Source of the DNA: Leisingera sp. NJS204
GTDB taxonomy: Bacteria; Pseudomonadota; Alphaproteobacteria; Rhodobacterales; Rhodobacteraceae
Length of the DNA stretch: 64,000 nt
NCBI RefSeq assembly: GCF_004123675.1
Contig: NZ_CP035417.1
Location: 134,501-198,500 of the forward strand
Direction: 5' to 3'
Part shown: piece by piece, positions 1-64,000 of the stretch
Layout of the letters: the number at the start of each line of letters is the position of its first letter
Numbering within the stretch: the stretch's first letter is position 1
Notes under the pieces: model-generated
The model's input: only the letters and a program-made list of their open reading frames with translations
What the model was told of the DNA's origin: nothing
Databases searched by the model: none
Translations under genes and position numbers: made by a program

Positions 1-97
1 AGCCGACGATATCCAGCTGTGCCCGGCTGGCTACCAGTGCGCCGGATAGGGCAAAAACCAGAACAGAAGCGTAATCCAGCAGCGCCAGAAATGTCAT
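1..97 (-). CDS. TRIC/UPF0126 family channel-like membrane protein (5' end only)
   Basis: The first 32 codons of a minus-strand gene that runs off the left edge. The start is ATG at 97, 16 bases after the rnhA stop, so it may be cotranscribed with rnhA. The visible residues form a hydrophobic first helix with the motif DYASVLVFALSGALVASR, typical of the UPF0126/trimeric intracellular cation channel-like family of small inner-membrane proteins. Only the N-terminus can be read, so the family call rests on that segment. Confidence 0.6.
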   Translation of the reverse strand, partial: MTFLALLDYASVLVFALSGALVASRAQLDIVG

Positions 98-113
98 GGG
101 CAGTGCGCTTGCA

Positions 114-578
114 TCAGGCGCTCTTCTTTTTCTTGAAGGGCGCCATGCCCGCGCGGGCCAGTTCATCCGCGCGTTCGTTCTCCAGGTGGCCGGCGTGGCC
201 CTTGACCCATTCCCAAGTCACTTTGTGGCGGGCTTGCGCTTCGTCCAGGCGCTGCCACAGCTCGACGTTCTTGACCGGCTTCTTGCTGGAGGTTTTCCAG
301 CCGTTTCTCTTCCAGCCGAAGATCCAGCCGGTGACGCCGTTCTTCACATAGGCCGAGTCGGTCACCACGGTGAGCGTGGACGGGCGCGCCAGGCTTTCCA
401 GCGCGTTAATCGCCGCCAGCAGCTCCATCCGGTTATTGGTGGTCTCGGCTTCGCCACCCTTCAGTTCTTTCTCCTTGACGACGGTGTCTCCATCCATCGC
501 ACGCAGCAACGCACCCCATCCGCCGGGGCCGGGGTTGCCGGAGCAAGCGCCATCGGTATAGGCAAACAGCTCAGCCAT
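114..578 (-). CDS. rnhA: ribonuclease HI
   Basis: Cleaves the RNA strand of RNA-DNA hybrids in the cytoplasm (replication primers, R-loops). The 154-residue protein is full length for bacterial RNase HI. The acidic active-site residues can be placed: Asp9 in YTDGAC, Glu52 in NRMELL, Asp74 in TDSAY and Asp138 in ERADELA, with the KGHAGH histidine loop at about 126-131. It overlaps the upstream methyltransferase gene by 8 bp, so the two are probably translationally coupled. The Lys-rich C-terminus is not unusual. Call is secure. Confidence 0.97.
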
Positions 579-1164
579 GGGCGGTCACCAGAATGAAGGG
601 GGCCATGGTGCCATCCAGGCCCTCAGCCTCGCCGAATTTGCGGGTTTTCACGTCAAAGCCAGTCTGTTCCAGAAGCTGCACCAGTTCGTCCTCGGAGTAA
701 TAGGTATAGAGGCGGCCGATACCGTCGCGGGCTTCGCCTTCCCCCAGTTTCATGCCGATGTGAAACACACCGCCGGGTTTCAGCGCCTGCTTGAGGGCTG
801 CCAGATGCCGGGGCATATCGGCGCGCGGGGCGTGCAGCAAGCTGAAATTTGCCCAGATGCCATCATAGATCGCGGTGCCTCCGATCTGATCGAAGGTCGC
901 CCGGCGGGCGTTGACGCCAGCGTGCTGGTCCGCCAATGCGACCATCTCGGCAGAGGCATCCAGCGCGTCAGCTTGCAGGCCGGATTGGGCCATGCACGCA
1001 GCGGCAGTACCGGGGCCGCAGCCAAGATCAAGCACCCGGCCACCCTTGGGGCAGGCTTCGATGAAGGCCGCCAGGCTTGGGTCGTTTCCGGCTTGCTCAT
1101 CTGTCAGTGCGGCATAATCTGCGGCGCGGCTATCGTAGACGCGGATGGTTTCTGAATCGGTCAT
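571..1164 (-). CDS. class I SAM-dependent methyltransferase
   Basis: A 197-residue cytoplasmic protein with the AdoMet-binding motif VLDLGCGPG at residues 44-52 followed by a Rossmann-type arrangement (post-II segment with [11 protein letters not shown] and a KPGG turn). This places it in the class I methyltransferase superfamily (Methyltransf_11/25-like). The substrate cannot be told from sequence. Its 3' end overlaps rnhA by 8 bp. The start at 1164 gives a normal N-terminus for the family. Confidence 0.85.
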
Positions 1165-1182
1165 ACTGCGGTCTCCGTAGGC

Positions 1183-1797
1183 TCAGGCGCGTTCCAACGC
1201 TAGCCGGGCTGCGAGGCCTGCAAACACGGCGGCGAAGCCTCGGCTCATCCATTTCAGCACCCGCTCGCTGTTCAGCAGATAATTGCGGGCCTGTGCGGCA
1301 AACAGTCCGTAGAACACAAAAATGACGAAGGTCATCATCATGAACACCAGTCCCAGAACGGACATCTCCAGCGTTGCGCTGGCGGGGGTGCCGCTCAGGA
1401 ACGGCGGCAGCAGCGCCAGAAAGAATACCGACAGTTTGGGGTTCAGAATGTTGATCAGCGCTCCGCGCCAGGCGATGGTCCAGCCGGGCTGGCTGGTACG
1501 CTTAGAGCTGACGGCCAGGACGCCGCCGCTGCGCAGGGCCTGCCAGGCCAGATAAAGCAGATAGGCAACGCCTGCGGCCTTGACCATCTGGAACAGCAGC
1601 GCCGAACTGTGCAGGACCGCCGCCAGCCCGAGGGTTGCTGCAGCCAAATGCGGAAGAATGCCGAAGGTGCAGCCAAGCGCAGCCCAGATCGCAGCGCGGC
1701 GGCCTTGGCCGAGGCCCAGGGCCAATGTGTAAATGACGCCGGTACCCGGGGCGAGGACAACAACAAAGGCGGTGATCAGAAATTGCAGGGTAATCAT
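1183..1797 (-). CDS. LysE/RhtB family amino-acid exporter
   Basis: An inner-membrane efflux protein of the LysE superfamily, which exports amino acids or their derivatives. The ORF opens further upstream, but the ATG at 1797 follows an AGGAG ribosome site and gives the usual length of about 204 residues. The N-terminus carries the family motif (APGTGVIYTLALGLGQG) and there are about six hydrophobic segments. The substrate is unknown. It lies 18 bp upstream of the methyltransferase on the same strand, so a shared transcript is possible. Confidence 0.85.
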   Translation of the reverse strand: MITLQFLITAFVVVLAPGTGVIYTLALGLGQGRRAAIWAALGCTFGILPHLAAATLGLAAVLHSSALLFQMVKAAGVAYLLYLAWQALRSGGVLAVSSKRTSQPGWTIAWRGALINILNPKLSVFFLALLPPFLSGTPASATLEMSVLGLVFMMMTFVIFVFYGLFAAQARNYLLNSERVLKWMSRGFAAVFAGLAARLALERA

Positions 1798-1899
1798 CAA
1801 TGCGGCTCCTGAAAAAATGTCCGAGTGCTTTTGGGTAACATGAATAGCGTACCGCAGGCGTGTTTTCTGTGACTTTCGCCGCAATCCAGCCGCGTGTCG

Positions 1900-2850
1900 T
1901 CAGGCGGTTTCGCGCAACACCTTGGGCACCTTGAATTCCACGGTTTCGACAGCGGTTTCCACTACCTCGACCGTCACGTCGTAGCGGCCGCGGAAGGCGT
2001 CGATCACTTCGTTGACCAGCAGTTCCGGGGCCGAGGCGCCGGCGGTGATGGCAACCGAGCGGATGCCCTCCAGCGCGCGCCAGTCGATGTTGTCCGCGCG
2101 TTGCACCAGTTGGGCGTAATCGCAGCCGTTTTTGGCGCCGACCTCGACCAGGCGGCGGGAATTCGAGGAGTTCGGCGCCCCGACCACCAACAGAGCGTCT
2201 GCTTTGGGCGCCACCGACTTCACCGCCTCCTGGCGGTTGGTGGTGGCGTAGCAGATGTCTTCCTTGTGCGGGCCGGTAATGTTCGGGAACCGCTGGTGCA
2301 ATGCTGCCACGATGCCCTTGGTGTCATCGACCGACAGGGTGGTCTGGGTGACATAGGCCAGCTGATCCGAGTCGCGAACCTCCACCGCGGCCACGTCCTC
2401 GACGGTTTCCACCAGCAGCACCTCGCCGTCGGGCAGCTGTCCCATGGTGCCGATGGTTTCAGGGTGGCCCTTGTGGCCGATCATGATCATCTGCAGGCCG
2501 GCTTCGGCGTGGCGCTGGGCCTCGATATGCACCTTGGAGACCAGCGGGCAGGTGGCATCGACATAGACCATTTCGCGGCGGCCGGCCTCAGCCGGGACTG
2601 ATTTCGGAACCCCGTGGGCGGAAAAGATCACCGGGCGGTCATCAGGGCATTCGTCCAGCTCCTCGACAAACACCGCGCCCTTGTCGCGCAACGAGTCGAC
2701 GACGAATTTGTTGTGCACGATTTCGTGGCGCACATAGACCGGCGCCCCCCATTTACCGATCGCCATTTCGACAATCTTGATGGCGCGGTCCACTCCGGCG
2801 CAAAAGCCGCGCGGCGCAGCAAGGTAGAGTGTCAGGGCTGGCTTGGTCAT
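1900..2850 (-). CDS. ispH: 4-hydroxy-3-methylbut-2-enyl diphosphate reductase
   Basis: Last enzyme of the MEP isoprenoid pathway. It reductively dehydroxylates HMBPP to IPP and DMAPP using a [4Fe-4S] cluster. The three cluster cysteines are visible at about 17 (RGFCAGV), 101 (DATCPLV) and 200 ([11 protein letters not shown]). The open frame extends 51 codons further upstream, but ATG 2850 is preceded by GGAGAC and gives the family length of 316 residues starting directly before [12 protein letters not shown]. It lies about 100 bp upstream of the LysE gene on the same strand. Confidence 0.97.
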
Positions 2851-3237
2851 TGGCGTCTCCTTATGGCCAGAGGTAAGCGGTTCGGGCCGTAAGGTCCAGT
2901 GCCGGCGGGGCCGCAGCCGGTGCCTGCGGAACTTGCCGCGGCGACCGGCCGCAAATAGGCCGGAAGTGCCGCGCGGACAGCGGTGATTGTATGAAAAAGA
3001 CAATTTCTGCCTTTAACAGGCAGCGGCTGGCGCGGCCGTTCAGGCGGCCCCGCCCAAGCTCAAAGCAGCTTATTGATGCCGGCGGATCCACCGGTTCAGG
3101 GCACTGCCGTCACGCTGGATGCGCCACACGCAACAATACGGGCAACCCGCCGCAATCAGACCAATAGTCAAGCGGGGGAACGCGCTGTCCGGAACAAGGC
3201 GCCACCCCATCAGGCGCCTTGTTCCGGCAGGTTTTTC
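2851..3237. other. intergenic region without a recognised gene
   Basis: 387 bases between the ispH start and the end of the NYN gene. It must hold the ispH promoter. A short plus-strand frame from ATG 2991 (about 58 codons) has no ribosome site or recognisable product and is not called. The only clear structure is the long perfect inverted repeat at 3189-3227. Confidence 0.5.
3189..3227 (+). terminator. perfect 15-bp hairpin beside the NYN gene 3' end
   Basis: Arms 3189-3203 and 3213-3227 are perfectly complementary around a 9-base loop, and a T5 run follows at 3232-3236 on the plus strand. It lies directly downstream of the minus-strand NYN gene, where it could terminate or stabilise that mRNA. 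The U-run, however, faces the plus strand, on which no upstream gene is known. Confidence 0.6.
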
Positions 3238-3807
3238 TTAGCCGTGCGCAGCGGTCGCTGAACGCGGTTCGCTTTGCTCGCGCGGCGGGCGGCCGATGAC
3301 ATCGCGCAGTTCTTCCAGCTCGATGAAATTGTCAGCCTGGCGGCGCAGATCGTCCGAGATCATAGGCGGCTGGCTGCGGATGGTAGACACCACCGAGACA
3401 CGCACGCCCTGGCGCTGCAGGCTGGCAATCAGCGGCCGGAAATCGCCATCGCCTGAGAACAGCACGATATGATCCACCCGCGGGGCCAATTCCATGGCAT
3501 CGACGGTAAGCTCGATATCCATGTTGCCTTTGACTTTGCGGCGGCCCATGCTGTCGGTGTATTCCTTGGCCGGTTTGGTGACCATGGTGAAGCCATTGTA
3601 ATGCAGCCAGTCGACCAACGGGCGGATCGGTGAATACTCGTCATTCTCCAGCAGGGCAGTGTAATAAAAGGCCCGCAGAAGCTTGCCGCGGCGCATGAAT
3701 TCCTGCCGCAAAAGCTTATAGTCGATGTCAAACCCAAGCGCCTTAGCTGCGGCGTACAGGTTCGACCCGTCTATGAACAGCGCAAGCCGTTCGTCTTTAT
3801 AAAACAT
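3238..3807 (-). CDS. NYN (LabA/DUF88-type) domain protein, probable RNase
   Basis: A 189-residue cytoplasmic protein of the PIN-like NYN family. The conserved acidic residues are in place: Asp13 with Asn16 (FIDGSNLYA), Asp97 (KGNMDIEL), Asp103, and Asp120/Asp122 in LFSGDGDF. They normally bind Mg2+ for RNA cleavage. Family members include cyanobacterial LabA and plant and bacterial NYN nucleases; the exact target here is unknown. Transcribed alone, ending at the 3189-3227 hairpin and divergent from folK. Confidence 0.85.
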   Translation of the reverse strand: MFYKDERLALFIDGSNLYAAAKALGFDIDYKLLRQEFMRRGKLLRAFYYTALLENDEYSPIRPLVDWLHYNGFTMVTKPAKEYTDSMGRRKVKGNMDIELTVDAMELAPRVDHIVLFSGDGDFRPLIASLQRQGVRVSVVSTIRSQPPMISDDLRRQADNFIELEELRDVIGRPPREQSEPRSATAAHG

Positions 3808-3944
3808 AAAATGTTCCTTCCGGTATAACCGTCCCGGCCGGGTGTTCCGTGAGTGAGTGCTTGAAATCAGCGGGACGGGTGGACTTAATGTAAGTTATTT
3901 GTCATCTGCCGCAAGTATACTGCCATTCTGAAATAGGGTCAAAA

Positions 3945-4523
3945 ATGGCCGGAAACCGGAAAACGTCGCTCATCGCGCTTGGCGGCAACCTGCCTGTTGA
4001 GGCAGATGCGCCGCAAGCCACCTTGTCAAAGGCTCTTGCCGCTTTGCAATCGGATGATGTTGTGCTGCGCTGCATCTCGCGGTTCTTTCAGACGCCCTGT
4101 TTCCCGGCAGGGGCGGGGCCGGATTATGTGAACGCCGCGGTTACGGTTGAGACGTCTTTGTCCGCGCGCGCGCTGCTGGCGCGCTTGCATGAGATTGAAG
4201 CGCAGTTCGCGCGGGTGCGCCAGCAGCGCTGGGGGATGCGTACGCTTGATCTGGATCTGATCGACCATGGCGGCGCGGTGCTGCCGGACGCGGAGGGGTT
4301 TGCCCGCTGGCAGGGGCTGCCGCTGGAGACCCAGATGCAGGAGGCGCCAGGGCAGCTGATCCTGCCGCATCCGCGCATTCAGGACCGCGCCTTTGTGCTG
4401 GTGCCGCTTTGCGATATTGCCCCGCGCTGGCGCCACCCGGTGCTGCAGAAAACTGCCGCCGGGCTGCTGGCGGAATTGCCACCGGAAGATGTGGCAGAGG
4501 TCACGCCGTTGCAGGACGCGTGA
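3945..4523 (+). CDS. folK: 2-amino-4-hydroxy-6-hydroxymethyldihydropteridine pyrophosphokinase
   Basis: Transfers pyrophosphate from ATP to 6-hydroxymethyl-7,8-dihydropterin in folate synthesis. The 192-residue protein has the N-terminal ALGGNLP, the substrate motif RQQRWGMRTLDLDLID with its Mg-binding Asp pair, and the LPHPRIQDRAFVLVPL signature. The start at ATG 3945 precedes SLIALGGNL. It is followed by rpoZ and rsh on the same strand, a common Rhodobacteraceae order. Confidence 0.95.
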   Translation: MAGNRKTSLIALGGNLPVEADAPQATLSKALAALQSDDVVLRCISRFFQTPCFPAGAGPDYVNAAVTVETSLSARALLARLHEIEAQFARVRQQRWGMRTLDLDLIDHGGAVLPDAEGFARWQGLPLETQMQEAPGQLILPHPRIQDRAFVLVPLCDIAPRWRHPVLQKTAAGLLAELPPEDVAEVTPLQDA

Positions 4524-4607
4524 TGCGGTGTTTTCCGCTCTTGTCAAGGGAAAGGTTTGGGCGTAAATGTCTGCCTTCTGGACCCGGAATGATATGGAGA
4601 GTCGCTG

Positions 4608-4961
4608 ATGGCCCGCGTGACGGTTGAAGATTGCGTAGACAAGGTGCCCAACCGCTTTGAGCTGGTGATGCTGGCAGCGCATCGCGCCCGCGAAATCTCG
4701 GCTGGAGCCCCAATCACTGTGGACCGCGACAACGACAAAAACCCGGTCGTTTCCTTGCGTGAAATCGCTGACGAGACTCAAAGCGCAGACGATCTGCGCG
4801 AGCGTCTGATCGAAGGCAACCAGACTCAAATCGAAGTCGATGAGCCGGAAGAAGATTCGATGGCTCTGCTGATGGGCGCGGATCACGACAAGCCCGCCGA
4901 TGACGATATGTCTGAAGAGAAACTGCTGCGCGCGCTGATGGAGGCCCAGGGCCAGGGCTGA
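4608..4961 (+). CDS. rpoZ: DNA-directed RNA polymerase omega subunit
   Basis: A 117-residue omega subunit that helps assemble the beta' subunit and, in many proteobacteria, forms part of a ppGpp site on RNA polymerase. The N-terminus [24 protein letters not shown] and the RAREI segment are diagnostic. An acidic tail of about 40 residues is typical of alphaproteobacteria. A GGAG site precedes ATG 4608. It sits immediately upstream of rsh, so the alarmone synthetase and an RNA polymerase subunit that can respond to it are probably cotranscribed. Confidence 0.96.
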
Positions 4962-4997
4962 GGCATACGCTGACGAATTTGAGGCTGCGGACCGGAC

Positions 4998-7145
4998 ATG
5001 AACTCCCCCGATATTTCCGCTGGAGATCTGCTTGCTCTGGTCCGCAACTACAACCCAAAGACAAATGCGGACAGGATTGCTGAAGCTTTTGCATTCGGCG
5101 AGCAGATGCATGAAGGGCAATACCGCCATTCGGGCGAACCCTATTTCACGCATCCGGTGGCCGTTGCCGCCATCCTGACCGAACAGCGCCTGGATGATGC
5201 AACAATCATCACCGCGCTTTTGCATGACACCATCGAAGACACCAAGGCCTCTTACGAGGAGGTAACCCGCCGTTTTGGCGATGAGGTGGCGATGCTGGTC
5301 GATGGCGTCACCAAGCTGACCAATCTGCAGCTCAGCAGCCGCGAGACCAAGCAGGCTGAAAACTTCCGCAAGCTGTTCATGGCAATGTCCAAGGACCTGC
5401 GGGTGATCCTGGTCAAGCTCGCCGACCGGCTGCACAACATGCGCACAATCAAGGCGATGCGCCCGGAAAAGCAGGCCCAGAAGGCGCGCGAGACGATGGA
5501 CATCTATGCGCCGCTGGCGGGCCGCATGGGGATGCAGTGGATGCGCGAAGAGCTGGAGGATCTGGCCTTCCGCGTGCTCAACGCCGAAGGGCGTCAGTCG
5601 ATCATCCGCCGCTTTGTGACCCTGCAGCGCGAAACAGGCGATGTGATCCACCGGATTACCGGCGACATGCGGCTGGAGCTGGAAAAGACCGGGATCGAGG
5701 CCGAAGTGTTCGGCCGCGCCAAGAAGCCCTATTCGATCTGGCGCAAGATGCAGGCCAAGGATCAGGGCTTTTCGCGGCTCTCTGATATCTACGGTTTCCG
5801 GGTAATCACCCTGTCGGAAGAGGACGCCTACCGCGCGCTGGGCGCCATCCACCAGCGCTGGCGGGCGGTGCCGGGCCGGTTCAAGGATTACATCAGCCAG
5901 CCGAAATCCAATGGCTACCGCTCAATCCACACCACAGTGTCGGGCCGCGACGGCAAGCGGGTTGAGGTGCAGATCCGCACCCGGCAGATGCACGATGTGG
6001 CCGAAACCGGGGTTGCGGCGCATTGGTCTTACCGCGACGGTGTGCGGACGGAGAACCCCTTTGCCGTGGATCCGGCCAAGTGGATCGCCTCGCTGACCGA
6101 GCAATTCGACGCCGAGGATGATCACGATGAATTCCTCGAGGCGGTGAAGCTCGAGATGTATTCGGACCAGGTGTTCTGCTTCACGCCAAAGGGCGATGTG
6201 ATCAAACTGCCGAAAGGTGCGACGCCGATCGACTTTGCCTATGCCATCCACACCCGCATCGGCCATGCCTGCGTCGGCGCCAAGGTAGACGGGATCCGGG
6301 TGCCGCTGTGGACCCGGCTGCGCAATGGCCAGTCTGTGGATGTGATCACCGCCGAGGGCCAGACCCCGCAGGTCAGCTGGCTGGAGATTGCCACCACCGG
6401 CAAGGCCCGCACTGCGATCCGCCGCGCCCTGCGCGAAGCGGACCGGGCGCGGTTTGTGAAGCTGGGCCATGAACTGGCGCGCTCGGCTTTTGAACATGTC
6501 GGCAAGAAAGCCACCGACAAAGCGTTGGAAACCGCAGCGCGCGCCTTGCGGGCAGGCGGGGTGAATGAGCTGCTGGCGCGGCTTGGCGCGGCAGAGATCA
6601 CCGCGCATGACGTGGTGCAATCGGTTTATCCGGAACTGACCACCACTGGCGATGGCGACGAAATCTCTCCGCGCCGCGCGGTGGTCGGCCTGGAGCCGGG
6701 TCAAAGCTTTGAGCGGGCACCCTGCTGCCAGCCGCTGCCGGGTGAGCGCATCATTGGTATTACCTACCGCGGCCGCGGGGTTGTCGTGCATTCTGCGGAT
6801 TGCGACAAGCTGGGCGAGTTTGAGGACCAGCCGGAACGCTGGATGGATGTGCAATGGCATAGCGGCACCCACCCGGCGGCTTATGGCACCACGCTTGAAC
6901 TGACCATTGGCAATGACGCCGGTGTGCTGGGGCGCATTTGCACATTGATTGGCGAGAAAAAGGCCAATATCTCGGACCTTGAATTTGTCGACAGGAAACC
7001 AGACTTTTACCGGCTTATGATCAATGTGGAGCTGCGGGATGTGGAACAGCTGCACTCGCTGATGCTGACGCTTGAAGCCGAAAGCGATGTTGCCGCGGTG
7101 GCGCGGTTCCGGAACAAGCCGGAAGAACGCCATTTTCCGGGATAA
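4998..7145 (+). CDS. rsh: bifunctional (p)ppGpp synthetase/hydrolase (RSH)
   Basis: Makes and degrades the stringent-response alarmone (p)ppGpp. The 715-residue protein has the full RSH layout. The HD hydrolase domain shows YFTHPVAVAAIL at about 50 and ALLHDTIEDT at about 75. The synthetase domain lies around 230-350 (KPYSIWRKMQ, SDIYGFRVI, KSNGYRSIHTTV). A TGS domain begins near 390 (VFCFTPKGDVIKLPKG) and a C-terminal ACT domain near 630 (LGRICTLIGEKKANI). Both catalytic halves look intact, as expected for the single RSH of alphaproteobacteria. Confidence 0.96.
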   Translation: MNSPDISAGDLLALVRNYNPKTNADRIAEAFAFGEQMHEGQYRHSGEPYFTHPVAVAAILTEQRLDDATIITALLHDTIEDTKASYEEVTRRFGDEVAMLVDGVTKLTNLQLSSRETKQAENFRKLFMAMSKDLRVILVKLADRLHNMRTIKAMRPEKQAQKARETMDIYAPLAGRMGMQWMREELEDLAFRVLNAEGRQSIIRRFVTLQRETGDVIHRITGDMRLELEKTGIEAEVFGRAKKPYSIWRKMQAKDQGFSRLSDIYGFRVITLSEEDAYRALGAIHQRWRAVPGRFKDYISQPKSNGYRSIHTTVSGRDGKRVEVQIRTRQMHDVAETGVAAHWSYRDGVRTENPFAVDPAKWIASLTEQFDAEDDHDEFLEAVKLEMYSDQVFCFTPKGDVIKLPKGATPIDFAYAIHTRIGHACVGAKVDGIRVPLWTRLRNGQSVDVITAEGQTPQVSWLEIATTGKARTAIRRALREADRARFVKLGHELARSAFEHVGKKATDKALETAARALRAGGVNELLARLGAAEITAHDVVQSVYPELTTTGDGDEISPRRAVVGLEPGQSFERAPCCQPLPGERIIGITYRGRGVVVHSADCDKLGEFEDQPERWMDVQWHSGTHPAAYGTTLELTIGNDAGVLGRICTLIGEKKANISDLEFVDRKPDFYRLMINVELRDVEQLHSLMLTLEAESDVAAVARFRNKPEERHFPG

Positions 7146-7188
7146 GCCGCTGAAATTTTGAGCCGGGAACTGGGAAGGACGCACAGCT

Positions 7189-7830
7189 TTGGTATTCAGG
7201 CGCCGGGACAGACGTCCGCCCCTCCGGGCGCTGGCGAATTTTCTCTGGCCGCGCGGCGGCTGGGGAAGGGCGTTCCTGTATGTAAAGCACCGGGTGCGGC
7301 GTCTGCCCGATTCGCCCGAGCGCATCGCCCGCGGCATCTGGGCCGGAGTGTTCACCACCTTCACGCCTTTTTACGGGCTGCATTTTCTTGTGGCGGCGAT
7401 CGTTTCCCGGCTGATGAACGGAAATATTCTTGCCTCGCTCAGTGCCACCTTCTTTGGCAACCCGCTGACCTATGTGCCGATCGGAGTGGCCTCGCTGCAG
7501 ACCGGGCATTGGATCCTGGGCACCGAGTTCGACGAGGAAGTCGACAAATCCCTGGTTGGCAAATTCATGGCAGCCGGCGGCGACCTGAAGGACAACCTGA
7601 TTGCGCTGTTCAACGACCGGCCCGCCGATTGGCAGGGCCTGTATTTGTTCTACAACGAAGTGTTCTACCCTTACATGATCGGCGGCATCATCCCGGGCAT
7701 TATCACGGCCACGGTCTGCTATGTGCTAAGCCTTCCGGTGATCCGCGTCTACCAGCAGCGCCGGCGGTCCAAGATCAAGGCCAAGTTCGAGGCAATCAAA
7801 CAACGGGCAGAAGTCGGGACTGACGCCTGA
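7189..7830 (+). CDS. DUF2062 domain membrane protein
   Basis: A 213-residue protein with the DUF2062 pattern: a basic N-terminus, then GIWAGVFTTFTPFYGLHF and FFGNPLTYVPI, with three or so hydrophobic segments and a basic C-terminus. The function of the family is unknown. The start is TTG at 7189, supported by a GGGAAGGA site about 10 bases upstream. It lies 43 bp after rsh and 105 bp before pdxJ, a conserved place for it in this family of organisms. Confidence 0.85.
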   Translation: MVFRRRDRRPPLRALANFLWPRGGWGRAFLYVKHRVRRLPDSPERIARGIWAGVFTTFTPFYGLHFLVAAIVSRLMNGNILASLSATFFGNPLTYVPIGVASLQTGHWILGTEFDEEVDKSLVGKFMAAGGDLKDNLIALFNDRPADWQGLYLFYNEVFYPYMIGGIIPGIITATVCYVLSLPVIRVYQQRRRSKIKAKFEAIKQRAEVGTDA

Positions 7831-7935
7831 CCCGTGCAGCCGGATTGTACCATTATCACTTGCGGGGTTGCTCTTGCCGGGCTGGTGTCTAGTCTTTGGT
7901 TAAAGCTTTGACTTCAGACGGATGAGACAGCTGTC

Positions 7936-8682
7936 ATGACACAGAACAAATTGCGCCTGGGCGTGAACATTGACCATGTTGCCACCGTGCGCAACGCCCG
8001 CGGCGGTGCCTATCCGGACCCGGTCCGCGCCGCGAAGCTGGCCGAGGAGGCTGGCGCAGACGGGATCACGGCGCACCTGCGCGAAGACCGCCGCCATATC
8101 ACTGATGCAGATATCGACGGGTTGATGGAAGCGCTGACCGTGCCGCTGAATTTCGAGATGGCAGCGACCGAGGAAATGCAGCAGATCGCCTTGCGCCACA
8201 AGCCGCACGCGGTTTGCATCGTGCCGGAAAAACGCGAGGAACGCACCACTGAAGGCGGGCTCGAAGTCGCCCGTGAAGAAAACCGTCTGGCCCATTACAT
8301 CGCGCCCTTGCGCGATGCGGGCTGCCGGGTGTCGATCTTCATTGCGGCTGACAAAATGCAGATCGAAGCCGCGCACCGGATCGGTGCCGAGGTGATCGAA
8401 CTGCACACGGGCGCCTATTGCGACTATCACGCCGAGGGCAAGGCCGAGGACCGCGACCGCGAACTGGAAGCACTGCGCGAGATGTCCGCGTTTGCCCATT
8501 CGCTGGGGCTGGAAGTGCATGCAGGTCATGGCCTCACCTATGAAACAGTAAAGCCGGTGGCGGCCTTTCCCGAGGTGAAGGAGCTGAATATCGGCCACTT
8601 CCTGATCGGCGAGGCGGTCTTCCGCGGGCTGACCCCTGCAGTGCAGGAAATGCGCCGGCTGATGGATGATGCACGGGGGTAA
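7936..8682 (+). CDS. pdxJ: pyridoxine 5'-phosphate synthase
   Basis: Condenses 1-deoxyxylulose 5-phosphate with 3-amino-1-hydroxyacetone phosphate to form pyridoxine 5'-phosphate (vitamin B6 pathway). The 248-residue TIM-barrel protein has the signature NIDHVATVRNARGG near the N-terminus, the GADGITAHLREDRRHI segment and the C-terminal GHGLTYETV and ELNIGHFLIGEAVF motifs. First gene of a compact run to rnc: the next start is 8 bases downstream of its stop. Confidence 0.97.
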   Translation: MTQNKLRLGVNIDHVATVRNARGGAYPDPVRAAKLAEEAGADGITAHLREDRRHITDADIDGLMEALTVPLNFEMAATEEMQQIALRHKPHAVCIVPEKREERTTEGGLEVAREENRLAHYIAPLRDAGCRVSIFIAADKMQIEAAHRIGAEVIELHTGAYCDYHAEGKAEDRDRELEALREMSAFAHSLGLEVHAGHGLTYETVKPVAAFPEVKELNIGHFLIGEAVFRGLTPAVQEMRRLMDDARG

Positions 8683-8689
8683 CGCGGCT

Positions 8690-9109
8690 ATGCCAGTCAA
8701 TCTGATCCGCTACGGGCTGCTGTGGATGGCGGCCTCAGTCGCGATGCTTTTGCTGGGATTGGTGCTTGCACAGTTCGGGGTCGGTTTGCCGGCCGGGCTG
8801 GCAACGGTTCTGCCGCCGATGTTTGCTGCGGTTCTTGAAGGGATCCGAATTGCCGATTCAACCCGGGCGCCGCTGGCAGGTAAAACGGCCTGGATCAACG
8901 CTGCGGCGATGACCGGGGTGGTGGCCGTGCTGACCATCATTCAGCTGCCGCTCTACTGGAACTCGCCAATGGTCGCCGAGGCGCGGGAGACCATTCCAAT
9001 TGTTTTCCTGGCCGGAATTTTCCTGCTGCTTCTGGCAGTCATCCTGATGGTCAATCGCCTGTTTTTGGCACATGGCATCAAGCTGGGGTTGAAGCGGTTG
9101 GAAGAATGA
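8690..9109 (+). CDS. small integral membrane protein (ABZJ_00895-like)
   Basis: About 139 residues with four hydrophobic segments (near 8-30, 32-50, 67-88 and 105-125), mostly membrane. It resembles the uncharacterised ABZJ_00895 family, which has no assigned function. An earlier in-frame ATG at 8666 would overlap pdxJ; ATG 8690, after a G-rich site, gives a natural membrane-protein start. Its stop overlaps the acpS start by 4 bp (ATGA), so it is translationally coupled to acpS. Confidence 0.7.
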
Positions 9110-9537
9110 TCCTGGGTGTTGGAACCGATCTCGCCAATATCGAGCGCATCCAGCGCACGCTGGACCGTTTCGGCGACAGGTTCCGCAACCGGGTTTTCAC
9201 CGAAACCGAACAGAAGAAGGCCGAACGCCGCCGCGACGTGGCGGGCACCTATGCCAAACGCTGGGCCGCCAAGGAGGCCTGTTCCAAGGCGCTGGGTACC
9301 GGCCTGCGCATGGGGATTGCCTGGAAGGACATGGCAGTTACCAATCTGCGCACCGGCCAGCCGGTGATGCATGTGACCGGCTGGGCCGCCGAACGTCTGC
9401 GCGAGATGACGCCTCCTGCCCATGAGGCTGTGATCCACGTGACACTGACTGATGATCACCCCTGGGCGCAGGCCTTTGTGGTGATTGAGGCGCGTCCTAT
9501 CCCCGCGAACCCGGCGGAATTGCCCGCCGGAACTTGA
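9106..9537 (+). CDS. acpS: holo-[acyl-carrier-protein] synthase
   Basis: Transfers 4'-phosphopantetheine from CoA to apo-acyl carrier protein. The 143-residue protein has the AcpS-type Mg-binding Asp in [12 protein letters not shown] and Glu in [13 protein letters not shown], the two family signatures. The GTP-like tail is slightly longer than in E. coli. It overlaps the upstream membrane-protein gene by 4 bp and is followed by lepB after 58 bases. Confidence 0.96.
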
Positions 9538-9595
9538 CTTGCCCCCCTCAGGCCCGCATGTAGCGCCGGACCCTGTTTCCAATCCGGAGAGCCTG

Positions 9596-10432
9596 ATGAC
9601 GGCCAAAGCAAAGACCAGCAGTTCGATCATCGAGACGATAAAGACCATCGTCTATGCGCTGCTGATCGCCGGTGTCTTCCGCACCCTGTTTTTCCAGCCC
9701 TTCTGGATCCCCTCCGGATCGATGAAAGAGACCCTGCTGATCGGGGATTTCCTGTTCGTGAACAAGATGGCCTATGGCTATTCTTACGCGTCCTGCCCCA
9801 GCGTGCGCATCCCTGCTGTTGGCCTCAACATCGACGCCAAGAACATCTGCGGCTTCCTGGACGGCGACAACAACCGTTTGATGGGCAGCCAGCCTGAGCG
9901 CGGCGATGTGGTGGTGTTCCGCCATCCGGTCAACAGCAATGACTTCATCAAACGGCTGATCGGTCTGCCGGGCGACAAGATTCAGATGAAGAACGGCGTG
10001 CTGTTCATCAACGGCGAACCGGTCAAACTGCAGGACGCGGGCCAGTTCGCGGAAGTGATGGAACGCCAGGGGCCGCAGGGTTCCTTCCCGCGATGTGAAA
10101 ACGCGCCGGTGGGCCAGGGTGCTGTCTGCAATAAATCGCGCAAACTGGAAACCCTGCCGGGCGGCAATGAGCATATTGTGCTTAACATCACCAATCAGGG
10201 CATGGATCATACCGGCGTTTATCAGGTGCCGGAAGGCCACTATTTCTTTATGGGCGACAACCGGGACAATTCCTCGGACAGCCGCTTGCCGCAGTCTGCC
10301 GGCGGCGTGGGTTTCGTTCCGTTTGAAAACCTGATCGGCCGGGCCGACCGGATCATGTTCTCCTCAGCCGGGCGGTCCATGCTCTACTTCTGGACCTGGC
10401 GGAGCGACCGTTTCTTCAAGGGGATCCAGTGA
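9596..10432 (+). CDS. lepB: signal peptidase I
   Basis: Membrane-anchored leader peptidase that releases secreted proteins from their signal peptides. The 278-residue protein has one N-terminal transmembrane segment (about 15-35). The catalytic Ser42 is in WIPSGSM and the general-base Lys119 in [12 protein letters not shown], with [12 protein letters not shown] near residue 218. The ORF opens at 9485, but ATG 9596 has a CGGAGAG site and the usual start. The stop overlaps the GTG start of rnc by 4 bp. Confidence 0.95.
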
Positions 10433-11106
10433 AGCTGTCCAAGGAATTGCGCGCGTTTGAAGACCGGATCGGGCATCGCTTTGCCCGCCCCGACCTGTTG
10501 CAGCGCGCCGTGACCCACGCGTCTGTGTCCTCGCCCAACCGCAAAGACAACCAGCGGCTGGAATTCCTGGGCGACAGGGTTCTGGGGCTGGTGATGGCAA
10601 CGGCTCTGCTGGAGCATGACAAGACCGCCACCGAGGGCCAGCTGGCGCCGCGTTTCAATGCGCTGGTGCGCAAAGAAGCCTGCGCTGATGTTGCCGCTGA
10701 AATCGATCTGGGCGAAGTGCTGAAACTGGGCCGGTCGGAGATGATGTCGGGTGGCCGGCGCAAGCAGGCGCTGCTGGGTGACGCGATGGAGGCGGTGATT
10801 GCTGCAGTCTACAAAGATGCAGGCTTTGAGGCCGCAGCAGAGATGATCCTGCGTCTGTGGGGCCGCCGTGTTCATCAGGTCGAAAGCGACGCGCGCGACG
10901 CCAAAACCTCGCTGCAGGAATGGGCACAGGCACGCGGACAGAAACCGCCGGCCTATGTCGAAGTGTCCCGCAGCGGCCCGGATCACGCACCGGTCTTCAC
11001 TATCGCAGCGCGGCTGCAGGACGGCACCGAAGCACAAGCCACCGCAGGCTCTAAGCGGCAGGCCGAACAGGCCGCCGCCAAAGCTCTGCTGGAACAGCTC
11101 GGCTGA
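10429..11106 (+). CDS. rnc: ribonuclease III
   Basis: Cuts double-stranded RNA in rRNA and mRNA processing. The 225-residue protein begins at GTG 10429 inside the lepB stop. The signature [14 protein letters not shown] is near residue 38, and the second catalytic acidic cluster is in [16 protein letters not shown]-terminal dsRBD (about 155-225) ends in [18 protein letters not shown]. The lepB-rnc pair is conserved; era would normally follow directly, but here a convergent oxidase gene intervenes. Confidence 0.97.
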
Positions 11107-11110
11107 AAAC

Positions 11111-12490
11111 TCAGGTCACGCGGATATAGCCCGCGAGACCGGTTTTCTGATGTTCGATCACATGGCAGTGGAACGCCCAGTCGCCGGGATTGTCGGCGAC
11201 CAGCGCAATCTCGGCCACCTCATCCTTCAGCAGCAGCATGGTATCGGTCACCAGCGGCGGCAGCCTGCGCAAGTTTGAGCGGATCGGGACAAAGGCCAGC
11301 CCGTGCAGGTGGATCGGATGCAGGTTCGGCGATTCATTCCTCAGCCGCAGCACATAGCTTTTGCCGCGTTTCAGGGTCGCCAGCGGCCCGGTGCCCTTGG
11401 CCGCATCTCCGGCCCAGGGCGTGCGGTTGATCGACCAGAAACTGTATCCCAAGGAACCGCAATAGCCGTCATTCGGCGGCCCGCCCTCTGGCGTCCAGCC
11501 AAAGACGAAGTCGAGCATCTCGGCGCTTGAAAGGTCTGGACGTGAAACGGGGTTGGCAGCCAGCGGCTTCAGATCCCGCAGGTCCCGTTTTTGATTAGCT
11601 CCAACGGACCTCAGCTGCGCCATGGTGCGGGTGGGCTGTCCTGGCAGTTCTGCCAGCAGATCCGCCGTCTGCCCCTCGCTTGCTGGCATCCGCACCGCGA
11701 AATCCACCCGCTGGCCGGGGCCGATCAGCAGCGGTTCGTCAACAGACGGCAGGGGAACGTCAATTTCTACGGGATGCCCATCCCAAGCGATAATCCTTGC
11801 CTGACCGGTGCTGAGGTGCAGCTTGTAGATCCGTGTGGTGTCGCTGTTCACCACCCGCAACCGCACCAGCCCGCCCGTGGGATGATCATAAACCGGCGCC
11901 TGCAGCCAGTTCGCGGTCAGCACATTGCCGTGGGTTCCGCTGCGGGCCGCGCCGCGGGCGGTGTAGTAAGGCAGGAAGCCGCCATTCCCATCCAGCCGGA
12001 AGTCGCGCAGGTTGATCACCTGATCACTGTCGAAACCGGGGTCCTCTGCTTCCCTGATTACCATTACCCCGGTGAGTCCATGCGCCATCTGCGCCATGGT
12101 CATGCAATGCGGGTGATACCAGTAGGTGCCGGCATCCGGCGGGGTGAAATCATACTCAAACGACTCGCCGCCTGCGATCGGCATTTGGGTCAGATAAGGC
12201 ACCCCGTCCATTGCGTTGGCGATCCGCAGCCCGTGCCAGTGCATCGCGGTGTAATCTTCGGTGCCGTTGACCACCCGCAGGCGCATGGGGGCGCCCTGGG
12301 TTCCGTAAAGAACCGGCGGCGGCGCATCCGGCGACAGGCTCACCAGCCCGTCTGTAGGTCTTTCGCGAAATGCAAAACGGGCGGTCTGGATGGTCAGCTG
12401 CTGTACGGTGCTGCGAGCGCTGCCCCAGGACGCGGCGCCCATCACCCCTGCCGTCGCAGCAGACCCAAGCAGAAAATCACGGCGTCTCAT
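11111..12490 (-). CDS. Tat-exported multicopper oxidase
   Basis: A periplasmic copper oxidase of about 459 residues (SufI/CueO/laccase-like). The N-terminus MRRRDFLLGSAATAG is a twin-arginine signal. Copper ligands can be read in order: MHWHGL, YWYHPH, HPIHLHG and, at the C-terminus, HCHVIEHQKTGL with the T1 cysteine. The axial position is Leu rather than Met. The open frame reaches 13306, but ATG 12490 has a GGGGAGG site and starts the Tat peptide. It sits on the minus strand between rnc and era, ending 4 bases after rnc. Substrate unknown. Confidence 0.9.
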   Translation of the reverse strand: MRRRDFLLGSAATAGVMGAASWGSARSTVQQLTIQTARFAFRERPTDGLVSLSPDAPPPVLYGTQGAPMRLRVVNGTEDYTAMHWHGLRIANAMDGVPYLTQMPIAGGESFEYDFTPPDAGTYWYHPHCMTMAQMAHGLTGVMVIREAEDPGFDSDQVINLRDFRLDGNGGFLPYYTARGAARSGTHGNVLTANWLQAPVYDHPTGGLVRLRVVNSDTTRIYKLHLSTGQARIIAWDGHPVEIDVPLPSVDEPLLIGPGQRVDFAVRMPASEGQTADLLAELPGQPTRTMAQLRSVGANQKRDLRDLKPLAANPVSRPDLSSAEMLDFVFGWTPEGGPPNDGYCGSLGYSFWSINRTPWAGDAAKGTGPLATLKRGKSYVLRLRNESPNLHPIHLHGLAFVPIRSNLRRLPPLVTDTMLLLKDEVAEIALVADNPGDWAFHCHVIEHQKTGLAGYIRVT

Positions 12491-12691
12491 CGGAAGCCTC
12501 CCCAAGGCATAAATGTCATGAAAAGCCTGGCTCGCGGAATGGCTCGGCGCTGCGGTTGTCACATTGGATCTGCCACAGGTCTTTGACATAGGGCAAGGTT
12601 GCGGAAGGTGCCGGATCCCCGTTGAAAACGCCTCTGGCCCCTGTGGGTAAAATCCTGTAGGGGGTCTACTCTGCAAACAGGACCAGTAAAG

Positions 12692-13597
12692 ATGACCACA
12701 CGCGCCGGATTCGTTGCCCTGATCGGAGAGCCCAACGCGGGCAAATCGACCCTTTTGAACCGTATGGTCGGGGCCAAGGTCTCGATCGTGACCCATAAGG
12801 TGCAGACCACCCGAACCCGGATCCGCGGCGTGGCGATGGAGGGTGACGCGCAGTTGGTGTTCGTCGACACACCAGGTCTGTTCAAACCACGCCGCCGCCT
12901 GGACCGGGCAATGGTCGCCGCTGCCTGGGGCGGCGCAGCGGATGCCGACGTCGTGGTGCTGATGGTCGAGGCGCACCGGGGTATCACCGAAGGCGTGGAA
13001 ACCATTCTGGACGGACTTGAAGAAATCGGCACTGGCCGCAAAGTGGCGCTGGCCATCAACAAGATCGACAGGGTGCCGGCAGAAAAACTGCTGGGCCTCG
13101 CCGAAAACCTGAACAGCCGCTACGGTTTTGCCGAAACATTCATGATCTCGGCCGAGCGCGGCCATGGTGTGGATGACCTGCGCCAGTGGCTGGCGGGCAA
13201 ACTGCCGGAAAGCCCCTGGCTCTACCCCGAGGATCAGATTGCCGACCTGCCAATGCGGATGATTGCGGCAGAAATGACCCGCGAAAAACTGACTTTGCGC
13301 CTGCACCAGGAACTGCCCTACCAGCTGACGGTTGAAACCGAAAATTGGGAAGAACGCAAGGACGGCTCAGCCCGGGTGGATCAACTGATCTATGTGGTGC
13401 GCGACGGGCATAAGGGGATTATTCTGGGCAAACGGGGCGAGACGATCAAAGCGGTCAGCCAAGCGGCCCGCGCTGAGCTGGAAGAGTTCCTGGACCGTAA
13501 GGTGCATCTGTTCCTGCAAGTGAAGGTGCGCCCGAATTGGCTGGAGGAATCCGAACGCTATTCCGAAATGGGCCTCGACTTCAAAGACGGTAATTGA
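12692..13597 (+). CDS. era: GTPase Era
   Basis: Essential GTPase needed for 16S rRNA maturation and 30S assembly. The 301-residue protein has the G1 loop GEPNAGKST, G2 region VQTTRTRIRG, G3 DTPG, G4 NKID and a C-terminal KH domain with the IILGKRGETIK motif. Starts at ATG 12692. Next on the strand are the DUF1491 gene and recO. It is separated from rnc by the opposing oxidase gene, so it must have its own promoter within 12491-12691. Confidence 0.97.
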   Translation: MTTRAGFVALIGEPNAGKSTLLNRMVGAKVSIVTHKVQTTRTRIRGVAMEGDAQLVFVDTPGLFKPRRRLDRAMVAAAWGGAADADVVVLMVEAHRGITEGVETILDGLEEIGTGRKVALAINKIDRVPAEKLLGLAENLNSRYGFAETFMISAERGHGVDDLRQWLAGKLPESPWLYPEDQIADLPMRMIAAEMTREKLTLRLHQELPYQLTVETENWEERKDGSARVDQLIYVVRDGHKGIILGKRGETIKAVSQAARAELEEFLDRKVHLFLQVKVRPNWLEESERYSEMGLDFKDGN

Positions 13598-13685
13598 AGC
13601 TGCCCATGCGCTTCACCTTTGTGAAAATACTCCCGCCGGAGGCTCCTGTGCGTTCAACCTGCGGCACCGCCGGAAAACACGCAGC

Positions 13686-14015
13686 ATGACCCGCCTTACT
13701 GCTGAATTCTGGGTGCAGGCCTATCTGGCCCGGCTGCGGCTGATGGGGATCCCTGCCTTTGTAACGTCGCATGGTGACGACACGGCGGGTGCCGTGCTGG
13801 TCAAACTCAACACCCTGGACGGCCAGGCACGCGCTTTCCACCGCACCTATGATCTGATGAGCGGCGCGCGCAAATGGGATGGGCTTTCAGCCGGGCCGGA
13901 GGCTGAGGTCGACACTTCTATCCTGCGTCAGCGGTCGTTTGATCCCGACCTCTGGGTTATTGAGGTCGAAGACCGGGCCGGACGCCACCTGCTGGACGAG
14001 CCTGGGTTGGAATAG
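13686..14015 (+). CDS. DUF1491 family protein
   Basis: A 109-residue soluble protein matching the alphaproteobacterial DUF1491 family: N-terminal LTAEFWVQAYLARL, then a central KLNTLDG and C-terminal DPDLWVIEVEDRAGRHLL. The family usually sits between era and recO, as here, but has no known function. No signal peptide or membrane segment. Confidence 0.85.
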   Translation: MTRLTAEFWVQAYLARLRLMGIPAFVTSHGDDTAGAVLVKLNTLDGQARAFHRTYDLMSGARKWDGLSAGPEAEVDTSILRQRSFDPDLWVIEVEDRAGRHLLDEPGLE

Positions 14016-14084
14016 TCTTGACGCTTGCGGAACGCACCGCAATGCGGTCTGCTGAGGCTGCCAGAACAACAGTGAGGGCCGCCA

Positions 14085-14810
14085 GTGGAATGGCGTGATC
14101 ACGGCATTTTGCTTTCGATGCGCCGCCACGGTGAAAACTCGGCCATCATCGACGTCTTTACAGAAGAGCATGGCCGCCATGCGGGCATGGTGCGCGGCGG
14201 TGCCAGCCGCAAGCTGGCCCCGATCCTGCAGCCCGGTGCGCAGCTGGACCTGACCTGGAGAGCGCGGCTGGAGGATCATCTGGGCAGCTATCACGCTGAA
14301 CCTTTACGCAGCCGTGCTGCAGCTGCGATGTCCGGACGGCTGGCGCTGGCCGGCCTTAATGCGGTGACAGCGCTGCTGTCCTTCTGCCTGCCAGAGCGTG
14401 AACCGCATCCTGACCTCTATACCCGCAGTGAACTGTTGCTGGATCTCTTGGGTAATGAAGAGCTCTGGCCGCTTGCCTATCTGCGCTGGGAGCTGGCGCT
14501 GCTGGAGGAGATGGGTTTCGGCCTTGATCTGACAGCCTGCGCCGTGACCGGCAGTGGCAGCGCCCTGTGCTATGTCTCGCCGAAATCTGGCCGGGCTGTT
14601 TCACGTGAAGGCGCCGGAGGCTGGGCGGATCGGCTGCTGCCTTTGCCGCCGGTGATGCTGGGGCAGGGCAGCGCGGAGGATGCGGAAATTGTGCAGGCGC
14701 TGCACACCACCGGCTATTTTCTGGACGCGCATCTGGCGCCGTCTTTGGGCAATCAGCCAGTGCCGGAGGCGCGGGGACGGCTGACGGACCTGCTCATCCG
14801 CCGGCTGTGA
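14085..14810 (+). CDS. recO: DNA repair protein RecO
   Basis: Acts with RecF and RecR in the gap-repair recombination pathway, helping load RecA. The 241-residue protein has the RecO N-terminal OB fold ([30 protein letters not shown] begins it) and the helical C-terminal domain with [21 protein letters not shown]. The usual zinc-binding cysteines are reduced: one Cys at the expected start and one in ALCYVSP, as in many alphaproteobacteria. Ends 17 bases into the convergent META-domain gene. Confidence 0.93.
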
Positions 14811-15186
14811 ACAGCATCTCGCGTCCCTGGCCGTTGCTGAGGATCAGCACATCGCCGGAAACCTCGGCCAGCGTCATTTTCTGAAGGGACTGCAGGAAAT
14901 CGGCTTCGAGTGCCAGTTCCGGGCAGGCAGCGCGTGCAGCGGTAAGCGCCTCAGCGCTGAACCAGGGGTAAGGCGCCGTCTGAGTGCCCTGGAAACTGTT
15001 GCAGGGTGCCCGCCCCGTGATTTTTCCAGGTTCCGGGAAGGTCAGCCTGGCCAATGCGGGATAGGGCTCATTATCAATGCTGGAGAGGTGCCAGACCTTT
15101 CCCGCCGCCCCGTAAGCTGAAAGCGTTTCGTCGCCGGTGCAGGCACTGGCAAACAGCAGAGAACAGATCCAAGCGATGCGCGGCAC
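14794..15186 (-). CDS. META domain lipoprotein
   Basis: A small protein of about 130 residues with a lipoprotein-type signal (a hydrophobic stretch ending FASACTG) and a META-like domain: [10 protein letters not shown], then [12 protein letters not shown] with the paired cysteine in [10 protein letters not shown]. The META domain occurs in HslJ and related envelope proteins. The frame is open to 15357, but the start is not certain: GTG 15186, TTG 15198 or GTG 15216 are possible and none has a strong ribosome site. Its 3' end overlaps recO by 17 bp, tail to tail. Confidence 0.65.
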
Positions 15187-15412
15187 CGGGTTACCCAATT
15201 GAAGTATTTTGCACACTCTGGCCAAGAGGGGGCAGAAATTGCAAGGCTTCGCCCTGAAAAAGTGACGGCTCCCGCCCGTTGCGGCGGCATTAAAATGCCT
15301 TGCTCCCGTTGGGCGTGGCGCCGCGCAATGCGCGGCGCAGGCCGGGTCCGGGCGCAACGGCGCAGAAGGTGCATTCCAAGAATGTATCTGAAGGGGCGGG
15401 AGGGGCCGCTGT

Positions 15413-16096
15413 TTAATTCGACTGGATGATTTCGGCCACCTTGCGGCCGATCTCGTCGCTGGCCTTTGCCGACGGATGGATCATGTCGAGCGCGTGATAA
15501 GACCGGTCGCCGAAGGGCACCAAATCCTTGAGAGACAGGAAATGAATGCCTGTGTCCAGCGCGGCCAGCCGTTCGATGCGGGTTTCCAGCTCGTTTCCTT
15601 CGTCGCGGCAGTGCTCGATCATCGATCCCACTCCGGGGCTGCGCAGATAACCGACGTAAATCACCTTGGCACCGGTTGCGCGCAGTTCAGACAGCATGCC
15701 CGGAATCGCACCTTTGCGTCCGTCGGGGGAAACCAGTTTGTTCAGTTTTCGATTGCACGCAAAACAGCCGCAGCCGAGCCACAGGTCATTTCCGCCGCCA
15801 TTCACGATCACCCAGTCCCATTTGCCGGGCTTGTACTGCTTGCGGATCTGCATCCCAGCCGCGCCGGAAATCGGCAGCTTGTAGATGATCCGCGCGGCAG
15901 AGACCGAGCGATCAACAACTGGTTCCTGCAACTCGCGAGCAACGGTGTCTGCGATGGATTTACCTGCCAGGCTGTGCCAGGCCAGCAGGGAATCCCCCAT
16001 CGCCAGGATGCGGGGGGATTGTTCCGGCGGCACGGCACCGGCACAGGCGGAAAACAAAAACAGCAAGGGAAGCAGGAAGCAGCGAAAGAGTGTCAT
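15413..16096 (-). CDS. SGNH/GDSL hydrolase lipoprotein
   Basis: A 227-residue exported esterase/lipase-like protein. The N-terminus is a lipoprotein signal (LLFLFSACAG). SGNH blocks are visible: block I ILAMGDSLLAWHS with the nucleophile Ser, block III VNGGGNDLWLG with the oxyanion Asn, and block V DMIHPSAKA with the Asp-x-x-His pair. An unusual CGCFAC pair of cysteines follows block III. The substrate is unknown. Transcribed alone, divergent from nothing close. Confidence 0.85.
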   Translation of the reverse strand: MTLFRCFLLPLLFLFSACAGAVPPEQSPRILAMGDSLLAWHSLAGKSIADTVARELQEPVVDRSVSAARIIYKLPISGAAGMQIRKQYKPGKWDWVIVNGGGNDLWLGCGCFACNRKLNKLVSPDGRKGAIPGMLSELRATGAKVIYVGYLRSPGVGSMIEHCRDEGNELETRIERLAALDTGIHFLSLKDLVPFGDRSYHALDMIHPSAKASDEIGRKVAEIIQSN

Positions 16097-16205
16097 GGAC
16101 TCTTGTTAACCACAATTTATGAAAAACCGAATAACCAGGATTGGAAACAGTCTTATTCCGTGTGCTGGTTGCAGCGTGACCGCACTTTGGATGGGATGCG
16201 GCTGC

Positions 16206-16230
16206 AAAAAGCCCGGCGTAAACGCCGGGC
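16206..16230 (-). terminator. rho-independent terminator of the mcd gene
   Basis: A GC-rich hairpin at 16211-16230 (arms gcccggcg/cgccgggc), followed on the minus strand by a U5 run (16206-16210), 40 bases after the mcd stop. Confidence 0.85.
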
Positions 16231-16270
16231 CTGAACAGGATTGCTCCCTTAGGAATTGCTTTCAGCTGGT

Positions 16271-17929
16271 TCAGCCCAGCAGGCGGCGGGCGATAACCTG
16301 AGCCTGAATTTCTGCTGCGCCTTCAAAAATATTCAGGATCCTGGCGTCGCACAACACGCGGGAGATTTTATACTCTGTCGCAAACCCGTTGCCGCCGTGG
16401 ATCTGTAACCCGTTGTCCGCGGCGGCCCAGGCAACCCGGGCACCCAGGAGCTTGGCCATTCCGGCCTCCAGGTCGCAGCGGTGACCGTGGTCCTTTTCCC
16501 AGGCCGAGAAATAGGTCAGCTGGCGGGCGATCATGATTTCCACCGCCATCATTGCAAGCTTGCCGGACACACGCGGGAATTTGATCAGAGATTTGCCAAA
16601 CTGCTTGCGGTCCTGCGCATACTGCATGGCGATGTCCAGTGCCGACTGGGCCACGCCGATTGCACGTGCCGCAGTCTGAATGCGGGCCGATTCAAAGGTC
16701 TCCATCAGCTGTTTGAAGCCTTTGTTTTCCTCGCCGCCCAGAAGGTTCCCGCCCTTTACGTGGAAGTTGTCGAAACCCAGCTCGTATTCCTTCATGCCCC
16801 GGTAGCCGAGAACTTCGATTTCGCCGCCGGTCATGCCCTCAGTCGGGAACGGTGCCTCATCGGTTCCTGGCGTTTTTTCCGCCAGGAACATCGACAGGCC
16901 GCGATGATCCGTGGTGTTCGGATCAGTGCGTGCAAGCAGGGTCATCACATGAGTGCGGGCAGCGTGGGTGATCCAGGTCTTGTTGCCGGTGATCTTATAG
17001 TCGCCGTTGTCATCCTTCACAGCCCGGGTGCGCAGGGAACCGAGGTCGGAACCGGTGTTCGGCTCGGTGAACACGGCGGTGGGCAGGATCTCGGCGCTGG
17101 ACAGCTTGGGCAGCCAATTGGCTTTCTGCTCCTCGGTGCCGCCGCACAGGATCAGCTCGGCTGCGATTTCCGAACGGGTGCCAAGTGATCCGACACCGAT
17201 ATAGCCGCGCGACAGTTCCTCCGAGACCACGACCATCGACGCCTTGGACAGACCGAACCCGCCGTATTCCTCGGGGATAGTCAGGCCGAATACGCCCATC
17301 TCGGCCAGCTCTTCGATCACGCTGAGCGGGATAAGCTCGTCCTTCAGGTGCCAGTCATGGGCGTGCGGCTCTACCTTCTCCACCGCATAGCGGCGGAACT
17401 GGTCGCGGATCATTTCCAGTTCTTCTTCCAGGCCTGAAGCGCCGAACATGGTGGCGCCGGCCTGCTCTTCCATCAGGTCCACGAGGCGGGTACGGGCGGC
17501 TTGGCTGTTGCCTTGTTCGCAAAGTGTCATCACTGCAGGCACCATCAGCCCGCGCTGCGCGTCTTGGGAAAGGCCCAGATCCTGCAGGCGGATAATCTCG
17601 CCCTGGTTCATCTGGATGCCGCCGTAGACCTGCCAAAGGTATTCGCCGAAACCGATCTGATGGATCAGCTGATCCAATTCGCTGAACTTGCCCTCGGCTT
17701 GCAGCTTTTCGGCCCATTTTTGCATCTGCCGCAGGCTGTAGACATAGGTTGCCAGCCACGACAGGCCATGTGCGGCAACCTGGTTTTCCTCAATCAGGCG
17801 GCCGGAGACCCGGCCCTCTTCGCTCACCATGTCCTTGACCGAGGCGCGAGCGGCCTCCAGCAGCTGGTCCAGGGGTTCCAGGGATGCGGCGGTCAACGCC
17901 AGCAGGTCGGGGATGAGTGTCGGTTTCAT
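16271..17929 (-). CDS. mcd: (2S)-methylsuccinyl-CoA dehydrogenase
   Basis: Flavoenzyme of the ethylmalonyl-CoA pathway that oxidises methylsuccinyl-CoA to mesaconyl-CoA. At about 552 residues it is longer than ordinary acyl-CoA dehydrogenases because of an N-terminal extension of about 150 residues, a mark of Mcd. The standard fold follows, with FTEPNTGSDLGSLRTRA, YKITGNKTWITHA, QDRKQFGKSLIKF, and QIHGGNGFATEYKISRVLCDARILNIFEGAAEIQ-type C-terminal motifs. ATG 17929 follows AGGA; an upstream ATG at 17956 also has an AGGA site. Electrons would pass to the EtfAB encoded at 30640-32327. Confidence 0.9.
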   Translation of the reverse strand: MKPTLIPDLLALTAASLEPLDQLLEAARASVKDMVSEEGRVSGRLIEENQVAAHGLSWLATYVYSLRQMQKWAEKLQAEGKFSELDQLIHQIGFGEYLWQVYGGIQMNQGEIIRLQDLGLSQDAQRGLMVPAVMTLCEQGNSQAARTRLVDLMEEQAGATMFGASGLEEELEMIRDQFRRYAVEKVEPHAHDWHLKDELIPLSVIEELAEMGVFGLTIPEEYGGFGLSKASMVVVSEELSRGYIGVGSLGTRSEIAAELILCGGTEEQKANWLPKLSSAEILPTAVFTEPNTGSDLGSLRTRAVKDDNGDYKITGNKTWITHAARTHVMTLLARTDPNTTDHRGLSMFLAEKTPGTDEAPFPTEGMTGGEIEVLGYRGMKEYELGFDNFHVKGGNLLGGEENKGFKQLMETFESARIQTAARAIGVAQSALDIAMQYAQDRKQFGKSLIKFPRVSGKLAMMAVEIMIARQLTYFSAWEKDHGHRCDLEAGMAKLLGARVAWAAADNGLQIHGGNGFATEYKISRVLCDARILNIFEGAAEIQAQVIARRLLG

Positions 17930-18101
17930 ATGCAAGTCCTGTCCGTCGCGGGCCATGAATCAGATCCTTTTCCGGTCGCCCGGTGGTAAATCATTTTGCA
18001 GGCGCAGCGCAACAAAAATACTCACAGATGCGGCGTTTGGATCAAATATTGCGTATTGATTTTGCCCGTGCAGCACGGCCCGGATGTGGTACAGCGGAGA
18101 T

Positions 18102-18869
18102 ATGACGGCATTGTTTTCACTCCTTTCCCCGGCAGAGCTGGCAGCGGCTTTTGGCATCGCGCTGCTGGCAGGCACTGTCAAAGGCCTGGTTGGTTTTGCC
18201 ATGCCGATGATTTTTGTTTCCGGTCTCAGCTTGTTCCTGGCTCCGGATCTGGCATTGGCGGGACTGATTCTGCCGACCTTGGTGACAAACGGCATGCAGG
18301 CGCTGCGCCAGGGGCCGGACGCGGCGATGGCCTCGATCCGCAAGTTCCGGGTGTTCCTGCTGATTGGTCTCGTTTGCCTGCTGCTGAGCGCCCAGTCCGT
18401 GCGGCTGCTGCCGCAGCAGGCGCTGCTTTTGGTGATTGGCCTGCCGGTTACGGTCTTTGCCTGTATCCTGCTGATGGGTAAGACATTCACCATCACCTAT
18501 CCCTCCCGCCGCAGCGAGGCCATGGTGGGCGGCATCGCCGGGCTGATTGGCGGTGTCTCCGGAGTTTGGGGGCCGCCGACGGTCGCCTACCTGACCGCAT
18601 TGAATACTGAAAAAACAGAGCAGATCCGGGTGCAAGGAGTGATCTATGGCCTTGGCGCGGTGGCGCTTCTGGTCGCACATATTGGATCCGGCGTGATGCG
18701 GATTGAAACTGCGCCCTTTTCGCTGGTGCTGATTGCGCCGGCAGTGGCAGGCATGTGGATCGGCGGCCTGTTGCATGACCGGATCGATCAGGTGCTGTTC
18801 CGCCGCGCAACACTTGTGGTTCTGCTTATTGCGGGGGTGAACCTGCTGCGCCGCGGCTTGCTGATGTGA
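18102..18869 (+). CDS. TauE/SafE family anion exporter
   Basis: About 255 residues with eight or so hydrophobic segments and the two TauE/SafE repeats: GTVKGLVGFAMPMI near the N-terminus and GGIAGLIGGVSGVWGPPTVAYL in the second half. The family moves sulfite, sulfonates or related anions across the inner membrane; the substrate here is not known. ATG 18102 starts at the natural N-terminus; an in-frame ATG at 18084 also exists and neither has a clear ribosome site. The CDF transporter starts 23 bases downstream. Confidence 0.8.
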   Translation: MTALFSLLSPAELAAAFGIALLAGTVKGLVGFAMPMIFVSGLSLFLAPDLALAGLILPTLVTNGMQALRQGPDAAMASIRKFRVFLLIGLVCLLLSAQSVRLLPQQALLLVIGLPVTVFACILLMGKTFTITYPSRRSEAMVGGIAGLIGGVSGVWGPPTVAYLTALNTEKTEQIRVQGVIYGLGAVALLVAHIGSGVMRIETAPFSLVLIAPAVAGMWIGGLLHDRIDQVLFRRATLVVLLIAGVNLLRRGLLM

Positions 18870-18891
18870 CCATGGGCCGGAGGATGGGAAC

Positions 18892-19788
18892 ATGCATCAA
18901 CGGCTAAGTGCCGAGCAGCTGGCAACAGGCTCTATCCTGATCGCGCTGGCGGTTATGGGGCTGAAAACGGCGGCATGGGTGATGACGGGCTCAGTTGCGT
19001 TGCTGTCTGACGCGCTGGAGTCGCTGGTGAATATCGGGGGCGCGGTTATGGCGTGGTTTGCTGTGCGCTACGCCCAGCGGCCGCCGGATGCGGGCCACCC
19101 TTTTGGTCATCACAAGGCCGAATATTTTTCTGCTGTGGCCGAAGGCATCATGATTGTCATCGCCGCTTTGGTAATCGTGCATGAAGCCGTGAATGCTTTG
19201 GGCCGCCCGGCTGCAGCCGAATGGGGCACCGCCGGAATAGTCGTCAATGCAGTGGCAATGGGCGTGAACCTGGCCTGGGCGCGGGTGCTGTTGCGGGCGG
19301 GCAGGCGGCTGCATTCACCGGCGCTGTCTGCCGGCGGGCGGCACCTGATGAGCGACGTCTGGACGTCGGCAGGGGTGTTGCTGGGCCTGGTGCTGGCACT
19401 GGCCAGCGGCTGGGCTGTGCTCGACCCGCTGCTGGCGCTGCTGGTTGCGGTCAATATTCTGCGCGAAGGCTGGCTGGTGATTGCTGCATCGGTGAACGGA
19501 TTGATGGACACCGCCGCCCCCGAAGGAGAGCGTGCGGAGGTCAAGGAAATCATCCACAGCTCTGCCGCCGGAGCGTTGCAGGTGCATGGCCTCAAGACCC
19601 GCCGCGCAGGCAGGGCGTTGTTTGTGGAGTGCCACATGGTGGTTGCTGGCAGCATGACTGTTCAGGAAGCGCATGACATCTGCGACCGGGTGGAGGCTGC
19701 ACTGCACAAGGCCTTTCCGGACGCGCAGCCGGTGATTCACGTGGAGCCTGAGACCAAGCTGGAACCTGCCGGGATCACGCCGCGCTGA
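18892..19788 (+). CDS. cation diffusion facilitator transporter
   Basis: A 298-residue inner-membrane metal-proton antiporter of the CDF family (FieF/ZitB-like). The first metal site is in LLSDALESLVN (Asp), paired with the RPPDAGHPFGHHKAEYF helix and later HLMSDVWTS. The cytoplasmic C-terminal domain (about 205-290) contains LQVHGLKTRRAG and VECHMVVAG typical of the metal-binding ferredoxin-like fold. Metal specificity (Zn, Fe or Mn) cannot be read. Close behind the TauE-type gene. Confidence 0.92.
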   Translation: MHQRLSAEQLATGSILIALAVMGLKTAAWVMTGSVALLSDALESLVNIGGAVMAWFAVRYAQRPPDAGHPFGHHKAEYFSAVAEGIMIVIAALVIVHEAVNALGRPAAAEWGTAGIVVNAVAMGVNLAWARVLLRAGRRLHSPALSAGGRHLMSDVWTSAGVLLGLVLALASGWAVLDPLLALLVAVNILREGWLVIAASVNGLMDTAAPEGERAEVKEIIHSSAAGALQVHGLKTRRAGRALFVECHMVVAGSMTVQEAHDICDRVEAALHKAFPDAQPVIHVEPETKLEPAGITPR

Positions 19789-19852
19789 AGCGATTGCATT
19801 TCCGCCCGGCCTCCCGTTTAACCGCTTACGAAAACAGCAAAGGAGCAGGCAA

Positions 19853-21214
19853 TTGGCGATGGAGTGGAACAGGCTGCTGAACCCGGGGCGGCTGTGCCGG
19901 CCGGATTACCCTGAAGCGCCGGGGCGCGAGGCCTATTTGCAGGACTATGACCGCATTCTGTTCTCCGAGCCCTTCCGCCGTCTGGCCCAGAAGACCCAGG
20001 TGCATCCGCTCTACAGTCACGACCATGTGCATCACCGGATGATCCACAGCATGGAGACCTGCAGCGTCGGGCGTTCTCTGGGGGCCGGCGTCGGTCAGGC
20101 GCTGCTGGCAGCAGAACGCATCACTCCGGATCAGGTTCTGCGCATTGCCGGCCACGTGCAGGCCGCCTGCCTGCTGCATGATATCGGCAACCCGCCCTTC
20201 GGCCATTCCGGCGAGGACAGCATCGGCGGCTGGTTCGCCGTGCAGTTCCGCGCGAAACAGGGGCTGGCAGCACAGGTGCCTGCGGACCGGCAGGCAGAAT
20301 TTGCGCATTTCGAGGGCAACGCTCAGGGCCTGCGCATCGCCGGGCGGCTGGAAATGGCCCGGCGCGAGGGCGGCATGCGGCTCAGCTATGCAACGCTGGG
20401 TGCCTTTTTGAAGTACCCCTGTACCCGCCAGGTGCGGGACGCGGCCTGCGGCGGCGGCCCGGCGCCCTATGCGGGCCTCAAGAAATTCGGTGTTTTTGCC
20501 TCTGACATTGCACTGCTTGACGAAATCTGCGCGGCCACCGGCATGATCCGCGAAGACACAGGCTGGTACCGCCGCCATCCGCTCGCCTTCCTGGTCGAGG
20601 CGGCGGATGACATCTGCTACCGGATCATGGATATCGAGGACGCAGGCGCAGTCGGCGACCTGGATCGCGCCGACGTGGCCGCGGTGCTGGAGGACATCAC
20701 CGGCAAGCGCAACCGTGAAGAAGACGCTGCCATGCCGCTGAATGACCGGGTCGCTTTGCTGCGCGCCTTGTCGATCGGCGCTGCCACCAGCGCTGCGGTG
20801 CAGGCGTTCATGGACAATTATGACGCCATCATGAGCGGCGAGTTCGACGGCGACCTGATTGGCGCTTCCGCCAAGGCAGATGCGTTCGCCGAGCTGCAGC
20901 GATTGTCGGTGGAGCGAATCTTTGCCGCGCGCCGCAAAACCGAGCTGGAAGTGGCAGGCCGCCACGTGCTGCATCGCCTTCTCGACCAGTTTCACGGGCT
21001 TTATGCCGATCTTGCTGCTTGTGAGTGGGATCAGGATCAGCTGGGCAACAAGCACAGCCATTGGAAGCAGCTGATCCGCGCTGTGGATTTGGATTTGCGC
21101 GGCGTGGAAGACCCGTACACGGCGATGCACTCGCTTGCCGACTTCGTTTCCGGCATGACCGACCGTTACGCGGTCAAGGTCCGGGACATGGTTACAGGCA
21201 GTCTGAATATTTGA
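19853..21214 (+). CDS. dgt: deoxyguanosinetriphosphate triphosphohydrolase-like protein
   Basis: HD-domain dNTPase that hydrolyses dNTPs to deoxynucleoside and triphosphate. The 453-residue protein has the metal-binding H...HD...D set: HVHHRMIHSMET, then ACLLHDIGNPPFGHSGED, and the second Asp in EAADDICYRIMDIEDA. The start is TTG 19853, 7 bases after AGGAG; ATG 19859 lies too far from that site. It ends just before a shared hairpin terminator at 21241-21259. Confidence 0.9.
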   Translation: MAMEWNRLLNPGRLCRPDYPEAPGREAYLQDYDRILFSEPFRRLAQKTQVHPLYSHDHVHHRMIHSMETCSVGRSLGAGVGQALLAAERITPDQVLRIAGHVQAACLLHDIGNPPFGHSGEDSIGGWFAVQFRAKQGLAAQVPADRQAEFAHFEGNAQGLRIAGRLEMARREGGMRLSYATLGAFLKYPCTRQVRDAACGGGPAPYAGLKKFGVFASDIALLDEICAATGMIREDTGWYRRHPLAFLVEAADDICYRIMDIEDAGAVGDLDRADVAAVLEDITGKRNREEDAAMPLNDRVALLRALSIGAATSAAVQAFMDNYDAIMSGEFDGDLIGASAKADAFAELQRLSVERIFAARRKTELEVAGRHVLHRLLDQFHGLYADLAACEWDQDQLGNKHSHWKQLIRAVDLDLRGVEDPYTAMHSLADFVSGMTDRYAVKVRDMVTGSLNI

Positions 21215-21240
21215 TCTGCTCAGTCATCTGAAACGAAAAA

Positions 21241-21259
21241 ACCCGGCCATTGGCCGGGT
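21241..21259. terminator. bidirectional terminator between dgt and pckA
   Basis: Hairpin with arms acccggcc/ggccgggt, preceded by A6 and followed by TTTT, so it can act for convergent dgt (+) and pckA (-). Confidence 0.85.
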
Positions 21260-21282
21260 TTTCTATTCGCGGAGCAAATGGT

Positions 21283-22881
21283 TCAGCCGATCGCGGCGGC
21301 TTTCACGTCTTCGTCAATGAACGGCAGGTACTGCTCGAAATTGTCGGAGAACATCTGCACCAGCTTGGCCGCCTGCGCGTCATATGCACCTTTGTCGTCC
21401 CAGGTGCGGCGCGGATCCAGCAGCATTTCAGGTACACCCGGCACGTCGACCGGCACGTCGAAGCCAAAGTTGGCATCCTTGCGGAATTCGACATTGGCCA
21501 GCGAGCCGTCCAAAGCTGCGGTCAGCAGGGCGCGGGTTGCCTTGATCGGCATCCGGCTGCCGGTGCCATAAGCGCCACCGGTCCAGCCGGTGTTCACCAG
21601 CCAGCAGGTCGCGCCGTGCTGGGCGATCTTTTCGCGCAGCAGGTTGCCGTAAACTTCCGGGCGGCGCGGCATGAAGGGGGCGCCGAAGCAGGTCGAGAAG
21701 GTCGGTTCCGGTTCGGTCACGCCGCGCTCGGTGCCGGCCACTTTGGAGGTGAAGCCCGACAGGAAGTGGTACATCGCCTGCGCCGGGGTCAGCCGCGAGA
21801 TCGGAGGCAGCACGCCGAAAGCATCACAGGTCAGCATGATGATGTTTTTCGGGTGGCCGCCGCGAGCGCTGTCCGAGGCATTGGAGATGTAATGCAGCGG
21901 ATAGGCACAGCGCATGTTGGCGGTCAGGCTGTCGTCGTTGAAATCCAGCTCCTTGGTCTCCGGATCAAACACCATGTTTTCGATCACGGTGCCGAATTTG
22001 GAGGTGGTGGCATAGATCTCCGGCTCTGCCTCGGCATTCAGGTTGATGGTCTTGGCATAGCAGCCGCCTTCAAAATTGAAGGTGCCGTTGTCGGCCCAGC
22101 CATGTTCGTCATCGCCGATCAGCACCCGGTCCGGGTCGGCGGACAGGGTGGTCTTGCCGGTGCCCGACAGGCCGAAGAACACGGCGGTGTCGACCGGGTT
22201 GCCCTTGGCGTGATTGGCGGAGCAGTGCATCGGCATGATGCCTTTCTCCGGCAGCAGGTAGTTGAGCAGGGTGAAGACGGATTTCTTGTTCTCGCCTGCG
22301 TATTCAGTGCCGCCGATCAGGATCATCTTGCGGTCGAAATTCATCGCAATGACGGTCTCGGAACGGCAATCATGCTTCTTGGGGTCAGCCTGGAAGCTCG
22401 GGCAGTTGATGACCGTGAAGTCTGCGATGAAGTCATCCAGGTCTTCGCGGTCCGGACGGCGCAGCATGGTGCGGATGAACAGGTTGTGCCACGCCAGTTC
22501 GGTCACCATGCGGACATTGATGGCATGGGCAGGGTCGGCACCGCCGACCAGATCCTGGACGTAATAGTCCTTGCCCTTCATATGCTCCAGCATGTCGGTG
22601 TAAAGCGCATCAAAGCCTTCCGGGCTCATCGCTGCATTGTTGTCCCACCAGATGGTGTCGCGGACGCTGTCCGACTTGACGACGTGTTTATCTTTGGGCG
22701 AGCGGCCGGTGAATTTCCCGGTGGTCACAAGGAAGGCGCCGCCATTGCCCAGCGTGCCTTCGCTGCGCTTCAGCGCGGCTTCGATCAGCGCGGGCTCCAT
22801 GAAGTTGTAGAAGACATTGCCCAGACCCTCGATGCCCTGATCCTCGAGGCGGAATTGCGGGTTAACCCGTCCAGATGTCAT
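21283..22881 (-). CDS. pckA: phosphoenolpyruvate carboxykinase (ATP)
   Basis: Converts oxaloacetate and ATP to phosphoenolpyruvate, CO2 and ADP, the entry to gluconeogenesis. The 532-residue protein has the kinase loop [11 protein letters not shown], the PEPCK signature region with [12 protein letters not shown], the metal-binding LIGDDEHGW, and [11 protein letters not shown] near the N-terminus. ATG 22881 is preceded by AGGAG; the longer frame to 23052 has no ribosome site. Divergent from chvI, an arrangement conserved in alphaproteobacteria in which ChvG-ChvI influences pckA expression. Confidence 0.97.
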
Positions 22882-23223
22882 ACGTTTTTTCTCCTGTGGC
22901 GGCGCGGCTGCACGCAGGCTGCGGGGCTGCGCCAATGGGGCAATAGAACACGGCATCGCTGCCGGTGGCGGGGTCTTAACACGGCGTTTCGGGCGGTGAA
23001 CAGGCCGGTTCCCCCGAGTTAGCGCCACCAAGGCGATGTTTAGCGCAACCATCAGTTTAAGCCTGCGCCGGTGCCTGCTTGTTCAGCAGGCGCTAAGGTA
23101 TTTTTGCCCCAATTGAGACCAAAGATCGCCCTGATTCTTTAAATGGGATTGATTCGGGGCACCATAACGGCGATGAAAGTGCTAAAAAACAACACAGAAC
23201 AGAGCAGATTAGGGGCAATTCCG
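22882..23223. promoter_or_regulatory. divergent pckA-chvI intergenic region
   Basis: 342 bases with no gene. It must hold the promoters of pckA (minus) and chvI (plus). A small inverted repeat (arms at 23073-23079 and 23085-23091) lies near the middle. No certain -35/-10 elements were assigned. Confidence 0.5.
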
Positions 23224-23928
23224 ATGTCAAAAATTGCATTGGTAGATGATGACAGGAACATCCTGACATCCGTTTCCATGACGCTTGAGGCCGAAGGCTT
23301 TGAGGTGGAAACCTACAACGACGGCCAGGCGGCGCTGGACGCATTCAACAAGAAGCTGCCGGATATGGCCGTGCTGGATATTAAAATGCCGCGGATGGAC
23401 GGCATGGATCTATTGCAGCGGCTGCGCCAGAAATCCCAGATGCCGGTGATCTTCCTCACCTCCAAGGATGATGAGATCGACGAGGTTTTGGGTCTGCGCA
23501 TGGGCGCCGACGATTATGTGAAAAAGCCGTTCTCGCAGCGCCTTCTGGTCGAACGGATCCGGTCGCTGCTGCGCCGCCAGGAGGCGATCAACAGCGACGC
23601 CGCCGGAACCGCCTCGCCCGAAACCAAGGTGATGGAACGCGGCAATCTGCGGATGGACCCGCTGCGCCATGCGGTCAGCTGGAAGGGCAATGATGTGTCG
23701 CTGACTGTGACCGAATTCCTGTTGCTGCAGGCGCTGGCCCAGCGGCCGGGTTTTGTCAAAAGCCGGGACCAGCTGATGGATGTGGCCTATGATGATCAGG
23801 TCTATGTGGACGACCGGACCATCGACAGCCACATCAAGCGCTTGCGCAAGAAAATGCGCACGGCAGACACGGATTTTGCGGCAATCGAAACCCTTTATGG
23901 AATCGGTTACCGTTATAACGAAGAATAA
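23224..23928 (+). CDS. chvI: response regulator ChvI
   Basis: OmpR-type DNA-binding response regulator of the ChvG-ChvI (ExoS-ChvI) envelope and acid stress system. The 234-residue protein has a receiver domain with acidic pocket DDD at 8-10, phospho-acceptor Asp52 in AVLDIKMP and Lys in LTSKDD. The C-terminal winged helix contains [18 protein letters not shown] 23224 follows AGGGGC; the frame opens earlier but without a ribosome site. The kinase gene follows 53 bases later. Confidence 0.95.
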
Positions 23929-23981
23929 GCGGCACGTTTAAGCGGGGCTGTTTGCCCCCGGGGCCGAAGGAGTGGGCGCGC

Positions 23982-25697
23982 ATGCGCGATACCAGCATTA
24001 CGCAACGCCAGCAGGACGGCGATGTTGTTCTAGGGGAAGACTGGGTCACCCCGGAACAATCCGTCACGCGTGAAATGCAGGTCAAGCGCGCGCGCCGGGG
24101 GCTTTTGTCGCTCAAGGGTTCGCCGCTGACCCGGAAGATCATCACTTTCAACCTGATCGCATTGATCATTCTGGTCACCGGGATCCTGTACCTGAATTCC
24201 TCGCGTCAAAGCCTGGTCCAGCAGCGGGCGGGCACTCTGGTATCCGAAGCCATGCTGGCGGCGGATGTCTTTGAAGCCGAAATGCCGGCCGCAGGCGCGG
24301 TCAGCTTCGTTGCAGGTGACGGCATCCAGGTCGAGGACACCCTGGCGCGGCTCAGCCTGCGCGGCGGCGTCGAAGCCTTTGTGTTCGACACCACCGGCAA
24401 TCTGATTTCCAGCATCAAGGGCGTGGACCGCAGCGATGCGCTGAACGTGTTGAATGACAGCGGCCGAAGCCGCACGCTGATCAGCGACGGGCTGTCGGCC
24501 ATTTGGGGCATTGCGGATGGCGGCGATGCGGCAGCCGAAGATGCCGCCGCTTTGGGGCCGTCCTTAGAGGAACGGCTGGGCGGTTTGGTTGACCGGGCGA
24601 TGAGCGGCGGCACCGGCATTGAAACTGTGGTGGACACCACCGGCAGCCGGGTGATTTCCGCGGCCACGCCGATCATGCATAACGGCAGGGCAGTCGGCGT
24701 TATCGCGCTGACGTCCCCCACCGGCGAGGTGGACGCTTTGGTGCGCGGCGAGCAGGAGCGCGTGCTGCAGATGTTTGTCGTCGCCCTGCTGGTTTCGGTC
24801 GGGTTGAGCTTGGTGCTGGCCTCGACCATCGCCAACCCGCTTGCCGATCTTGCCGAGGCTGCCGAACTTGGCCGCGAGCGCGGCAGCCGCAAGTCAAACC
24901 CGGGACGGATCCGGATTCCGGACCTGTCTGCCCGGCCGGATGAGATCGGCCGCCTCAGCCGGGCTCTGCGCGGGATGGTCAAGGCGTTGTACTCCCGGAT
25001 CGACAGCAACGAACAGTTTGCAGCCGACGTGGCGCATGAAATCAAAAACCCCCTGGCCAGCCTGCAGTCGGCGGTCGGCACATTGCGCATGGTTCACCGT
25101 GATGACCAGCGCGAGAAGCTGATGGATGTGATTGAACACGATGTTCGCCGCCTCGACCGGCTGGTCAGCGACATTTCCAACGCGTCGCGGCTGGATGCCG
25201 AGCTGGTCAAGGAGGAAGAAGAAGACTTCGATCTGCTGGCCATGCTGGGCAATCTCAACCAGTACTTGGGGGAAGACGCCCGCACCAAGGGGATCGATTA
25301 CATCACCGACCTTCCGGCCCAGCCCATTCAGTTGCAGGGCCTTGAAGCACGATTGGCGCAGGTTTTTGTCAATCTGATCACCAATGCGATCTCGTTCTGC
25401 GAAGAGGGTGACGCCATTCGCGTTTGGGCCCGGCGCCGTGCCAACCGGGTGCTGATTGTGGTTGAAGATACCGGCCCGGGCATCCCGGACCAGGCGTTGT
25501 CGAAGATTTTCAAACGCTTTTACTCACAGCGCCCGGTGGAGCATTTCGGCAATAACTCAGGACTCGGTCTGGCGATCTCGAAGCAGATTGTCGAGGCGCA
25601 CGGCGGCGTGATCTGGGCCGAAAATATCCGTCCGACAGAAGCCGACGTCACCTCCGAGCCCTTGGGTGCGCGGTTTGTAGTTGGTCTTCCGGTGTAA
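23982..25697 (+). CDS. chvG: sensor histidine kinase ChvG
   Basis: Membrane sensor that phosphorylates ChvI. About 571 residues: a long cytoplasmic N-tail, transmembrane segment near 55-75, a periplasmic domain to about 260, a second transmembrane segment near 265-285, then HAMP. The HisKA motif FAADVAHEIKNPLASL has the acceptor His near 352, and the ATPase domain has VNLITNAISFC, VEDTGPGIP and NNSGLGLAI. ATG 23982 has AAGGAG 9 bases upstream. hprK starts 2 bases after its stop, linking the two-component system to the PTS genes. Confidence 0.94.
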   Translation: MRDTSITQRQQDGDVVLGEDWVTPEQSVTREMQVKRARRGLLSLKGSPLTRKIITFNLIALIILVTGILYLNSSRQSLVQQRAGTLVSEAMLAADVFEAEMPAAGAVSFVAGDGIQVEDTLARLSLRGGVEAFVFDTTGNLISSIKGVDRSDALNVLNDSGRSRTLISDGLSAIWGIADGGDAAAEDAAALGPSLEERLGGLVDRAMSGGTGIETVVDTTGSRVISAATPIMHNGRAVGVIALTSPTGEVDALVRGEQERVLQMFVVALLVSVGLSLVLASTIANPLADLAEAAELGRERGSRKSNPGRIRIPDLSARPDEIGRLSRALRGMVKALYSRIDSNEQFAADVAHEIKNPLASLQSAVGTLRMVHRDDQREKLMDVIEHDVRRLDRLVSDISNASRLDAELVKEEEEDFDLLAMLGNLNQYLGEDARTKGIDYITDLPAQPIQLQGLEARLAQVFVNLITNAISFCEEGDAIRVWARRRANRVLIVVEDTGPGIPDQALSKIFKRFYSQRPVEHFGNNSGLGLAISKQIVEAHGGVIWAENIRPTEADVTSEPLGARFVVGLPV

Positions 25698-25699
25698 CC

Positions 25700-26137
25700 A
25701 TGCCTGATACCGAAAGCCTTATCCTGCATGCCTCCTGCGTCGCGCTGGAGGGGCGGGGGCTTTTGATCACGGGAAATTCCGGGCAAGGCAAATCCGCTTT
25801 GGCACTGCAGCTGATGGCTTTTGGCGCGCAGCTGGTGGCGGACGACCGGGTGCTGCTGCAGCTTTTGGACGGGCAGGTTGTGGCCAGCGCGCCAGAGCCG
25901 ATCCGCGGACTGATCGAGGCGCGGTTTATGGGGCTGCTGCACGCGCAGATCCGCAGCCCTGTGGCGGTTGCTGCACTGGTGGACCTGGATGAGGCCGAAA
26001 CTGAACGCTTGCCGATGCGGCACAGCACGCAGTTGCTGGGGCAGGAGGTGCTTCGGGTCAAGCGCGTGGACGGTGCGCATTTTGCTCCGGCGCTGATGCA
26101 GTATCTCAGATGCGGAGCTTTGGACCCCGATGCCTGA
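25700..26137 (+). CDS. hprK: HPr kinase/phosphorylase, short alphaproteobacterial form
   Basis: A 145-residue protein with only the catalytic C-terminal domain of HprK. The Walker A motif GNSGQGKSALAL lies near residues 26-37 and the HPr-K signature region near LVADDRVLLQ and EPIRGLIEARFMGLL. The N-terminal domain of Firmicute HprK is absent, as is usual in alphaproteobacteria. It would phosphorylate the regulatory Ser of the HPr encoded at 27426-27695. The 3' end overlaps rapZ by 8 bp. Confidence 0.92.
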   Translation: MPDTESLILHASCVALEGRGLLITGNSGQGKSALALQLMAFGAQLVADDRVLLQLLDGQVVASAPEPIRGLIEARFMGLLHAQIRSPVAVAALVDLDEAETERLPMRHSTQLLGQEVLRVKRVDGAHFAPALMQYLRCGALDPDA

Positions 26138-27008
26138 GGCAGAGCAAAAGGCGGTCCCGGCGGTGCTGGTCACCGGCCCCTCCGGAGCGGGCAGGACCAC
26201 GGCGATCAACGTGCTTGAAGATCTTGGCTTTGAGGCGATCGACAACCTGCCGCTGCGGCTGCTGCCGGGGCTGATTGATGCAGCTGCGGCTCCGCGGCCG
26301 ATGGCATTGGGGCTGGACAGCCGCAACCGGGATTTCTCGCCGCGGGCGCTGCTGGATGTGATCGACATGCTGTCCGGCCGCCGCGAGGTAGAGCTGACGG
26401 TGCTCTACCTTGATTCGAAAGCTGACGTTTTGCTGCGGCGCTACTCCGAGACCCGCCGCCGCCATCCGCTGGCACCCGCGGAATCTCCAGGCGAAGGCGT
26501 GCGCCGAGAGCTGGATCTGATGGCGCCGATCCGTGACCGTGCTGATATCCTGCTGGAAACTTCGGATATGAATGTGCACCAGTTGAAGGCAGAGATCGAA
26601 CGCTGGTTTGCGCCTGAAGGCCGCGCGCTGGCGCTGTCGGTGCAAAGCTTCTCTTACAAACGCGGGATGCCGCACGGAATTGACATGGTGTTTGATTGCC
26701 GTTTTCTGGCCAACCCTTATTGGCAGCCCGGTTTGCGGCAGTTCAACGGCATTGATCAGGCTGTGCAGGACTTTGTACGGGCCGACGACAGGTTCACCCC
26801 TTTCTTTTCCCGGGTGCTGGACCTCACCCGTCTGCTGCTGCCGGCTTACCGGGAAGAGGGGAAGTCGCATTTTTCAATCGCCTTCGGCTGCACCGGCGGG
26901 CAGCACAGATCGGTAACGATGGCGGAAACCCTGGCCAAGGCCCTTGCGGAAGACGGCCTGCAAGTGTCAATTAGACACCGCGAGCTGCAAGGCCAGCAAA
27001 AGAAGTGA
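26130..27008 (+). CDS. rapZ: RNase adapter protein RapZ
   Basis: A 292-residue protein of the RapZ (YvcJ/YhbJ) family, an RNA-binding nucleotide-binding adapter. The N-terminal loop GPSGAGRTTA has Arg where a classical Walker A has Lys, a variant I believe is common in this clade. EAIDNLPL follows, and the C-terminal domain ends with SIAFGCTGGQHRSV. In E. coli RapZ steers RNase E to the GlmZ sRNA; whether that role holds here is unknown. It lies between hprK and the EIIA gene, the conserved PTS neighbourhood. Confidence 0.93.
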   Translation: MPEAEQKAVPAVLVTGPSGAGRTTAINVLEDLGFEAIDNLPLRLLPGLIDAAAAPRPMALGLDSRNRDFSPRALLDVIDMLSGRREVELTVLYLDSKADVLLRRYSETRRRHPLAPAESPGEGVRRELDLMAPIRDRADILLETSDMNVHQLKAEIERWFAPEGRALALSVQSFSYKRGMPHGIDMVFDCRFLANPYWQPGLRQFNGIDQAVQDFVRADDRFTPFFSRVLDLTRLLLPAYREEGKSHFSIAFGCTGGQHRSVTMAETLAKALAEDGLQVSIRHRELQGQQKK

Positions 27009-27017
27009 GAGGCCGGG

Positions 27018-27425
27018 TTGATCGGGATTGTGATCGTAGCGCATGGCGAGCTGGCAAGGGAATACCTTGCCGCTGTGGAACACGTTGTGGGCCCGCAGCC
27101 CTGCCTGATGGCCATCGGCATCGGACCCGAGGACGACAGGGACAGCAAGCAGGACGAAATATGCTCGGCTGCGAATGAAGTGGACACCGGCGACGGGGTC
27201 GTTGTGGTCACCGACCTGTTCGGCGGCTCGCCTTCCAACCTCAGCCTGAAGGCATGCGCCCCGGCGGATCGCCGTATTCTGTACGGGGCCAATTTGCCGA
27301 TGTTGATCAAACTGGCGAAATCCCGCCACTTGCCGGTTGCCGATGCAGTCCGGCAGGCAATGGAGGCCGGGCGCAAGTATATCAACGCGCAAAACGTTAA
27401 CCCTGACGGGGAGCAAGCACACTAA
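27018..27425 (+). CDS. PTS mannose-family EIIA component
   Basis: A 135-residue EIIA-Man-type phosphocarrier with its phospho-acceptor His9 in IVIVAHGELA and the FGGSPSN segment. No sugar permease (EIIB/C/D) is encoded nearby, so it probably acts in regulation rather than sugar uptake, as in other alphaproteobacterial ManX-type systems. The start is TTG 27018 after GAGAGGCC. The HPr gene begins 1 base downstream of its stop. Confidence 0.9.
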   Translation: MIGIVIVAHGELAREYLAAVEHVVGPQPCLMAIGIGPEDDRDSKQDEICSAANEVDTGDGVVVVTDLFGGSPSNLSLKACAPADRRILYGANLPMLIKLAKSRHLPVADAVRQAMEAGRKYINAQNVNPDGEQAH

Positions 27426-27695
27426 ATGGCTCTGAAGACGCTGGAAATCATCAATGAAAAGGGGCTGCACGCCCGCGCCTCGGCCAAGCTGGTAGAGGTT
27501 GTAGAAGGGTTTGACGCCACGGCAGAAGTTATCAAGGACGGCCTGTCTGCCTCTGGTGACAGCATAATGGGTCTTTTGATGTTGGCAGCCTCGAAAGGAA
27601 CGACTATTGACGTCGAGACTTCGGGGCCCGATGCTGATGCGCTGGCGCATGCGCTGGAGGCCCTGGTGGCCGGCAAGTTCGGCGAGGGCTACTAG
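27426..27695 (+). CDS. HPr-family phosphocarrier protein
   Basis: An 89-residue HPr/NPr. The EI-dependent His is in KGLHARASAKL near residue 17 and the regulatory Ser in GDSIMGLLML near 47, both intact, so it can be a substrate of both EI and HprK. It is last of the chvI-chvG-hprK-rapZ-EIIA-HPr run, a phosphorelay that senses carbon or nitrogen state rather than transporting sugar. EI itself is not in this window. Confidence 0.94.
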   Translation: MALKTLEIINEKGLHARASAKLVEVVEGFDATAEVIKDGLSASGDSIMGLLMLAASKGTTIDVETSGPDADALAHALEALVAGKFGEGY

Positions 27696-27727
27696 GCCCG
27701 CGCCGGCAGCGGAACGGGAAAAACACT

Positions 27728-28621
27728 TTGGCGGATACCGCACACGACAGGAATACCGGCGTCGCGCCGGAAACCGCTGATCAGACGGGCGAGGTCTATG
27801 ACCGCCGCACGCTGACCTATGCCAATTCCTTTGACGACCGCTGGACCTCGCTGGCGATCAAGACCATCGAATGGCTCACCGGAAAACTGACCATCCTGCG
27901 TATGGTCAGCAAGTTCGAAAAACAGAATGCAGAGTACCGCGGTCAGAAGTTCTGGCGCGGAGCCCTCAATATCATGGGCATTGAACTGCAGACACCGGAA
28001 CAGCAGATCAACAACATTCCCAAGGACGGGCCTGTGGTGATCGTCGCCAACCATCCGCATGGAATGGTCGATGGCATGATTTTTGCCGACCTCATCGGCC
28101 GCCGCCGCCTGGATTACCGGATCCTGACCCGCTCGGTGCTGACAGGGCTGGACGAGGCCGCAACTTCCTTCATGATCCCGGTGCCCTTCCCGCATGACCC
28201 CGAAGCGCAGCGCAAGATGGTCGACATGCGGGCAAAAACCATGACTTTCCTCAAGGATGGCGGCGCAGTGGCGTTGTTCCCGTCCGGCGTGGTGATGTCC
28301 TCCGACAGCTGGTTCGGCCCCGCGATTGAACGTGAATGGAATGTCTTCACTGCCCAGCTGATCCGCCGTTCTGGCGCCCGGGTGGTGCCGATCTACTTCC
28401 CCGGCCACAATTCCCGCTGGTATCAGATCGCCTGCCGGATTTCCCCGATCCTGCGCCAGGGGCTGCTGTTGCGCGAAATCGTGCGTTCCTGCAATAAGCC
28501 GCAAGCGCCGGTTGTGGGTGAACCGCTGACGGACGCGCAGATGGAACAGCTGCAAAGCGATCCGCGGGGCTTTATGGCCTGGCTGCGCGAACATACCCTG
28601 AGCCTCGGCAAAAAAGGCTAA
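27728..28621 (+). CDS. lysophospholipid acyltransferase family protein
   Basis: A 297-residue PlsC-like acyltransferase. Motif I appears as NHPHGMVDGMIF near residue 103 (the His/Asp pair variant), followed by FPSGVVM in the substrate-binding block. It probably acylates a lysophospholipid or glycerolipid at the inner membrane. The start is TTG 27728. The stop codon lies inside a 27-bp tandem duplication (28613-28666). Confidence 0.85.
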   Translation: MADTAHDRNTGVAPETADQTGEVYDRRTLTYANSFDDRWTSLAIKTIEWLTGKLTILRMVSKFEKQNAEYRGQKFWRGALNIMGIELQTPEQQINNIPKDGPVVIVANHPHGMVDGMIFADLIGRRRLDYRILTRSVLTGLDEAATSFMIPVPFPHDPEAQRKMVDMRAKTMTFLKDGGAVALFPSGVVMSSDSWFGPAIEREWNVFTAQLIRRSGARVVPIYFPGHNSRWYQIACRISPILRQGLLLREIVRSCNKPQAPVVGEPLTDAQMEQLQSDPRGFMAWLREHTLSLGKKG

Positions 28622-28666
28622 GCCTGTCTTATCACCGGGAAAGGCTAAGCCTGTCTTATCACCGGG
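28613..28666. repeat. perfect 27-bp tandem duplication over a stop codon
   Basis: Two identical 27-base copies (28613-28639 and 28640-28666). The first contains the TAA of the acyltransferase gene at 28619-28621, so the second copy is untranslated. Probably a recent slippage duplication. Confidence 0.95.
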
Positions 28667-28680
28667 CCGGAAACAGAAAA

Positions 28681-28703
28681 GCGCCCCGCGGGGCGCCTTT
28701 TTT
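28681..28703. terminator. terminator between acyltransferase and hbd
   Basis: Self-complementary GC hairpin (gcgccccg/cggggcgc, 28681-28696) with AAAA before and TTTTTT after, placed between convergent genes and able to work both ways. Confidence 0.88.
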
Positions 28704-28710
28704 GTTCCCT

Positions 28711-29586
28711 CTACCGTGTCGGCACCGGCGTTTCCCCGCGATAGTCATAGAAGCCGCGCTGGGTCTTGCGGCCCAGCCAGCCGGCCTCGACATATTTGGT
28801 CAGCAGCGGGCAGGGGCGGTATTTGGTGTCTGCCAGCCCGTCATGCAGCACGTTCATGATGGCCAGGCAGGTGTCCAGACCAATAAAGTCCGCCAGCTCC
28901 AGCGGACCCATCGGGTGGTTGGCGCCAAGTTTCATCGATTCGTCGATCGATTTGACCGAACCAACGCCCTCATACAGGGTATAGACCGCCTCGTTGATCA
29001 TCGGCATCAGGATCCGGTTGACGATGAAGGCCGGGAAGTCCTCGGCGCTGGCAGAGGTCTTGCCCAATCGTGCCACGACCTCCTGGCAGGCCGTGAATGT
29101 CGGCTCATCCGTGGCAATTCCGCGGATCAGCTCGACCAGCTGCATGACCGGCACCGGGTTCATGAAGTGGAAGCCCATAAAGCGTTCCGGCCGGTCGGTG
29201 CGGCTGGCCAGCCGGGTGATAGAGATTGACGAGGTGTTGGAGGTCAGGATCGTGTGCGGCAGCAAATGCGGCAGCAGATCATCAAAGATCGCTTGTTTGA
29301 CAGTTTCCCGTTCGGTGGCCGCTTCGATGACCAGATCGGTTGCGCCGACATCTGCAAGCTTCAGTGAGGGCGTAACGCGGGCCAATGCAGCCTTTACGTC
29401 TGCCTCCGAGATTTTTCCCTTGCTTGCCTGGCGTTCCATGTTCTTGAGAATAAGGCTCAGGGCGCTGTCCAGCGCAGGCTGGCTGACATCATTCAGCACG
29501 ACCTCGTACCCGGCAAGCGCCAGAACATGGGCAATGCCATTGCCCATCTGCCCGGCGCCGATCACTCCAACCTTCTGAATTTCCAT
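28711..29586 (-). CDS. hbd: 3-hydroxybutyryl-CoA dehydrogenase
   Basis: NAD(P)-dependent oxidation or reduction between acetoacetyl-CoA and 3-hydroxybutyryl-CoA. The 291-residue protein has the Rossmann motif GAGQMGNGIAHV at 10-21. The catalytic His is in GFHFMNPVPVMQLVELI, followed by FIVNRILMPMINEA and LGANHPMGPLELADFIGLD. The family also includes FadB-type enzymes, but the length and lack of a hydratase domain point to Hbd. With mcd and etfAB it fits C4 acyl-CoA metabolism. Confidence 0.92.
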   Translation of the reverse strand: MEIQKVGVIGAGQMGNGIAHVLALAGYEVVLNDVSQPALDSALSLILKNMERQASKGKISEADVKAALARVTPSLKLADVGATDLVIEAATERETVKQAIFDDLLPHLLPHTILTSNTSSISITRLASRTDRPERFMGFHFMNPVPVMQLVELIRGIATDEPTFTACQEVVARLGKTSASAEDFPAFIVNRILMPMINEAVYTLYEGVGSVKSIDESMKLGANHPMGPLELADFIGLDTCLAIMNVLHDGLADTKYRPCPLLTKYVEAGWLGRKTQRGFYDYRGETPVPTR

Positions 29587-29739
29587 GCCTCAGGCTCCCG
29601 AAATATCTGCGGCAACCTTACTGGCGGGCGAAGGGCAGGCACAAGGGCGGCTGGGGCTGATTTGAGGCAAATTCTCACTTTAGGGAATTTGCAATGCTTG
29701 CGCGGCAAGGTGAGTCTCGGGTGAAAAATTGGTGGTGAA

Positions 29740-30561
29740 ATGAGCTATGAACTCAAAAGCGCGGGGGCGCTTTCGGGGGAACCATGCAGATACGGGCAAT
29801 CCAGACTGTTGGTCCGGGGCCCGCAGCGGTCCCTGGAAGATCCCTATGTTGCCTTTCTTGGTGGAACCGAAGTTTACGGGCGATTCGTTGAATTTCCCTT
29901 TGTCGACTCCCTGCAAACCCAGCTTGGACTGGATTGCATCAATCTGGGCAGTGTGAATGCCGGGCTGGACAGTTTTGTGCAGGATGATTCCCTGATCGGT
30001 ATCGCCAGACAGGCGGATGTATCAGTGGTGCAGATGCTGGGGGCGCAGAACATCTCAAACCCCTACTACCGGGTGCATCCACGCCGCAACGACCGGTTCC
30101 TGCAGGCCCATGCGGCCCTAAAGACGCTTTATCCCGAAGTGGATTTTACGGAGTTTCATTTCAACAAGCATCTGCTGTGCACCCTGCGTGAAATCTCCAG
30201 CCAGCGGTTTGAGCAGGTGCAGGAACAGCTGCAACGCAGCTGGATAGAGCGGATGAGCGTTTTGATCGAGGCACTTGATGGCCGTGTTCTGCTGCTATGG
30301 CTCCGTTATGAATTGGATGCCGAAGCCGGATTTCCAGAAGAGCCGGTCCTGGTAGACCGTTCCATGGCCGATGCCTTGCGCCCCAAGGTTCAGGGGGTGC
30401 TGGAGTTCAGAGCCTCTTCGGCGGCAATGGCACAGGATATCGCCGGCATGATCTTTGGCCAGATGGAATTACCCGCCGCCCGCCACATGATTGGCCCGAA
30501 GGAACATCTGCGGATCGCCGATGCGCTGGCTGACCGCCTGTTGCCGCTTGTTCGTAAATAG
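29740..30561 (+). CDS. DUF6473 family protein
   Basis: A 273-residue soluble protein. Near the N-terminus it has CRYGQSRLLVRGPQRSL followed by YVAFLGGTEVYGRFVEFPF, and later NLGSVNAGLDSF, which I recognise as the DUF6473 family found mostly in Rhodobacteraceae. The GGTE...NLG layout recalls SGNH-like or sulfotransferase-like folds, but the function is unknown. Transcribed alone and ends at the hairpin before etfA. Confidence 0.75.
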   Translation: MSYELKSAGALSGEPCRYGQSRLLVRGPQRSLEDPYVAFLGGTEVYGRFVEFPFVDSLQTQLGLDCINLGSVNAGLDSFVQDDSLIGIARQADVSVVQMLGAQNISNPYYRVHPRRNDRFLQAHAALKTLYPEVDFTEFHFNKHLLCTLREISSQRFEQVQEQLQRSWIERMSVLIEALDGRVLLLWLRYELDAEAGFPEEPVLVDRSMADALRPKVQGVLEFRASSAAMAQDIAGMIFGQMELPAARHMIGPKEHLRIADALADRLLPLVRK

Positions 30562-30589
30562 GAACAGCGCCAGTGGCGGAAGCAAAAAA

Positions 30590-30609
30590 GGCCCGCCGGA
30601 TGGCGGGCC
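30590..30609. terminator. bidirectional terminator between DUF6473 gene and etfA
   Basis: Hairpin arms ggcccgcc/ggcgggcc, with A6 on the left and TTT on the right, between convergent genes. Confidence 0.8.
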
Positions 30610-30639
30610 TTTCCTGATTGATTAGCTGTCGAACAGGGC

Positions 30640-31569
30640 TTAGCCCAGTTTTGCGGTCAGGGCCGGGACGGCTTCGAACAGGTCGGCAACCAGGCCGAAA
30701 TCAGCAACCTGGAAGATCGGTGCTTCTTCGTCCTTGTTGATCGCCACGATGACCTTGGAGTCCTTCATGCCGGCCAGGTGCTGGATCGCACCCGAGATGC
30801 CGATGGCGACATACAGGTCCGGTGCAACAACCTTGCCGGTCTGACCGACCTGCCAGTCGTTCGGGGCGTAGCCCGAATCAACCGCGGCGCGCGATGCGCC
30901 AACTGCGGCGCCCAGCTTGTCGGCCAGGGTTTCGATCAGTTTGAAGTCATCCTCGGAGCCAACGCCGCGGCCGCCGGAAACAACGATACCGGCCGAGGTC
31001 AGCTCGGGACGGTCGCTTGCGGCAACCTTGTCTTCAACCCACTCGGACAAGCCCGGGTTTGCTGCAGCCGAGATGCTCTCAACCGAAGCCGAGCCGCCGT
31101 CACCGGCTGCATCAAAGGATGCGGTGCGGATCGAGACGACTTTTTTGGCGTCTTTCGACTTCACGGTCTGGATCGCGTTGCCGGCATAGATCGGGCGCTC
31201 GAAGGTGTCGCCGTCGACAATGCCGGACACGTCCGAGATCACCATCACGTCCAGCAGCGCGGCAACGCGCGGCAGAACGTTCTTGGCGTCGGTGGTGGCT
31301 GGCGCGACGATGTGCTCAAAATCGGAGGCCAGGCCTGCGATCAACGCCGCGGTCGGCTCTGCCAGGCGGTGGCCCAGCGATGCGTCCTCGGCAACCAGAA
31401 CCTTGGCAACGCCTGCGATCTTGGCAGCTTCTTCGCCGGCCGCAGCAGCAGAGGCGCCAGCGGCCAGAACGGTCACGTCGCCCAGCGATGCGGCAGCGGC
31501 CACGGCTTTTGCGGTTGCGTCCAGCGCCAGCGCGCCGTCGGTCACTTCAGCAAGGAGAAGAACAGCCAT
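30640..31569 (-). CDS. etfA: electron transfer flavoprotein alpha subunit
   Basis: Takes electrons from acyl-CoA dehydrogenases and passes them to ETF-quinone oxidoreductase. The 309-residue protein has the C-terminal FAD-binding signature ([24 protein letters not shown] then [12 protein letters not shown]). The start shares one base with the etfB stop (TAATG), so the two are coupled. A likely electron acceptor for Mcd. Confidence 0.96.
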
Positions 31570-32327
31570 TACACAGCCCCCGCTTCTTTGAGTTTCTCAA
31601 CCAGCTCGTCGACGGAACCGACGATGATGCCTGCGGCGCGGGCCTCCGGCTCTTCGGTCTTGACGATTTCCAGGCGCGGGGTGACGTCGACGCCGTAGTC
31701 GGCTGCGGTCTTTTCGGCCAGCGGCTTTTTCTTCGCTTTCATGATGTTCGGCAGCGACGCATAGCGCGGCTCGTTCAGGCGCAGGTCCACGGTGATGATG
31801 GCGGGCATCTTCACGGAAATGGTCTGCAGGCCGCCGTCGACCTCCCGGGTCACCTTGGCGTTGTCGCCTTCGATGTCCAGTTCAGAGGCAAAGGTGCCCT
31901 GGGACCAGCCCAGCAGCGCCGACAGCATCTGGCCGGTTGCGTTCATGTCGTTGTCGATTGCCTGCTTGCCGCAAAGCACGACACCCGGCTGCTCTTCCTC
32001 GACCACTTTGGCCAGGATTTTCGCAACGGCCAGCGGCTCGATGTCGGTGTGCACGTCGTCGGCTGCAACCACCAGGATGGCGCGGTCCGCACCCATCGCC
32101 AGCGCGGTGCGCAGGGTTTCCTGGGCCTGCTTCACGCCGATCGAAACCGCAATCACCTCGTCGGCCTTGCCGGCTTCTTTCAGGCGGATCGCCTCTTCGA
32201 CGGCAATTTCGTCGAAGGGGTTCATCGACATCTTCACGTTGGCGAGATCGACACCGCTGCCGTCCGCTTTGACGCGGACCTTCACGTTGTAGTCAATCAC
32301 GCGCTTGACAGGCACAAGTACCTTCAT
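31569..32327 (-). CDS. etfB: electron transfer flavoprotein beta subunit
   Basis: A 252-residue partner of EtfA that binds AMP. N-terminal [20 protein letters not shown] and the ETF beta signature ([24 protein letters not shown]) are clear. ATG 32327 is preceded by AAGGAGAG; the longer frame to 32420 is not needed. About 285 bases of non-coding sequence upstream (32328-32612) presumably hold the promoter. Confidence 0.97.
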
Positions 32328-32612
32328 TTTGCGTTCTCTCCTTAACAAACGGCAAGCCGCCTTTGGGCGACTCCCCTCCATGCTCTCGCTGCGTTGATAC
32401 CGGCTGGTGTGCGTCTGCAACAGGGCAAAATCGTCACGTTAGCGCACGCCGACGTCGCGTTTGCTTATTTGGAACATCATTTTTGCAAGAATGTTTCCGG
32501 AGGGAAATCAGCCTGCCGGATTGGCGCTGCCGCGGGCGCGAAAATGACGCGTTGCCCGCGGGATCGGCCGAAAACCGGCGTGAAATCGCGAATCAAGCCG
32601 GTAGCTGGGGAA

Positions 32613-33185
32613 TTAGCGGTTGGCGCCGGGAACCCACAAAACGTCGTCCTTGCCGCCGTTGTTCGCCATGCGGGCGGCGACAAAGAACCAGTCGGACAGC
32701 CGGTTCAGGTATTTCACTGCTGCCGGGTTCACCTCTTCAGCGGTGCTTAGATCTGTAGTCAGCCGTTCGGCGCGGCGCGCGACGGTGCGGCAGACGTGCA
32801 GATGCGCCGCCAATTTTGATCCGCCCGGCAGGATGAAGCTGCGCAGCGCTTCCAGTTCCTTGTTCATCACGTCGATTTCGGCTTCCAGCCGCTCGACCTG
32901 TGCGACGGCAACCCGCAGCGGCGGGTATTCTGCATCCGCGTCTTTTGCCATTTCCGGCCGGCACAGGTCGGCGCCCAGGTCGAACAGGTCGTTTTGGATC
33001 CGCGCCAGCGCTGCATCCATGTCGCCGTCTGCTTCCAGCCGTGCGACGCCGACAAAAGAATTCAGCTCATCCGAGGTGCCATAGGCATTGACCCGCGCCG
33101 AATGCTTGGCAACGCGATCACCGTTGCCCAGAGCGGTCTCACCCTTGTCGCCGGTGCGGGTGTAAATCTTGTTCAAAACGACCAT
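32613..33185 (-). CDS. pduO: cob(I)alamin adenosyltransferase, PduO type
   Basis: Transfers the adenosyl group of ATP to cob(I)alamin, making adenosylcobalamin. The 190-residue protein has the PduO-type signature: N-terminal IYTRTGDKGETALGNG, AYGTSDELNSFVG, and C-terminal RAERLTTD and YLNRLSDWFFVAAR. The product is the cofactor for ethylmalonyl-CoA and methylmalonyl-CoA mutases, fitting mcd elsewhere in the window. A small membrane-protein gene lies upstream on the same strand. Confidence 0.94.
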   Translation of the reverse strand: MVVLNKIYTRTGDKGETALGNGDRVAKHSARVNAYGTSDELNSFVGVARLEADGDMDAALARIQNDLFDLGADLCRPEMAKDADAEYPPLRVAVAQVERLEAEIDVMNKELEALRSFILPGGSKLAAHLHVCRTVARRAERLTTDLSTAEEVNPAAVKYLNRLSDWFFVAARMANNGGKDDVLWVPGANR

Positions 33186-33191
33186 TGCCGG

Positions 33192-33395
33192 TTATCCTCC
33201 CTTGCTGCGCAGGTAGACGTAGGCCAGCAGCACCGCCACTGCAATGAACTGAAACAGGATACGCAGCCGCATCATCTTGTTTGCGTTCTTGCGGTTGAAC
33301 TCGCCGCCCTTGCCAAAGCCGCCGATGCCGACGACCAGTGCCACAACCACGGCGGCAACGGCTGCCAGTCCCAGATAATACAGCGGATCGCTCAT
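33192..33395 (-). CDS. HIG1-like twin transmembrane protein
   Basis: A 67-residue protein with two hydrophobic helices (about 5-25 and 45-63) joined by a basic loop containing FNRKNANKMMRLRIL, which resembles the HIG1 domain of respiratory-complex-associated proteins. The start is ATG 33395 after GGGGGA, rather than 33407. Gap of 6 bases to pduO, so likely one transcript. Confidence 0.75.
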   Translation of the reverse strand: MSDPLYYLGLAAVAAVVVALVVGIGGFGKGGEFNRKNANKMMRLRILFQFIAVAVLLAYVYLRSKGG

Positions 33396-33470
33396 CTTGT
33401 CCCCCAAAGGCGCATCAATTCTGTTGCCTCCCTCTACCCTGCGTCAGGGCCATTGGCGACTGCGAATCCG

Positions 33471-34301
33471 CTATCCGAGCTTCACCAGGATGCGGTCAAT
33501 TGCCCTTGTGCTGAGGATCCGGCGCAGAAATCCGGCGATATGGGTGGGGGTGGTGACGTAATAGCGTTCGCGCGGACGGCGGGATTCGCAGGCGTGCGCC
33601 AGCTTCGATGTCACGGCTGAGGCCGGCAGTTCGAACCGGTCCGGTCCATTGCTTTCATACAGCCGCTTCAGCAGGCGCGATTCGTAAAGCTCCCGCAGCG
33701 GCGACGCCTGCCAGTCGATGAAGCGTTCGAAATGCGGGATCGACTTCTCGCGAATCTTCGACGTGACCGGTCCCGGCTCAATAAGCACCATATGGATCCC
33801 GGTGCCCCGCAGCTCCACGCGCAGCGTGTCGGTCAGCCCTTCCAACGCGTATTTCGTCGCCACATAAGCGCCGCGCCAGGGAAAGGTGACAAAGCCGAGG
33901 ATCGAGGAATTCTGTACGATCCGCCCGTGCCCCTGCTTGCGCATCACCGGAATCACCTGCCGGGTCAGCTCGTGCCAGCCAAAGAAATTAGCTTCGAAAA
34001 TTGTGCGCAGCGCGTCGGTCGGCAGATCCTCCACCGCGCCGGGCAGCCCGTGGGCGCCATTGTTGAACAGCGCATCCAAAGTGCCGCCCGTGGCCGCCAG
34101 TACTTCGGCCAGGCCTGTTCCGATGCTGGCGGGGGCGGTGTAATCGATGCGCGGGCTGTCAAACCCCTCGGCGCGCATCCGGTCGCAATCGCGCTGCTGG
34201 CGGCAGGAGGCAAACACCCGCCAGCCGCGTTCCCGCATACCGCGCGCCGCATCCAGGCCGATCCCAGAGGAGCAGCCGGTAATCAGAATGGTTTTCTTCA
34301 T
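33471..34301 (-). CDS. short-chain dehydrogenase/reductase
   Basis: A 276-residue NAD(P)-binding oxidoreductase. TGCSSGIG at 8-15 is the cofactor loop, NNGAHG holds the conserved Asn, Ser is in NSSILG, and YVATKYALEG is the catalytic Tyr-x-x-x-Lys. The C-terminal part after 200 is longer than in minimal SDRs. Substrate unknown. Confidence 0.9.
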   Translation of the reverse strand: MKKTILITGCSSGIGLDAARGMRERGWRVFASCRQQRDCDRMRAEGFDSPRIDYTAPASIGTGLAEVLAATGGTLDALFNNGAHGLPGAVEDLPTDALRTIFEANFFGWHELTRQVIPVMRKQGHGRIVQNSSILGFVTFPWRGAYVATKYALEGLTDTLRVELRGTGIHMVLIEPGPVTSKIREKSIPHFERFIDWQASPLRELYESRLLKRLYESNGPDRFELPASAVTSKLAHACESRRPRERYYVTTPTHIAGFLRRILSTRAIDRILVKLG

Positions 34302-34336
34302 GTGAACGCCTCTTGCCGCGGAATGCTCCGCAGCAG

Positions 34337-34957
34337 TTATGGGCGTTTCTTGCTTACCAGGGAAGCCGCAATCCAGCCGGTATGGCCTTTGTCCGGGGCA
34401 CGGAGATGCAGCCAGCCGGTGCCACTGTCATCGATCACGATGACTTCCTCGCCGCCCAGAAGGCGGGTGATGACCGGATAGGATGTGCCGGGCCCCTGGC
34501 GCATATTCACGCGTGAGGCACGGATGCTGCGGCGGTCCAAATATGAAACTTCTGCAGGCTGCGGGATCAGTTCTGCAGCGGGGGCCGCGGTGATGGCTGC
34601 CAGGCCGCCGTCAAGCGATGCCAGCTGCAGGCCACCGGGTGCCGGCTCGTCTGAAAAGGCGGTTTGTGTCGTGGCTAGCACACCGGATGCGCTGGCCAGA
34701 TGCCCTGCTGCCACGCGCTGGCGCAACGCCGGATCCGCTGCCGGGCGGGCCGGTCTCTGAATCTGCGCCCGCTGAGTGAGAACAGGCTGGGCCGCGATTG
34801 AGGCCGCGGAGAGTCTTGGCCGTTCGGCCGGCTGGGCCGCGGTATCAGTCTCTGCCACGGCAGCGGGCCGTTTGGGCGGCTCGAAATCCGCGCCTCCGCT
34901 CAACTCGTAAAAGCCCCACCCAAGGAAGGCGAAAGATACCATAACAAATCGCGACAT
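34337..34957 (-). CDS. SH3 domain protein with N-terminal membrane anchor
   Basis: About 206 residues. A hydrophobic N-terminal segment (SRFVMVSFAFLGWGFYEL) is followed by an Ala/Pro/Gln-rich linker and a C-terminal bacterial SH3 domain of about 65 residues (RASRVNMRQGPGTSYPVITRL, then GWLHLRAPDKGHTGWIAASLV). Such proteins sit in the periplasm and often bind cell wall. ATG 34957 follows GGGGGGA. Divergent from parC. Confidence 0.85.
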   Translation of the reverse strand: MSRFVMVSFAFLGWGFYELSGGADFEPPKRPAAVAETDTAAQPAERPRLSAASIAAQPVLTQRAQIQRPARPAADPALRQRVAAGHLASASGVLATTQTAFSDEPAPGGLQLASLDGGLAAITAAPAAELIPQPAEVSYLDRRSIRASRVNMRQGPGTSYPVITRLLGGEEVIVIDDSGTGWLHLRAPDKGHTGWIAASLVSKKRP

Positions 34958-35197
34958 AACCCGGTCCCCCCAGACCAACAGACAGCAGCTGCACTTTATT
35001 GCATGAGTTTGGAATTAAACGCGCGGTGCGGCAGCTTGGTTCCCTTTTATCTAGGGCAAGTTAAAGCTGCGGAAACAGGGGAGAGTCGGCCGGCTTCTCC
35101 CCCGAACCGCATCCGCTGCCGCCAAAGCTGCGCAGGACTGTGCGAATTTCGCGCGCGCCCGCTTTACCAATTCCGGCGGCGGCAGTATCACCGATTC

Positions 35198-37546
<2,349 letters not shown>

Positions 37547-37573
37547 GGCGGCTGAAACCTGCTGCCTGCCTGT

Positions 37574-37600
37574 GCCCCCCGCGCCACCCGCGCGGGGGGC
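37574..37600. terminator. strong GC hairpin after parC
   Basis: Ten-base arms gccccccgcg/cgcggggggc around a 7-base loop, 28 bases past the parC stop. No U-run follows directly, so intrinsic termination is uncertain. Confidence 0.5.
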
Positions 37601-37674
37601 AGCTGTTTCCACCTCTTTACCCGCTGTGCCGTGCCCGGCTATCTGGGCGGTGTCGAATTTCCTTGGGGGGCTCC

Positions 37675-38274
37675 ATGATCCGCTTTCTTTCCATTCTGGC
37701 CACGCTGGCCTTGCTCGCGTCCTGCGGTGAAACCCGGTTGGACGAAGCGCCCGAGGACCTTGGCGCTTTTCAGGCACGGGTAACGCATGTCTACACCGAA
37801 AAAGCGCTGCAATGGCCGTTGTCCCGCAATGCGGAACACAGCGAATGGGATGCGGCGATGAAGAACGCCCTGGAAACCCGCCTGCGCCGCTATCAGGGGG
37901 CGCAGGAATATGATGTGGCGGTTACGCTGGAGGGGTTCATGCTGGCACCGCCCGGCGTGCCGGTGCTGTTCTCCCCCAAAAGCGCGGTGGTGGTGAATGT
38001 CTTTGTCTATGACGTTGCGGCAAAGAAATTCCTGGCCAAGAAGCACCAGATGGAGATCTTTGAAAGCACTACCGGCGAAAGCGCGTTGCTGGGATCCGGC
38101 CATGCCCGCACCAAAGAGCAGCAAATCCAGGGCCTGGCGGTCAATATTGCCGACAAGGTGGAAGAATGGATGGCTAAGCAGCACGAGGACGAGGGATGGT
38201 TTGCGCCACGTCCGGCGGCAGGTTCCGGAAGCGGAGCTGCTGCGGATGCCGCCGCGCCTGCGCCAGCCGGCTGA
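37675..38274 (+). CDS. putative lipoprotein of unknown function
   Basis: A 199-residue exported protein: signal segment and lipobox (LATLALLASCGE), then a soluble domain to about 170 (VAVTLEGFMLAPPGVPVLF and KSAVVVNVFVYD) and a low-complexity Ala/Pro/Gly tail. I do not recognise a named family with certainty. ATG 37675 follows a GGGGGG site; the longer frame upstream overlaps parC and is not real. Confidence 0.75.
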   Translation: MIRFLSILATLALLASCGETRLDEAPEDLGAFQARVTHVYTEKALQWPLSRNAEHSEWDAAMKNALETRLRRYQGAQEYDVAVTLEGFMLAPPGVPVLFSPKSAVVVNVFVYDVAAKKFLAKKHQMEIFESTTGESALLGSGHARTKEQQIQGLAVNIADKVEEWMAKQHEDEGWFAPRPAAGSGSGAAADAAAPAPAG

Positions 38275-38398
38275 GCCTTGCGATTTCCGCCTCCGTCAAG
38301 CAGGAACGGGTTGATTTTTCCGCTCAAACCAAATAATCCGCCCGCGCAGAGGTAACCGGGTCAATGCATGACCCCTGTTTCAAAAGGGCGCCTAAGGA

Positions 38399-39574
<1,176 letters not shown>

Positions 39575-39652
39575 GACGGCTTTGCCGTCTGGCGGGCGGC
39601 AGGTGGTTTTGCGCAGCAAAATCATTGAGAGCCCGCACCTCTGAGATAATAG

Positions 39653-39683
39653 AAAGGGCCGCTCGAAAGAGCGGCCCTTTTTC
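39653..39683 (+). terminator. rho-independent terminator of tuf
   Basis: Perfect 12-bp stem (39653-39664 with 39669-39680) closed by a GAAA tetraloop and followed by a U-run; about 80 bases after tuf. Confidence 0.92.
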
Positions 39684-39764
39684 GTTGTGGCATCCGGAAA
39701 CCAGCGCGGTTTCCGGGCCGGAAGAAACAATTTTCCGGGCCGCCTCTCTTGCAGGGAACGGTGC

Positions 39765-40475
39765 TCAGGTGGTTCGGGGCTGCGGGCGCTTGCTAATTCG
39801 TCCGGCGGCGCTGTCTGCCGCAGCGGTGATGGCCTCCAGAGAGGCTTCCAAGCTTAAGCGCAAACTTTCTGCCTCGGCATCGGTCGGCTTTTTCGGAACT
39901 TCATCTGTCCACTCCTGGCACATCAGCACACCCCGCGAAAACGGCAGAGGCAGCATCTGGCGGTCCCAGGTCGGCAGCTCGACTACTTTTTTTCCGGCGA
40001 ACGCGACCGTGAACACCCGGCAGCCGGTCATCCGGGCCCAGACAACAGGGACGGTTGAGGATATGCGCGCCGGGCCGCGCGGCCCGTCGGCGGCAATCCC
40101 GATTGAACAGCCGTCCCTGGTTCGGCGCAACACTTCACGCGAAAGCGCCACATGGCGTTTGTGGCTGGACATCGGAATGGTCTCAAACCCAAGCCTGACC
40201 AGAATCTGGCCGGCCAGCCGCCCGGCGCGGGCCGAGGAAGTCAGGGCGCAGATGCGGCCCAGCGATGTGTCAAACAGATAAGGCGCCATAATCAGCCGCT
40301 GGTGCCACAGCACAAAGATCACCGGTTCGCCACGGCGCACGCAGGCATCCATTTCTTCGAAACCGCTGCGGCTCCAGCGCGAGGTGCGGAAGGCGAATCG
40401 CACATAGGCGGCAAGCAGCCCCTCGACGGCGCGGTTGACGCCGGGGCTGTCGGCGATTTTCTTTCTCAGACTCAC
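39765..40475 (-). CDS. DUF374 lysophospholipid acyltransferase-like protein
   Basis: A 236-residue protein of the DUF374 branch of the LPLAT superfamily. The acyltransferase core is visible as VIFVLWHQRLIMAPYLF, AARAGRLAGQILVRLGF and AADGPRGPARIS, where HQ replaces the usual HxxxxD first element. These proteins are thought to acylate envelope lipids. Convergent with tuf, separated by about 190 bases with the tuf terminator. Confidence 0.85.
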   Translation of the reverse strand: MSLRKKIADSPGVNRAVEGLLAAYVRFAFRTSRWSRSGFEEMDACVRRGEPVIFVLWHQRLIMAPYLFDTSLGRICALTSSARAGRLAGQILVRLGFETIPMSSHKRHVALSREVLRRTRDGCSIGIAADGPRGPARISSTVPVVWARMTGCRVFTVAFAGKKVVELPTWDRQMLPLPFSRGVLMCQEWTDEVPKKPTDAEAESLRLSLEASLEAITAAADSAAGRISKRPQPRTT

Positions 40476-40532
40476 GGTAGGCGGCTCGTATTTTCGGGCG
40501 TCCCGGCGCAGGGGCGCAGTTATCTGCTCTGT

Positions 40533-41820
40533 CTAACTGCTTGGCTGCGCCATGGCAAAGCCTGCAGCGGCCAAACCGAAGGCCTGTACGCAGAAAGCCC
40601 GTTTTTCCTCTTGCCAGCGCAACACGTCTGCCTTAGGAAATGCCGCACCGCAGGGGTATAGCTCAGTTGGTAGAGCGACGGTCTCCAAAACCGTAGGTCT
40701 CGGGTTCGAACCCTGATGCCCCTGCCATTTTAGACAAACAGCTTTTTCCGATTTCGCCGCGACTGGTTTGAGCCAGTTGGGAGTTTTTGTTCCCCGTTCG
40801 TCCTCTTCCAGCTTTCTGATGGCCGATTCTGCCAACCGTGTGTTCCGGTTGAGATAGTACGCATCTAGGATCGCGCCGACATCTTTCAGGCTGTGGCAGG
40901 TTATGGTCGCAATCTCCGGAACTTCACATCCTGCGACTGCCAAGCGGGTTACCGCTGTGCTGCGCAGATCGTGGAATGTCAGCCCGGACACCTTTGCCTT
41001 GATCAACGTCTTGCGCCATGTCGCGCCGAACCCATGGGATGTCCAAGATGTTCCTTTGGATGTTGTCAGGATCGTCACGGCGGCCTTGTTCTTTGCTGCT
41101 TGATCCAGAACGGCCTTCAGCGGGCTAGCCACCGGGATGACCACGCGGCGCTTCGTCTTGTTTTGGCGAAGCCGGATGTGAGTACCATCATAGGCACTCC
41201 ACGTCAGGCACAGCAGATCGCCTTGGCGTTGGCCGGTCCAAGCCGCCAGAATATAGGCAAGGCGGATGCGTTCGGGCGCGATGGCAAACAGGGCCTCTTC
41301 GTCAGCCTGTGTCCAAATGCATTCCGCCCGTTCGGACCGGTAGAGCTTGCCGGGGTTTTTCGCACGGGTTGGCATCGGTCAATCCCCGGTCCAAAGCCCA
41401 CGCGAGAATCGAAGCGAATGTGGCGAACACGTAATCTGCCTGCATCCGGGATTTCACGGCCATCTTGTCCCGCCACTCAAGGAAGGCGGCGCGAGCGCGG
41501 CGGTCGGGCAGGGCGGAAATGGGGAAGTCCCCGAATTCTGGTTCGATCTTCCGAATATGTCCGATGTAGTCTTTATTGGTTCTGGCCCCGAGACCTTGCC
41601 ACTTGAGGGGCTCTTGGTACTTGTTCAGCAGGGCCTGAATGGTGTCAGACTTTGGCTGTGACTTTTGCGCGACGGCTTCGTTGCAGGCGGCTACAAACTC
41701 CGCGGATCCGGGTTTTTCGGGCAGTCTGGGGCCGCCCTTCCAAGCATAGTAGTAGGCGACGCGCTGGCCGTCCGCTAGGCGTTTGCCGACCTTGTTAATT
41801 CCTTTGAGCTTCACTCTCAT
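40533..41820 (-). pseudogene. tyrosine-type site-specific integrase, frameshifted
   Basis: The N-terminal part runs from ATG 41820 (GGAAGG 9 bases before) with an Arm/core-binding domain to DANPCE. The C-terminal catalytic part is in another frame from about 41375 to 40533, with AAWTGQRQGDLLCL, LTFHDLRSTAVTRLA and the Tyr in DAYYLNRNT. Dropping one A from the A5 run at 41356-41360 (minus strand) restores NPCENPGKLYRSER, so a single-base insertion splits the gene. The last ~65 residues are an antisense read of tRNA-Trp and host DNA. Either an inactive integrase or a base-call error. Confidence 0.88.
40652..40727 (+). tRNA. tRNA-Trp (anticodon CCA)
   Basis: A full 76-base cloverleaf. The 7-bp acceptor stem is aggggta/tgcccct. 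The D arm is gctcagttggtagagc, the anticodon loop has CCA in gtctCCAaaac, the T arm is gggttcgaaccc, and the 3' CCA is encoded. The 3' end is the attachment site for the decayed element on its right: the adjacent integrase frame reads antisense through it. Confidence 0.97.
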
Positions 41821-41995
41821 TGCGGTTGGCCTTCCATTTATCAAATGGGGAATCCGCTACAGGTTCGGATTCTGATAAAATGCGGATTTTTCCTGCCTCT
41901 GTCACAATTTCGACAATGGCATTGGGATCAGCAGCACGCGCTGCTTAAACAAAGCGTGTGATCTGGGCAGAAGTGAACTGCTGGCGTTTCACCAT
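41795..41995 (-). pseudogene. small element gene with premature TAA
   Basis: A frame of 67 codons from ATG 41995 (overlapping the previous stop as TGATG) to TAA 41795. It reads MVKRQQFTSAQITRFV, then a TAA at 41945-41947, then AARAADPNAIVEIV and onward without further stops. The continuous downstream sequence with protein-like composition suggests a Lys codon became TAA. The 3' end overlaps the integrase start by 26 bp. Similar short genes sit before integrases in Rhodobacteraceae elements, from memory. Confidence 0.65.
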
Positions 41996-42162
41996 CAGAC
42001 CCTCCCCTTGTTCCTGCGGTGAGCGGCATATTTCGCCCGCCGCGCGCGCCGGTTTCCGCCGGGCGGCTTTGGCGGCCCCCAGCTGGCAACGGGGATTTCG
42101 ATCCGGTCGCCAGGATCTGCTGCGTCATGGATGGCGCGCAGGAAGTCTTCGGTTTTTCCCAT
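41995..42162 (-). CDS. small basic element protein (55 aa)
   Basis: A 55-residue frame starting MGKTEDFLRAIHDAADPGD and ending in a strongly basic tail (RRARRAKYAAHRRNK). No known domain. It is coupled by a 1-base overlap to the next small gene and lies directly after the DUF5131 remnant, so it looks like an intact cargo gene of the decayed element. No ribosome site is obvious. Confidence 0.55.
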   Translation of the reverse strand: MGKTEDFLRAIHDAADPGDRIEIPVASWGPPKPPGGNRRARRAKYAAHRRNKGRV

Positions 42163-42208
42163 GGATGATGATTTCAAGAACGTCACCAGCGCACGCGTTC
42201 TGGAACCT

Positions 42209-43053
42209 TTACGTACATGGCATGCCGTCCCATTCCTGTCCGTCCAGCGTCCGGCCTGCCTTCTGCTTTGCGGTGCGCTTCATCAGGCAGACCCGATCGC
42301 CGTGAAAGCCGTGGCCGCCGGTTAGGTTCAGGATGCGGAAGCCGGGTTTTGAAAGCGGCGCAGAGTAATTCGTGCGCCAATCCGGGGCGTCGTGGTCACG
42401 ATCAATTGCAAGCGCCCGTGCCCCCATCGCTTGAAGAAGAACGGAGTGCCGGCCGATTGGCATTGGTCGCGCAGGCTGCGTGCCCAGTCCGGGTGCATTG
42501 GCCGGGCCTTGGGGCCGCTTTCGCCGCCGCAGACGACCAGATGCACCCGCCGGGGGCCGGGGCCGCTGGCGGTGCGGCCTGTGAAGGTTTCGAACCCTTC
42601 GCCGCGCAGGGCGTCCAGCGCCGTACCGCCACGCTGCGTCAGGTTCATCGGCCCCGGCAGCGGTTCGGGGCTGACAAAACGGACGGCGGCGGGCACGGCC
42701 AGCAGCTGCTAGTCCAGCTTGTCGCATTCCCGGATCAGCGCCCAAAGGTCATCACGCCACGCGGCGTCCACGGCATTATCAAAGACATCAGCCAGAGACG
42801 CGCAGAAGATCCGCTGACGCCGCCCGTGGCGGGCAAAGAAGGCATCAGCCTGACGCTGCCACGTGCAGGGCTTTTGCCAGTTCTGGGGGCTTGTCCTGCG
42901 GCGTGGAGCCTTCGGCCCCTAAAGGGTGCCGCCGGTAAACCGCTGGTCGCGGGCTTCAGCCTAGCAGTGGTCGCATTCAATCGCGACCTGCTGGCACCCT
43001 TCCCACGGGTTGAACGTGTGGTCCGTCCATTCGATTTTCGACTGTTCAGCCAT
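42209..43053 (-). pseudogene. DUF5131 (phage Gp37/Gp68-type) gene with three ambers and a frameshift
   Basis: From ATG 43053 the frame reads MAEQSKIEWTDHTFNPWEGC, which is the DUF5131 N-terminus. In-frame TAG codons fall at 42961-42963 (expected Tyr in HCYAEA), 42919-42921 (expected Trp in TLWGP) and 42709-42711 (expected Trp in KLDW). The frame holds through CGGESGPKARPMHPDW to FFFKRWG, where a lost G in the run at 42421-42425 shifts it to ARALAIDRDHDAPDW and the family's AGRTLDGQEWD ending. Family function is unknown; members have radical-SAM-like cysteine motifs. Almost certainly inactive. Confidence 0.88.
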
Positions 43054-43507
43054 TGCAGGTTCCCTTCACGCTTGCGGCCATCGCCGCGTGCACAGCACCC
43101 ACTTCCGCCCACTCTTCCGGGGGCAGGAATTCGGCGGGGACAATGATTACCTTGACTTCCTGTTCCGTTGCGGTGATCTCGGCATGCTCCGCCGCGCCTC
43201 CAAAATCGGTGCACAGCAATCGCGGGATGTTTTCCTGTTCGAAGTCCGCAAGGTCATGGCGAAAAATCATCCAGACACGCGGCATTTTCTTTGCATCGTT
43301 GACCCATCCCATGACCTTGAATTTCAGAAATTCACCGATGCGGGCGGCGGAGCTGCAATGTGCCTTGTCACGACCATAGGTAGTGACGTGTTCGCCGTTC
43401 GGGTCATCACCGACGCGCCGGGCGATGATAACAACTTGGTCATAGCCGTAAGCCTTGGCAATGCGCTCTGCGGAGCTGACCGGGATGGGGTTCATCGGCT
43501 TTGACAT
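43046..43507 (-). CDS. hypothetical element protein (153 aa)
   Basis: From ATG 43507, preceded by AAGGAG 9 bases upstream, the frame gives 153 residues with no stops. The N-terminal half begins MSKPMNPIPVSSAERIAKAY and contains GEHVTTYGRDKAHC; the C-terminal half contains EVKVIIVPAEFLPPEEW. I know this type only as uncharacterised proteins of Rhodobacteraceae prophage-like elements. The stop overlaps the DUF5131 start by 8 bp (ATGGCTGA). It appears to be the best-preserved gene of the remnant. Confidence 0.65.
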   Translation of the reverse strand: MSKPMNPIPVSSAERIAKAYGYDQVVIIARRVGDDPNGEHVTTYGRDKAHCSSAARIGEFLKFKVMGWVNDAKKMPRVWMIFRHDLADFEQENIPRLLCTDFGGAAEHAEITATEQEVKVIIVPAEFLPPEEWAEVGAVHAAMAASVKGTCNG

Positions 43508-43568
43508 GCTGGAACTCCTTTTTTGGTGCCCTTCGCTGGCTCCTGTTTCCAAGGGCCAGAAAGAGACA

Positions 43569-43962
43569 TCAGGCTTCCGGGGTGCCCCGGAAGGTAGGAA
43601 GGCCGGTCTCTTTGGTGGCCTCTTCGATGGCTTCCTTGAAGGCGGTTTTAAAGGCTTTTTCCGGGTTGTAGACGGACTAGCAGGAATTTCACGGTGCTGC
43701 CTGCCTTGCGGTAGCGGAGGCGCACGGGCATGCGGTATGCCGCTCCACCCATGAAGACCGGGATCGCGATGATGATCAGCTTCGGAATTTTCAGAGGCTG
43801 GCCAGCCGCGTCCTTGTGCTCGTTCAGGAACTGGATTTCGCCTTCGCCGGTGTCGCTGACCAGCGCTAGATCGCTGGTCTCGTACACCTGAAATTGGCGC
43901 GACATCTGCAGCAACTGGGTCAGCTGGCCATAGCGGCCTTCGATCTGCTGCGCCAGGCGCAT
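43569..43962 (-). pseudogene. DUF2303 family gene, C-terminal remnant
   Basis: The DUF2303-like segment GEGEIQFLNEHKDAAGQPL, then IPVFMGGAAYRMPVRLRYR, is clear in one frame. After VKF the frame must shift at 43681-43686, and a TAG stands at 43677-43679; the protein then continues as YNPEKAFKTAFKEAIEEATK to TGA at 43569. The N-terminal half of the family is missing, cut near 43962 where IS110-like sequence begins. DUF2303 proteins belong to phage and integrative elements. Confidence 0.75.
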
Positions 43963-44104
43963 GGCAGTCTGCAACGCAGGTGATGGTCGGTGGCTGCATG
44001 TCAGGCTTTGCGAGCAGGACGGATGGGCGTTGATGATGTGACCGCCCCCCGACGGCATCACTGTGCCAAGGTGGGCCTGCAACGATCCGCAAAGTAGAGC
44101 GGTC

Positions 44105-44209
44105 ATGTCAGAGATTATCACGGTCGGGCTTGATCTGGGGCAGAATGTGTTTCAGGTCCACGGGACAAATGCAGCGGGGCAGCCTGTCCCGCGCAAGAAA
44201 CTCGAAGCA
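44105..44209 (+). pseudogene. IS110-family transposase N-terminal stub
   Basis: From ATG 44105: MSEIITVGLDLGQNVFQVHG, then RKKL, matching the DEDD-type N-terminus of IS110/IS1111 transposases with the first catalytic Asp (GLDL). After about 34 residues the similarity stops, and the rest of the gene is absent before the Crp/Fnr gene at 44286. It marks the right edge of the decayed element. Confidence 0.8.
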
Positions 44210-44285
44210 GAGAGACCGCTGAAACCTAGGAAGCCGAAGCTGGAGGCAGGCGGAAGATTTGGCAGAAGCACCTGGCAATGCTGCG

Positions 44286-45017
44286 TCAAATCAACGGCCG
44301 CCGTTCGGGCGCGGTCAATTCGACCATCGCCACCTCGGCAAGCGCGGGCAGGTCCCTGATCTGCAGATTTCCATTCTGCCATTGTGCAAGTTTGCTGTCC
44401 CGCAGCGTTTTCAGCATCTTGTTCGTGTGTACCAAAGACAGGCCAAGCGCATCTGCCAGGTCCTGCTGGCGGTATGGCAGCGGCACTGTGTCCTTCACCT
44501 CCATGCCAACAGATTTGAGCCGCTCGTAAATCCGCACCAGTGCCCAGGAAATGCGCTGCGAAGCATCCCGCTGCCCCAGAGACGCAATGGTTTCGCCCAG
44601 GAAATGCTCCTCGACCGCGGCAATCCACGTCAAGTCGTATGCGCGCTCTGGCTGCCGCTGAAACAGCTCATACAACGCAGCGCGGCGGAACACGCACAGC
44701 GTCATCGGGGTGGCCGCTTCCACTGAATGCTTCATCTCTCCCATCAGGCTGGCCTGCAGACCGGCTATATCGCCGGGGAAAAGAAAATTGATCACTTGCC
44801 GGCGGCCATTTTCCAACGTCGTGTAGCGCGTGCCCATGCCGCTCAGCACTGTATAAAACTGCGGGCTGTTAGATCCTTCCAGCAGGATCGTCGTGCCTGC
44901 ATCCACCGTTAGCTCTCCAGTTTTAAACTCCTGGGTAAAGATGACTTCTTCACGCGACATTGGTGTAAAAACGGGCCGCTTGCGCAGCGGGCAATTCTGG
45001 CAGGCGGTTGGTGACAC
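44286..45017 (-). CDS. Crp/Fnr family transcriptional regulator
   Basis: A 243-residue regulator with an N-terminal cyclic-nucleotide-binding-like domain (about 30-140) and a C-terminal winged helix with QQDLADALGLSLVHTNKMLKTLR as recognition helix region. The N-terminus has CQNC, but the four-cysteine set of classical [4Fe-4S] Fnr is not complete. The start is GTG 45017. It is clearly paralogous to the regulator at 55623-56348. Signal and targets are unknown. Divergent from the receiver-like gene at 45108. Confidence 0.88.
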   Translation of the reverse strand: MSPTACQNCPLRKRPVFTPMSREEVIFTQEFKTGELTVDAGTTILLEGSNSPQFYTVLSGMGTRYTTLENGRRQVINFLFPGDIAGLQASLMGEMKHSVEAATPMTLCVFRRAALYELFQRQPERAYDLTWIAAVEEHFLGETIASLGQRDASQRISWALVRIYERLKSVGMEVKDTVPLPYRQQDLADALGLSLVHTNKMLKTLRDSKLAQWQNGNLQIRDLPALAEVAMVELTAPERRPLI

Positions 45018-45107
45018 GGGCCTTCCCCTTTCGCAGCTATGTCACAGTTTAATGCGCCTGAACCGGAAAAGTTCCAAAATGCTTGACTGTAGGGGGGAGC
45101 GGAAGCA

Positions 45108-45524
45108 ATGGAAGAGCCCAATCAAGACAGGGCACATGTCTATCTGATCGTGTCCAGAAACTACCTGATCACTTGCGATATCTGCGATACCATTTCGGAC
45201 TTTGACCCGGTGGCCGAAATCAGTGTGCAAAAGGGGCATGAATGCGCGCTGATGTCGATCACGCCATTCCGGCGGATTGCGGTGGCCTTTGTCGAAGCGG
45301 GATCCGAACAGGTTACCAGTCTCAAGATTGATCAGGCGGTTCAGGGACGCGGCGGGAGGCTGGTCCTATTGGGTGATGCTGCCGAAGACGAACTGGACGG
45401 GCATTCACCGCGCTTAAGATGGCCGGTGCTTGCCCGCCCAGTTTCCACCCGGATGATTCAGGCGCATCTGGCGCAGGAGCAGTGCAGGACGCGGAGCAAT
45501 CGCGGTGTTGCCGGGCAAAGATAG
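45108..45524 (+). CDS. degenerate receiver-like protein (138 aa)
   Basis: A soluble protein whose pattern recalls a response-regulator receiver: VYLIVSRNYLI as first strand, RRIAVAFVEAG where the phospho-Asp strand would be, GRLVLLGD as fourth strand, and WPVLARPVSTRMI like the K-P loop with Arg for Lys. The acidic pocket and acceptor Asp are not evident, so phosphorylation is unlikely. The start follows GGGGGGAGCGGA. It sits beside a Crp/Fnr gene and shares its layout with the protein at 48813-49178. Fold assignment is inference. Confidence 0.6.
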   Translation: MEEPNQDRAHVYLIVSRNYLITCDICDTISDFDPVAEISVQKGHECALMSITPFRRIAVAFVEAGSEQVTSLKIDQAVQGRGGRLVLLGDAAEDELDGHSPRLRWPVLARPVSTRMIQAHLAQEQCRTRSNRGVAGQR

Positions 45525-45694
45525 GGATTGCAGCAGAATTGCCGAAGTCCGTGAATGTTGATGGCTGTTGCACTGGAAGCGCGTGTTAAAGTGCACATGA
45601 ATGCCTGGGTCGTCTGGTCACTCTTTCCCGGAATTTCTCCCGTTTTTTGCATACTTGAGACTATAAGCTGCGTGTTTCAGATTGACCGGCCTAT

Positions 45695-46945
45695 TTATTT
45701 TGCGATCGCATCCATAGCGCGGCCGACAGTGAAGCCGTGCAACATGGTCGAAAGCAGGATGGTCAGCCCGATCAGTGCCCATAATTCCGGTTCGTTCACA
45801 AACTCCAAATGTGCGCCGGCGTAGCAGAGATAATAGATTGACCCGATCCCCCGGACACCAAACACGGACACCACAAAACGGTCGCGTTTGCGGAGCTGCG
45901 AACCAGCCAGCGAGATCCAGCCAGCCAGAGGCCGGATCACACCGATAAGCAAAAGCGCCAATAGGAGATGTGCCCAGGTTAGATCTTCAAGAAGAACCGG
46001 CAGGACATTGCCAAGGGCAACTAATAGCAGTGCTGTCAAAGCGTGTTCGATTGTTTCGCAGAAATCGTGCAGCCTGCGGTGAAAACGGTGTTCATTTTCG
46101 ATCCGGCGCAATGTCAGGCCCATGACGGCGACGGCGATGAACCCGTAGCCTTCGACCAGTTCGGTCGAGCCGTAGCAAAGCAATACCCCGGCAACCGCCA
46201 CAACACCCGACGCTGTGTCAGCCAGAACCGCAGAACGGGGAAACCGAAACAGCACTTGCCCCAGCGCCCAGCCACCGCAGGCGCCCATCACAACACCTGT
46301 TGAGATACGGTACGCGACATCAATAATAAGCCAGTCAGCCAGCCATGCCTGAGGGTTCAACCCCTGCACGGCAACAATGAGGCCGAGGTAGACAAAGGGG
46401 AAGGCGAGCCCGTCATTGAGCGCCGCTTCAGTTGTCAGAGTAAAACGCACCGGGTGTTCGTTGCCTTCCATCGGCGGACCGACTTGCACGTCACCCGCAA
46501 GCACCGGGTCTGTCGGGGCCAGCACGGCACCCAGGAGTATTGCGCCGGCAGCAGTCATGCCGCCCAAGCCCCACCCCAGCACGGCAACCGCCAGGATTGT
46601 GAGCGGCATCCCGATGAGGAGAAGCCGGACCGTCGGGCCCCATTTTTTCCATGGCCTCAGGCTGTCGAGGCGGAGACCGGCTGCAAACAGCGCAATAATC
46701 ACAGTCAGCTCGCTGACAACTTCCCAAGGCTTCGGGTGAGCGCGCGGGTCTGGAAGCTGGGGCAGGCCAGGAACCAGCCAGTATGCCGCCATTCCGAGCA
46801 GGATGAGAAGCGGTGCGGCGGCAGGCTCTCGGGTTGAAAAGAAGCGCGGTGACCAATGAGCAAGAATGATCACTACACCCATGGCTGCAAGCATCAGGTG
46901 ATAGGAGGCTAAGCCAAAGAATTCAGTGTGGTCCATGAGCGCCAT
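45695..46945 (-). CDS. CPA1-type cation:proton antiporter
   Basis: A 416-residue inner-membrane protein with about 12 hydrophobic segments. Family motifs include LGAVLAPTDPVLAGDVQVG (the paired acidic region), LTTEAALNDGLAFPFVYLG and FVVSVFGVRGIGSIYYL near the end. This is the NhaP-like Na+(K+)/H+ exchanger pattern. Ion preference cannot be read. An inverted repeat (46962-46970 with 46983-46991) lies in its upstream region, next to the IS481 insertion. Confidence 0.9.
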   Translation of the reverse strand: MALMDHTEFFGLASYHLMLAAMGVVIILAHWSPRFFSTREPAAAPLLILLGMAAYWLVPGLPQLPDPRAHPKPWEVVSELTVIIALFAAGLRLDSLRPWKKWGPTVRLLLIGMPLTILAVAVLGWGLGGMTAAGAILLGAVLAPTDPVLAGDVQVGPPMEGNEHPVRFTLTTEAALNDGLAFPFVYLGLIVAVQGLNPQAWLADWLIIDVAYRISTGVVMGACGGWALGQVLFRFPRSAVLADTASGVVAVAGVLLCYGSTELVEGYGFIAVAVMGLTLRRIENEHRFHRRLHDFCETIEHALTALLLVALGNVLPVLLEDLTWAHLLLALLLIGVIRPLAGWISLAGSQLRKRDRFVVSVFGVRGIGSIYYLCYAGAHLEFVNEPELWALIGLTILLSTMLHGFTVGRAMDAIAK

Positions 46946-47040
46946 TGAGCAGCATTTTGCGCCGCCAGACCAGTCTTAGGCAGTCTGGCGGACCGGTCTT
47001 TGAATTGCAGGAGAGCGTGCGGCCTAAGATGTAGTGGTTC

Positions 47041-48250
47041 CGATGTGATCTGACAGTTGGCCGTTTTTCCGGCGGCGTCTGTCAGGTCAAGTTTGGTTCA
47101 GGAACTTTTCCTTCCAGATTTCTTTGCCCTCGATCATGGTCTGAAACGGCGTTCTGCCGCAACACATTTTGCCCTGATGAGTGCGCTCGTGGTTGTAGTG
47201 GTGCAGCCATTCGTCCAGATCGGCCTGCAAGGCTTCGATGCTGTCGTAGAGCTTCTTGCGGAACGCGACCTGATAAAACTCCTGCAACACCGTCTTGTGA
47301 AACCGTTCGCAGATGCCATTGGTCTGCGGTGATTTCACCTTGGTTTTGGTGTGGTCGATATCGTTGATCGCCAGGAAGAGCTGGAAATCGTGTTTGTCGA
47401 CGCGCCCGCAGTATTCCGTCCCGCGATCTGTCATGATCCGCAGCACCGGCAGGTCGTGCTCGTCATGGAATGGCAGCACTCGGTCATTGAGCAGGTCGGC
47501 TGCGGTGATCGGTGTTTTGGTGGTGTAGAGCTTGGCATGCGCCACCTTGCAATAGGTGTCCACGTAAGTCTGCTGATAGACCCGCCCGACGCCCTTGAGG
47601 GTGCCGACATAAAACGTGTCCTGTGATCCCAGATAGCCGGGATGGGCTGTTTCCACCTCGCCGCAGGCTTCATCGTCGAGCTTCTTCTTCTCCAGCGCCT
47701 GCACCTGGGCCTCGGTCAGGATCATGCCGTCCTCGGCCACCTTGGCTTCCAACGCCCTCAGCCGGGCCTTGAAGTTCGCCAGATCGTGCCGCAGCCAGAT
47801 CGACCGGACACCCGAGGGTGAGACGAAGACACCCAGCTTACGCAACTCGTTCGAAGTGCGGGCCTGACCGTAGGCCGGGAAATCAGTGGCGGATTTGATG
47901 ACGGCCTGCTCGGTCGCGTCGTCCACCCGGTTTGCCAGATTGGGCTTGCGCCGGGTGCGCTCAAACAGCGCTTCCACGCCGCCTTCTTCAACGGCTGACT
48001 TGTAGCGATAGAAAGTATCCCGGCTATAGCCCATCACCTGACAGGCTTTCGAGACATTCCCCAGTTCCTCGGCCAGATTCAGCAGGCCGGTTTTGTGTTT
48101 GATGATCTTGTCGGTAGTATTCAACATCGTGGTTTCCTCGTTTCGATGGTTTGGTTGGCACCACCATCAAAACGGACAACCATCTCCCTTCAAGGGAACC
48201 ACCGCCCCCAATCCAATTTGAAAAAATGGGGGCGGTGTCAGATCACATCG
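47041..48250. mobile_element. IS481-family insertion sequence
   Basis: An element of about 1.2 kb bounded by 15-bp perfect inverted repeats: cgatgtgatctgaca at 47041-47055 and its complement at 48236-48250 (core ends TGTGATC at 47044 and GATCACA to 48247). It encodes one transposase on the minus strand. No convincing target duplication flanks it, so either it was lost or the ends recombined. Confidence 0.9.
47087..48127 (-). CDS. IS481 family transposase
   Basis: A 346-residue DDE transposase, apparently intact. N-terminal helix-turn-helix (LAEELGNVSKACQVMGYSRDTFYRY), a linker, and an rve-type catalytic core with the first Asp in QQTYVDTYCKVAHAKLY, the second in RIMTDRGTEYCG and the Glu in GICERFHKTVLQEFY. 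The length is normal for IS481. The terminal repeats at both sides support a complete element able to move. Confidence 0.95.
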   Translation of the reverse strand: MLNTTDKIIKHKTGLLNLAEELGNVSKACQVMGYSRDTFYRYKSAVEEGGVEALFERTRRKPNLANRVDDATEQAVIKSATDFPAYGQARTSNELRKLGVFVSPSGVRSIWLRHDLANFKARLRALEAKVAEDGMILTEAQVQALEKKKLDDEACGEVETAHPGYLGSQDTFYVGTLKGVGRVYQQTYVDTYCKVAHAKLYTTKTPITAADLLNDRVLPFHDEHDLPVLRIMTDRGTEYCGRVDKHDFQLFLAINDIDHTKTKVKSPQTNGICERFHKTVLQEFYQVAFRKKLYDSIEALQADLDEWLHHYNHERTHQGKMCCGRTPFQTMIEGKEIWKEKFLNQT

Positions 48251-48318
48251 AGACTAATTCACCTAAGAATATTGCCACCAGATGGCCGCACGGCTTTGGT
48301 ACCTGATAGGCGGAACTC

Positions 48319-48347
48319 ACCGCATAGTGTGAAAAACGCTATGCGGT
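48319..48347 (-). terminator. hairpin downstream of the CsbD gene
   Basis: Arms accgcatag/ctatgcggt (extendable with a G-U pair), 12 bases past the stop on the minus strand. There is no U-run, so termination is only possible. Confidence 0.4.
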
Positions 48348-48358
48348 CTGCGCCTATT

Positions 48359-48556
48359 TCAGATGCTCTCCAGCATGCGGTCGACAGCTTGGCGGACTTC
48401 GTCCTTGGTCTTGCCCAGTTTCTGCTGAAGCAGCCCTTCCAATTGTTCGCGCTCGCCCTTGGCCTGTTCCAGTTCGTCGTCGGTCAGATCGCCATAGGTC
48501 TCGCGTAGGCGGCCCTTGAGTTCGGTCCATTTGCCGGTGAAACGGTCGTCGTCCAT
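48359..48556 (-). CDS. CsbD family stress protein
   Basis: A 65-residue hydrophilic protein starting MDDDRFTGKWTELKGRLRE, the CsbD/YjbJ signature, rich in Lys, Glu and Gln. In other bacteria these small proteins are strongly induced by general stress sigma factors; the molecular role is unknown. ATG 48556 follows AAAGGAG. An EcfG-type promoter match lies about 70 bases upstream at 48625-48649, which puts it in the local stress regulon. Confidence 0.9.
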   Translation of the reverse strand: MDDDRFTGKWTELKGRLRETYGDLTDDELEQAKGEREQLEGLLQQKLGKTKDEVRQAVDRMLESI

Positions 48557-48624
48557 GTCGTGTTCTCCTTTCAAGATCGGGCGGAAACCGGGGGTGTGCC
48601 GCGGTGACGCGCTCTCAATTAGAA

Positions 48625-48649
48625 AACGCTGCCGAGGCCGTAAGGTTCC
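48625..48649 (-). promoter_or_regulatory. EcfG-type promoter for csbD
   Basis: Minus-strand GGAAC (48645-48649), 16-base spacer, CGTT (48625-48628), matching the alphaproteobacterial GSR promoter pattern. Confidence 0.8.
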
Positions 48650-48812
48650 GTGTAGGCCGTGAAACTTGCATCGGCAGAAATCCACAGCCGGCGTGCGGCA
48701 GTGGCCACCTTGGAGTTTCAGGACCGGCTGGCTGCCGGGCGGTCTCTGCCGTCGTGACAGCGTGTCTCCCTTCGAAGCCGGGCATGACCTTCATTCATTG
48801 TGCCGGAATGCA

Positions 48813-49178
48813 TTATTCGCTGACCATCTCCATCACAGCATCCAGGTGGGATGTCTTGAACGGGCGAGAAAGCATGGGCAGGGACTGCAGTTCCGGCTCG
48901 GTGGTGTCCCCATTCACCAGGATGACAGGCCAATTTTTTGACAGAGCTGTGAAAAGCCAGTCACGCGCCGCCGGTTCACTAAGCGGGAAGGCAAAGAACA
49001 CCAGCCGGGGCGGCGGTTGGCTGTCATCGAAAAATGCGGAACACTGCTCAATTTTGGTTTCGCTCAAAACGGTATCGAGACCGCGGCGGATCAGATAGTC
49101 GCTTATGTCAAGCGCTTCAAAAGCGTTCTTAGTCAGGATCAATACCGGCGCTTCCGCGCCGCGAGTTTCAGTACCCAT
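48813..49178 (-). CDS. degenerate receiver-like protein (121 aa)
   Basis: A soluble protein with a receiver-like strand pattern: APVLILTKNAFEALDISDYL, then PRLVFFAFPLSE where the acceptor-Asp strand should be, WPVILVNGDT, and PMLSRPFKTSHLDAVM as the last strand and helix with Arg for the conserved Lys. No phospho-acceptor is evident. The start is ATG 49178 after GGAGACC, rather than the upstream ATGs. Same architecture as the protein at 45108-45524. Confidence 0.65.
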   Translation of the reverse strand: MGTETRGAEAPVLILTKNAFEALDISDYLIRRGLDTVLSETKIEQCSAFFDDSQPPPRLVFFAFPLSEPAARDWLFTALSKNWPVILVNGDTTEPELQSLPMLSRPFKTSHLDAVMEMVSE

Positions 49179-49791
49179 AAGGTCTCCATTCACTTGTAGA
49201 GGAGCCATGGCATTGCGCCGGGCAGCTGGCATTAAACTATGACATATCGAGTCTCGAAAAATGTCGTCAGAGTGTTTTTCCGTCCGGACACAGCCGCGGG
49301 ATGGCTAACCCGAAGGCGGGCAAGGGAGGGTGTCGGCTAACCTGTTGATAAATATTGGTTGTCGTGCATTGCCCTGGGGTAGTGCGGTTGGAAGAGGAAG
49401 GTCTTCCCTGAAAGCTTCGGCCGCAACGGCGGGTAAAGTCAATTGTCACAGGACACTTCACTCCAGCGGGCGGCACGTTAGGGGCTATGCCCCTTGGCCA
49501 GCGCGGGATATCCGGGCGTCATATGGCGGATTTGCAACGTGATCCAAGCCGAACGGCGCGGTTGCCTCCAGGCGTTTTAAAGCCAGGGGGACTGCTTTAT
49601 GGATTTTTGTATGAGGACAATCCAGGTCGCCAGTCATCCAGCGTCTTGCCTGCGGACCGTTTGCAGCAGCCGGATGCGGAGAGCGCACTGCTCCGGCAGG
49701 CGAACCGTCACCTGCATAACAGTGCGGACCTGCCGCAGCGATGGCCGCCGAGTGGTGCAACTGCCTTGGAATTGATCGGGAGGATGCGGAT
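49179..49791. other. 613-base region without a recognised gene
   Basis: Short frames on both strands show no recognisable domains or good ribosome sites. It must hold the promoter of the MscS gene and the upstream part of the receiver-like gene; I found no GGAAC-N16-CGTT match here. Confidence 0.5.
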
Positions 49792-51216
49792 TTGAACCGT
49801 AGAAAGATTTATACCGGGCGGCATCAGGGGCGCATCCTGACGCTTGGGCATGGATTGAAGGCGTTTTTAGTGTGCCTGGTTGCTGCGGCTGCACTCTGCC
49901 TTGGAACGGCCAGCGGCCAGGCACAGACCGCCACTGATCCGGTTCAGACCGACGGCCTGATCGAAGTCGGCGACGCGGCAGTGCGCGATAGCGCGATTTT
50001 GAGCAGGATCGAAAAACTGCTCGCTGAAATTGAAGGCTATGGGGCCGTGACAGTATCGGTTTCCGAAGGTGTTGTCCGTATCACCGGCCAGGTGATCGAC
50101 AATGCGGCGCAAGACAGGCTGACGCAGATCGTCAACCGCGTGGCCGGTGTGGTGGCGATTGAGAACGAGACCGAAATCAGCGGCACGCTCGAAGAGAGGC
50201 TGGCCCCCGCGGTGGACCGGATTGCCGCCCGCACGCGGAATCTGCTGGCGAACGGGCCGATTTTTCTGGTTGCGGTGACGGCCTTCTTTCTGGTGGCGGC
50301 AGGAGGCTGGCTGCTGACGACGCGGATCGGCATCTGGACCCGGCTGGCGCCCAACCCCTTTATCGCGGATGTCTACCGGGCGGTTGCGCGTATCATGTTC
50401 ATTCTGACGGGGCTGGTTCTGGCGCTTGATATCATGAACGCAACGGCGCTGATTGGTGCCGTGCTGGGGGCGGCGGGGGTAGTTGGCCTGGCGCTTGGCT
50501 TTGCGGTGCGTGACACAGTGGAGAACTTCATTGCCTCCATTCTGCTTAGCCTGCGCCAGCCGTTCAGGCCCAATGACTACGTGGACATTCAGGGCGATCA
50601 GGGAACGGTGGCGCGGCTGACTTCGCGGGCAACCATCCTGATCTCTCCCGAGGGCAACCATATCCGAATTCCCAATGCCACTGTCTTTAAGGGGCGCATC
50701 GTGAATTTCACCCGCGATCCGCATCGCCGTTTCGGCTTTGATCTGGGCGTGGATGCCGACGCGGATCTGGCAGCGGCGTTGTCCACAGCCGTGGCCGCAC
50801 TCGAGGCGCAGCCATTTGTGCTGGAAGATCCGGAGGTTGGCGCCTGGATCAGCGAAGTCGGGGATTCCAATGTGATCCTGACCTTCACCGGCTGGGTAGA
50901 TCAGACCCAAGTGGATTTCGCCAAGGCGCGCGGTGAGGCGATCCGGGCAGCCAAAATGGCGCTGGAAGGCGCGGGATTCGGCCTGCCCGAACCAATCTAC
51001 CGGGTCCGTCTGGACGGGGCGCAAGACGCTGCTGCTGCCGCCCCGGCGAAGCGCGTTGACACCCGGAAAACCCCGCCAGCGGCCAGCAGCGCAGATTTGC
51101 CCGAGGCCGCCGATCCGGCGCGGGCGGAACCGGCGGTGACCGGGGCCGCCGAGCGGGAGCGTGAGGGGCTGGATGGTGTGGAGAACTTGCTGGATGCGCA
51201 GCAGCGCGCCGAGTAA
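49792..51216 (+). CDS. MscS-type mechanosensitive channel with BON domain
   Basis: About 474 residues. A hydrophobic signal/anchor near residues 20-40 is followed by a periplasmic BON-type domain (about 65-135, GYGAVTVSVSEGVVRITGQV). Transmembrane segments follow, and the MscS pore helix is in VVGLALGFAVRDTVENFIASILL. The MscS beta domain has VDIQGDQGTVARL and IRIPNATVF. The frame opens at 49741, but TTG 49792 has GGGAGG 8 bases before it. It would relieve turgor under osmotic downshock. The C-terminal tail is Ala/Pro-rich. Confidence 0.88.
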   Translation: MNRRKIYTGRHQGRILTLGHGLKAFLVCLVAAAALCLGTASGQAQTATDPVQTDGLIEVGDAAVRDSAILSRIEKLLAEIEGYGAVTVSVSEGVVRITGQVIDNAAQDRLTQIVNRVAGVVAIENETEISGTLEERLAPAVDRIAARTRNLLANGPIFLVAVTAFFLVAAGGWLLTTRIGIWTRLAPNPFIADVYRAVARIMFILTGLVLALDIMNATALIGAVLGAAGVVGLALGFAVRDTVENFIASILLSLRQPFRPNDYVDIQGDQGTVARLTSRATILISPEGNHIRIPNATVFKGRIVNFTRDPHRRFGFDLGVDADADLAAALSTAVAALEAQPFVLEDPEVGAWISEVGDSNVILTFTGWVDQTQVDFAKARGEAIRAAKMALEGAGFGLPEPIYRVRLDGAQDAAAAAPAKRVDTRKTPPAASSADLPEAADPARAEPAVTGAAEREREGLDGVENLLDAQQRAE

Positions 51217-51228
51217 GGACCGGCTGCC

Positions 51229-51250
51229 GCCCGCACCTGGCGGTGCGGGC
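51229..51250. terminator. hairpin between mscS-like gene and AI-2E permease
   Basis: Nine-base arms gcccgcacc/ggtgcgggc with a 4-base loop between two convergent genes; no U-run. Confidence 0.45.
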
Positions 51251-51259
51251 ATATTCCAC

Positions 51260-52291
51260 TCACATAATATTGTGCAATGGATCCTCAGCCGTCTTTGCAG
51301 GCAGGCTGTGGCGCGGATCCAGCATAACTCCCAGCCACAACAGAAGCGGCAGCGCCACAAATGCACCGATGGGACCCCACAGCCACAGGCCGAAAACAAT
51401 GGCCAGAAAGACCAGCAACGGGTTCACTGCCAGACGGTTGCCGACCAGTAATGGCGTGACGATATTCGCCTCGGTCAGGTTAATGATAAGGAACAGCACC
51501 GGCGGCGCCACCGCAAGGGCACCGGTGAATTGCAGGGCGCCGGCAATACCCAGCCCCAGAATCATCAGCAGCGGGCCAAGGTAAAGAACGTAGTTCAGCA
51601 GGGCTGCCGCAAGCCCCCAGAGCACGGCGTATTCCAGCCCCAAAGCCAAGAAAATGCCTGCAGTCACCACACCAAGACCAGCATTCACCACGGTGATCGC
51701 GGCAAAATAGCGGGCCACGGCCTTGTCGGCATGCTTGAGCCGGCCGTACAACGGACCGGTGAGGCGGTAGAGATCGTCCCGGGTCAGCGTGAAGAAGAAC
51801 AGCGTGCCCACGAAGATGAACACTTGAGAGAGAAAGCTGGGCGCCAGCCACAGCGCGTCCCCCACGGATGGGATGGCGGTCTGGGGCTCCATCGCTTCAG
51901 CGCCGACAGTGTTTTCGATTTCCTCGCTGATGGTCTCTATCCCGCGCAGCAAGGAAGAGGCCTTGTCGATCAGTGAGGATATGACAGCCTTGATGCGCGG
52001 CAGTTCCTCGATCAGGGCATTCACGACCGGCTCGATCAGCAGTACGGCGGTGGCCACAAACAATGTGCAGGCAAGCAGCAGAGACAAGGCAATCACCAGC
52101 CGCGGCACGCCATAGCGTGCCAGCTTGTCAGCAAGCGGCGACACAACGATGCCCAGAACCAGAGCAAAACTCATCGGTGCCAGGATCTGCTGTGCATGCT
52201 GCAATGCCGCTGTGATGCTGATGATCGTGAGGATCATCAGCATCACCCGGACCCCCCGGCCGCTGAGTGTGGTCTTTAGATATCCTGGCAT
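51260..52291 (-). CDS. AI-2E family transporter
   Basis: A 343-residue inner-membrane protein of the AI-2E/PerM family: about eight hydrophobic segments, MSFALVLGIVVSPLADKLARYGVPR near the N-terminus and GPIGAFVALPLLLWL at the end. Members move varied small solutes (some act as Na+/H+ antiporters), so the name does not fix a substrate. It is the last gene of a four-gene minus-strand run starting at 53876 behind an EcfG-type promoter. It starts 5 bases after the preceding gene. Confidence 0.85.
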   Translation of the reverse strand: MPGYLKTTLSGRGVRVMLMILTIISITAALQHAQQILAPMSFALVLGIVVSPLADKLARYGVPRLVIALSLLLACTLFVATAVLLIEPVVNALIEELPRIKAVISSLIDKASSLLRGIETISEEIENTVGAEAMEPQTAIPSVGDALWLAPSFLSQVFIFVGTLFFFTLTRDDLYRLTGPLYGRLKHADKAVARYFAAITVVNAGLGVVTAGIFLALGLEYAVLWGLAAALLNYVLYLGPLLMILGLGIAGALQFTGALAVAPPVLFLIINLTEANIVTPLLVGNRLAVNPLLVFLAIVFGLWLWGPIGAFVALPLLLWLGVMLDPRHSLPAKTAEDPLHNIM

Positions 52292-52296
52292 TGCCG

Positions 52297-53064
52297 TCAG
52301 ACAGAAGCCGCATGCGGTGCCGGGCCGGTATCTGACGGATCGAGGCTTGCGCTGGCCTTGCGGTGCAGCTTGTCCATTTCCTCGCGCAGGGCGGCCTCGG
52401 CTTTGGCGGCCAGCGCATCACGGCGGGCGCCAAGCAACTCGTCCTCCTGACGGGTAGAAGGCAGCAAGGCCCCGATCAGTGCGCCCAGGCCTAGGGCAAT
52501 GGCCCCGGCGGCCAGCGGGTTCTGATCGAAAAAAGTTCGCGAGCGGGCCGCGGCTTTGGCGGTATGCGATTCAACTTTCTCCTGCGCCTGCAGGGCAGCA
52601 GTGCGCGCCTTCAACACCCGCTTGCGGGCAGCTGCGGGCAGGGCGTCCAGCCCTGCGTCCAGTGTCTCGCGCATCTTGCCAGCGCGGAGGGTTTCTTCAC
52701 TCATACCGGTCATCTCCTGTTTAATGGCGGCATCTGCCGCGGCGACACGCGCGTCAAAACCGGCAAAAGCGGCTTCGGGGGGAACGGCGGCGGCCGGCTT
52801 GGCGGCGGTGCGCGGGCGGCTGCTGCTGCCGGTTCCGGTGAACAGAAGGGCCAACCCAGCCCCGGCCAGAACCAGGGCTGCGGGATTGCGCTTGGCTGCG
52901 GTAATTGCCTGGCGCCCCAGTTCGCCGCCATAGCCGTTTGCCGCTGCCGAAAGCTGTTCGGTCACCGATTGCGGCGCAACGGTGCCGGACAGGCTGGACA
53001 GGCTTTCTGCCAGCCGGCGGCGGTTTGCGTCCACGCGCTGTTCGATCTCTTCAGTAGCGGGCAT
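52297..53064 (-). CDS. DUF3618 domain protein
   Basis: A 255-residue Ala-rich protein. The N-terminal part (ATEEIEQRVDANRRRLAESLSSL) matches DUF3618. A short hydrophobic segment follows at about 70-88 (NPAALVLAGAGLALLFTG), then a long helical region and a second membrane-like stretch near 200 (NPLAAGAIALGLGALIGALLP), with a Lys/Glu-rich tail. ATG 53064 follows AAGGAGG. It overlaps the DUF1469 gene by 14 bp. Such proteins are typical GSR targets; function unknown. Confidence 0.8.
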   Translation of the reverse strand: MPATEEIEQRVDANRRRLAESLSSLSGTVAPQSVTEQLSAAANGYGGELGRQAITAAKRNPAALVLAGAGLALLFTGTGSSSRPRTAAKPAAAVPPEAAFAGFDARVAAADAAIKQEMTGMSEETLRAGKMRETLDAGLDALPAAARKRVLKARTAALQAQEKVESHTAKAAARSRTFFDQNPLAAGAIALGLGALIGALLPSTRQEDELLGARRDALAAKAEAALREEMDKLHRKASASLDPSDTGPAPHAASV

Positions 53065-53452
53065 TTGCGGCCTCCTTGATGCTGGCGGCATCTTTTTTAA
53101 CATTGCTGATGGTGCGCGATGGCAGCAGCGCCTCGCTGCTGAGCTGCGACTTGCCGAACAGCAGCAGACCCAGGGCAATGGCGATCAGCCCGCCGCCGAC
53201 GATCAGCGCGGCCCATCCGGCGGACAGGCCTGCGGATGCAATCCAGGCGACCAGCGCTGCCGCAAGCACATGCAGTCCAGCCAGCGCCACCAGAGCGGCA
53301 ATAGCGAAACAAGCCAGCCCGGTTCCGGCGCGGGCGGCATTCTCCTTCAGCTCGCTCTTGGCAAGCTCGGCCTCACTGCGCAGCAGTGCCGTGAAATGCC
53401 GGAGAGCTTCCAGGAACATATCCGGCGCTTGGCGCAGATCATGACGTGCCAT
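53051..53452 (-). CDS. DUF1469/YqjE-type (phage holin-like) membrane protein
   Basis: A 133-residue protein with an amphipathic N-terminal helix (LLRSEAELAKSELKENAARAG) and two transmembrane segments (about 48-72 and 78-98), the DUF1469 (Holin-X/YqjE) pattern. It belongs to the stress-linked YqjD-YqjE-like sets rather than to a phage. Overlaps both neighbours by 14 bp, so the operon is translationally tight. Confidence 0.8.
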   Translation of the reverse strand: MARHDLRQAPDMFLEALRHFTALLRSEAELAKSELKENAARAGTGLACFAIAALVALAGLHVLAAALVAWIASAGLSAGWAALIVGGGLIAIALGLLLFGKSQLSSEALLPSRTISNVKKDAASIKEAANARY

Positions 53453-53876
53453 GCCCGGCCTCCTGCGTCATATCTGCCGGACCGTTGCTGCGGCCGTCCG
53501 GTTCGCTTGCCTTGAGGAAGCGGGTGGCGGCGAACCCGGCCAGTGCCGCGCCGCCCAAAAACAGCAGCGGATTGCGGCGCGCAAAGGCACTGACATCACG
53601 CACAGACTGTTCAATGTCCAAGCTGCGCACCCGGTGGGCGGCGTCCTCAAGGTGGCCGGCAACCATCTGCGCGGCCTGCGACTGCATGGAGCCCAGTGCA
53701 AAAGCATCCGCTGCGGCGCCAGCGGCATCCGCTGTAGCCTGCACCTCGCGGGCGGCCTGCGACTGCGCGGCGTCTGCGGCATCGCGAACCGTGCCTTTAA
53801 CCGCACCCTTGGCCTTGCGGCCCAGATCGGCAGCTTGGGCGCGGGCTTGCGATTCCAGATCAGAAGTATCGGTCAT
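53439..53876 (-). CDS. Ala-rich membrane-anchored protein, first gene of a stress operon
   Basis: A 145-residue protein. The long Ala/Gln/Asp-rich helical N-terminal part (probably coiled) is followed by one hydrophobic segment near 105-120 (NPLLFLGGAALAGFAATRFL), the layout of ElaB/YqjD-like and nutrient-deprivation-induced proteins. Not assigned to a named family. Its EcfG-type promoter is at 53913-53937, giving a 5' leader of about 30-40 bases. Confidence 0.7.
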   Translation of the reverse strand: MTDTSDLESQARAQAADLGRKAKGAVKGTVRDAADAAQSQAAREVQATADAAGAAADAFALGSMQSQAAQMVAGHLEDAAHRVRSLDIEQSVRDVSAFARRNPLLFLGGAALAGFAATRFLKASEPDGRSNGPADMTQEAGHGTS

Positions 53877-53912
53877 ATCATCTGCCTCTTTGGTCTCGGG
53901 GTTCTAGGGGAA

Positions 53913-53937
53913 AACGCGCGCTGACGCTTTTTGTTCC
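53913..53937 (-). promoter_or_regulatory. EcfG-type promoter of the 53876-51260 operon
   Basis: GGAAC (53933-53937), 16-base spacer, CGTT (53913-53916) on the minus strand. Confidence 0.82.
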
Positions 53938-53953
53938 CTTGGTCGAATGAAAA

Positions 53954-53979
53954 CGGCCCGGCGTCCGAAGCCCGGGCCG
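53954..53979 (-). terminator. terminator of the PLDc_N gene
   Basis: Hairpin arms cggcccgg/ccgggccg followed on the minus strand by UUUU, 23 bases after the gene. Confidence 0.75.
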
Positions 53980-54001
53980 CACAATGGCTGCAGCAGCCGA
54001 G

Positions 54002-54187
54002 TCAGATTTTCGCGGCAGAGGACTTTGGACCTGCAATCAGCCAGATGATAAATCCCACAACGGGCAGAATGAGGATCACCAGCGTCCAAAGGATCTTGGC
54101 TGCGGTGGAGGCGCCAGAAGACAGGATCTGAATGATCGCATAAATGTCGGCGGCCAGCACCAGCAGGCCAATAATTCCATATTCCAT
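54002..54187 (-). CDS. PLDc_N domain small membrane protein
   Basis: A 61-residue protein with two transmembrane helices (MEYGIIGLLVLAADIYAII and ILWTLVILILPVVGFIIWLI), the phospholipase D-nuclease N-terminal (PLDc_N) module on its own. The ILPVVGFIIWLIAGP ending is characteristic. ATG 54187 follows AAGGGAG. It has its own EcfG-type promoter at 54223-54248 and a terminator at 53954-53979, so it forms a single-gene unit. Function unknown. Confidence 0.85.
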   Translation of the reverse strand: MEYGIIGLLVLAADIYAIIQILSSGASTAAKILWTLVILILPVVGFIIWLIAGPKSSAAKI

Positions 54188-54222
54188 GATTTGCTCCCTT
54201 CGGTTTGTTGTTCTGAAGGGAA

Positions 54223-54248
54223 AACGCGCGGAACCGGCAAAAGGTTCC
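54223..54248 (-). promoter_or_regulatory. EcfG-type promoter for the PLDc_N gene
   Basis: GGAAC (54244-54248), 17-base spacer, CGTT (54223-54226) on the minus strand. Confidence 0.8.
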
Positions 54249-54303
54249 CTGCCAGGGCAAAAATGGAAGGTGACCCATTTAGGGATGGCGGCCGGCCAGC
54301 CGC

Positions 54304-54331
54304 AAAAAAGCCGCGCTGGCTGCGCGGCTTT
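54304..54331 (-). terminator. terminator of the DUF1328/DUF883-like operon
   Basis: Stem aaagccgcg (54307-54315) with cgcggcttt (54323-54331), followed on the minus strand by a U6 run; about 44 bases after the 54375 stop. Confidence 0.85.
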
Positions 54332-54374
54332 GGCAAATTTCGAGTAATTCGGACGGCCCCTGCGGGCGGCAGGG

Positions 54375-54656
54375 TCAAAAACGGCTGCGCATGGCAAGGC
54401 CCAGCAGCACCCCAACGCCCAAGGCGCCGGCAATGGCAAGGCCCGGGTTTTTCCTGACAAATGCTTGTCCCTCTTTGGTCAGACGCTGCATTTCACCGGA
54501 ACTGTACTGAAGCCCGGCGTCAATCTGCTCTTGCGCCTGCTGAACCGTTTGAGCGGCCTGCTCTTTTACGCGTCCTGCGAGGTTGCCGGACTCGCTGTCT
54601 GAAGTGGATGCGGCGCTGCTTTTGGATTTCTGCTGTGCTTCGGCTGTGTTGGTCAT
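54375..54656 (-). CDS. DUF883 (ElaB/YqjD-like) membrane-anchored protein
   Basis: A 93-residue protein with a Ser/Gln-rich helical N-terminal part (VKEQAAQTVQQAQEQIDAG) and a C-terminal transmembrane anchor (NPGLAIAGALGVGVLLGLAM) ending in Arg-Ser-Arg-Phe. This is the ElaB/YqjD/DUF883 layout, whose E. coli members are stationary-phase tail-anchored proteins that bind ribosomes. ATG 54656 follows AAAGGA. It lies 55 bases behind the DUF1328 gene and probably shares its promoter. Confidence 0.78.
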   Translation of the reverse strand: MTNTAEAQQKSKSSAASTSDSESGNLAGRVKEQAAQTVQQAQEQIDAGLQYSSGEMQRLTKEGQAFVRKNPGLAIAGALGVGVLLGLAMRSRF

Positions 54657-54711
54657 GTGTCGGGTTCCTTTTACTAGCTGCCATTCTGCTGTGTGCGTGC
54701 GGCGGGTCAGG

Positions 54712-54873
54712 TCAGCCTTTTATCAGGCGGACAATGATCGAGAGGACAAAGAGCACCAGGAAAATCACAAAGAGGATCTGTGCGATCCCGGCGGATGCGC
54801 CCGCGATGCCGCTGAATCCAAGAACTGCGGCGACGAGTGCCACGACGAGAAACGTGATTGCCCAACCAAGCAT
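54712..54873 (-). CDS. DUF1328 (YtjA-like) small membrane protein
   Basis: A 53-residue protein from ATG 54873 to TGA 54712. It begins [20 protein letters not shown] and ends [12 protein letters not shown], two transmembrane helices with a Gly/Ala-rich link ([12 protein letters not shown]), the classic DUF1328 sequence. It follows an AAGGGAAAGAGCC site. An EcfG-type promoter match lies about 55 bases upstream at 54926-54950. Easily missed because of its size. Function unknown; often stress-induced. Confidence 0.9.
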
Positions 54874-54925
54874 GGCTCTTTCCCTTCATTGTTTGCGCGC
54901 TGCGAAGAGCGCCATCTGGCAAGTT

Positions 54926-54950
54926 AACGGCTGAGCGGGCGAATGGTTCC
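54926..54950 (-). promoter_or_regulatory. EcfG-type promoter for the DUF1328 operon
   Basis: GGAAC (54946-54950), 16-base spacer, CGTT (54926-54929) on the minus strand. Confidence 0.82.
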
Positions 54951-54998
54951 GGATTTCCGTTGCCATGACTGCAATGCTGCGGATTCTTAGCAAAAGAA

Positions 54999-55025
54999 AA
55001 AGCGCAGCGGCCGGCGCTGCGCTTT
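54999..55025 (-). terminator. terminator of the 82-aa protein gene
   Basis: An 11-bp stem (54999-55009 with 55015-55025) followed on the minus strand by a U-rich run; 20 bases after the stop. Confidence 0.82.
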
Positions 55026-55044
55026 GTGAAACCGGGACGCTTGA

Positions 55045-55293
55045 TCAGCCGCCGTCGCTGGCGTCTTCTTCAGGGCTTTGAATGTCGACGGTGGGGACGG
55101 TCACGGTCACTTCTTTGGTGCCGGTTTCAATGTCGCCAACCTCGGCGTCGAATTCCGGCAGCTGACCGCCTTCGACGGAGACCTCCACATCAGGAAGACG
55201 GGTATCCTGGGTCTGATCGATGTCGATCATATAGATGCCAAATACCAGCACAAGGATGCCAGCGACTGCGGCAAGAATAATAGGAGGTTTCAC
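55045..55293 (-). CDS. membrane-anchored acidic protein of unknown function (82 aa)
   Basis: One N-terminal hydrophobic segment (MKPPIILAAVAGILVLVFGIY) followed by about 60 strongly acidic, beta-prone residues with repeated V/D/E pairs (PDVEVSVEGG, KEVTVTVPTVD). The soluble part would face the periplasm. No family recognised. It has its own EcfG-type promoter (55326-55351) and terminator (54999-55025). Confidence 0.7.
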   Translation of the reverse strand: MKPPIILAAVAGILVLVFGIYMIDIDQTQDTRLPDVEVSVEGGQLPEFDAEVGDIETGTKEVTVTVPTVDIQSPEEDASDGG

Positions 55294-55325
55294 GATACTG
55301 TCCTTTCGGGTTGCTTCATCCGGCT

Positions 55326-55351
55326 AACGCGCCCGCGAGCGGAAAGGTTCC
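55326..55351 (-). promoter_or_regulatory. EcfG-type promoter for the 82-aa protein gene
   Basis: GGAAC (55347-55351), 17-base spacer, CGTT (55326-55329) on the minus strand. Confidence 0.8.
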
Positions 55352-55422
55352 GTAAAAACCGCCCGGCACAGCAAAAAAATGCAAGTCGATTCAAGGCTCA
55401 ACGCGCTAAGTGAAAAAGAAAA

Positions 55423-55452
55423 GGACCCCTGCCGGATTAAAGGCAGGGGTCC
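55423..55452 (-). terminator. probable terminator downstream of the second Crp/Fnr gene
   Basis: An 11-bp stem (ggacccctgcc with ggcaggggtcc) followed on the minus strand by a U-rich run, 170 bases after the 55623 stop. I see no gene in the 55453-55622 stretch in between. Confidence 0.65.
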
Positions 55453-55622
55453 AGTGAATGGACCAAATCGGGGACGGGCCCTGCAGCGTTTTCAGGCTGC
55501 TAACTGTTGAAAGACGCACAGCACGCGGAAATGTTCCGCAAGAAATGCGCGGAGCGCAAAATTCTGTGGCTCATTCGCCTGCGCAAATGCGCTGCGGGGC
55601 GCCAGTCTGGCAATGCGAGGGA

Positions 55623-56348
55623 TCAGACCAGCGGGCGTTCACGGACATGGCTTTCCTCACCCGCCAGCTCTTCCAGCTTTTCCATATCATGGATCGTCAG
55701 CGTACCTTGCTGCCAGCTCAGAACGCCATTCTTGCGCAATTCGGCAAGTTGTTTGTTGGTGTGGACAAGAGAAAGGCCCAAAGCGTCTGCAATATCTTGC
55801 TGGGTATAGGGAAGGGGCGCCGTATTTTTGCGGGCCTGCCCGGTTCCTTCGGCACGTCGAAAGAAACGGGCCATTGCCCAGGCGATCTTCTCATAGGCCG
55901 GGCGCTGACCGACAGCGGCCAGCGCATCGCCCAGGAAATGTTCCTCGACCGCAGCCAGATGGGCAACAGCAAAGGCGCGTTCGGGGTGGCAGGTAAACAG
56001 ATCCCAGATGCCGGCCCGGTTGAACACGCAGAGCGTCATATCCGTCACCGCTTCGACCGAGTGGCCCATTTCCCCCATCACCCCGGCCTGCAGGCCCAGG
56101 AAATCGCCGGGCATCACAAAGCCGACCACCTGGCGGCTGCCATCGCTTAGCATTTTGTATTTCAGCCCCATGCCAGACAGGGCGGTGAACAATTGCGGTG
56201 ATTTTTCCCCCTGGGTCAGCAGGTGGGTTCCGGGGCCTGCCTGCATTTCACCAGTCTTGAAGCGCTGCATGAAATCGGCCTCTTCCGGCGAGAACTCCAG
56301 GAACAGGGACTGCCTGCGCAGCGGGCAGTTTTCGCAATTGGTTGTCAT
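55623..56348 (-). CDS. Crp/Fnr family transcriptional regulator
   Basis: A 241-residue regulator with N-terminal CENCPLRR, a cNMP-like sensor domain (FKTGEMQAGPGTHLL to about 145) and a C-terminal helix-turn-helix (QQDIADALGLSLVHTNKQL). Only the CxxC pair of the Fnr cysteine set is present at the N-terminus. ATG 56348 follows GTGAGG; the longer frame to 56504 is not needed. Paralogous to the protein at 44286-45017. It lies between the EcfG-controlled small genes and the first nepR-ecfG pair. Confidence 0.88.
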   Translation of the reverse strand: MTTNCENCPLRRQSLFLEFSPEEADFMQRFKTGEMQAGPGTHLLTQGEKSPQLFTALSGMGLKYKMLSDGSRQVVGFVMPGDFLGLQAGVMGEMGHSVEAVTDMTLCVFNRAGIWDLFTCHPERAFAVAHLAAVEEHFLGDALAAVGQRPAYEKIAWAMARFFRRAEGTGQARKNTAPLPYTQQDIADALGLSLVHTNKQLAELRKNGVLSWQQGTLTIHDMEKLEELAGEESHVRERPLV

Positions 56349-56517
56349 GACCAGCCTCACCGGCAAAGGCGCGGCTCCGTTCTGCCTGTGCGGATGCCCA
56401 GCGGATGCACCTGCGCCACTATTGTCCGTCGGTCCGGCCTCTGGGAAGAAAAAAGACGCAGGACAAGACCGCGCTCTCCGCCAGGAGCAGCGCAGTACTG
56501 ACACACAGACCGGACAT

Positions 56518-57066
56518 TCAGGCAGCGGGGGTCTTGGATAGAATCCCGGCTGTCACGCTGTCGGTCAGCTCCAGTGCCTCGTCATCTTTCAGGTGCAGCA
56601 GATCCGCAAGGGATGCACGGGCGCGTCCGACCCGGCTTTTGATCGTGCCGACTGCGACACCGCAGGTTTCTGCGGCTTCCTCATAGGAAAATCCGCCCGC
56701 ACCCACCAGGGTCAGGGCTTCGCGCTGGGTGTCAGGCAGCTGGTCAAAGGCCTGCATAAAGTCGCGCATGTTCAGGCGGCCGTCGTGATCGGGCTTGGAG
56801 GCCAGCGCCAAAGCCAGCGATCCGTCGGCATCCTCCACCTCGCGCTTACGCTTGCGGCGCAGTGAATAGAAAGTATTGCGCAGAATGGTAAACAGCCAAG
56901 CCCGCATGTTGGTGCCGGTTTTGAACTTGCCGATGTTGGTCCAAGCCTTGATCAGCGTGTCCTGCACCAGATCATCGGCGGTTGCGGAATTCCGGGTGAG
57001 ACTGAGCGCAAAGGCGCGCAGCGCGCCGAGATGCTCGGTCAACTCATCGCGCGGATCAGCTGTCAT
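56518..57066 (-). CDS. ecfG: EcfG-type RNA polymerase sigma factor (copy at 57 kb)
   Basis: A 182-residue ECF sigma factor of the general stress response group. Sigma region 2 is at about 10-80 (ALRAFALSLTRNSATADDLVQDTLIKAW, then MRAWLFTILRNTFYSLRRKRKREVED) and region 4 at about 115-165 (LPDTQREALTLVGAGGFSYEEAAETCGVAVGTIKSRVGRAR). It is very like the factor at 62184-62741. Preceded by nepR with a 4-bp overlap and by an EcfG-type promoter, so it probably regulates itself. No phyR or kinase gene adjoins this copy. Confidence 0.93.
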   Translation of the reverse strand: MTADPRDELTEHLGALRAFALSLTRNSATADDLVQDTLIKAWTNIGKFKTGTNMRAWLFTILRNTFYSLRRKRKREVEDADGSLALALASKPDHDGRLNMRDFMQAFDQLPDTQREALTLVGAGGFSYEEAAETCGVAVGTIKSRVGRARASLADLLHLKDDEALELTDSVTAGILSKTPAA

Positions 57067-57230
57067 TGGATGTCCTTCTTAGGAAGCTCAGCTTTGCGCA
57101 GCTGCTCAAGCAGATCGGTGAACCGCTCGGGCAGCGGTTCCGCTGCCAGTTCGTCAAAGGCCTTCTTCAAATTGCGGTCGATATGGTCCGCAGCACGGGG
57201 CACTTGTTGGTGGTGTTTTAGGTTTGCCAT
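57063..57230 (-). CDS. nepR: NepR family anti-sigma factor (copy at 57 kb)
   Basis: A 55-residue protein from ATG 57230 (AGAGGGA before it). The NepR core IDRNLKKAFDELAAEPLPERF, then DLLEQL, is complete. NepR holds EcfG inactive until phosphorylated PhyR takes it away. The stop overlaps the sigma factor start by 4 bp (ATGA). The longer frame upstream runs through the promoter and is not real. Confidence 0.92.
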   Translation of the reverse strand: MANLKHHQQVPRAADHIDRNLKKAFDELAAEPLPERFTDLLEQLRKAELPKKDIQ

Positions 57231-57261
57231 TTTTCCCTCTGCTCGACGCTCACCGGAAGCC

Positions 57262-57286
57262 AACGCGTCAAGATGGGAATGGTTCC
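57262..57286 (-). promoter_or_regulatory. EcfG-type promoter for nepR-ecfG (copy at 57 kb)
   Basis: GGAAC (57282-57286), 16-base spacer, CGTT (57262-57265) on the minus strand, 32 bases before the nepR start. Confidence 0.83.
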
Positions 57287-57404
57287 TGCCGGTGCCGTAT
57301 AAAACAGGGGCTGGCTGGACGAGCACCTTGGCCGCCGCAGATATCAATAGGCGCGTTTACGCTGGCTTGCCTGCCTGCTCCCAGCCGGAAACTCCCCAGG
57401 AGAG

Positions 57405-57899
57405 TCATTTGATGTCAGGCCGGTCATCTGCGCCACGGTGTGTCATTAAACGGCTGACCGACAGAAGCAGGGCCGCCAGCCCCGCCGTGAGAAAAGCCAT
57501 CACAGAGAAGCCGAGGCCCGCCGCCATTCCAACCGCTCCGGCAACCCAAATGCTGGCTGCCGTAGTAATGCCGCCGACCCGCTTGTCACCCTTGATGATC
57601 GCCCCCGCGCCGATAAAGCCGATAGCGCCCATCAGCCCCTGGGCCACGCGGGTCGGATCGGAAGACAGGCCCTCGGCTTGCATCTGACGGCCGAATTCCA
57701 GACCCAAGATAACAAAAGCGGCAGCACCAAGCGAAACCATCATGTAGGTGCGGATGCCCACCCGGCGGTGGCGCAATTCCCGGTCCAGCCCCAGCAGCGC
57801 ACCGCCTGCCAGGGCAACGGCCAGCCGCAATGCCCAGTCCAGCTGTAAGGCCCAGTCCAGCTGTGTTGAAAAGCTTCCTGCACCTGCGAATATGTCCAT
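57405..57899 (-). CDS. MgtC/SapB family membrane protein
   Basis: A 164-residue protein with four hydrophobic segments and the MgtC signature: GGALLGLDRELRHRRVGIRTYMM, then GAIGFIGAGAIIKGDKRVGGITTAASIWVAGAVGMAAG. Only the membrane domain is present; the C-terminal ACT-like domain of Salmonella MgtC is missing, which is common. Near the N-terminus LDWALQLDWAL reflects an 18-bp tandem duplication (57832-57864). An EcfG-type promoter lies at 57960-57984. Confidence 0.88.
   Translation of the reverse strand: MDIFAGAGSFSTQLDWALQLDWALRLAVALAGGALLGLDRELRHRRVGIRTYMMVSLGAAAFVILGLEFGRQMQAEGLSSDPTRVAQGLMGAIGFIGAGAIIKGDKRVGGITTAASIWVAGAVGMAAGLGFSVMAFLTAGLAALLLSVSRLMTHRGADDRPDIK
57832..57864. repeat. 18-bp period tandem repeat in the mgtC-like gene
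   Basis: A 15-base identical block occurs at 57832-57846 and 57850-57864, duplicating LDWAL in frame near the N-terminus. Confidence 0.85.
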
Positions 57900-57959
57900 T
57901 CAGCCGATCCTCCCGACAATACTCCTGGTCCCCGCGCGGCTGCAGGGGCACGACTGGCA

Positions 57960-57984
57960 AACGCCTGAAACGGCGCCGAGTTCC
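57960..57984 (-). promoter_or_regulatory. EcfG-type promoter for the mgtC-like gene
   Basis: GGAAC (57980-57984), 16-base spacer, CGTT (57960-57963) on the minus strand, 61 bases before the start. Confidence 0.8.
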
Positions 57985-58147
57985 CTGGCCGGGCTCCCTT
58001 GCGGGTTCGCTGCCAGGCGCCGGTTCAAATGCTCACCTGCGCGAGCAAGCGCTTGCACCCTTACTCAGCTTCCTGCGCCTAAGGGCCTATCATTATAGGA
58101 AAACTTGCGGGAATCCGATCATTTAAAAAGTTTCTCCAGCCAATTCA

Positions 58148-58173
58148 GGAACCTTTCAAGAAGCCCGCGCGTT
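58148..58173 (+). promoter_or_regulatory. EcfG-type promoter for the 58222 gene and entericidin
   Basis: GGAAC (58148-58152), 17-base spacer, CGTT (58170-58173), on the plus strand 49 bases before ATG 58222. Confidence 0.8.
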
Positions 58174-58221
58174 GCTTCGGTGCATCCCCAAGAAGGGGCA
58201 GAAACGTAAGGAGCTTAAAAC

Positions 58222-58710
58222 ATGACTCATCTGATCCGCACCACCGCCCTTGTTACGGCTATGGCGACGGCAGCTGCAGCCGGCTCAAAAGTCTCCGAAA
58301 TAGACGTGACGGCAGACCTGAGCGCGATCGAGAATTATCCGGCAGCCGCAGTCTGGACCAGCCTGGAAACAGACTTGGAAACCGCCCTGGCGGAGCGCCT
58401 TGTCGGCCAAATCGCGGATGAAGATGCTGAAGAGGCGGCGGAAATCCATGTTGAGATCGACTCCGTCATGCTGGCCAGCAATTTCGAACAGGCTCTGGGC
58501 GTTGGAGAATGGATGCTGAAAGGCGATGTGGACATTGATATGCCCGACGCATCCAAGGACATGCGTTACGATCTGACCGTTTCAGCTGACCAGCTGAACA
58601 CATATTACCCCGAAGGCACTGACCCGGCCGCCGTCGCTGTAGACAGCGAGGTGTTTTACACCGCCATCATCGATGCCTTTGCAGGCAACGTTGCGTCGAA
58701 ACTGAAGTAA
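58222..58710 (+). CDS. exported protein of unknown function (162 aa)
   Basis: A signal-peptide-like N-terminus (LIRTTALVTAMATAAAAGS) is followed by an acidic soluble domain (TSLETDLETALAERLVGQI, EAAEIHVEIDSVML, YDLTVSADQLNTYYP). No family recognised. A TAAGGAG site lies before ATG 58222. An entericidin-like gene follows after 10 bases and both lie behind an EcfG-type promoter, so this is probably a stress-induced envelope pair. Confidence 0.7.
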   Translation: MTHLIRTTALVTAMATAAAAGSKVSEIDVTADLSAIENYPAAAVWTSLETDLETALAERLVGQIADEDAEEAAEIHVEIDSVMLASNFEQALGVGEWMLKGDVDIDMPDASKDMRYDLTVSADQLNTYYPEGTDPAAVAVDSEVFYTAIIDAFAGNVASKLK

Positions 58711-58720
58711 GGAAAACACT

Positions 58721-58846
58721 ATGCGCATCATTCTCGCACTATTCGCACTGGCCGGCCTGGCCGCCTGTGAAACCACCGAAGGCTTTGGCAGGGACGTGTC
58801 GAATCTCGGCAATGAAATCACCGAAGAATCCCAAGAAGCACAGTAG
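58721..58846 (+). CDS. entericidin-like small lipoprotein
   Basis: A 41-residue protein: MRIILALFALAGLAACETT is a lipoprotein signal with lipobox LAAC, then TEGFGRDVSNLGNEITEESQ, the entericidin A/B motif. E. coli EcnB is a stationary-phase bacteriolytic lipoprotein; the role here is not known. It follows TAAGGA and ends before a strong terminator. Below usual ORF size limits. Confidence 0.85.
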   Translation: MRIILALFALAGLAACETTEGFGRDVSNLGNEITEESQEAQ

Positions 58847-58875
58847 AGAGCTGCTGTACTTCCTGGATGTTTATT

Positions 58876-58908
58876 GGCCCGGCGGCTTATCGGCGCCGGG
58901 CCTTTTTT
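58876..58908 (+). terminator. terminator after the entericidin gene
   Basis: Stem ggcccggcg (58876-58884) with cgccgggcc (58894-58902), followed by T6. Confidence 0.9.
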
Positions 58909-58952
58909 GCGCCGGTTGTGCTGAAGCGCCAGGCAACGGGACTGGTGGCGGT

Positions 58953-60437
58953 TCAGACGATGTCTTCAGTCGCCCCCGGCAAAGGTTGCCGCAATTCTGA
59001 CATCCTATCGGGGTCATGCGGAACCAATAGTCCGCGGCGCGCCTCGGGACGGCGCACCTTGTTGCGGCGGATTTCGTTCTGCCACCAAGCGGCTGCACGG
59101 GCCGGATCCAATGCTTCAGCCGGCAATTCTTCTTGCCACCAGTGCCGCGTCAGCGCATGCCACAACGTCCTGATCCTGTCTTGCTGCGTGATCCGCAGCG
59201 CTGCCTCAGTATCCCATCGCATTGAGCGCCCGTTCAGATTGGCTGAACCCACCATGGCGAAATCCTGGTCAGTGAGCAGAACCTTGCTGTGCAGATAGAT
59301 CATCGGAGATCCCGCCAGCACCGAAGGCGCTTCGCGGGCTGCCATGCGCCGCTGCACCGGGCTGGCAATACAGGCGCGCGCACCAAAGGCGGCGCTTATC
59401 TCCTGCAGCGCTTCGGCCTGCAGCGCCATGCCATAGCGCGCATCCAATCCGCGGTTTTCATCAAAGGCGACCTCCTCGGGCAGCGCGGGAAGGATCAGGA
59501 TCAGCGACAGGTCCGGGTTGCGGCGTGCGGCATCGGCCAGCCCGCGCGCAATTACGCTGGAGCGCAGGTATTGGGTTTCCAGATAAATCAGCTGCCGGGC
59601 TCGTTCGAAGGCCTCCAGGTGGTCCTCCTCAATCTCCTTCAGGACCGTCCTCGGTGATAAGGCCCAGAAACCGGCGCGGCGCGGTGCAGACAGCGTGCGG
59701 CGGATATGCTTGCCATCGGGCGGTTGCTTGCGCAGGGCGATTTCGTCCTGAAAGCGCTCCAGATGGCTTGCGGCTTCTGCGGCTTCGGGGCCGCGCAGCA
59801 TCAACTGCACATCGGCCCATGTTTCATGCGCCGGCTGGTCATGCTTCTGCGTGTCATAACGGCGCCGGTTCAGATCCAGCCCGCCGATATACAGAACCTC
59901 ACGGTCGATCACCGCGACTTTCTGGTGCTGCGAAACCGGGTAAAGCTGCGGCACACCCTGACGGCTGGCCGCGGCAGGCCGCAGACGTCTAGGCAGCTTG
60001 CGCAGTTTGCGCATCACGAACGGAGAAAAGGCAAGCCGCGGCAAGAGACCCGCCCGCGCCGGATGCAGAACGGCCGAGACCGATAGCCGCGCAGCCTGAT
60101 CCGGTTCAAGCCGGGCCGCGATCCCTTGCGCCTGTTTCAACGTGTCTTGTGCGGCGGCATGCAGCGGCGCGGCCATGACAGGATCAAAGTCGCTTACAAT
60201 CAGCCGGACCCGAACCCCGCGCTGTAATGCGTCAACAATCAGATCGGCCCAGGTTTCCCCGGTTTCCAGCGCTTCGGGGCTTAGCAGGCGGTTGGCGAAA
60301 TCGAACAGGCGGAAGCTGGCGGTGATTTCGCTCCGGGCATCCAGGACTGCGCGCTCAAACGCGGGCCAGGCCTGCTCCGCGGTGATCAGAACTTCAAAAT
60401 CACCGCGGCAGAGTTCAGGCGGCGGGTTCTGCTTCAT
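58953..60437 (-). CDS. phospholipase D-like (HKD) protein
   Basis: A 494-residue PLD-superfamily protein with two HKD motifs: HQKVAVIDREVLYIGG near residue 175 and HSKVLLTDQDFAMVGSANLNGRS near 400. Spacing and lack of clear membrane segments suggest a cytoplasmic or peripheral phospholipase or cardiolipin-synthase-like enzyme. ATG 60437 follows AGGAG and lies inside the end of the kinase gene (23-bp overlap), so it is the last gene of the nepR-ecfG-kinase-pld run. Substrate unknown. Confidence 0.85.
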   Translation of the reverse strand: MKQNPPPELCRGDFEVLITAEQAWPAFERAVLDARSEITASFRLFDFANRLLSPEALETGETWADLIVDALQRGVRVRLIVSDFDPVMAAPLHAAAQDTLKQAQGIAARLEPDQAARLSVSAVLHPARAGLLPRLAFSPFVMRKLRKLPRRLRPAAASRQGVPQLYPVSQHQKVAVIDREVLYIGGLDLNRRRYDTQKHDQPAHETWADVQLMLRGPEAAEAASHLERFQDEIALRKQPPDGKHIRRTLSAPRRAGFWALSPRTVLKEIEEDHLEAFERARQLIYLETQYLRSSVIARGLADAARRNPDLSLILILPALPEEVAFDENRGLDARYGMALQAEALQEISAAFGARACIASPVQRRMAAREAPSVLAGSPMIYLHSKVLLTDQDFAMVGSANLNGRSMRWDTEAALRITQQDRIRTLWHALTRHWWQEELPAEALDPARAAAWWQNEIRRNKVRRPEARRGLLVPHDPDRMSELRQPLPGATEDIV

Positions 60438-62187
60438 CTTGCTCCTGTTCCGGCATCGGCGCTGCTGGTGGTACGGCTCCTGCAACGGCGGGAAAGCCCA
60501 GCCGGTACGTAAAACTGTGCTCTGTTTCATGCGTGACGGCTTCGCCGTCAAGTTGAGTGGCAAACGCTGCCATCAGCCGTGTTCCGATGCCAGTTCCGCC
60601 GATTTCCTCCGCCGGATCCAGCAGAGGTTGCCCTTTGGTGTTGGTCAATTCCAGCTCCAGCCAATTCTCGGCGGTTTCGCGCAAACTGACACTGATTTCC
60701 GGCCGTCCCCCGTCGGGCACGCCAATGTATTTGACCGCATTGGTCATCGCCTCCGATACAAGCATTGACAAGGTTACGCCCTGATCCTGGCTGAGCGGCA
60801 TCTGTGCAAGGTTCGTTTCGATCGCAATGTCCTGTCCGGTTCCTGCATTCATGGTGCCGATCTCCGCGATCAGCTCATTGATCAGCTCCCGGCTGTCCAC
60901 GGTGGAAATGTCGGGGTTGGTGTTCAGGCTGCGATGGATCGTCGCCAGGCCGCGCACCCGCCGCTGCAGCTGTGCCAGCATCCTCCGGGCTTCGGGGGTC
61001 TGTGCGTTCCGGCCCTGCATATTCATTATGGACGCCACAAGCTGGAGGTTGTTTTTCACCCGGTGATGCACCTCGCGCAGCAGCATGGTCTTTTCCTCAA
61101 GGTCAAGCTCGCGCCGACGCTCTGCTTCGCTGAGAATCGCCACCATGCGGTTAAAAGACAGCCGGGCTTCCTCAAACTCGCGCGGAGGGCTGTTGAGTTT
61201 CAGGCTTGGGTCATCCCGCTCTCCCAGCGCATACAGCCGCATTGCCCTGCGCAACGCGCTGAGATGGCGGATCACCATTTGCTGAAGACCGAGGACAGCA
61301 ACCGAAATCCCGGCAAGCCACATCAGGACCGGGAAAGCGAGCGTCATCCAGGATGTTGGGCTGGCGCTTACGGTCATGGCATTTTCCACCGGCCAGCTGC
61401 CGACTACGGAAACTTGCCCGGGGAGAATTTCACTCACTGCGAAAAAACGTTCCTGGCCAGAGCGCGCGTCTTCAAAAAACGTGTCGCCGGTGCGTTGCAG
61501 CAGTTCCCGGCGCGGTACTGAAACCGGCAGGGCCTGTGCGGCTTGCTGCTCTGGAATGCTTGCGGACAGGATCTCCCCCTGCGCGTCCAGAGTGACAAAC
61601 CGAATACCCTGCTCGGCCCATTTTGTGCCGGACAGTGATTTGGTCAGCTGATGCGGAACCGCGATGGAGACGTAGCCCAGCAGGATGCCGTCGCGCTGCA
61701 CCGGGCTGGTTGCCACCAGCTGGGGACCGCTTCCGCCCAGTATCTCCTGGCCCGCCGCAAACGAGAGGCGAGCAGCCTGCCGGGCTTTGAGAAACGGCCA
61801 CTTCTCGGAGATATCCCCGATGCTGCCGTCCGAGGTGCATTCCATCGAGCCGCCGGGCGTGATGAAGGCGGCAAAAGTGAACGGGTTCTGGCCCTGGGTG
61901 AACGATTTCATCAGGTTTGCACAGCGGTCATCACTGCCGAACACTGGCAGGATGGCTGCGGCCAGGCCTTCTGTCGCGCCGCCGGCCCGCTGTAAAAGTT
62001 CACGCTCCTTGGCGGCGGCCTGCTGTGTGTGTGCCAGCAATGATGCATGGGACAGCCTGTTGGCTTCTGCCACCACGGCGTTGGTCTGGTACAGAGCGAT
62101 CAGGCCCAGCGGCAACAGCGCAAATGTCATCAGCGCGGCCAGGCGTACCAGCAGGCTGCCGGCCTGCAGCCGCGGGACTTTGATCAT
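60415..62187 (-). CDS. HisKA_2-type membrane sensor kinase of the general stress response
   Basis: A 590-residue kinase: transmembrane segment near 12-32, periplasmic sensor domain to about 275, second transmembrane segment near 280-305, a HAMP-like linker, then HisKA_2 with LREVHHRVKNNLQLVASIMN (acceptor His near 374). A HATPase domain follows (LVSEAMTNAVKY, EIGGTGIGTRLMAAFA). HWE/HisKA_2 kinases next to phyR usually phosphorylate PhyR, so this is a probable PhyK equivalent. Its ATG overlaps the ecfG stop by 4 bp. Confidence 0.9.
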   Translation of the reverse strand: MIKVPRLQAGSLLVRLAALMTFALLPLGLIALYQTNAVVAEANRLSHASLLAHTQQAAAKERELLQRAGGATEGLAAAILPVFGSDDRCANLMKSFTQGQNPFTFAAFITPGGSMECTSDGSIGDISEKWPFLKARQAARLSFAAGQEILGGSGPQLVATSPVQRDGILLGYVSIAVPHQLTKSLSGTKWAEQGIRFVTLDAQGEILSASIPEQQAAQALPVSVPRRELLQRTGDTFFEDARSGQERFFAVSEILPGQVSVVGSWPVENAMTVSASPTSWMTLAFPVLMWLAGISVAVLGLQQMVIRHLSALRRAMRLYALGERDDPSLKLNSPPREFEEARLSFNRMVAILSEAERRRELDLEEKTMLLREVHHRVKNNLQLVASIMNMQGRNAQTPEARRMLAQLQRRVRGLATIHRSLNTNPDISTVDSRELINELIAEIGTMNAGTGQDIAIETNLAQMPLSQDQGVTLSMLVSEAMTNAVKYIGVPDGGRPEISVSLRETAENWLELELTNTKGQPLLDPAEEIGGTGIGTRLMAAFATQLDGEAVTHETEHSFTYRLGFPAVAGAVPPAAPMPEQEQDEAEPAA

Positions 62188-62741
62188 GCGGCGCTTTGCT
62201 GGGCGACGATCCCAGCCGTGACCGTATCAGTCAGTTCCATTTTGCTTTCTTCATCCAATTCCATCAGCTCTGCCAGGCGGGCACGGGCACGGTTTACACG
62301 GCTTTTGACAGTTCCGGTCTTCACGCCGCACATTTCTGCTGCTTCGTCATAGGAAAATCCGCCTGCGCCAACCAGCACCAAAGCTTCGCGCTGCTCGTCG
62401 TTCAATTGCGCAAAGGCGGCGTTGAAATCGCGCATGTGAAGCCGCCCGTCGTGATCGGGCTTTTGCGCCAGGGCGCCGGACAACGCGCCATCTGTATCCT
62501 CCACCTCGCGCTTGCGCTTGCGGCGCAGCGAATAATAGGTGTTGCGCAGAATGGTGAACAACCAGGCCCGCATGTTGGTACCGGTTTTGAACTTGTCGAT
62601 ATTGGTCCAGGCTTTGACCAGCGTGTCCTGCACCAGATCATCGGCTGTGGCCCCATTGCGGGCAAGGCTAAGGGCAAAAGCGCGCAGGGCGCCCAGGTGG
62701 TTGACCAGGTCCTCTCTCGGGTCATGCGCGGAGTCAGTCAT
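62184..62741 (-). CDS. ecfG: EcfG-type RNA polymerase sigma factor (phyR-linked copy)
   Basis: A 185-residue ECF sigma factor: region 2 with ATADDLVQDTLVKAWTNIDKF and MRAWLFTILRNTYYSLRRKRKREVED, and region 4 with GGFSYDEAAEMCGVKTGTVKSRVNRAR. Overlaps nepR by 8 bp upstream and the kinase by 4 bp downstream. With phyR, nepR and the kinase this forms a complete GSR core. It would recognise the GGAAC-N16/17-CGTT sites found throughout 48-63 kb. Confidence 0.95.
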   Translation of the reverse strand: MTDSAHDPREDLVNHLGALRAFALSLARNGATADDLVQDTLVKAWTNIDKFKTGTNMRAWLFTILRNTYYSLRRKRKREVEDTDGALSGALAQKPDHDGRLHMRDFNAAFAQLNDEQREALVLVGAGGFSYDEAAEMCGVKTGTVKSRVNRARARLAELMELDEESKMELTDTVTAGIVAQQSAA

Positions 62742-62934
62742 CGGAGCGGTTCTCCTCCGGCTGGTCCGGGGCGCGGGGTGCGTGCGCTTCCTTTTCCTTC
62801 AGCTGTTTCAGCAGATCGGTAAACCGGTCCGGCACCGGTTCACTCGCGATCTCATCGAAGGCCCGCTTGAGGTTTTCGTCTATTTCGCGGTCGGCCTGTT
62901 CATTGCGCGGCCGGGCGCGTCGTGGCTGTGTCAT
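62734..62934 (-). CDS. nepR: NepR family anti-sigma factor (phyR-linked copy)
   Basis: A 66-residue protein from ATG 62934. The core IDENLKRAFDEIASEPVPDRF, then DLLKQL, is the NepR signature, with a basic N-terminus and a hydrophilic tail of about 20 residues not seen in the 57-kb copy. It overlaps ecfG by 8 bp. The start has no strong ribosome site; ATG 62943 is an alternative. Its promoter interlocks with that of divergent phyR. Confidence 0.9.
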   Translation of the reverse strand: MTQPRRARPRNEQADREIDENLKRAFDEIASEPVPDRFTDLLKQLKEKEAHAPRAPDQPEENRSDD

Positions 62935-62963
62935 GCAATCCATCGGTTTTTTGCGCAGTTTCT

Positions 62964-62988
62964 GGAACCAAACGCGTTGAGGCGCGTA
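62964..62988 (+). promoter_or_regulatory. EcfG-like promoter for phyR (CGTA variant)
   Basis: GGAAC (62964-62968), 16-base spacer, then CGTA (62985-62988) on the plus strand, 38 bases before phyR. The -10 differs from CGTT at the last base and overlaps the divergent promoter. Confidence 0.65.
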
Positions 62989-62995
62989 TAGTTCC
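62971..62995 (-). promoter_or_regulatory. EcfG-type promoter for nepR-ecfG-kinase-pld
   Basis: GGAAC (62991-62995), 16-base spacer, CGTT (62971-62974) on the minus strand, 37 bases before nepR. Confidence 0.85.
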
Positions 62996-63026
62996 ATATG
63001 TATTGCAAAAAAAGGGACGACGCAAA

Positions 63027-63842
63027 ATGACTGCTCACTCGGGAGAATTGATCGCCAGCCAGATTGGCGCAAACCTGCCCTACCTGCGCCGCTATGCCCG
63101 GGCGCTGACCGGCAGCCAGAGCAGCGGCGACAAATATGCGCTGGCTTCGCTTGAAGCCATTCTGGCTGGCGAAAGTGATTACGACAGCGAACTTTCACCC
63201 AAAGTTGCGCTGTTCCGCGTCTTTCATGCGATCTGGTCCTCTTCCGGCTCGCCCGCCGGGGAAGAAGAAGTCGATACAAGCCTGGCGGCGAAGGCGCAGA
63301 GACACATGCGGCGGCTTACGCCGAACACCCGTGAAGCGCTGCTGCTGCACACGATCGAGGAGTTCAGTGCAGCCGATACCGGCATCGTCATGGGGGTGAG
63401 CGATGACGAAGCTTCAGAACTGATTGCGATCGCTTACGAAGAAATGTCGCGCGCCACTTCCGGCCGGATCATGATCATTGAGGACGAAGCGATCATCTCA
63501 ATGGACCTTGAGGCCATCGTGACCGGAATGGGCCACAGTGTGACAGGCATTGCCCGAACCGAAGCCCGTGCTTTGGATCTGGCGTCCGAGGCCCCGGCCG
63601 ATTTGATCCTGTCGGACATTCAGCTGGCGGATAATTCCAGCGGCATCGACGCGGTCAACGGCATTCTGGCCAAGCATGGCGACCGCCCGGTGATTTTCAT
63701 CACGGCCTACCCCGAACGCCTGCTGACCGGCGAAGGGCCGGAGCCGGCCTTCCTGATCTCAAAACCCTACACCGAGGATCAGGTGCGTTCGGCAGTGAGC
63801 CAGGCGATGTTTTTTTCCTCGACCGAAACGCTGAAAGCCTGA
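63027..63842 (+). CDS. phyR: general stress response anti-anti-sigma regulator PhyR
   Basis: A 271-residue protein with a sigma-factor-like N-terminal domain (about 1-130, starting MTAHSGELIASQIGANLPYL) that mimics EcfG, and a C-terminal receiver domain with IIEDEAIISMDLEAIV, acceptor Asp197 in LILSDIQLAD and Lys in FLISKPY. When phosphorylated it binds NepR and frees EcfG. ATG 63027 follows AAGGGA; the upstream extension to 62922 crosses the promoter. Divergent from nepR-ecfG. Confidence 0.96.
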   Translation: MTAHSGELIASQIGANLPYLRRYARALTGSQSSGDKYALASLEAILAGESDYDSELSPKVALFRVFHAIWSSSGSPAGEEEVDTSLAAKAQRHMRRLTPNTREALLLHTIEEFSAADTGIVMGVSDDEASELIAIAYEEMSRATSGRIMIIEDEAIISMDLEAIVTGMGHSVTGIARTEARALDLASEAPADLILSDIQLADNSSGIDAVNGILAKHGDRPVIFITAYPERLLTGEGPEPAFLISKPYTEDQVRSAVSQAMFFSSTETLKA

Positions 63843-64000
63843 TCAGGTCCGGGGATGAAAAGCGCATGGCCCGGTCCGGATTGCGGACCGGGTAAGATGC
63901 GGGGCCAGCCGCTTTTACGAGCGCACCTCAATTGCAGGCACAACCAACCTCGTTGCCAGTGAATGGCCCTGCGTCTTAGCCTATGCCAAGATGCCGGGGG
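63843..64000. other. right-end non-coding sequence with a hairpin
   Basis: No gene recognised after phyR. An inverted repeat (63870-63878 with 63884-63892, cccggtccg/cggaccggg) 28 bases past the phyR stop may end its transcript but lacks a U-run. Confidence 0.45.

Follow-up and report, generated by a model that had tools for sequence, protein, structure and literature searches.

Two joined GSR clusters and a mirror-image EcfG promoter in Leisingera sp. NJS204

The genes of the island

The DNA analyzed here (the window) is a stretch of 64,000 nucleotides from contig NZ_CP035417.1 of Leisingera sp. NJS204. An island within it comprises two general stress response (GSR) clusters joined together, module A at ~48.8–57.3 kb and module B at 58.1–63.8 kb, an arrangement that is new here. 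Module A is collinear with the phyR loci of Ruegeria (L061), HF9A (L069) and Cognatishimia (L082).

A csbD-like gene of the CsbD family (48359–48556, − strand; Pfam CsbD, E = 9e-20) precedes module A. The module opens with a gene for a 123-aa protein without a Pfam family (48813–49184, −), collinear in the Ruegeria, HF9A and Cognatishimia clusters, and a BON-domain mechanosensitive channel of the MscS kind (49741–51216, +; Pfam MS_channel_2nd and BON), for which a 76% identical gene occupies the matching place in Cognatishimia SS12. A co-directional set (51260–53876, −), collinear in L061, L069 and L082, contains an AI-2E family transporter (51260–52291), a protein with sub-threshold matches to DUF3618 (E = 0.005) and DUF883_C (52297–53058) and hyp145 (53439–53876). 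These are followed, all on the − strand, by a PLDc_N small membrane protein (54002–54187; Pfam PLDc_N, E = 3e-12), a 93-aa protein previously called DUF883-like, whose match to DUF883_C (E = 0.08) is below the cut-off (54375–54656), a DUF1328 gene (54712–54873; Pfam DUF1328, E = 1e-16), and an 82-aa protein without a Pfam family (55045–55293) that is 72% identical in L061 and 82% in L082, and was not detected in the L069 cluster. Next are a Crp/Fnr-type regulator (55623–56336, −; Pfam cNMP_binding and HTH_Crp_2), 81% identical in Ruegeria L061, the sigma factor gene ecfG1 (56518–57066, −; Pfam Sigma70_r2/r4_2) and the anti-sigma factor gene nepR1 (57063–57233, −; Pfam NepR, PF18557, E = 3e-13). 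An mgtC-like gene (57405–57899, −; Pfam MgtC, E = 5e-30) lies beyond nepR1.

Module B begins with a pair of genes spanning 58222–58846 on the + strand, encoding a 162-aa protein without a Pfam family (starting at 58222) and an entericidin-like lipoprotein (58721–58846; Pfam). The pair is present in seven of the eight other clusters compared. On the − strand there follow a phospholipase D family protein (58953–60428; Pfam PLDc_2) and a HisKA_2/HWE sensor histidine kinase (60415–62187; Pfam HisKA_2, E = 5e-22). The kinase gene stands directly after ecfG2, and a kinase match was found in 27 of 30 strict-palindrome loci fetched at 3 kb each; from its sequence it is the probable PhyR kinase. The sigma factor gene ecfG2 (62184–62741, −; Pfam Sigma70_r2 and r4_2, above cut-off) is preceded by the anti-sigma factor gene nepR2 (62734–62928, −; Pfam NepR, PF18557, E = 1e-15). 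Divergent from these is phyR (63027–63842, +), encoding an anti-anti-sigma response regulator with a sigma-like domain and a receiver (Pfam PhyR_sigma2, PhyR_sigma-like and Response_reg; PF22029, PF22233 and PF00072). Four hallmarks of the GSR are present: an EcfG-type sigma factor, nepR before ecfG, PhyR, and ecfG-associated promoters at both regulators and targets.

EcfG-type promoters in the island

Nine strict GGAAC-N16/17-CGTT sites occur in 48319–63842, and a tenth, that of phyR, ends in CGTA. On the − strand, putative EcfG-type promoters identified by motif, weight matrix and profile search precede csbD (48625–48649, 68 nt upstream of the gene), the 53876–51260 genes (53913–53937), the DUF1328 gene (54926–54950) and the 82-aa gene (55326–55351). 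That of the PLDc_N gene (54223–54248, −) is the best profile match in the genome. The nepR1-ecfG1 site (57262–57286, −) was found by weight matrix and profile search, and that of the 58222/entericidin pair (58148–58173, +) by motif, weight matrix and profile search. The remaining two sites are those of phyR (62964–62988, +) and nepR2-ecfG2 (62971–62995, −), which interleave within 32 bp (62964–62995). The site before mgtC (57960–57984, −) is a weak candidate; it matches the strict motif, but has a background-like weight-matrix score (p = 0.45) and is missing from the profile list. The sequence-only reading had placed ten sites 25–90 bases before starts. All ten are there, with the −10 element 28–68 nt from the chosen start codon in every case. 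The promoter assignments rest on motif evidence, and the starts are putative.

Site density in the window and the genome

Sigma-factor regulons are usually pictured as scattered. In the window we found 11 matches (spacers 15–18) against 1.74 expected, and none of 100 shuffles reached 11. The whole genome of 5.04 Mb contains 77 strict matches compared with 123 for the pattern read backward, so the count by itself shows no excess across the genome. Nine of the 77 fall within 14.4 kb, where the rest of the genome leads to an expectation of 0.19 (Poisson P ~1e-12). By a simple gene caller 50 of the remaining 68 lie inside genes and 18 outside. The shuffles and the genome-wide expectation rule out chance as the cause of the cluster. 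Density here is therefore far above background, in the whole-genome comparison that the sequence-only reading had proposed.

The sites were also ranked by quality. A weight matrix placed eight of the nine strict cluster sites within the top 11 of the 77; it was trained on 359 sites of other genera, some from loci later tested, and its training set included phyR/nepR promoters, which favors those two sites. We also used a mismatch-tolerant profile, derived from other genera with the phyR/nepR intergenic sites left out. With 150 of 1411 first-look candidates scored, this gave 12 matches at E ≤ 0.36, nine of which fall in the cluster; at E ≤ 10 there were 17, with the same nine in the cluster. 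The claim that most targets sit near the sigma factors is therefore borne out for the 12 best-scoring profile matches of the genome. Outside the cluster, sites precede PRC-barrel, SH3/DUF1236 and two MscS genes. The count of targets there may be an underestimate, because an EcfG promoter need not fit the strict consensus.

Motif, ecfG and clustering in relatives

Within the genus ecfG is present in 17 of 21 genomes and a second ecfG in five. In four, G009 included, no full-length PhyR or EcfG is present; judged by flank identity, G009 is a close relative. In the family PhyR was found at E ≤ 1e-50 in 144 of 296 genomes. The comparison across related genomes thus reveals a patchy distribution.

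A stringent form of the motif, chosen after seeing the sites of the window, gave 65 matches in the 17 Leisingera genomes with ecfG (reversed control 15) and one match in the four without (reversed control 4). The 25 matches within 20 kb of phyR would travel with the cluster and were therefore set aside. This leaves 40 against 1, with a one-sided binomial value of 0.002 that overstates the weight because the Leisingera genomes are related. There are exceptions, in that G007 has ecfG and no match, and G019 has one match. The motif therefore tracks ecfG across the genus, also away from phyR, as expected if the pattern is the EcfG promoter.

Around 80 named phyR genes there are 294 sites compared with 33 in the control, and 67 of the 80 loci have at least two further strict sites (10 kb fetched on either side). 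Clustering of this kind had been called unusual, but it is typical of the family. In the 12 of the 17 ecfG-carrying genomes without a second ecfG most stringent sites are far from phyR, so that within the genus clustering is strongest in the G000/G002 line.

A mirror-image promoter between phyR and nepR-ecfG

A single mirror-image pair of EcfG promoters, spanning 31–33 bp from −35 to −35, is common to phyR and nepR-ecfG, a feature that is new here. Its near-perfect inverted repeat, GGAACCAAACGC...GCGTTTGGTTCC, is conserved across the family. The 31–33 bp span is kept in 78 of the 80 named loci, and both sides score above threshold in 77 of these 80 and in 28 of 30 sampled loci. The random control gave one site (in two overlapping stretches) among 3000 random stretches.

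Outside the family, six loci in a class-wide sample have the two −35 elements back to back, with no case of interleaving of this kind. The back-to-back pattern with an 8-bp gap was found in four of 289 class genomes (reversed control 0). The mirror-image profile matched in five of the 289, four of this family and G215 of another, in a search where the stricter filters applied to many genomes lose weak matches. The G215 match adjoins a response-regulator match, and nepR and ecfG matches are absent from the 3 kb read there.

Upstream of nepR1, where phyR has been lost, the nepR half of the promoter is kept and the phyR half has decayed in all five related genomes that were compared. This decay may be one event. 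By its sequence 57262–57286 is probably the remnant of a mirror-image promoter with a decayed phyR half.

A near-perfect inverted repeat conserved across a family might instead be bound by a dimeric repressor or activator as a symmetric operator, rather than forming two promoters. We regard this as very improbable. What is conserved are the letters of two EcfG promoters, and the inner AACG is missing from the corresponding position in the eight other sites of the island. The one-sided decay upstream of nepR1 also argues against an operator.

Two modules of different lineage

Module B is the complete switch usual in the genus, with kinase, PhyR, NepR2, EcfG2, the phospholipase D protein and envelope genes. 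Module A, the second cluster, belongs to another lineage, of the Ruegeria/Cognatishimia type; it has roughly ten envelope and osmotic-stress genes besides NepR1-EcfG1, and lacks PhyR. Both sigma factors fall within the EcfG tree. EcfG2 groups with the other Leisingera copies, and EcfG1 with L061, L069 and L082 (support 98/91). The trees thus rule out ecfG1 as a recent copy of ecfG2. The gene order of module A is that of the L061, L069 and L082 phyR loci, in which the place of the mgtC-like gene is held by phyR; no phyR stands beside nepR1 in any of the five genomes that carry it.

Two lineages per genome would also result from an old duplication, if both EcfG lineages predate the split of Leisingera and Ruegeria and were then lost differentially many times, without any transfer. 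These lineages are separate and both are represented in roseobacters, and EcfG paralogues are described as common in Alphaproteobacteria (PMC3892343). The account is nevertheless unlikely, as it needs loss of module A in the 12 other genus genomes with ecfG and loss of its phyR in all five carriers. Moreover, a second EcfG of the module A kind near phyR (within 10 kb on either side) occurs at a single one of the 80 named loci, that of Leisingera ANG1, setting aside one very divergent Yoonia match.

Module B may have descended vertically, and module A may have been acquired by transfer. The sequence-only reading had gone further, proposing that the whole block (44.2–63.9 kb) entered as one transferable element bringing its own regulators. 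Part of that proposal stands. Module A has an EcfG of non-native lineage and is collinear with Ruegeria, HF9A and Cognatishimia, the second ecfG is confined to five of 21 genomes, and clusters of phyR, nepR and ecfG are found on plasmids of Dinoroseobacter and Roseobacter. Entry as a single island is improbable, however. The absence of the regulators from four genus genomes would fit it, as would left-hand flanks that differ between G000 and G002, and the G019 flanks, which differ on both sides. Yet the chromosomes of the genus seem much rearranged, so differing flanks are weak evidence. Against it, the module B regulators are in 17 of the 21 genomes with the Leisingera copies forming one group, the two modules differ in lineage, and no integrase or att site was noticed on inspection of the block edges. 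Nor was transfer machinery found, or a clean empty site in the single 20-kb stretch of G009 read.

Two features near the left side of the block were considered separately. An IS at 47.0–48.3 kb, inside the block, is absent from G002 and is therefore probably a later insertion. A tyrosine integrase and tRNA-Trp at 40.5–41.8 kb lie outside the block, and were rejected as an island edge since the tRNA and the gene preceding it (presumably tuf) map far from the cluster in G002. Given that the latter gene has two oppositely oriented copies in G000, at 0.17 and 3.58 Mb, this looks like a separate chromosomal rearrangement breakpoint.

A model for the island

Our preferred reading, to which we assign a probability of about 0.8, is a compact GSR regulon island of two clusters, in which the phyR-less module A would use the PhyR of module B. 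By analogy with known GSR biology, the kinase would phosphorylate PhyR under stress, PhyR~P would remove NepR from EcfG, and EcfG-RNA polymerase would then fire some ten promoters within 15 kb, its own among them. As module A has no PhyR it presumably leans on that of module B. The same analogy suggests that the mirror-image promoter would admit one polymerase at a time, so that PhyR and NepR-EcfG would be made from a shared, mutually exclusive start region.

A broader proposal has two parts that we put forward together, and only tentatively, at somewhat less than even odds for the pair. The Rhodobacteraceae GSR may travel and evolve as an island built round the mirror-image promoter, where a single polymerase would choose between NepR-EcfG and PhyR and so control their ratio; and in this Leisingera line a foreign island may have come to lie next to the native one, shed its own PhyR and been rewired so that the resident PhyR serves it.

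DISCUSSION

The island has all the components and the promoter consensus of the PhyR-NepR-EcfG (ECF15) GSR, in which nepR-ecfG and phyR are described as diverging, both with EcfG promoters (PMC4814048). It differs in having two nepR-ecfG pairs of different lineages with only one phyR in a single 15-kb island, and in that nine of the 12 best-scoring promoter matches of the genome are found within it. More than one EcfG or NepR per genome is reported for Sphingopyxis granuli TFA, whose regulon is given as 79 transcriptional units (PMC7083833), and for Methylobacterium extorquens (PMC4814048). Here, unlike those cases, the second pair is within a cluster of different lineage with probable targets of its own. 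At the Rhodobacter sphaeroides phyR locus (RSP_1274) ecfG-like and nepR-like genes are described next to phyR and on the other strand, while downstream of phyR lies a Crp-Fnr gene (PMC5830050).

The mirror-image promoter can be compared with the bidirectional sigma-70 promoters of Escherichia coli, described as pseudo-symmetric sequences with two opposite starts, where one polymerase binding event blocks the other (PMC12825309). These share a −10 element and their starts are most often 18 bp apart (PMC12825309), whereas the Leisingera site consists of two complete, interleaved ECF promoters whose −35 elements both lie on the outside, and the two arms feed one feedback loop. Among titles and the beginnings of abstracts in the open-licence literature, the scope of our search as opposed to subscription papers, we found neither interleaved EcfG promoters nor clustering of the roseobacter regulon.

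The mirror-image promoter is predicted to be a simple means of holding an activator in proportion to its inhibitors. A family with part of a regulon gathered round its own switch, patchy in distribution and sometimes plasmid-borne, gives an opportunity to follow how a master stress response is gained, lost and joined by a second copy.

Interleaved EcfG-type promoters between phyR and nepR

The phyR and nepR2 genes are divergent, and their predicted EcfG promoters are fully interleaved at 62964-62995 of the window (GGAACCAAACGCG...GCGTATAGTTCC; 32 bp from −35 to −35), giving a mirror-image sequence. We scored the upstream regions of 80 named phyR loci with a weight matrix trained on 359 sites taken from other genera. 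Both sides lie above threshold in 77, with an offset of 5-8 and a span of 31-33 bp; this conservation is partly circular because 71 of these loci had supplied sites for training the matrix, but the distance separating the paired promoters played no part in it. Locus L107 has the interleaved geometry with one side weak, and by the same scoring of upstream regions the geometry is absent from L062 and L109. As a control, 3000 random stretches were taken from the named loci away from the phyR upstream region; two overlapping ones passed, representing a single site.

As a second sample, 296 family genomes were drawn evenly and their 30 best PhyR loci were scored, with our own genome included. Of these loci, 28 passed the interleaved-pair test; in L277 the geometry is present but one side is weak, and L267 shows a single side. 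PhyR is patchy in the family, present in 144 of the 296 genomes at E ≤ 1e-50. A stricter mirror-image pattern occurs once each in 53 of the 296 (reversed control 1), all of them, compared by eye, among the 144 PhyR-bearing genomes, and in the 30 of these loci that were fetched it always lies between phyR and nepR. Our own genome falls outside the 53 because of the CGTA at the end of its phyR site.

The class was also drawn evenly for loci encoding a PhyR-type domain: of 29 from other families, some on short frames that are not certainly phyR, none has the interleaved geometry. In six (L187, L188, L191, L192, L197 and L211) the promoters stand back to back with −35 elements 6 or 8 bp apart, and L194 has a 40-bp gap; the others have neither an interleaved nor a back-to-back pair. 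A few 27-bp pairs there reflect the GGTT contained in the opposite −35. In a genome of another family (G215, locus L179) a mirror-image EcfG-like profile match neighbors a response-regulator match; the 3 kb read there contain no match to nepR or ecfG.

The mirror-image sequence might instead be a symmetric operator. The region upstream of nepR1 bears on this. Both promoter directions are kept in the Ruegeria, Phaeobacter sp. HF9A and Cognatishimia loci that keep phyR (the Cognatishimia phyR site ends in CGTA). In all five genomes that carry nepR1, which has no phyR beside it, GGAACC and GCGTT are kept in the nepR direction and the opposite −35 (GTTCC) and −10 (AACG) are gone; these genomes are related and may show one event. 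Where phyR has gone, then, only the half reading towards it has been lost, which favors two promoters; a symmetric operator seems improbable.

Two joined clusters

The core order hyp162-entericidin-PLD-kinase-ecfG2-nepR2-phyR is kept in seven of eight clusters from seven other genomes of the genus. G019 contributes two of the eight; in its second cluster hyp162, entericidin and PLD are missing and the kinase match is shortened. This genome has two phyR clusters and three ecfG genes (L118-L121). The nearest relatives of PhyR, eight named Leisingera records and one MAG at 86-88% protein identity and other genomes of the genus at up to 98%, place our genome in Leisingera, family Rhodobacteraceae in the wide sense. 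Five of the 21 genus genomes carry a second ecfG (our own, G000, with G002, G005, G019 and G011, the last being Leisingera sp. ANG1, L033, as its coordinates match), always within 6 kb of another ecfG.

In trees EcfG2 groups with other Leisingera copies, and EcfG1 joins, with support 98/91, the EcfG proteins linked to phyR in Ruegeria (L061), Phaeobacter sp. HF9A (L069) and Cognatishimia SS12 (L082). These separate groupings rule out EcfG1 as a copy of EcfG2. The same three loci share the gene order of the nepR1-ecfG1 part of our cluster (module A): hyp139, AI-2E, DUF3618-like, hyp145, PLDc_N, DUF883-like, DUF1328, Crp, ecfG, nepR, phyR. MscS follows hyp139 in L082 only, and the 82-aa gene after DUF1328 was not detected in L069. 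In all three phyR directly follows nepR; at that point the window has mgtC in place of the missing phyR. An old duplication with losses seems a rather unlikely source of the two clusters. We infer that a Ruegeria-type general stress response cluster became positioned next to the resident cluster and lost its phyR.

Crp-type and 138-aa genes (44284-45524) form the left extremity of the cluster, and there is a weak EcfG-like site (45051-45075) ahead of the former. Three genomes with core-type clusters (G003, G006 and G010) have counterparts of both genes downstream of phyR.

Promoter sites in the cluster and the genome

All ten EcfG-type sites proposed from the sequence-only reading are present, before csbD, the 53876-51260 genes, PLDc_N, DUF1328, the 82-aa gene, nepR1, mgtC, the 58222/entericidin pair, nepR2 and phyR, with 28-68 nt from −10 to start codon. 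The genome (5.04 Mb, 8 contigs), of which the window is C1:134501-198500, contains 77 strict GGAAC-N16/17-CGTT sites and 123 of the reversed pattern, so that by count alone there is no genome-wide excess. Nine of the 77 are packed into 14.4 kb, against 0.19 expected. By a simple gene caller 50 of the remaining 68 are intragenic, and eight of the 18 outside genes and cluster have a called start 20-160 nt downstream.

The top 11 strict sites by weight matrix include eight of the nine in the cluster. The other three are at window 35018 (before an SH3-domain gene), C1:2942241 (PRC-barrel) and C2:14750. Weaker matrix sites (p 0.03 to 0.15) precede a DUF1236/SH3 gene, two MscS channels and a lytic transglycosylase, and the score of the mgtC site is no better than background (p 0.45). 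A mismatch-tolerant profile from 78 sites of other genera, the phyR/nepR intergenic region left out, gave 12 genome matches at E ≤ 0.36, nine of them in the cluster, and 17 at E ≤ 10 with the same nine. A genome-wide density equal to that of the cluster was not found by strict-site count, matrix or profile; consensus scanning misses divergent promoters.

The strong C2 site (14750-14775, on a 151-kb contig) lies 156 nt before a glutamate synthase-type gene. G009 has a similar site (C7:158552-158577), though it is without ecfG. FMN-binding glutamate synthase genes lie near ecfG on two Roseobacter plasmids.

The clustering had been thought unusual, which was not borne out. Up to 10 kb either side of phyR, with sites of the phyR upstream region left out, the 80 named loci contain 294 strict sites against 33 for the reversed control, and 67 have at least two; the excess fades towards 10 kb. 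Clustering is therefore typical of the family.

Both ecfG and full-length phyR are present in 17 of the 21 genus genomes, and neither in G004, G008, G009 and G020. A stringent motif, GGAACCWWWN11-12GCGTT, picked with the window's sites in view, has 65 matches in the 17 (reversed control 15) and one in the four (reversed control 4); the one-sided binomial value of 1.5e-5 is too small, as the genomes are related. Among the 17, G007 has no match and G019 one. Because the cluster's own sites leave with the cluster, matches within 20 kb of phyR were also set aside, leaving 40 and one (binomial 0.002, again too small given relatedness). The sole match without ecfG, in G009, is on a different contig and resembles the C2 site. 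Matches near phyR number 5/6 in G000, 5/5 in G002, 2/3 in G005 and 3/6 in G011, and none or one per genome in the 12 other ecfG-containing genomes with matches.

Possible transfer and neighboring mobile features

A protein search of a plasmid collection gave 33 records with an EcfG-like match. Among the matches listed, Dinoroseobacter shibae pDSHI02 and Roseobacter ponti p1 carry phyR, nepR, ecfG and kinase together with PLDc_N and Dps, pDSHI02 also having DUF1328 and Crp. Both have the mirror-image promoter. Roseobacter litoralis pRLO149_94 has phyR, nepR, ecfG and kinase, and no site above threshold. In G019 the block at 44.2-63.9 kb is flanked by other sequence, as it is in G002 on one side; this is weak evidence, since chromosomes in the genus seem much rearranged, and no element boundary of the block was found. 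The suggestion of a transferable stress island is thus plausible for module A, from its Ruegeria-type lineage and the plasmid-borne clusters, and unproven as regards a mobile unit.

A tyrosine integrase split into two reading frames (40533-41844) shares its end with a tRNA-Trp (40652-40727). A 51-nt copy of the tRNA's 3′ part lies in opposite orientation at 3.60 Mb (C1:3601194-3601244), and the two copies of a nearby duplicated gene, which we take to be tuf, are likewise apart, as if the integrase site had taken part in a large inversion. An insertion sequence at 47024-48267 has an rve transposase and 32-nt imperfect terminal inverted repeats; it is absent from G002, where the flanks join with ~8 bp overlap.

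A possible mode of regulation

The working mode of the kinase, PhyR, NepR and EcfG is established in other Alphaproteobacteria, and by analogy they would act here in the same way. A divergent arrangement with EcfG promoters on both sides is described in a passage of PMC4814048. For bidirectional promoters of E. coli, PMC12825309 reports that two polymerases are not bound together, and that competition matters only at high activity. The phyR and nepR2 promoters occupy largely the same DNA, so two holoenzymes are not expected to fit there together, and on the E. coli analogy one would occupy the sequence at a time. The overlap may thereby tie the output of PhyR to that of NepR-EcfG. Since only one phyR accompanies the two nepR-ecfG pairs, its product would be expected to release EcfG1 too.
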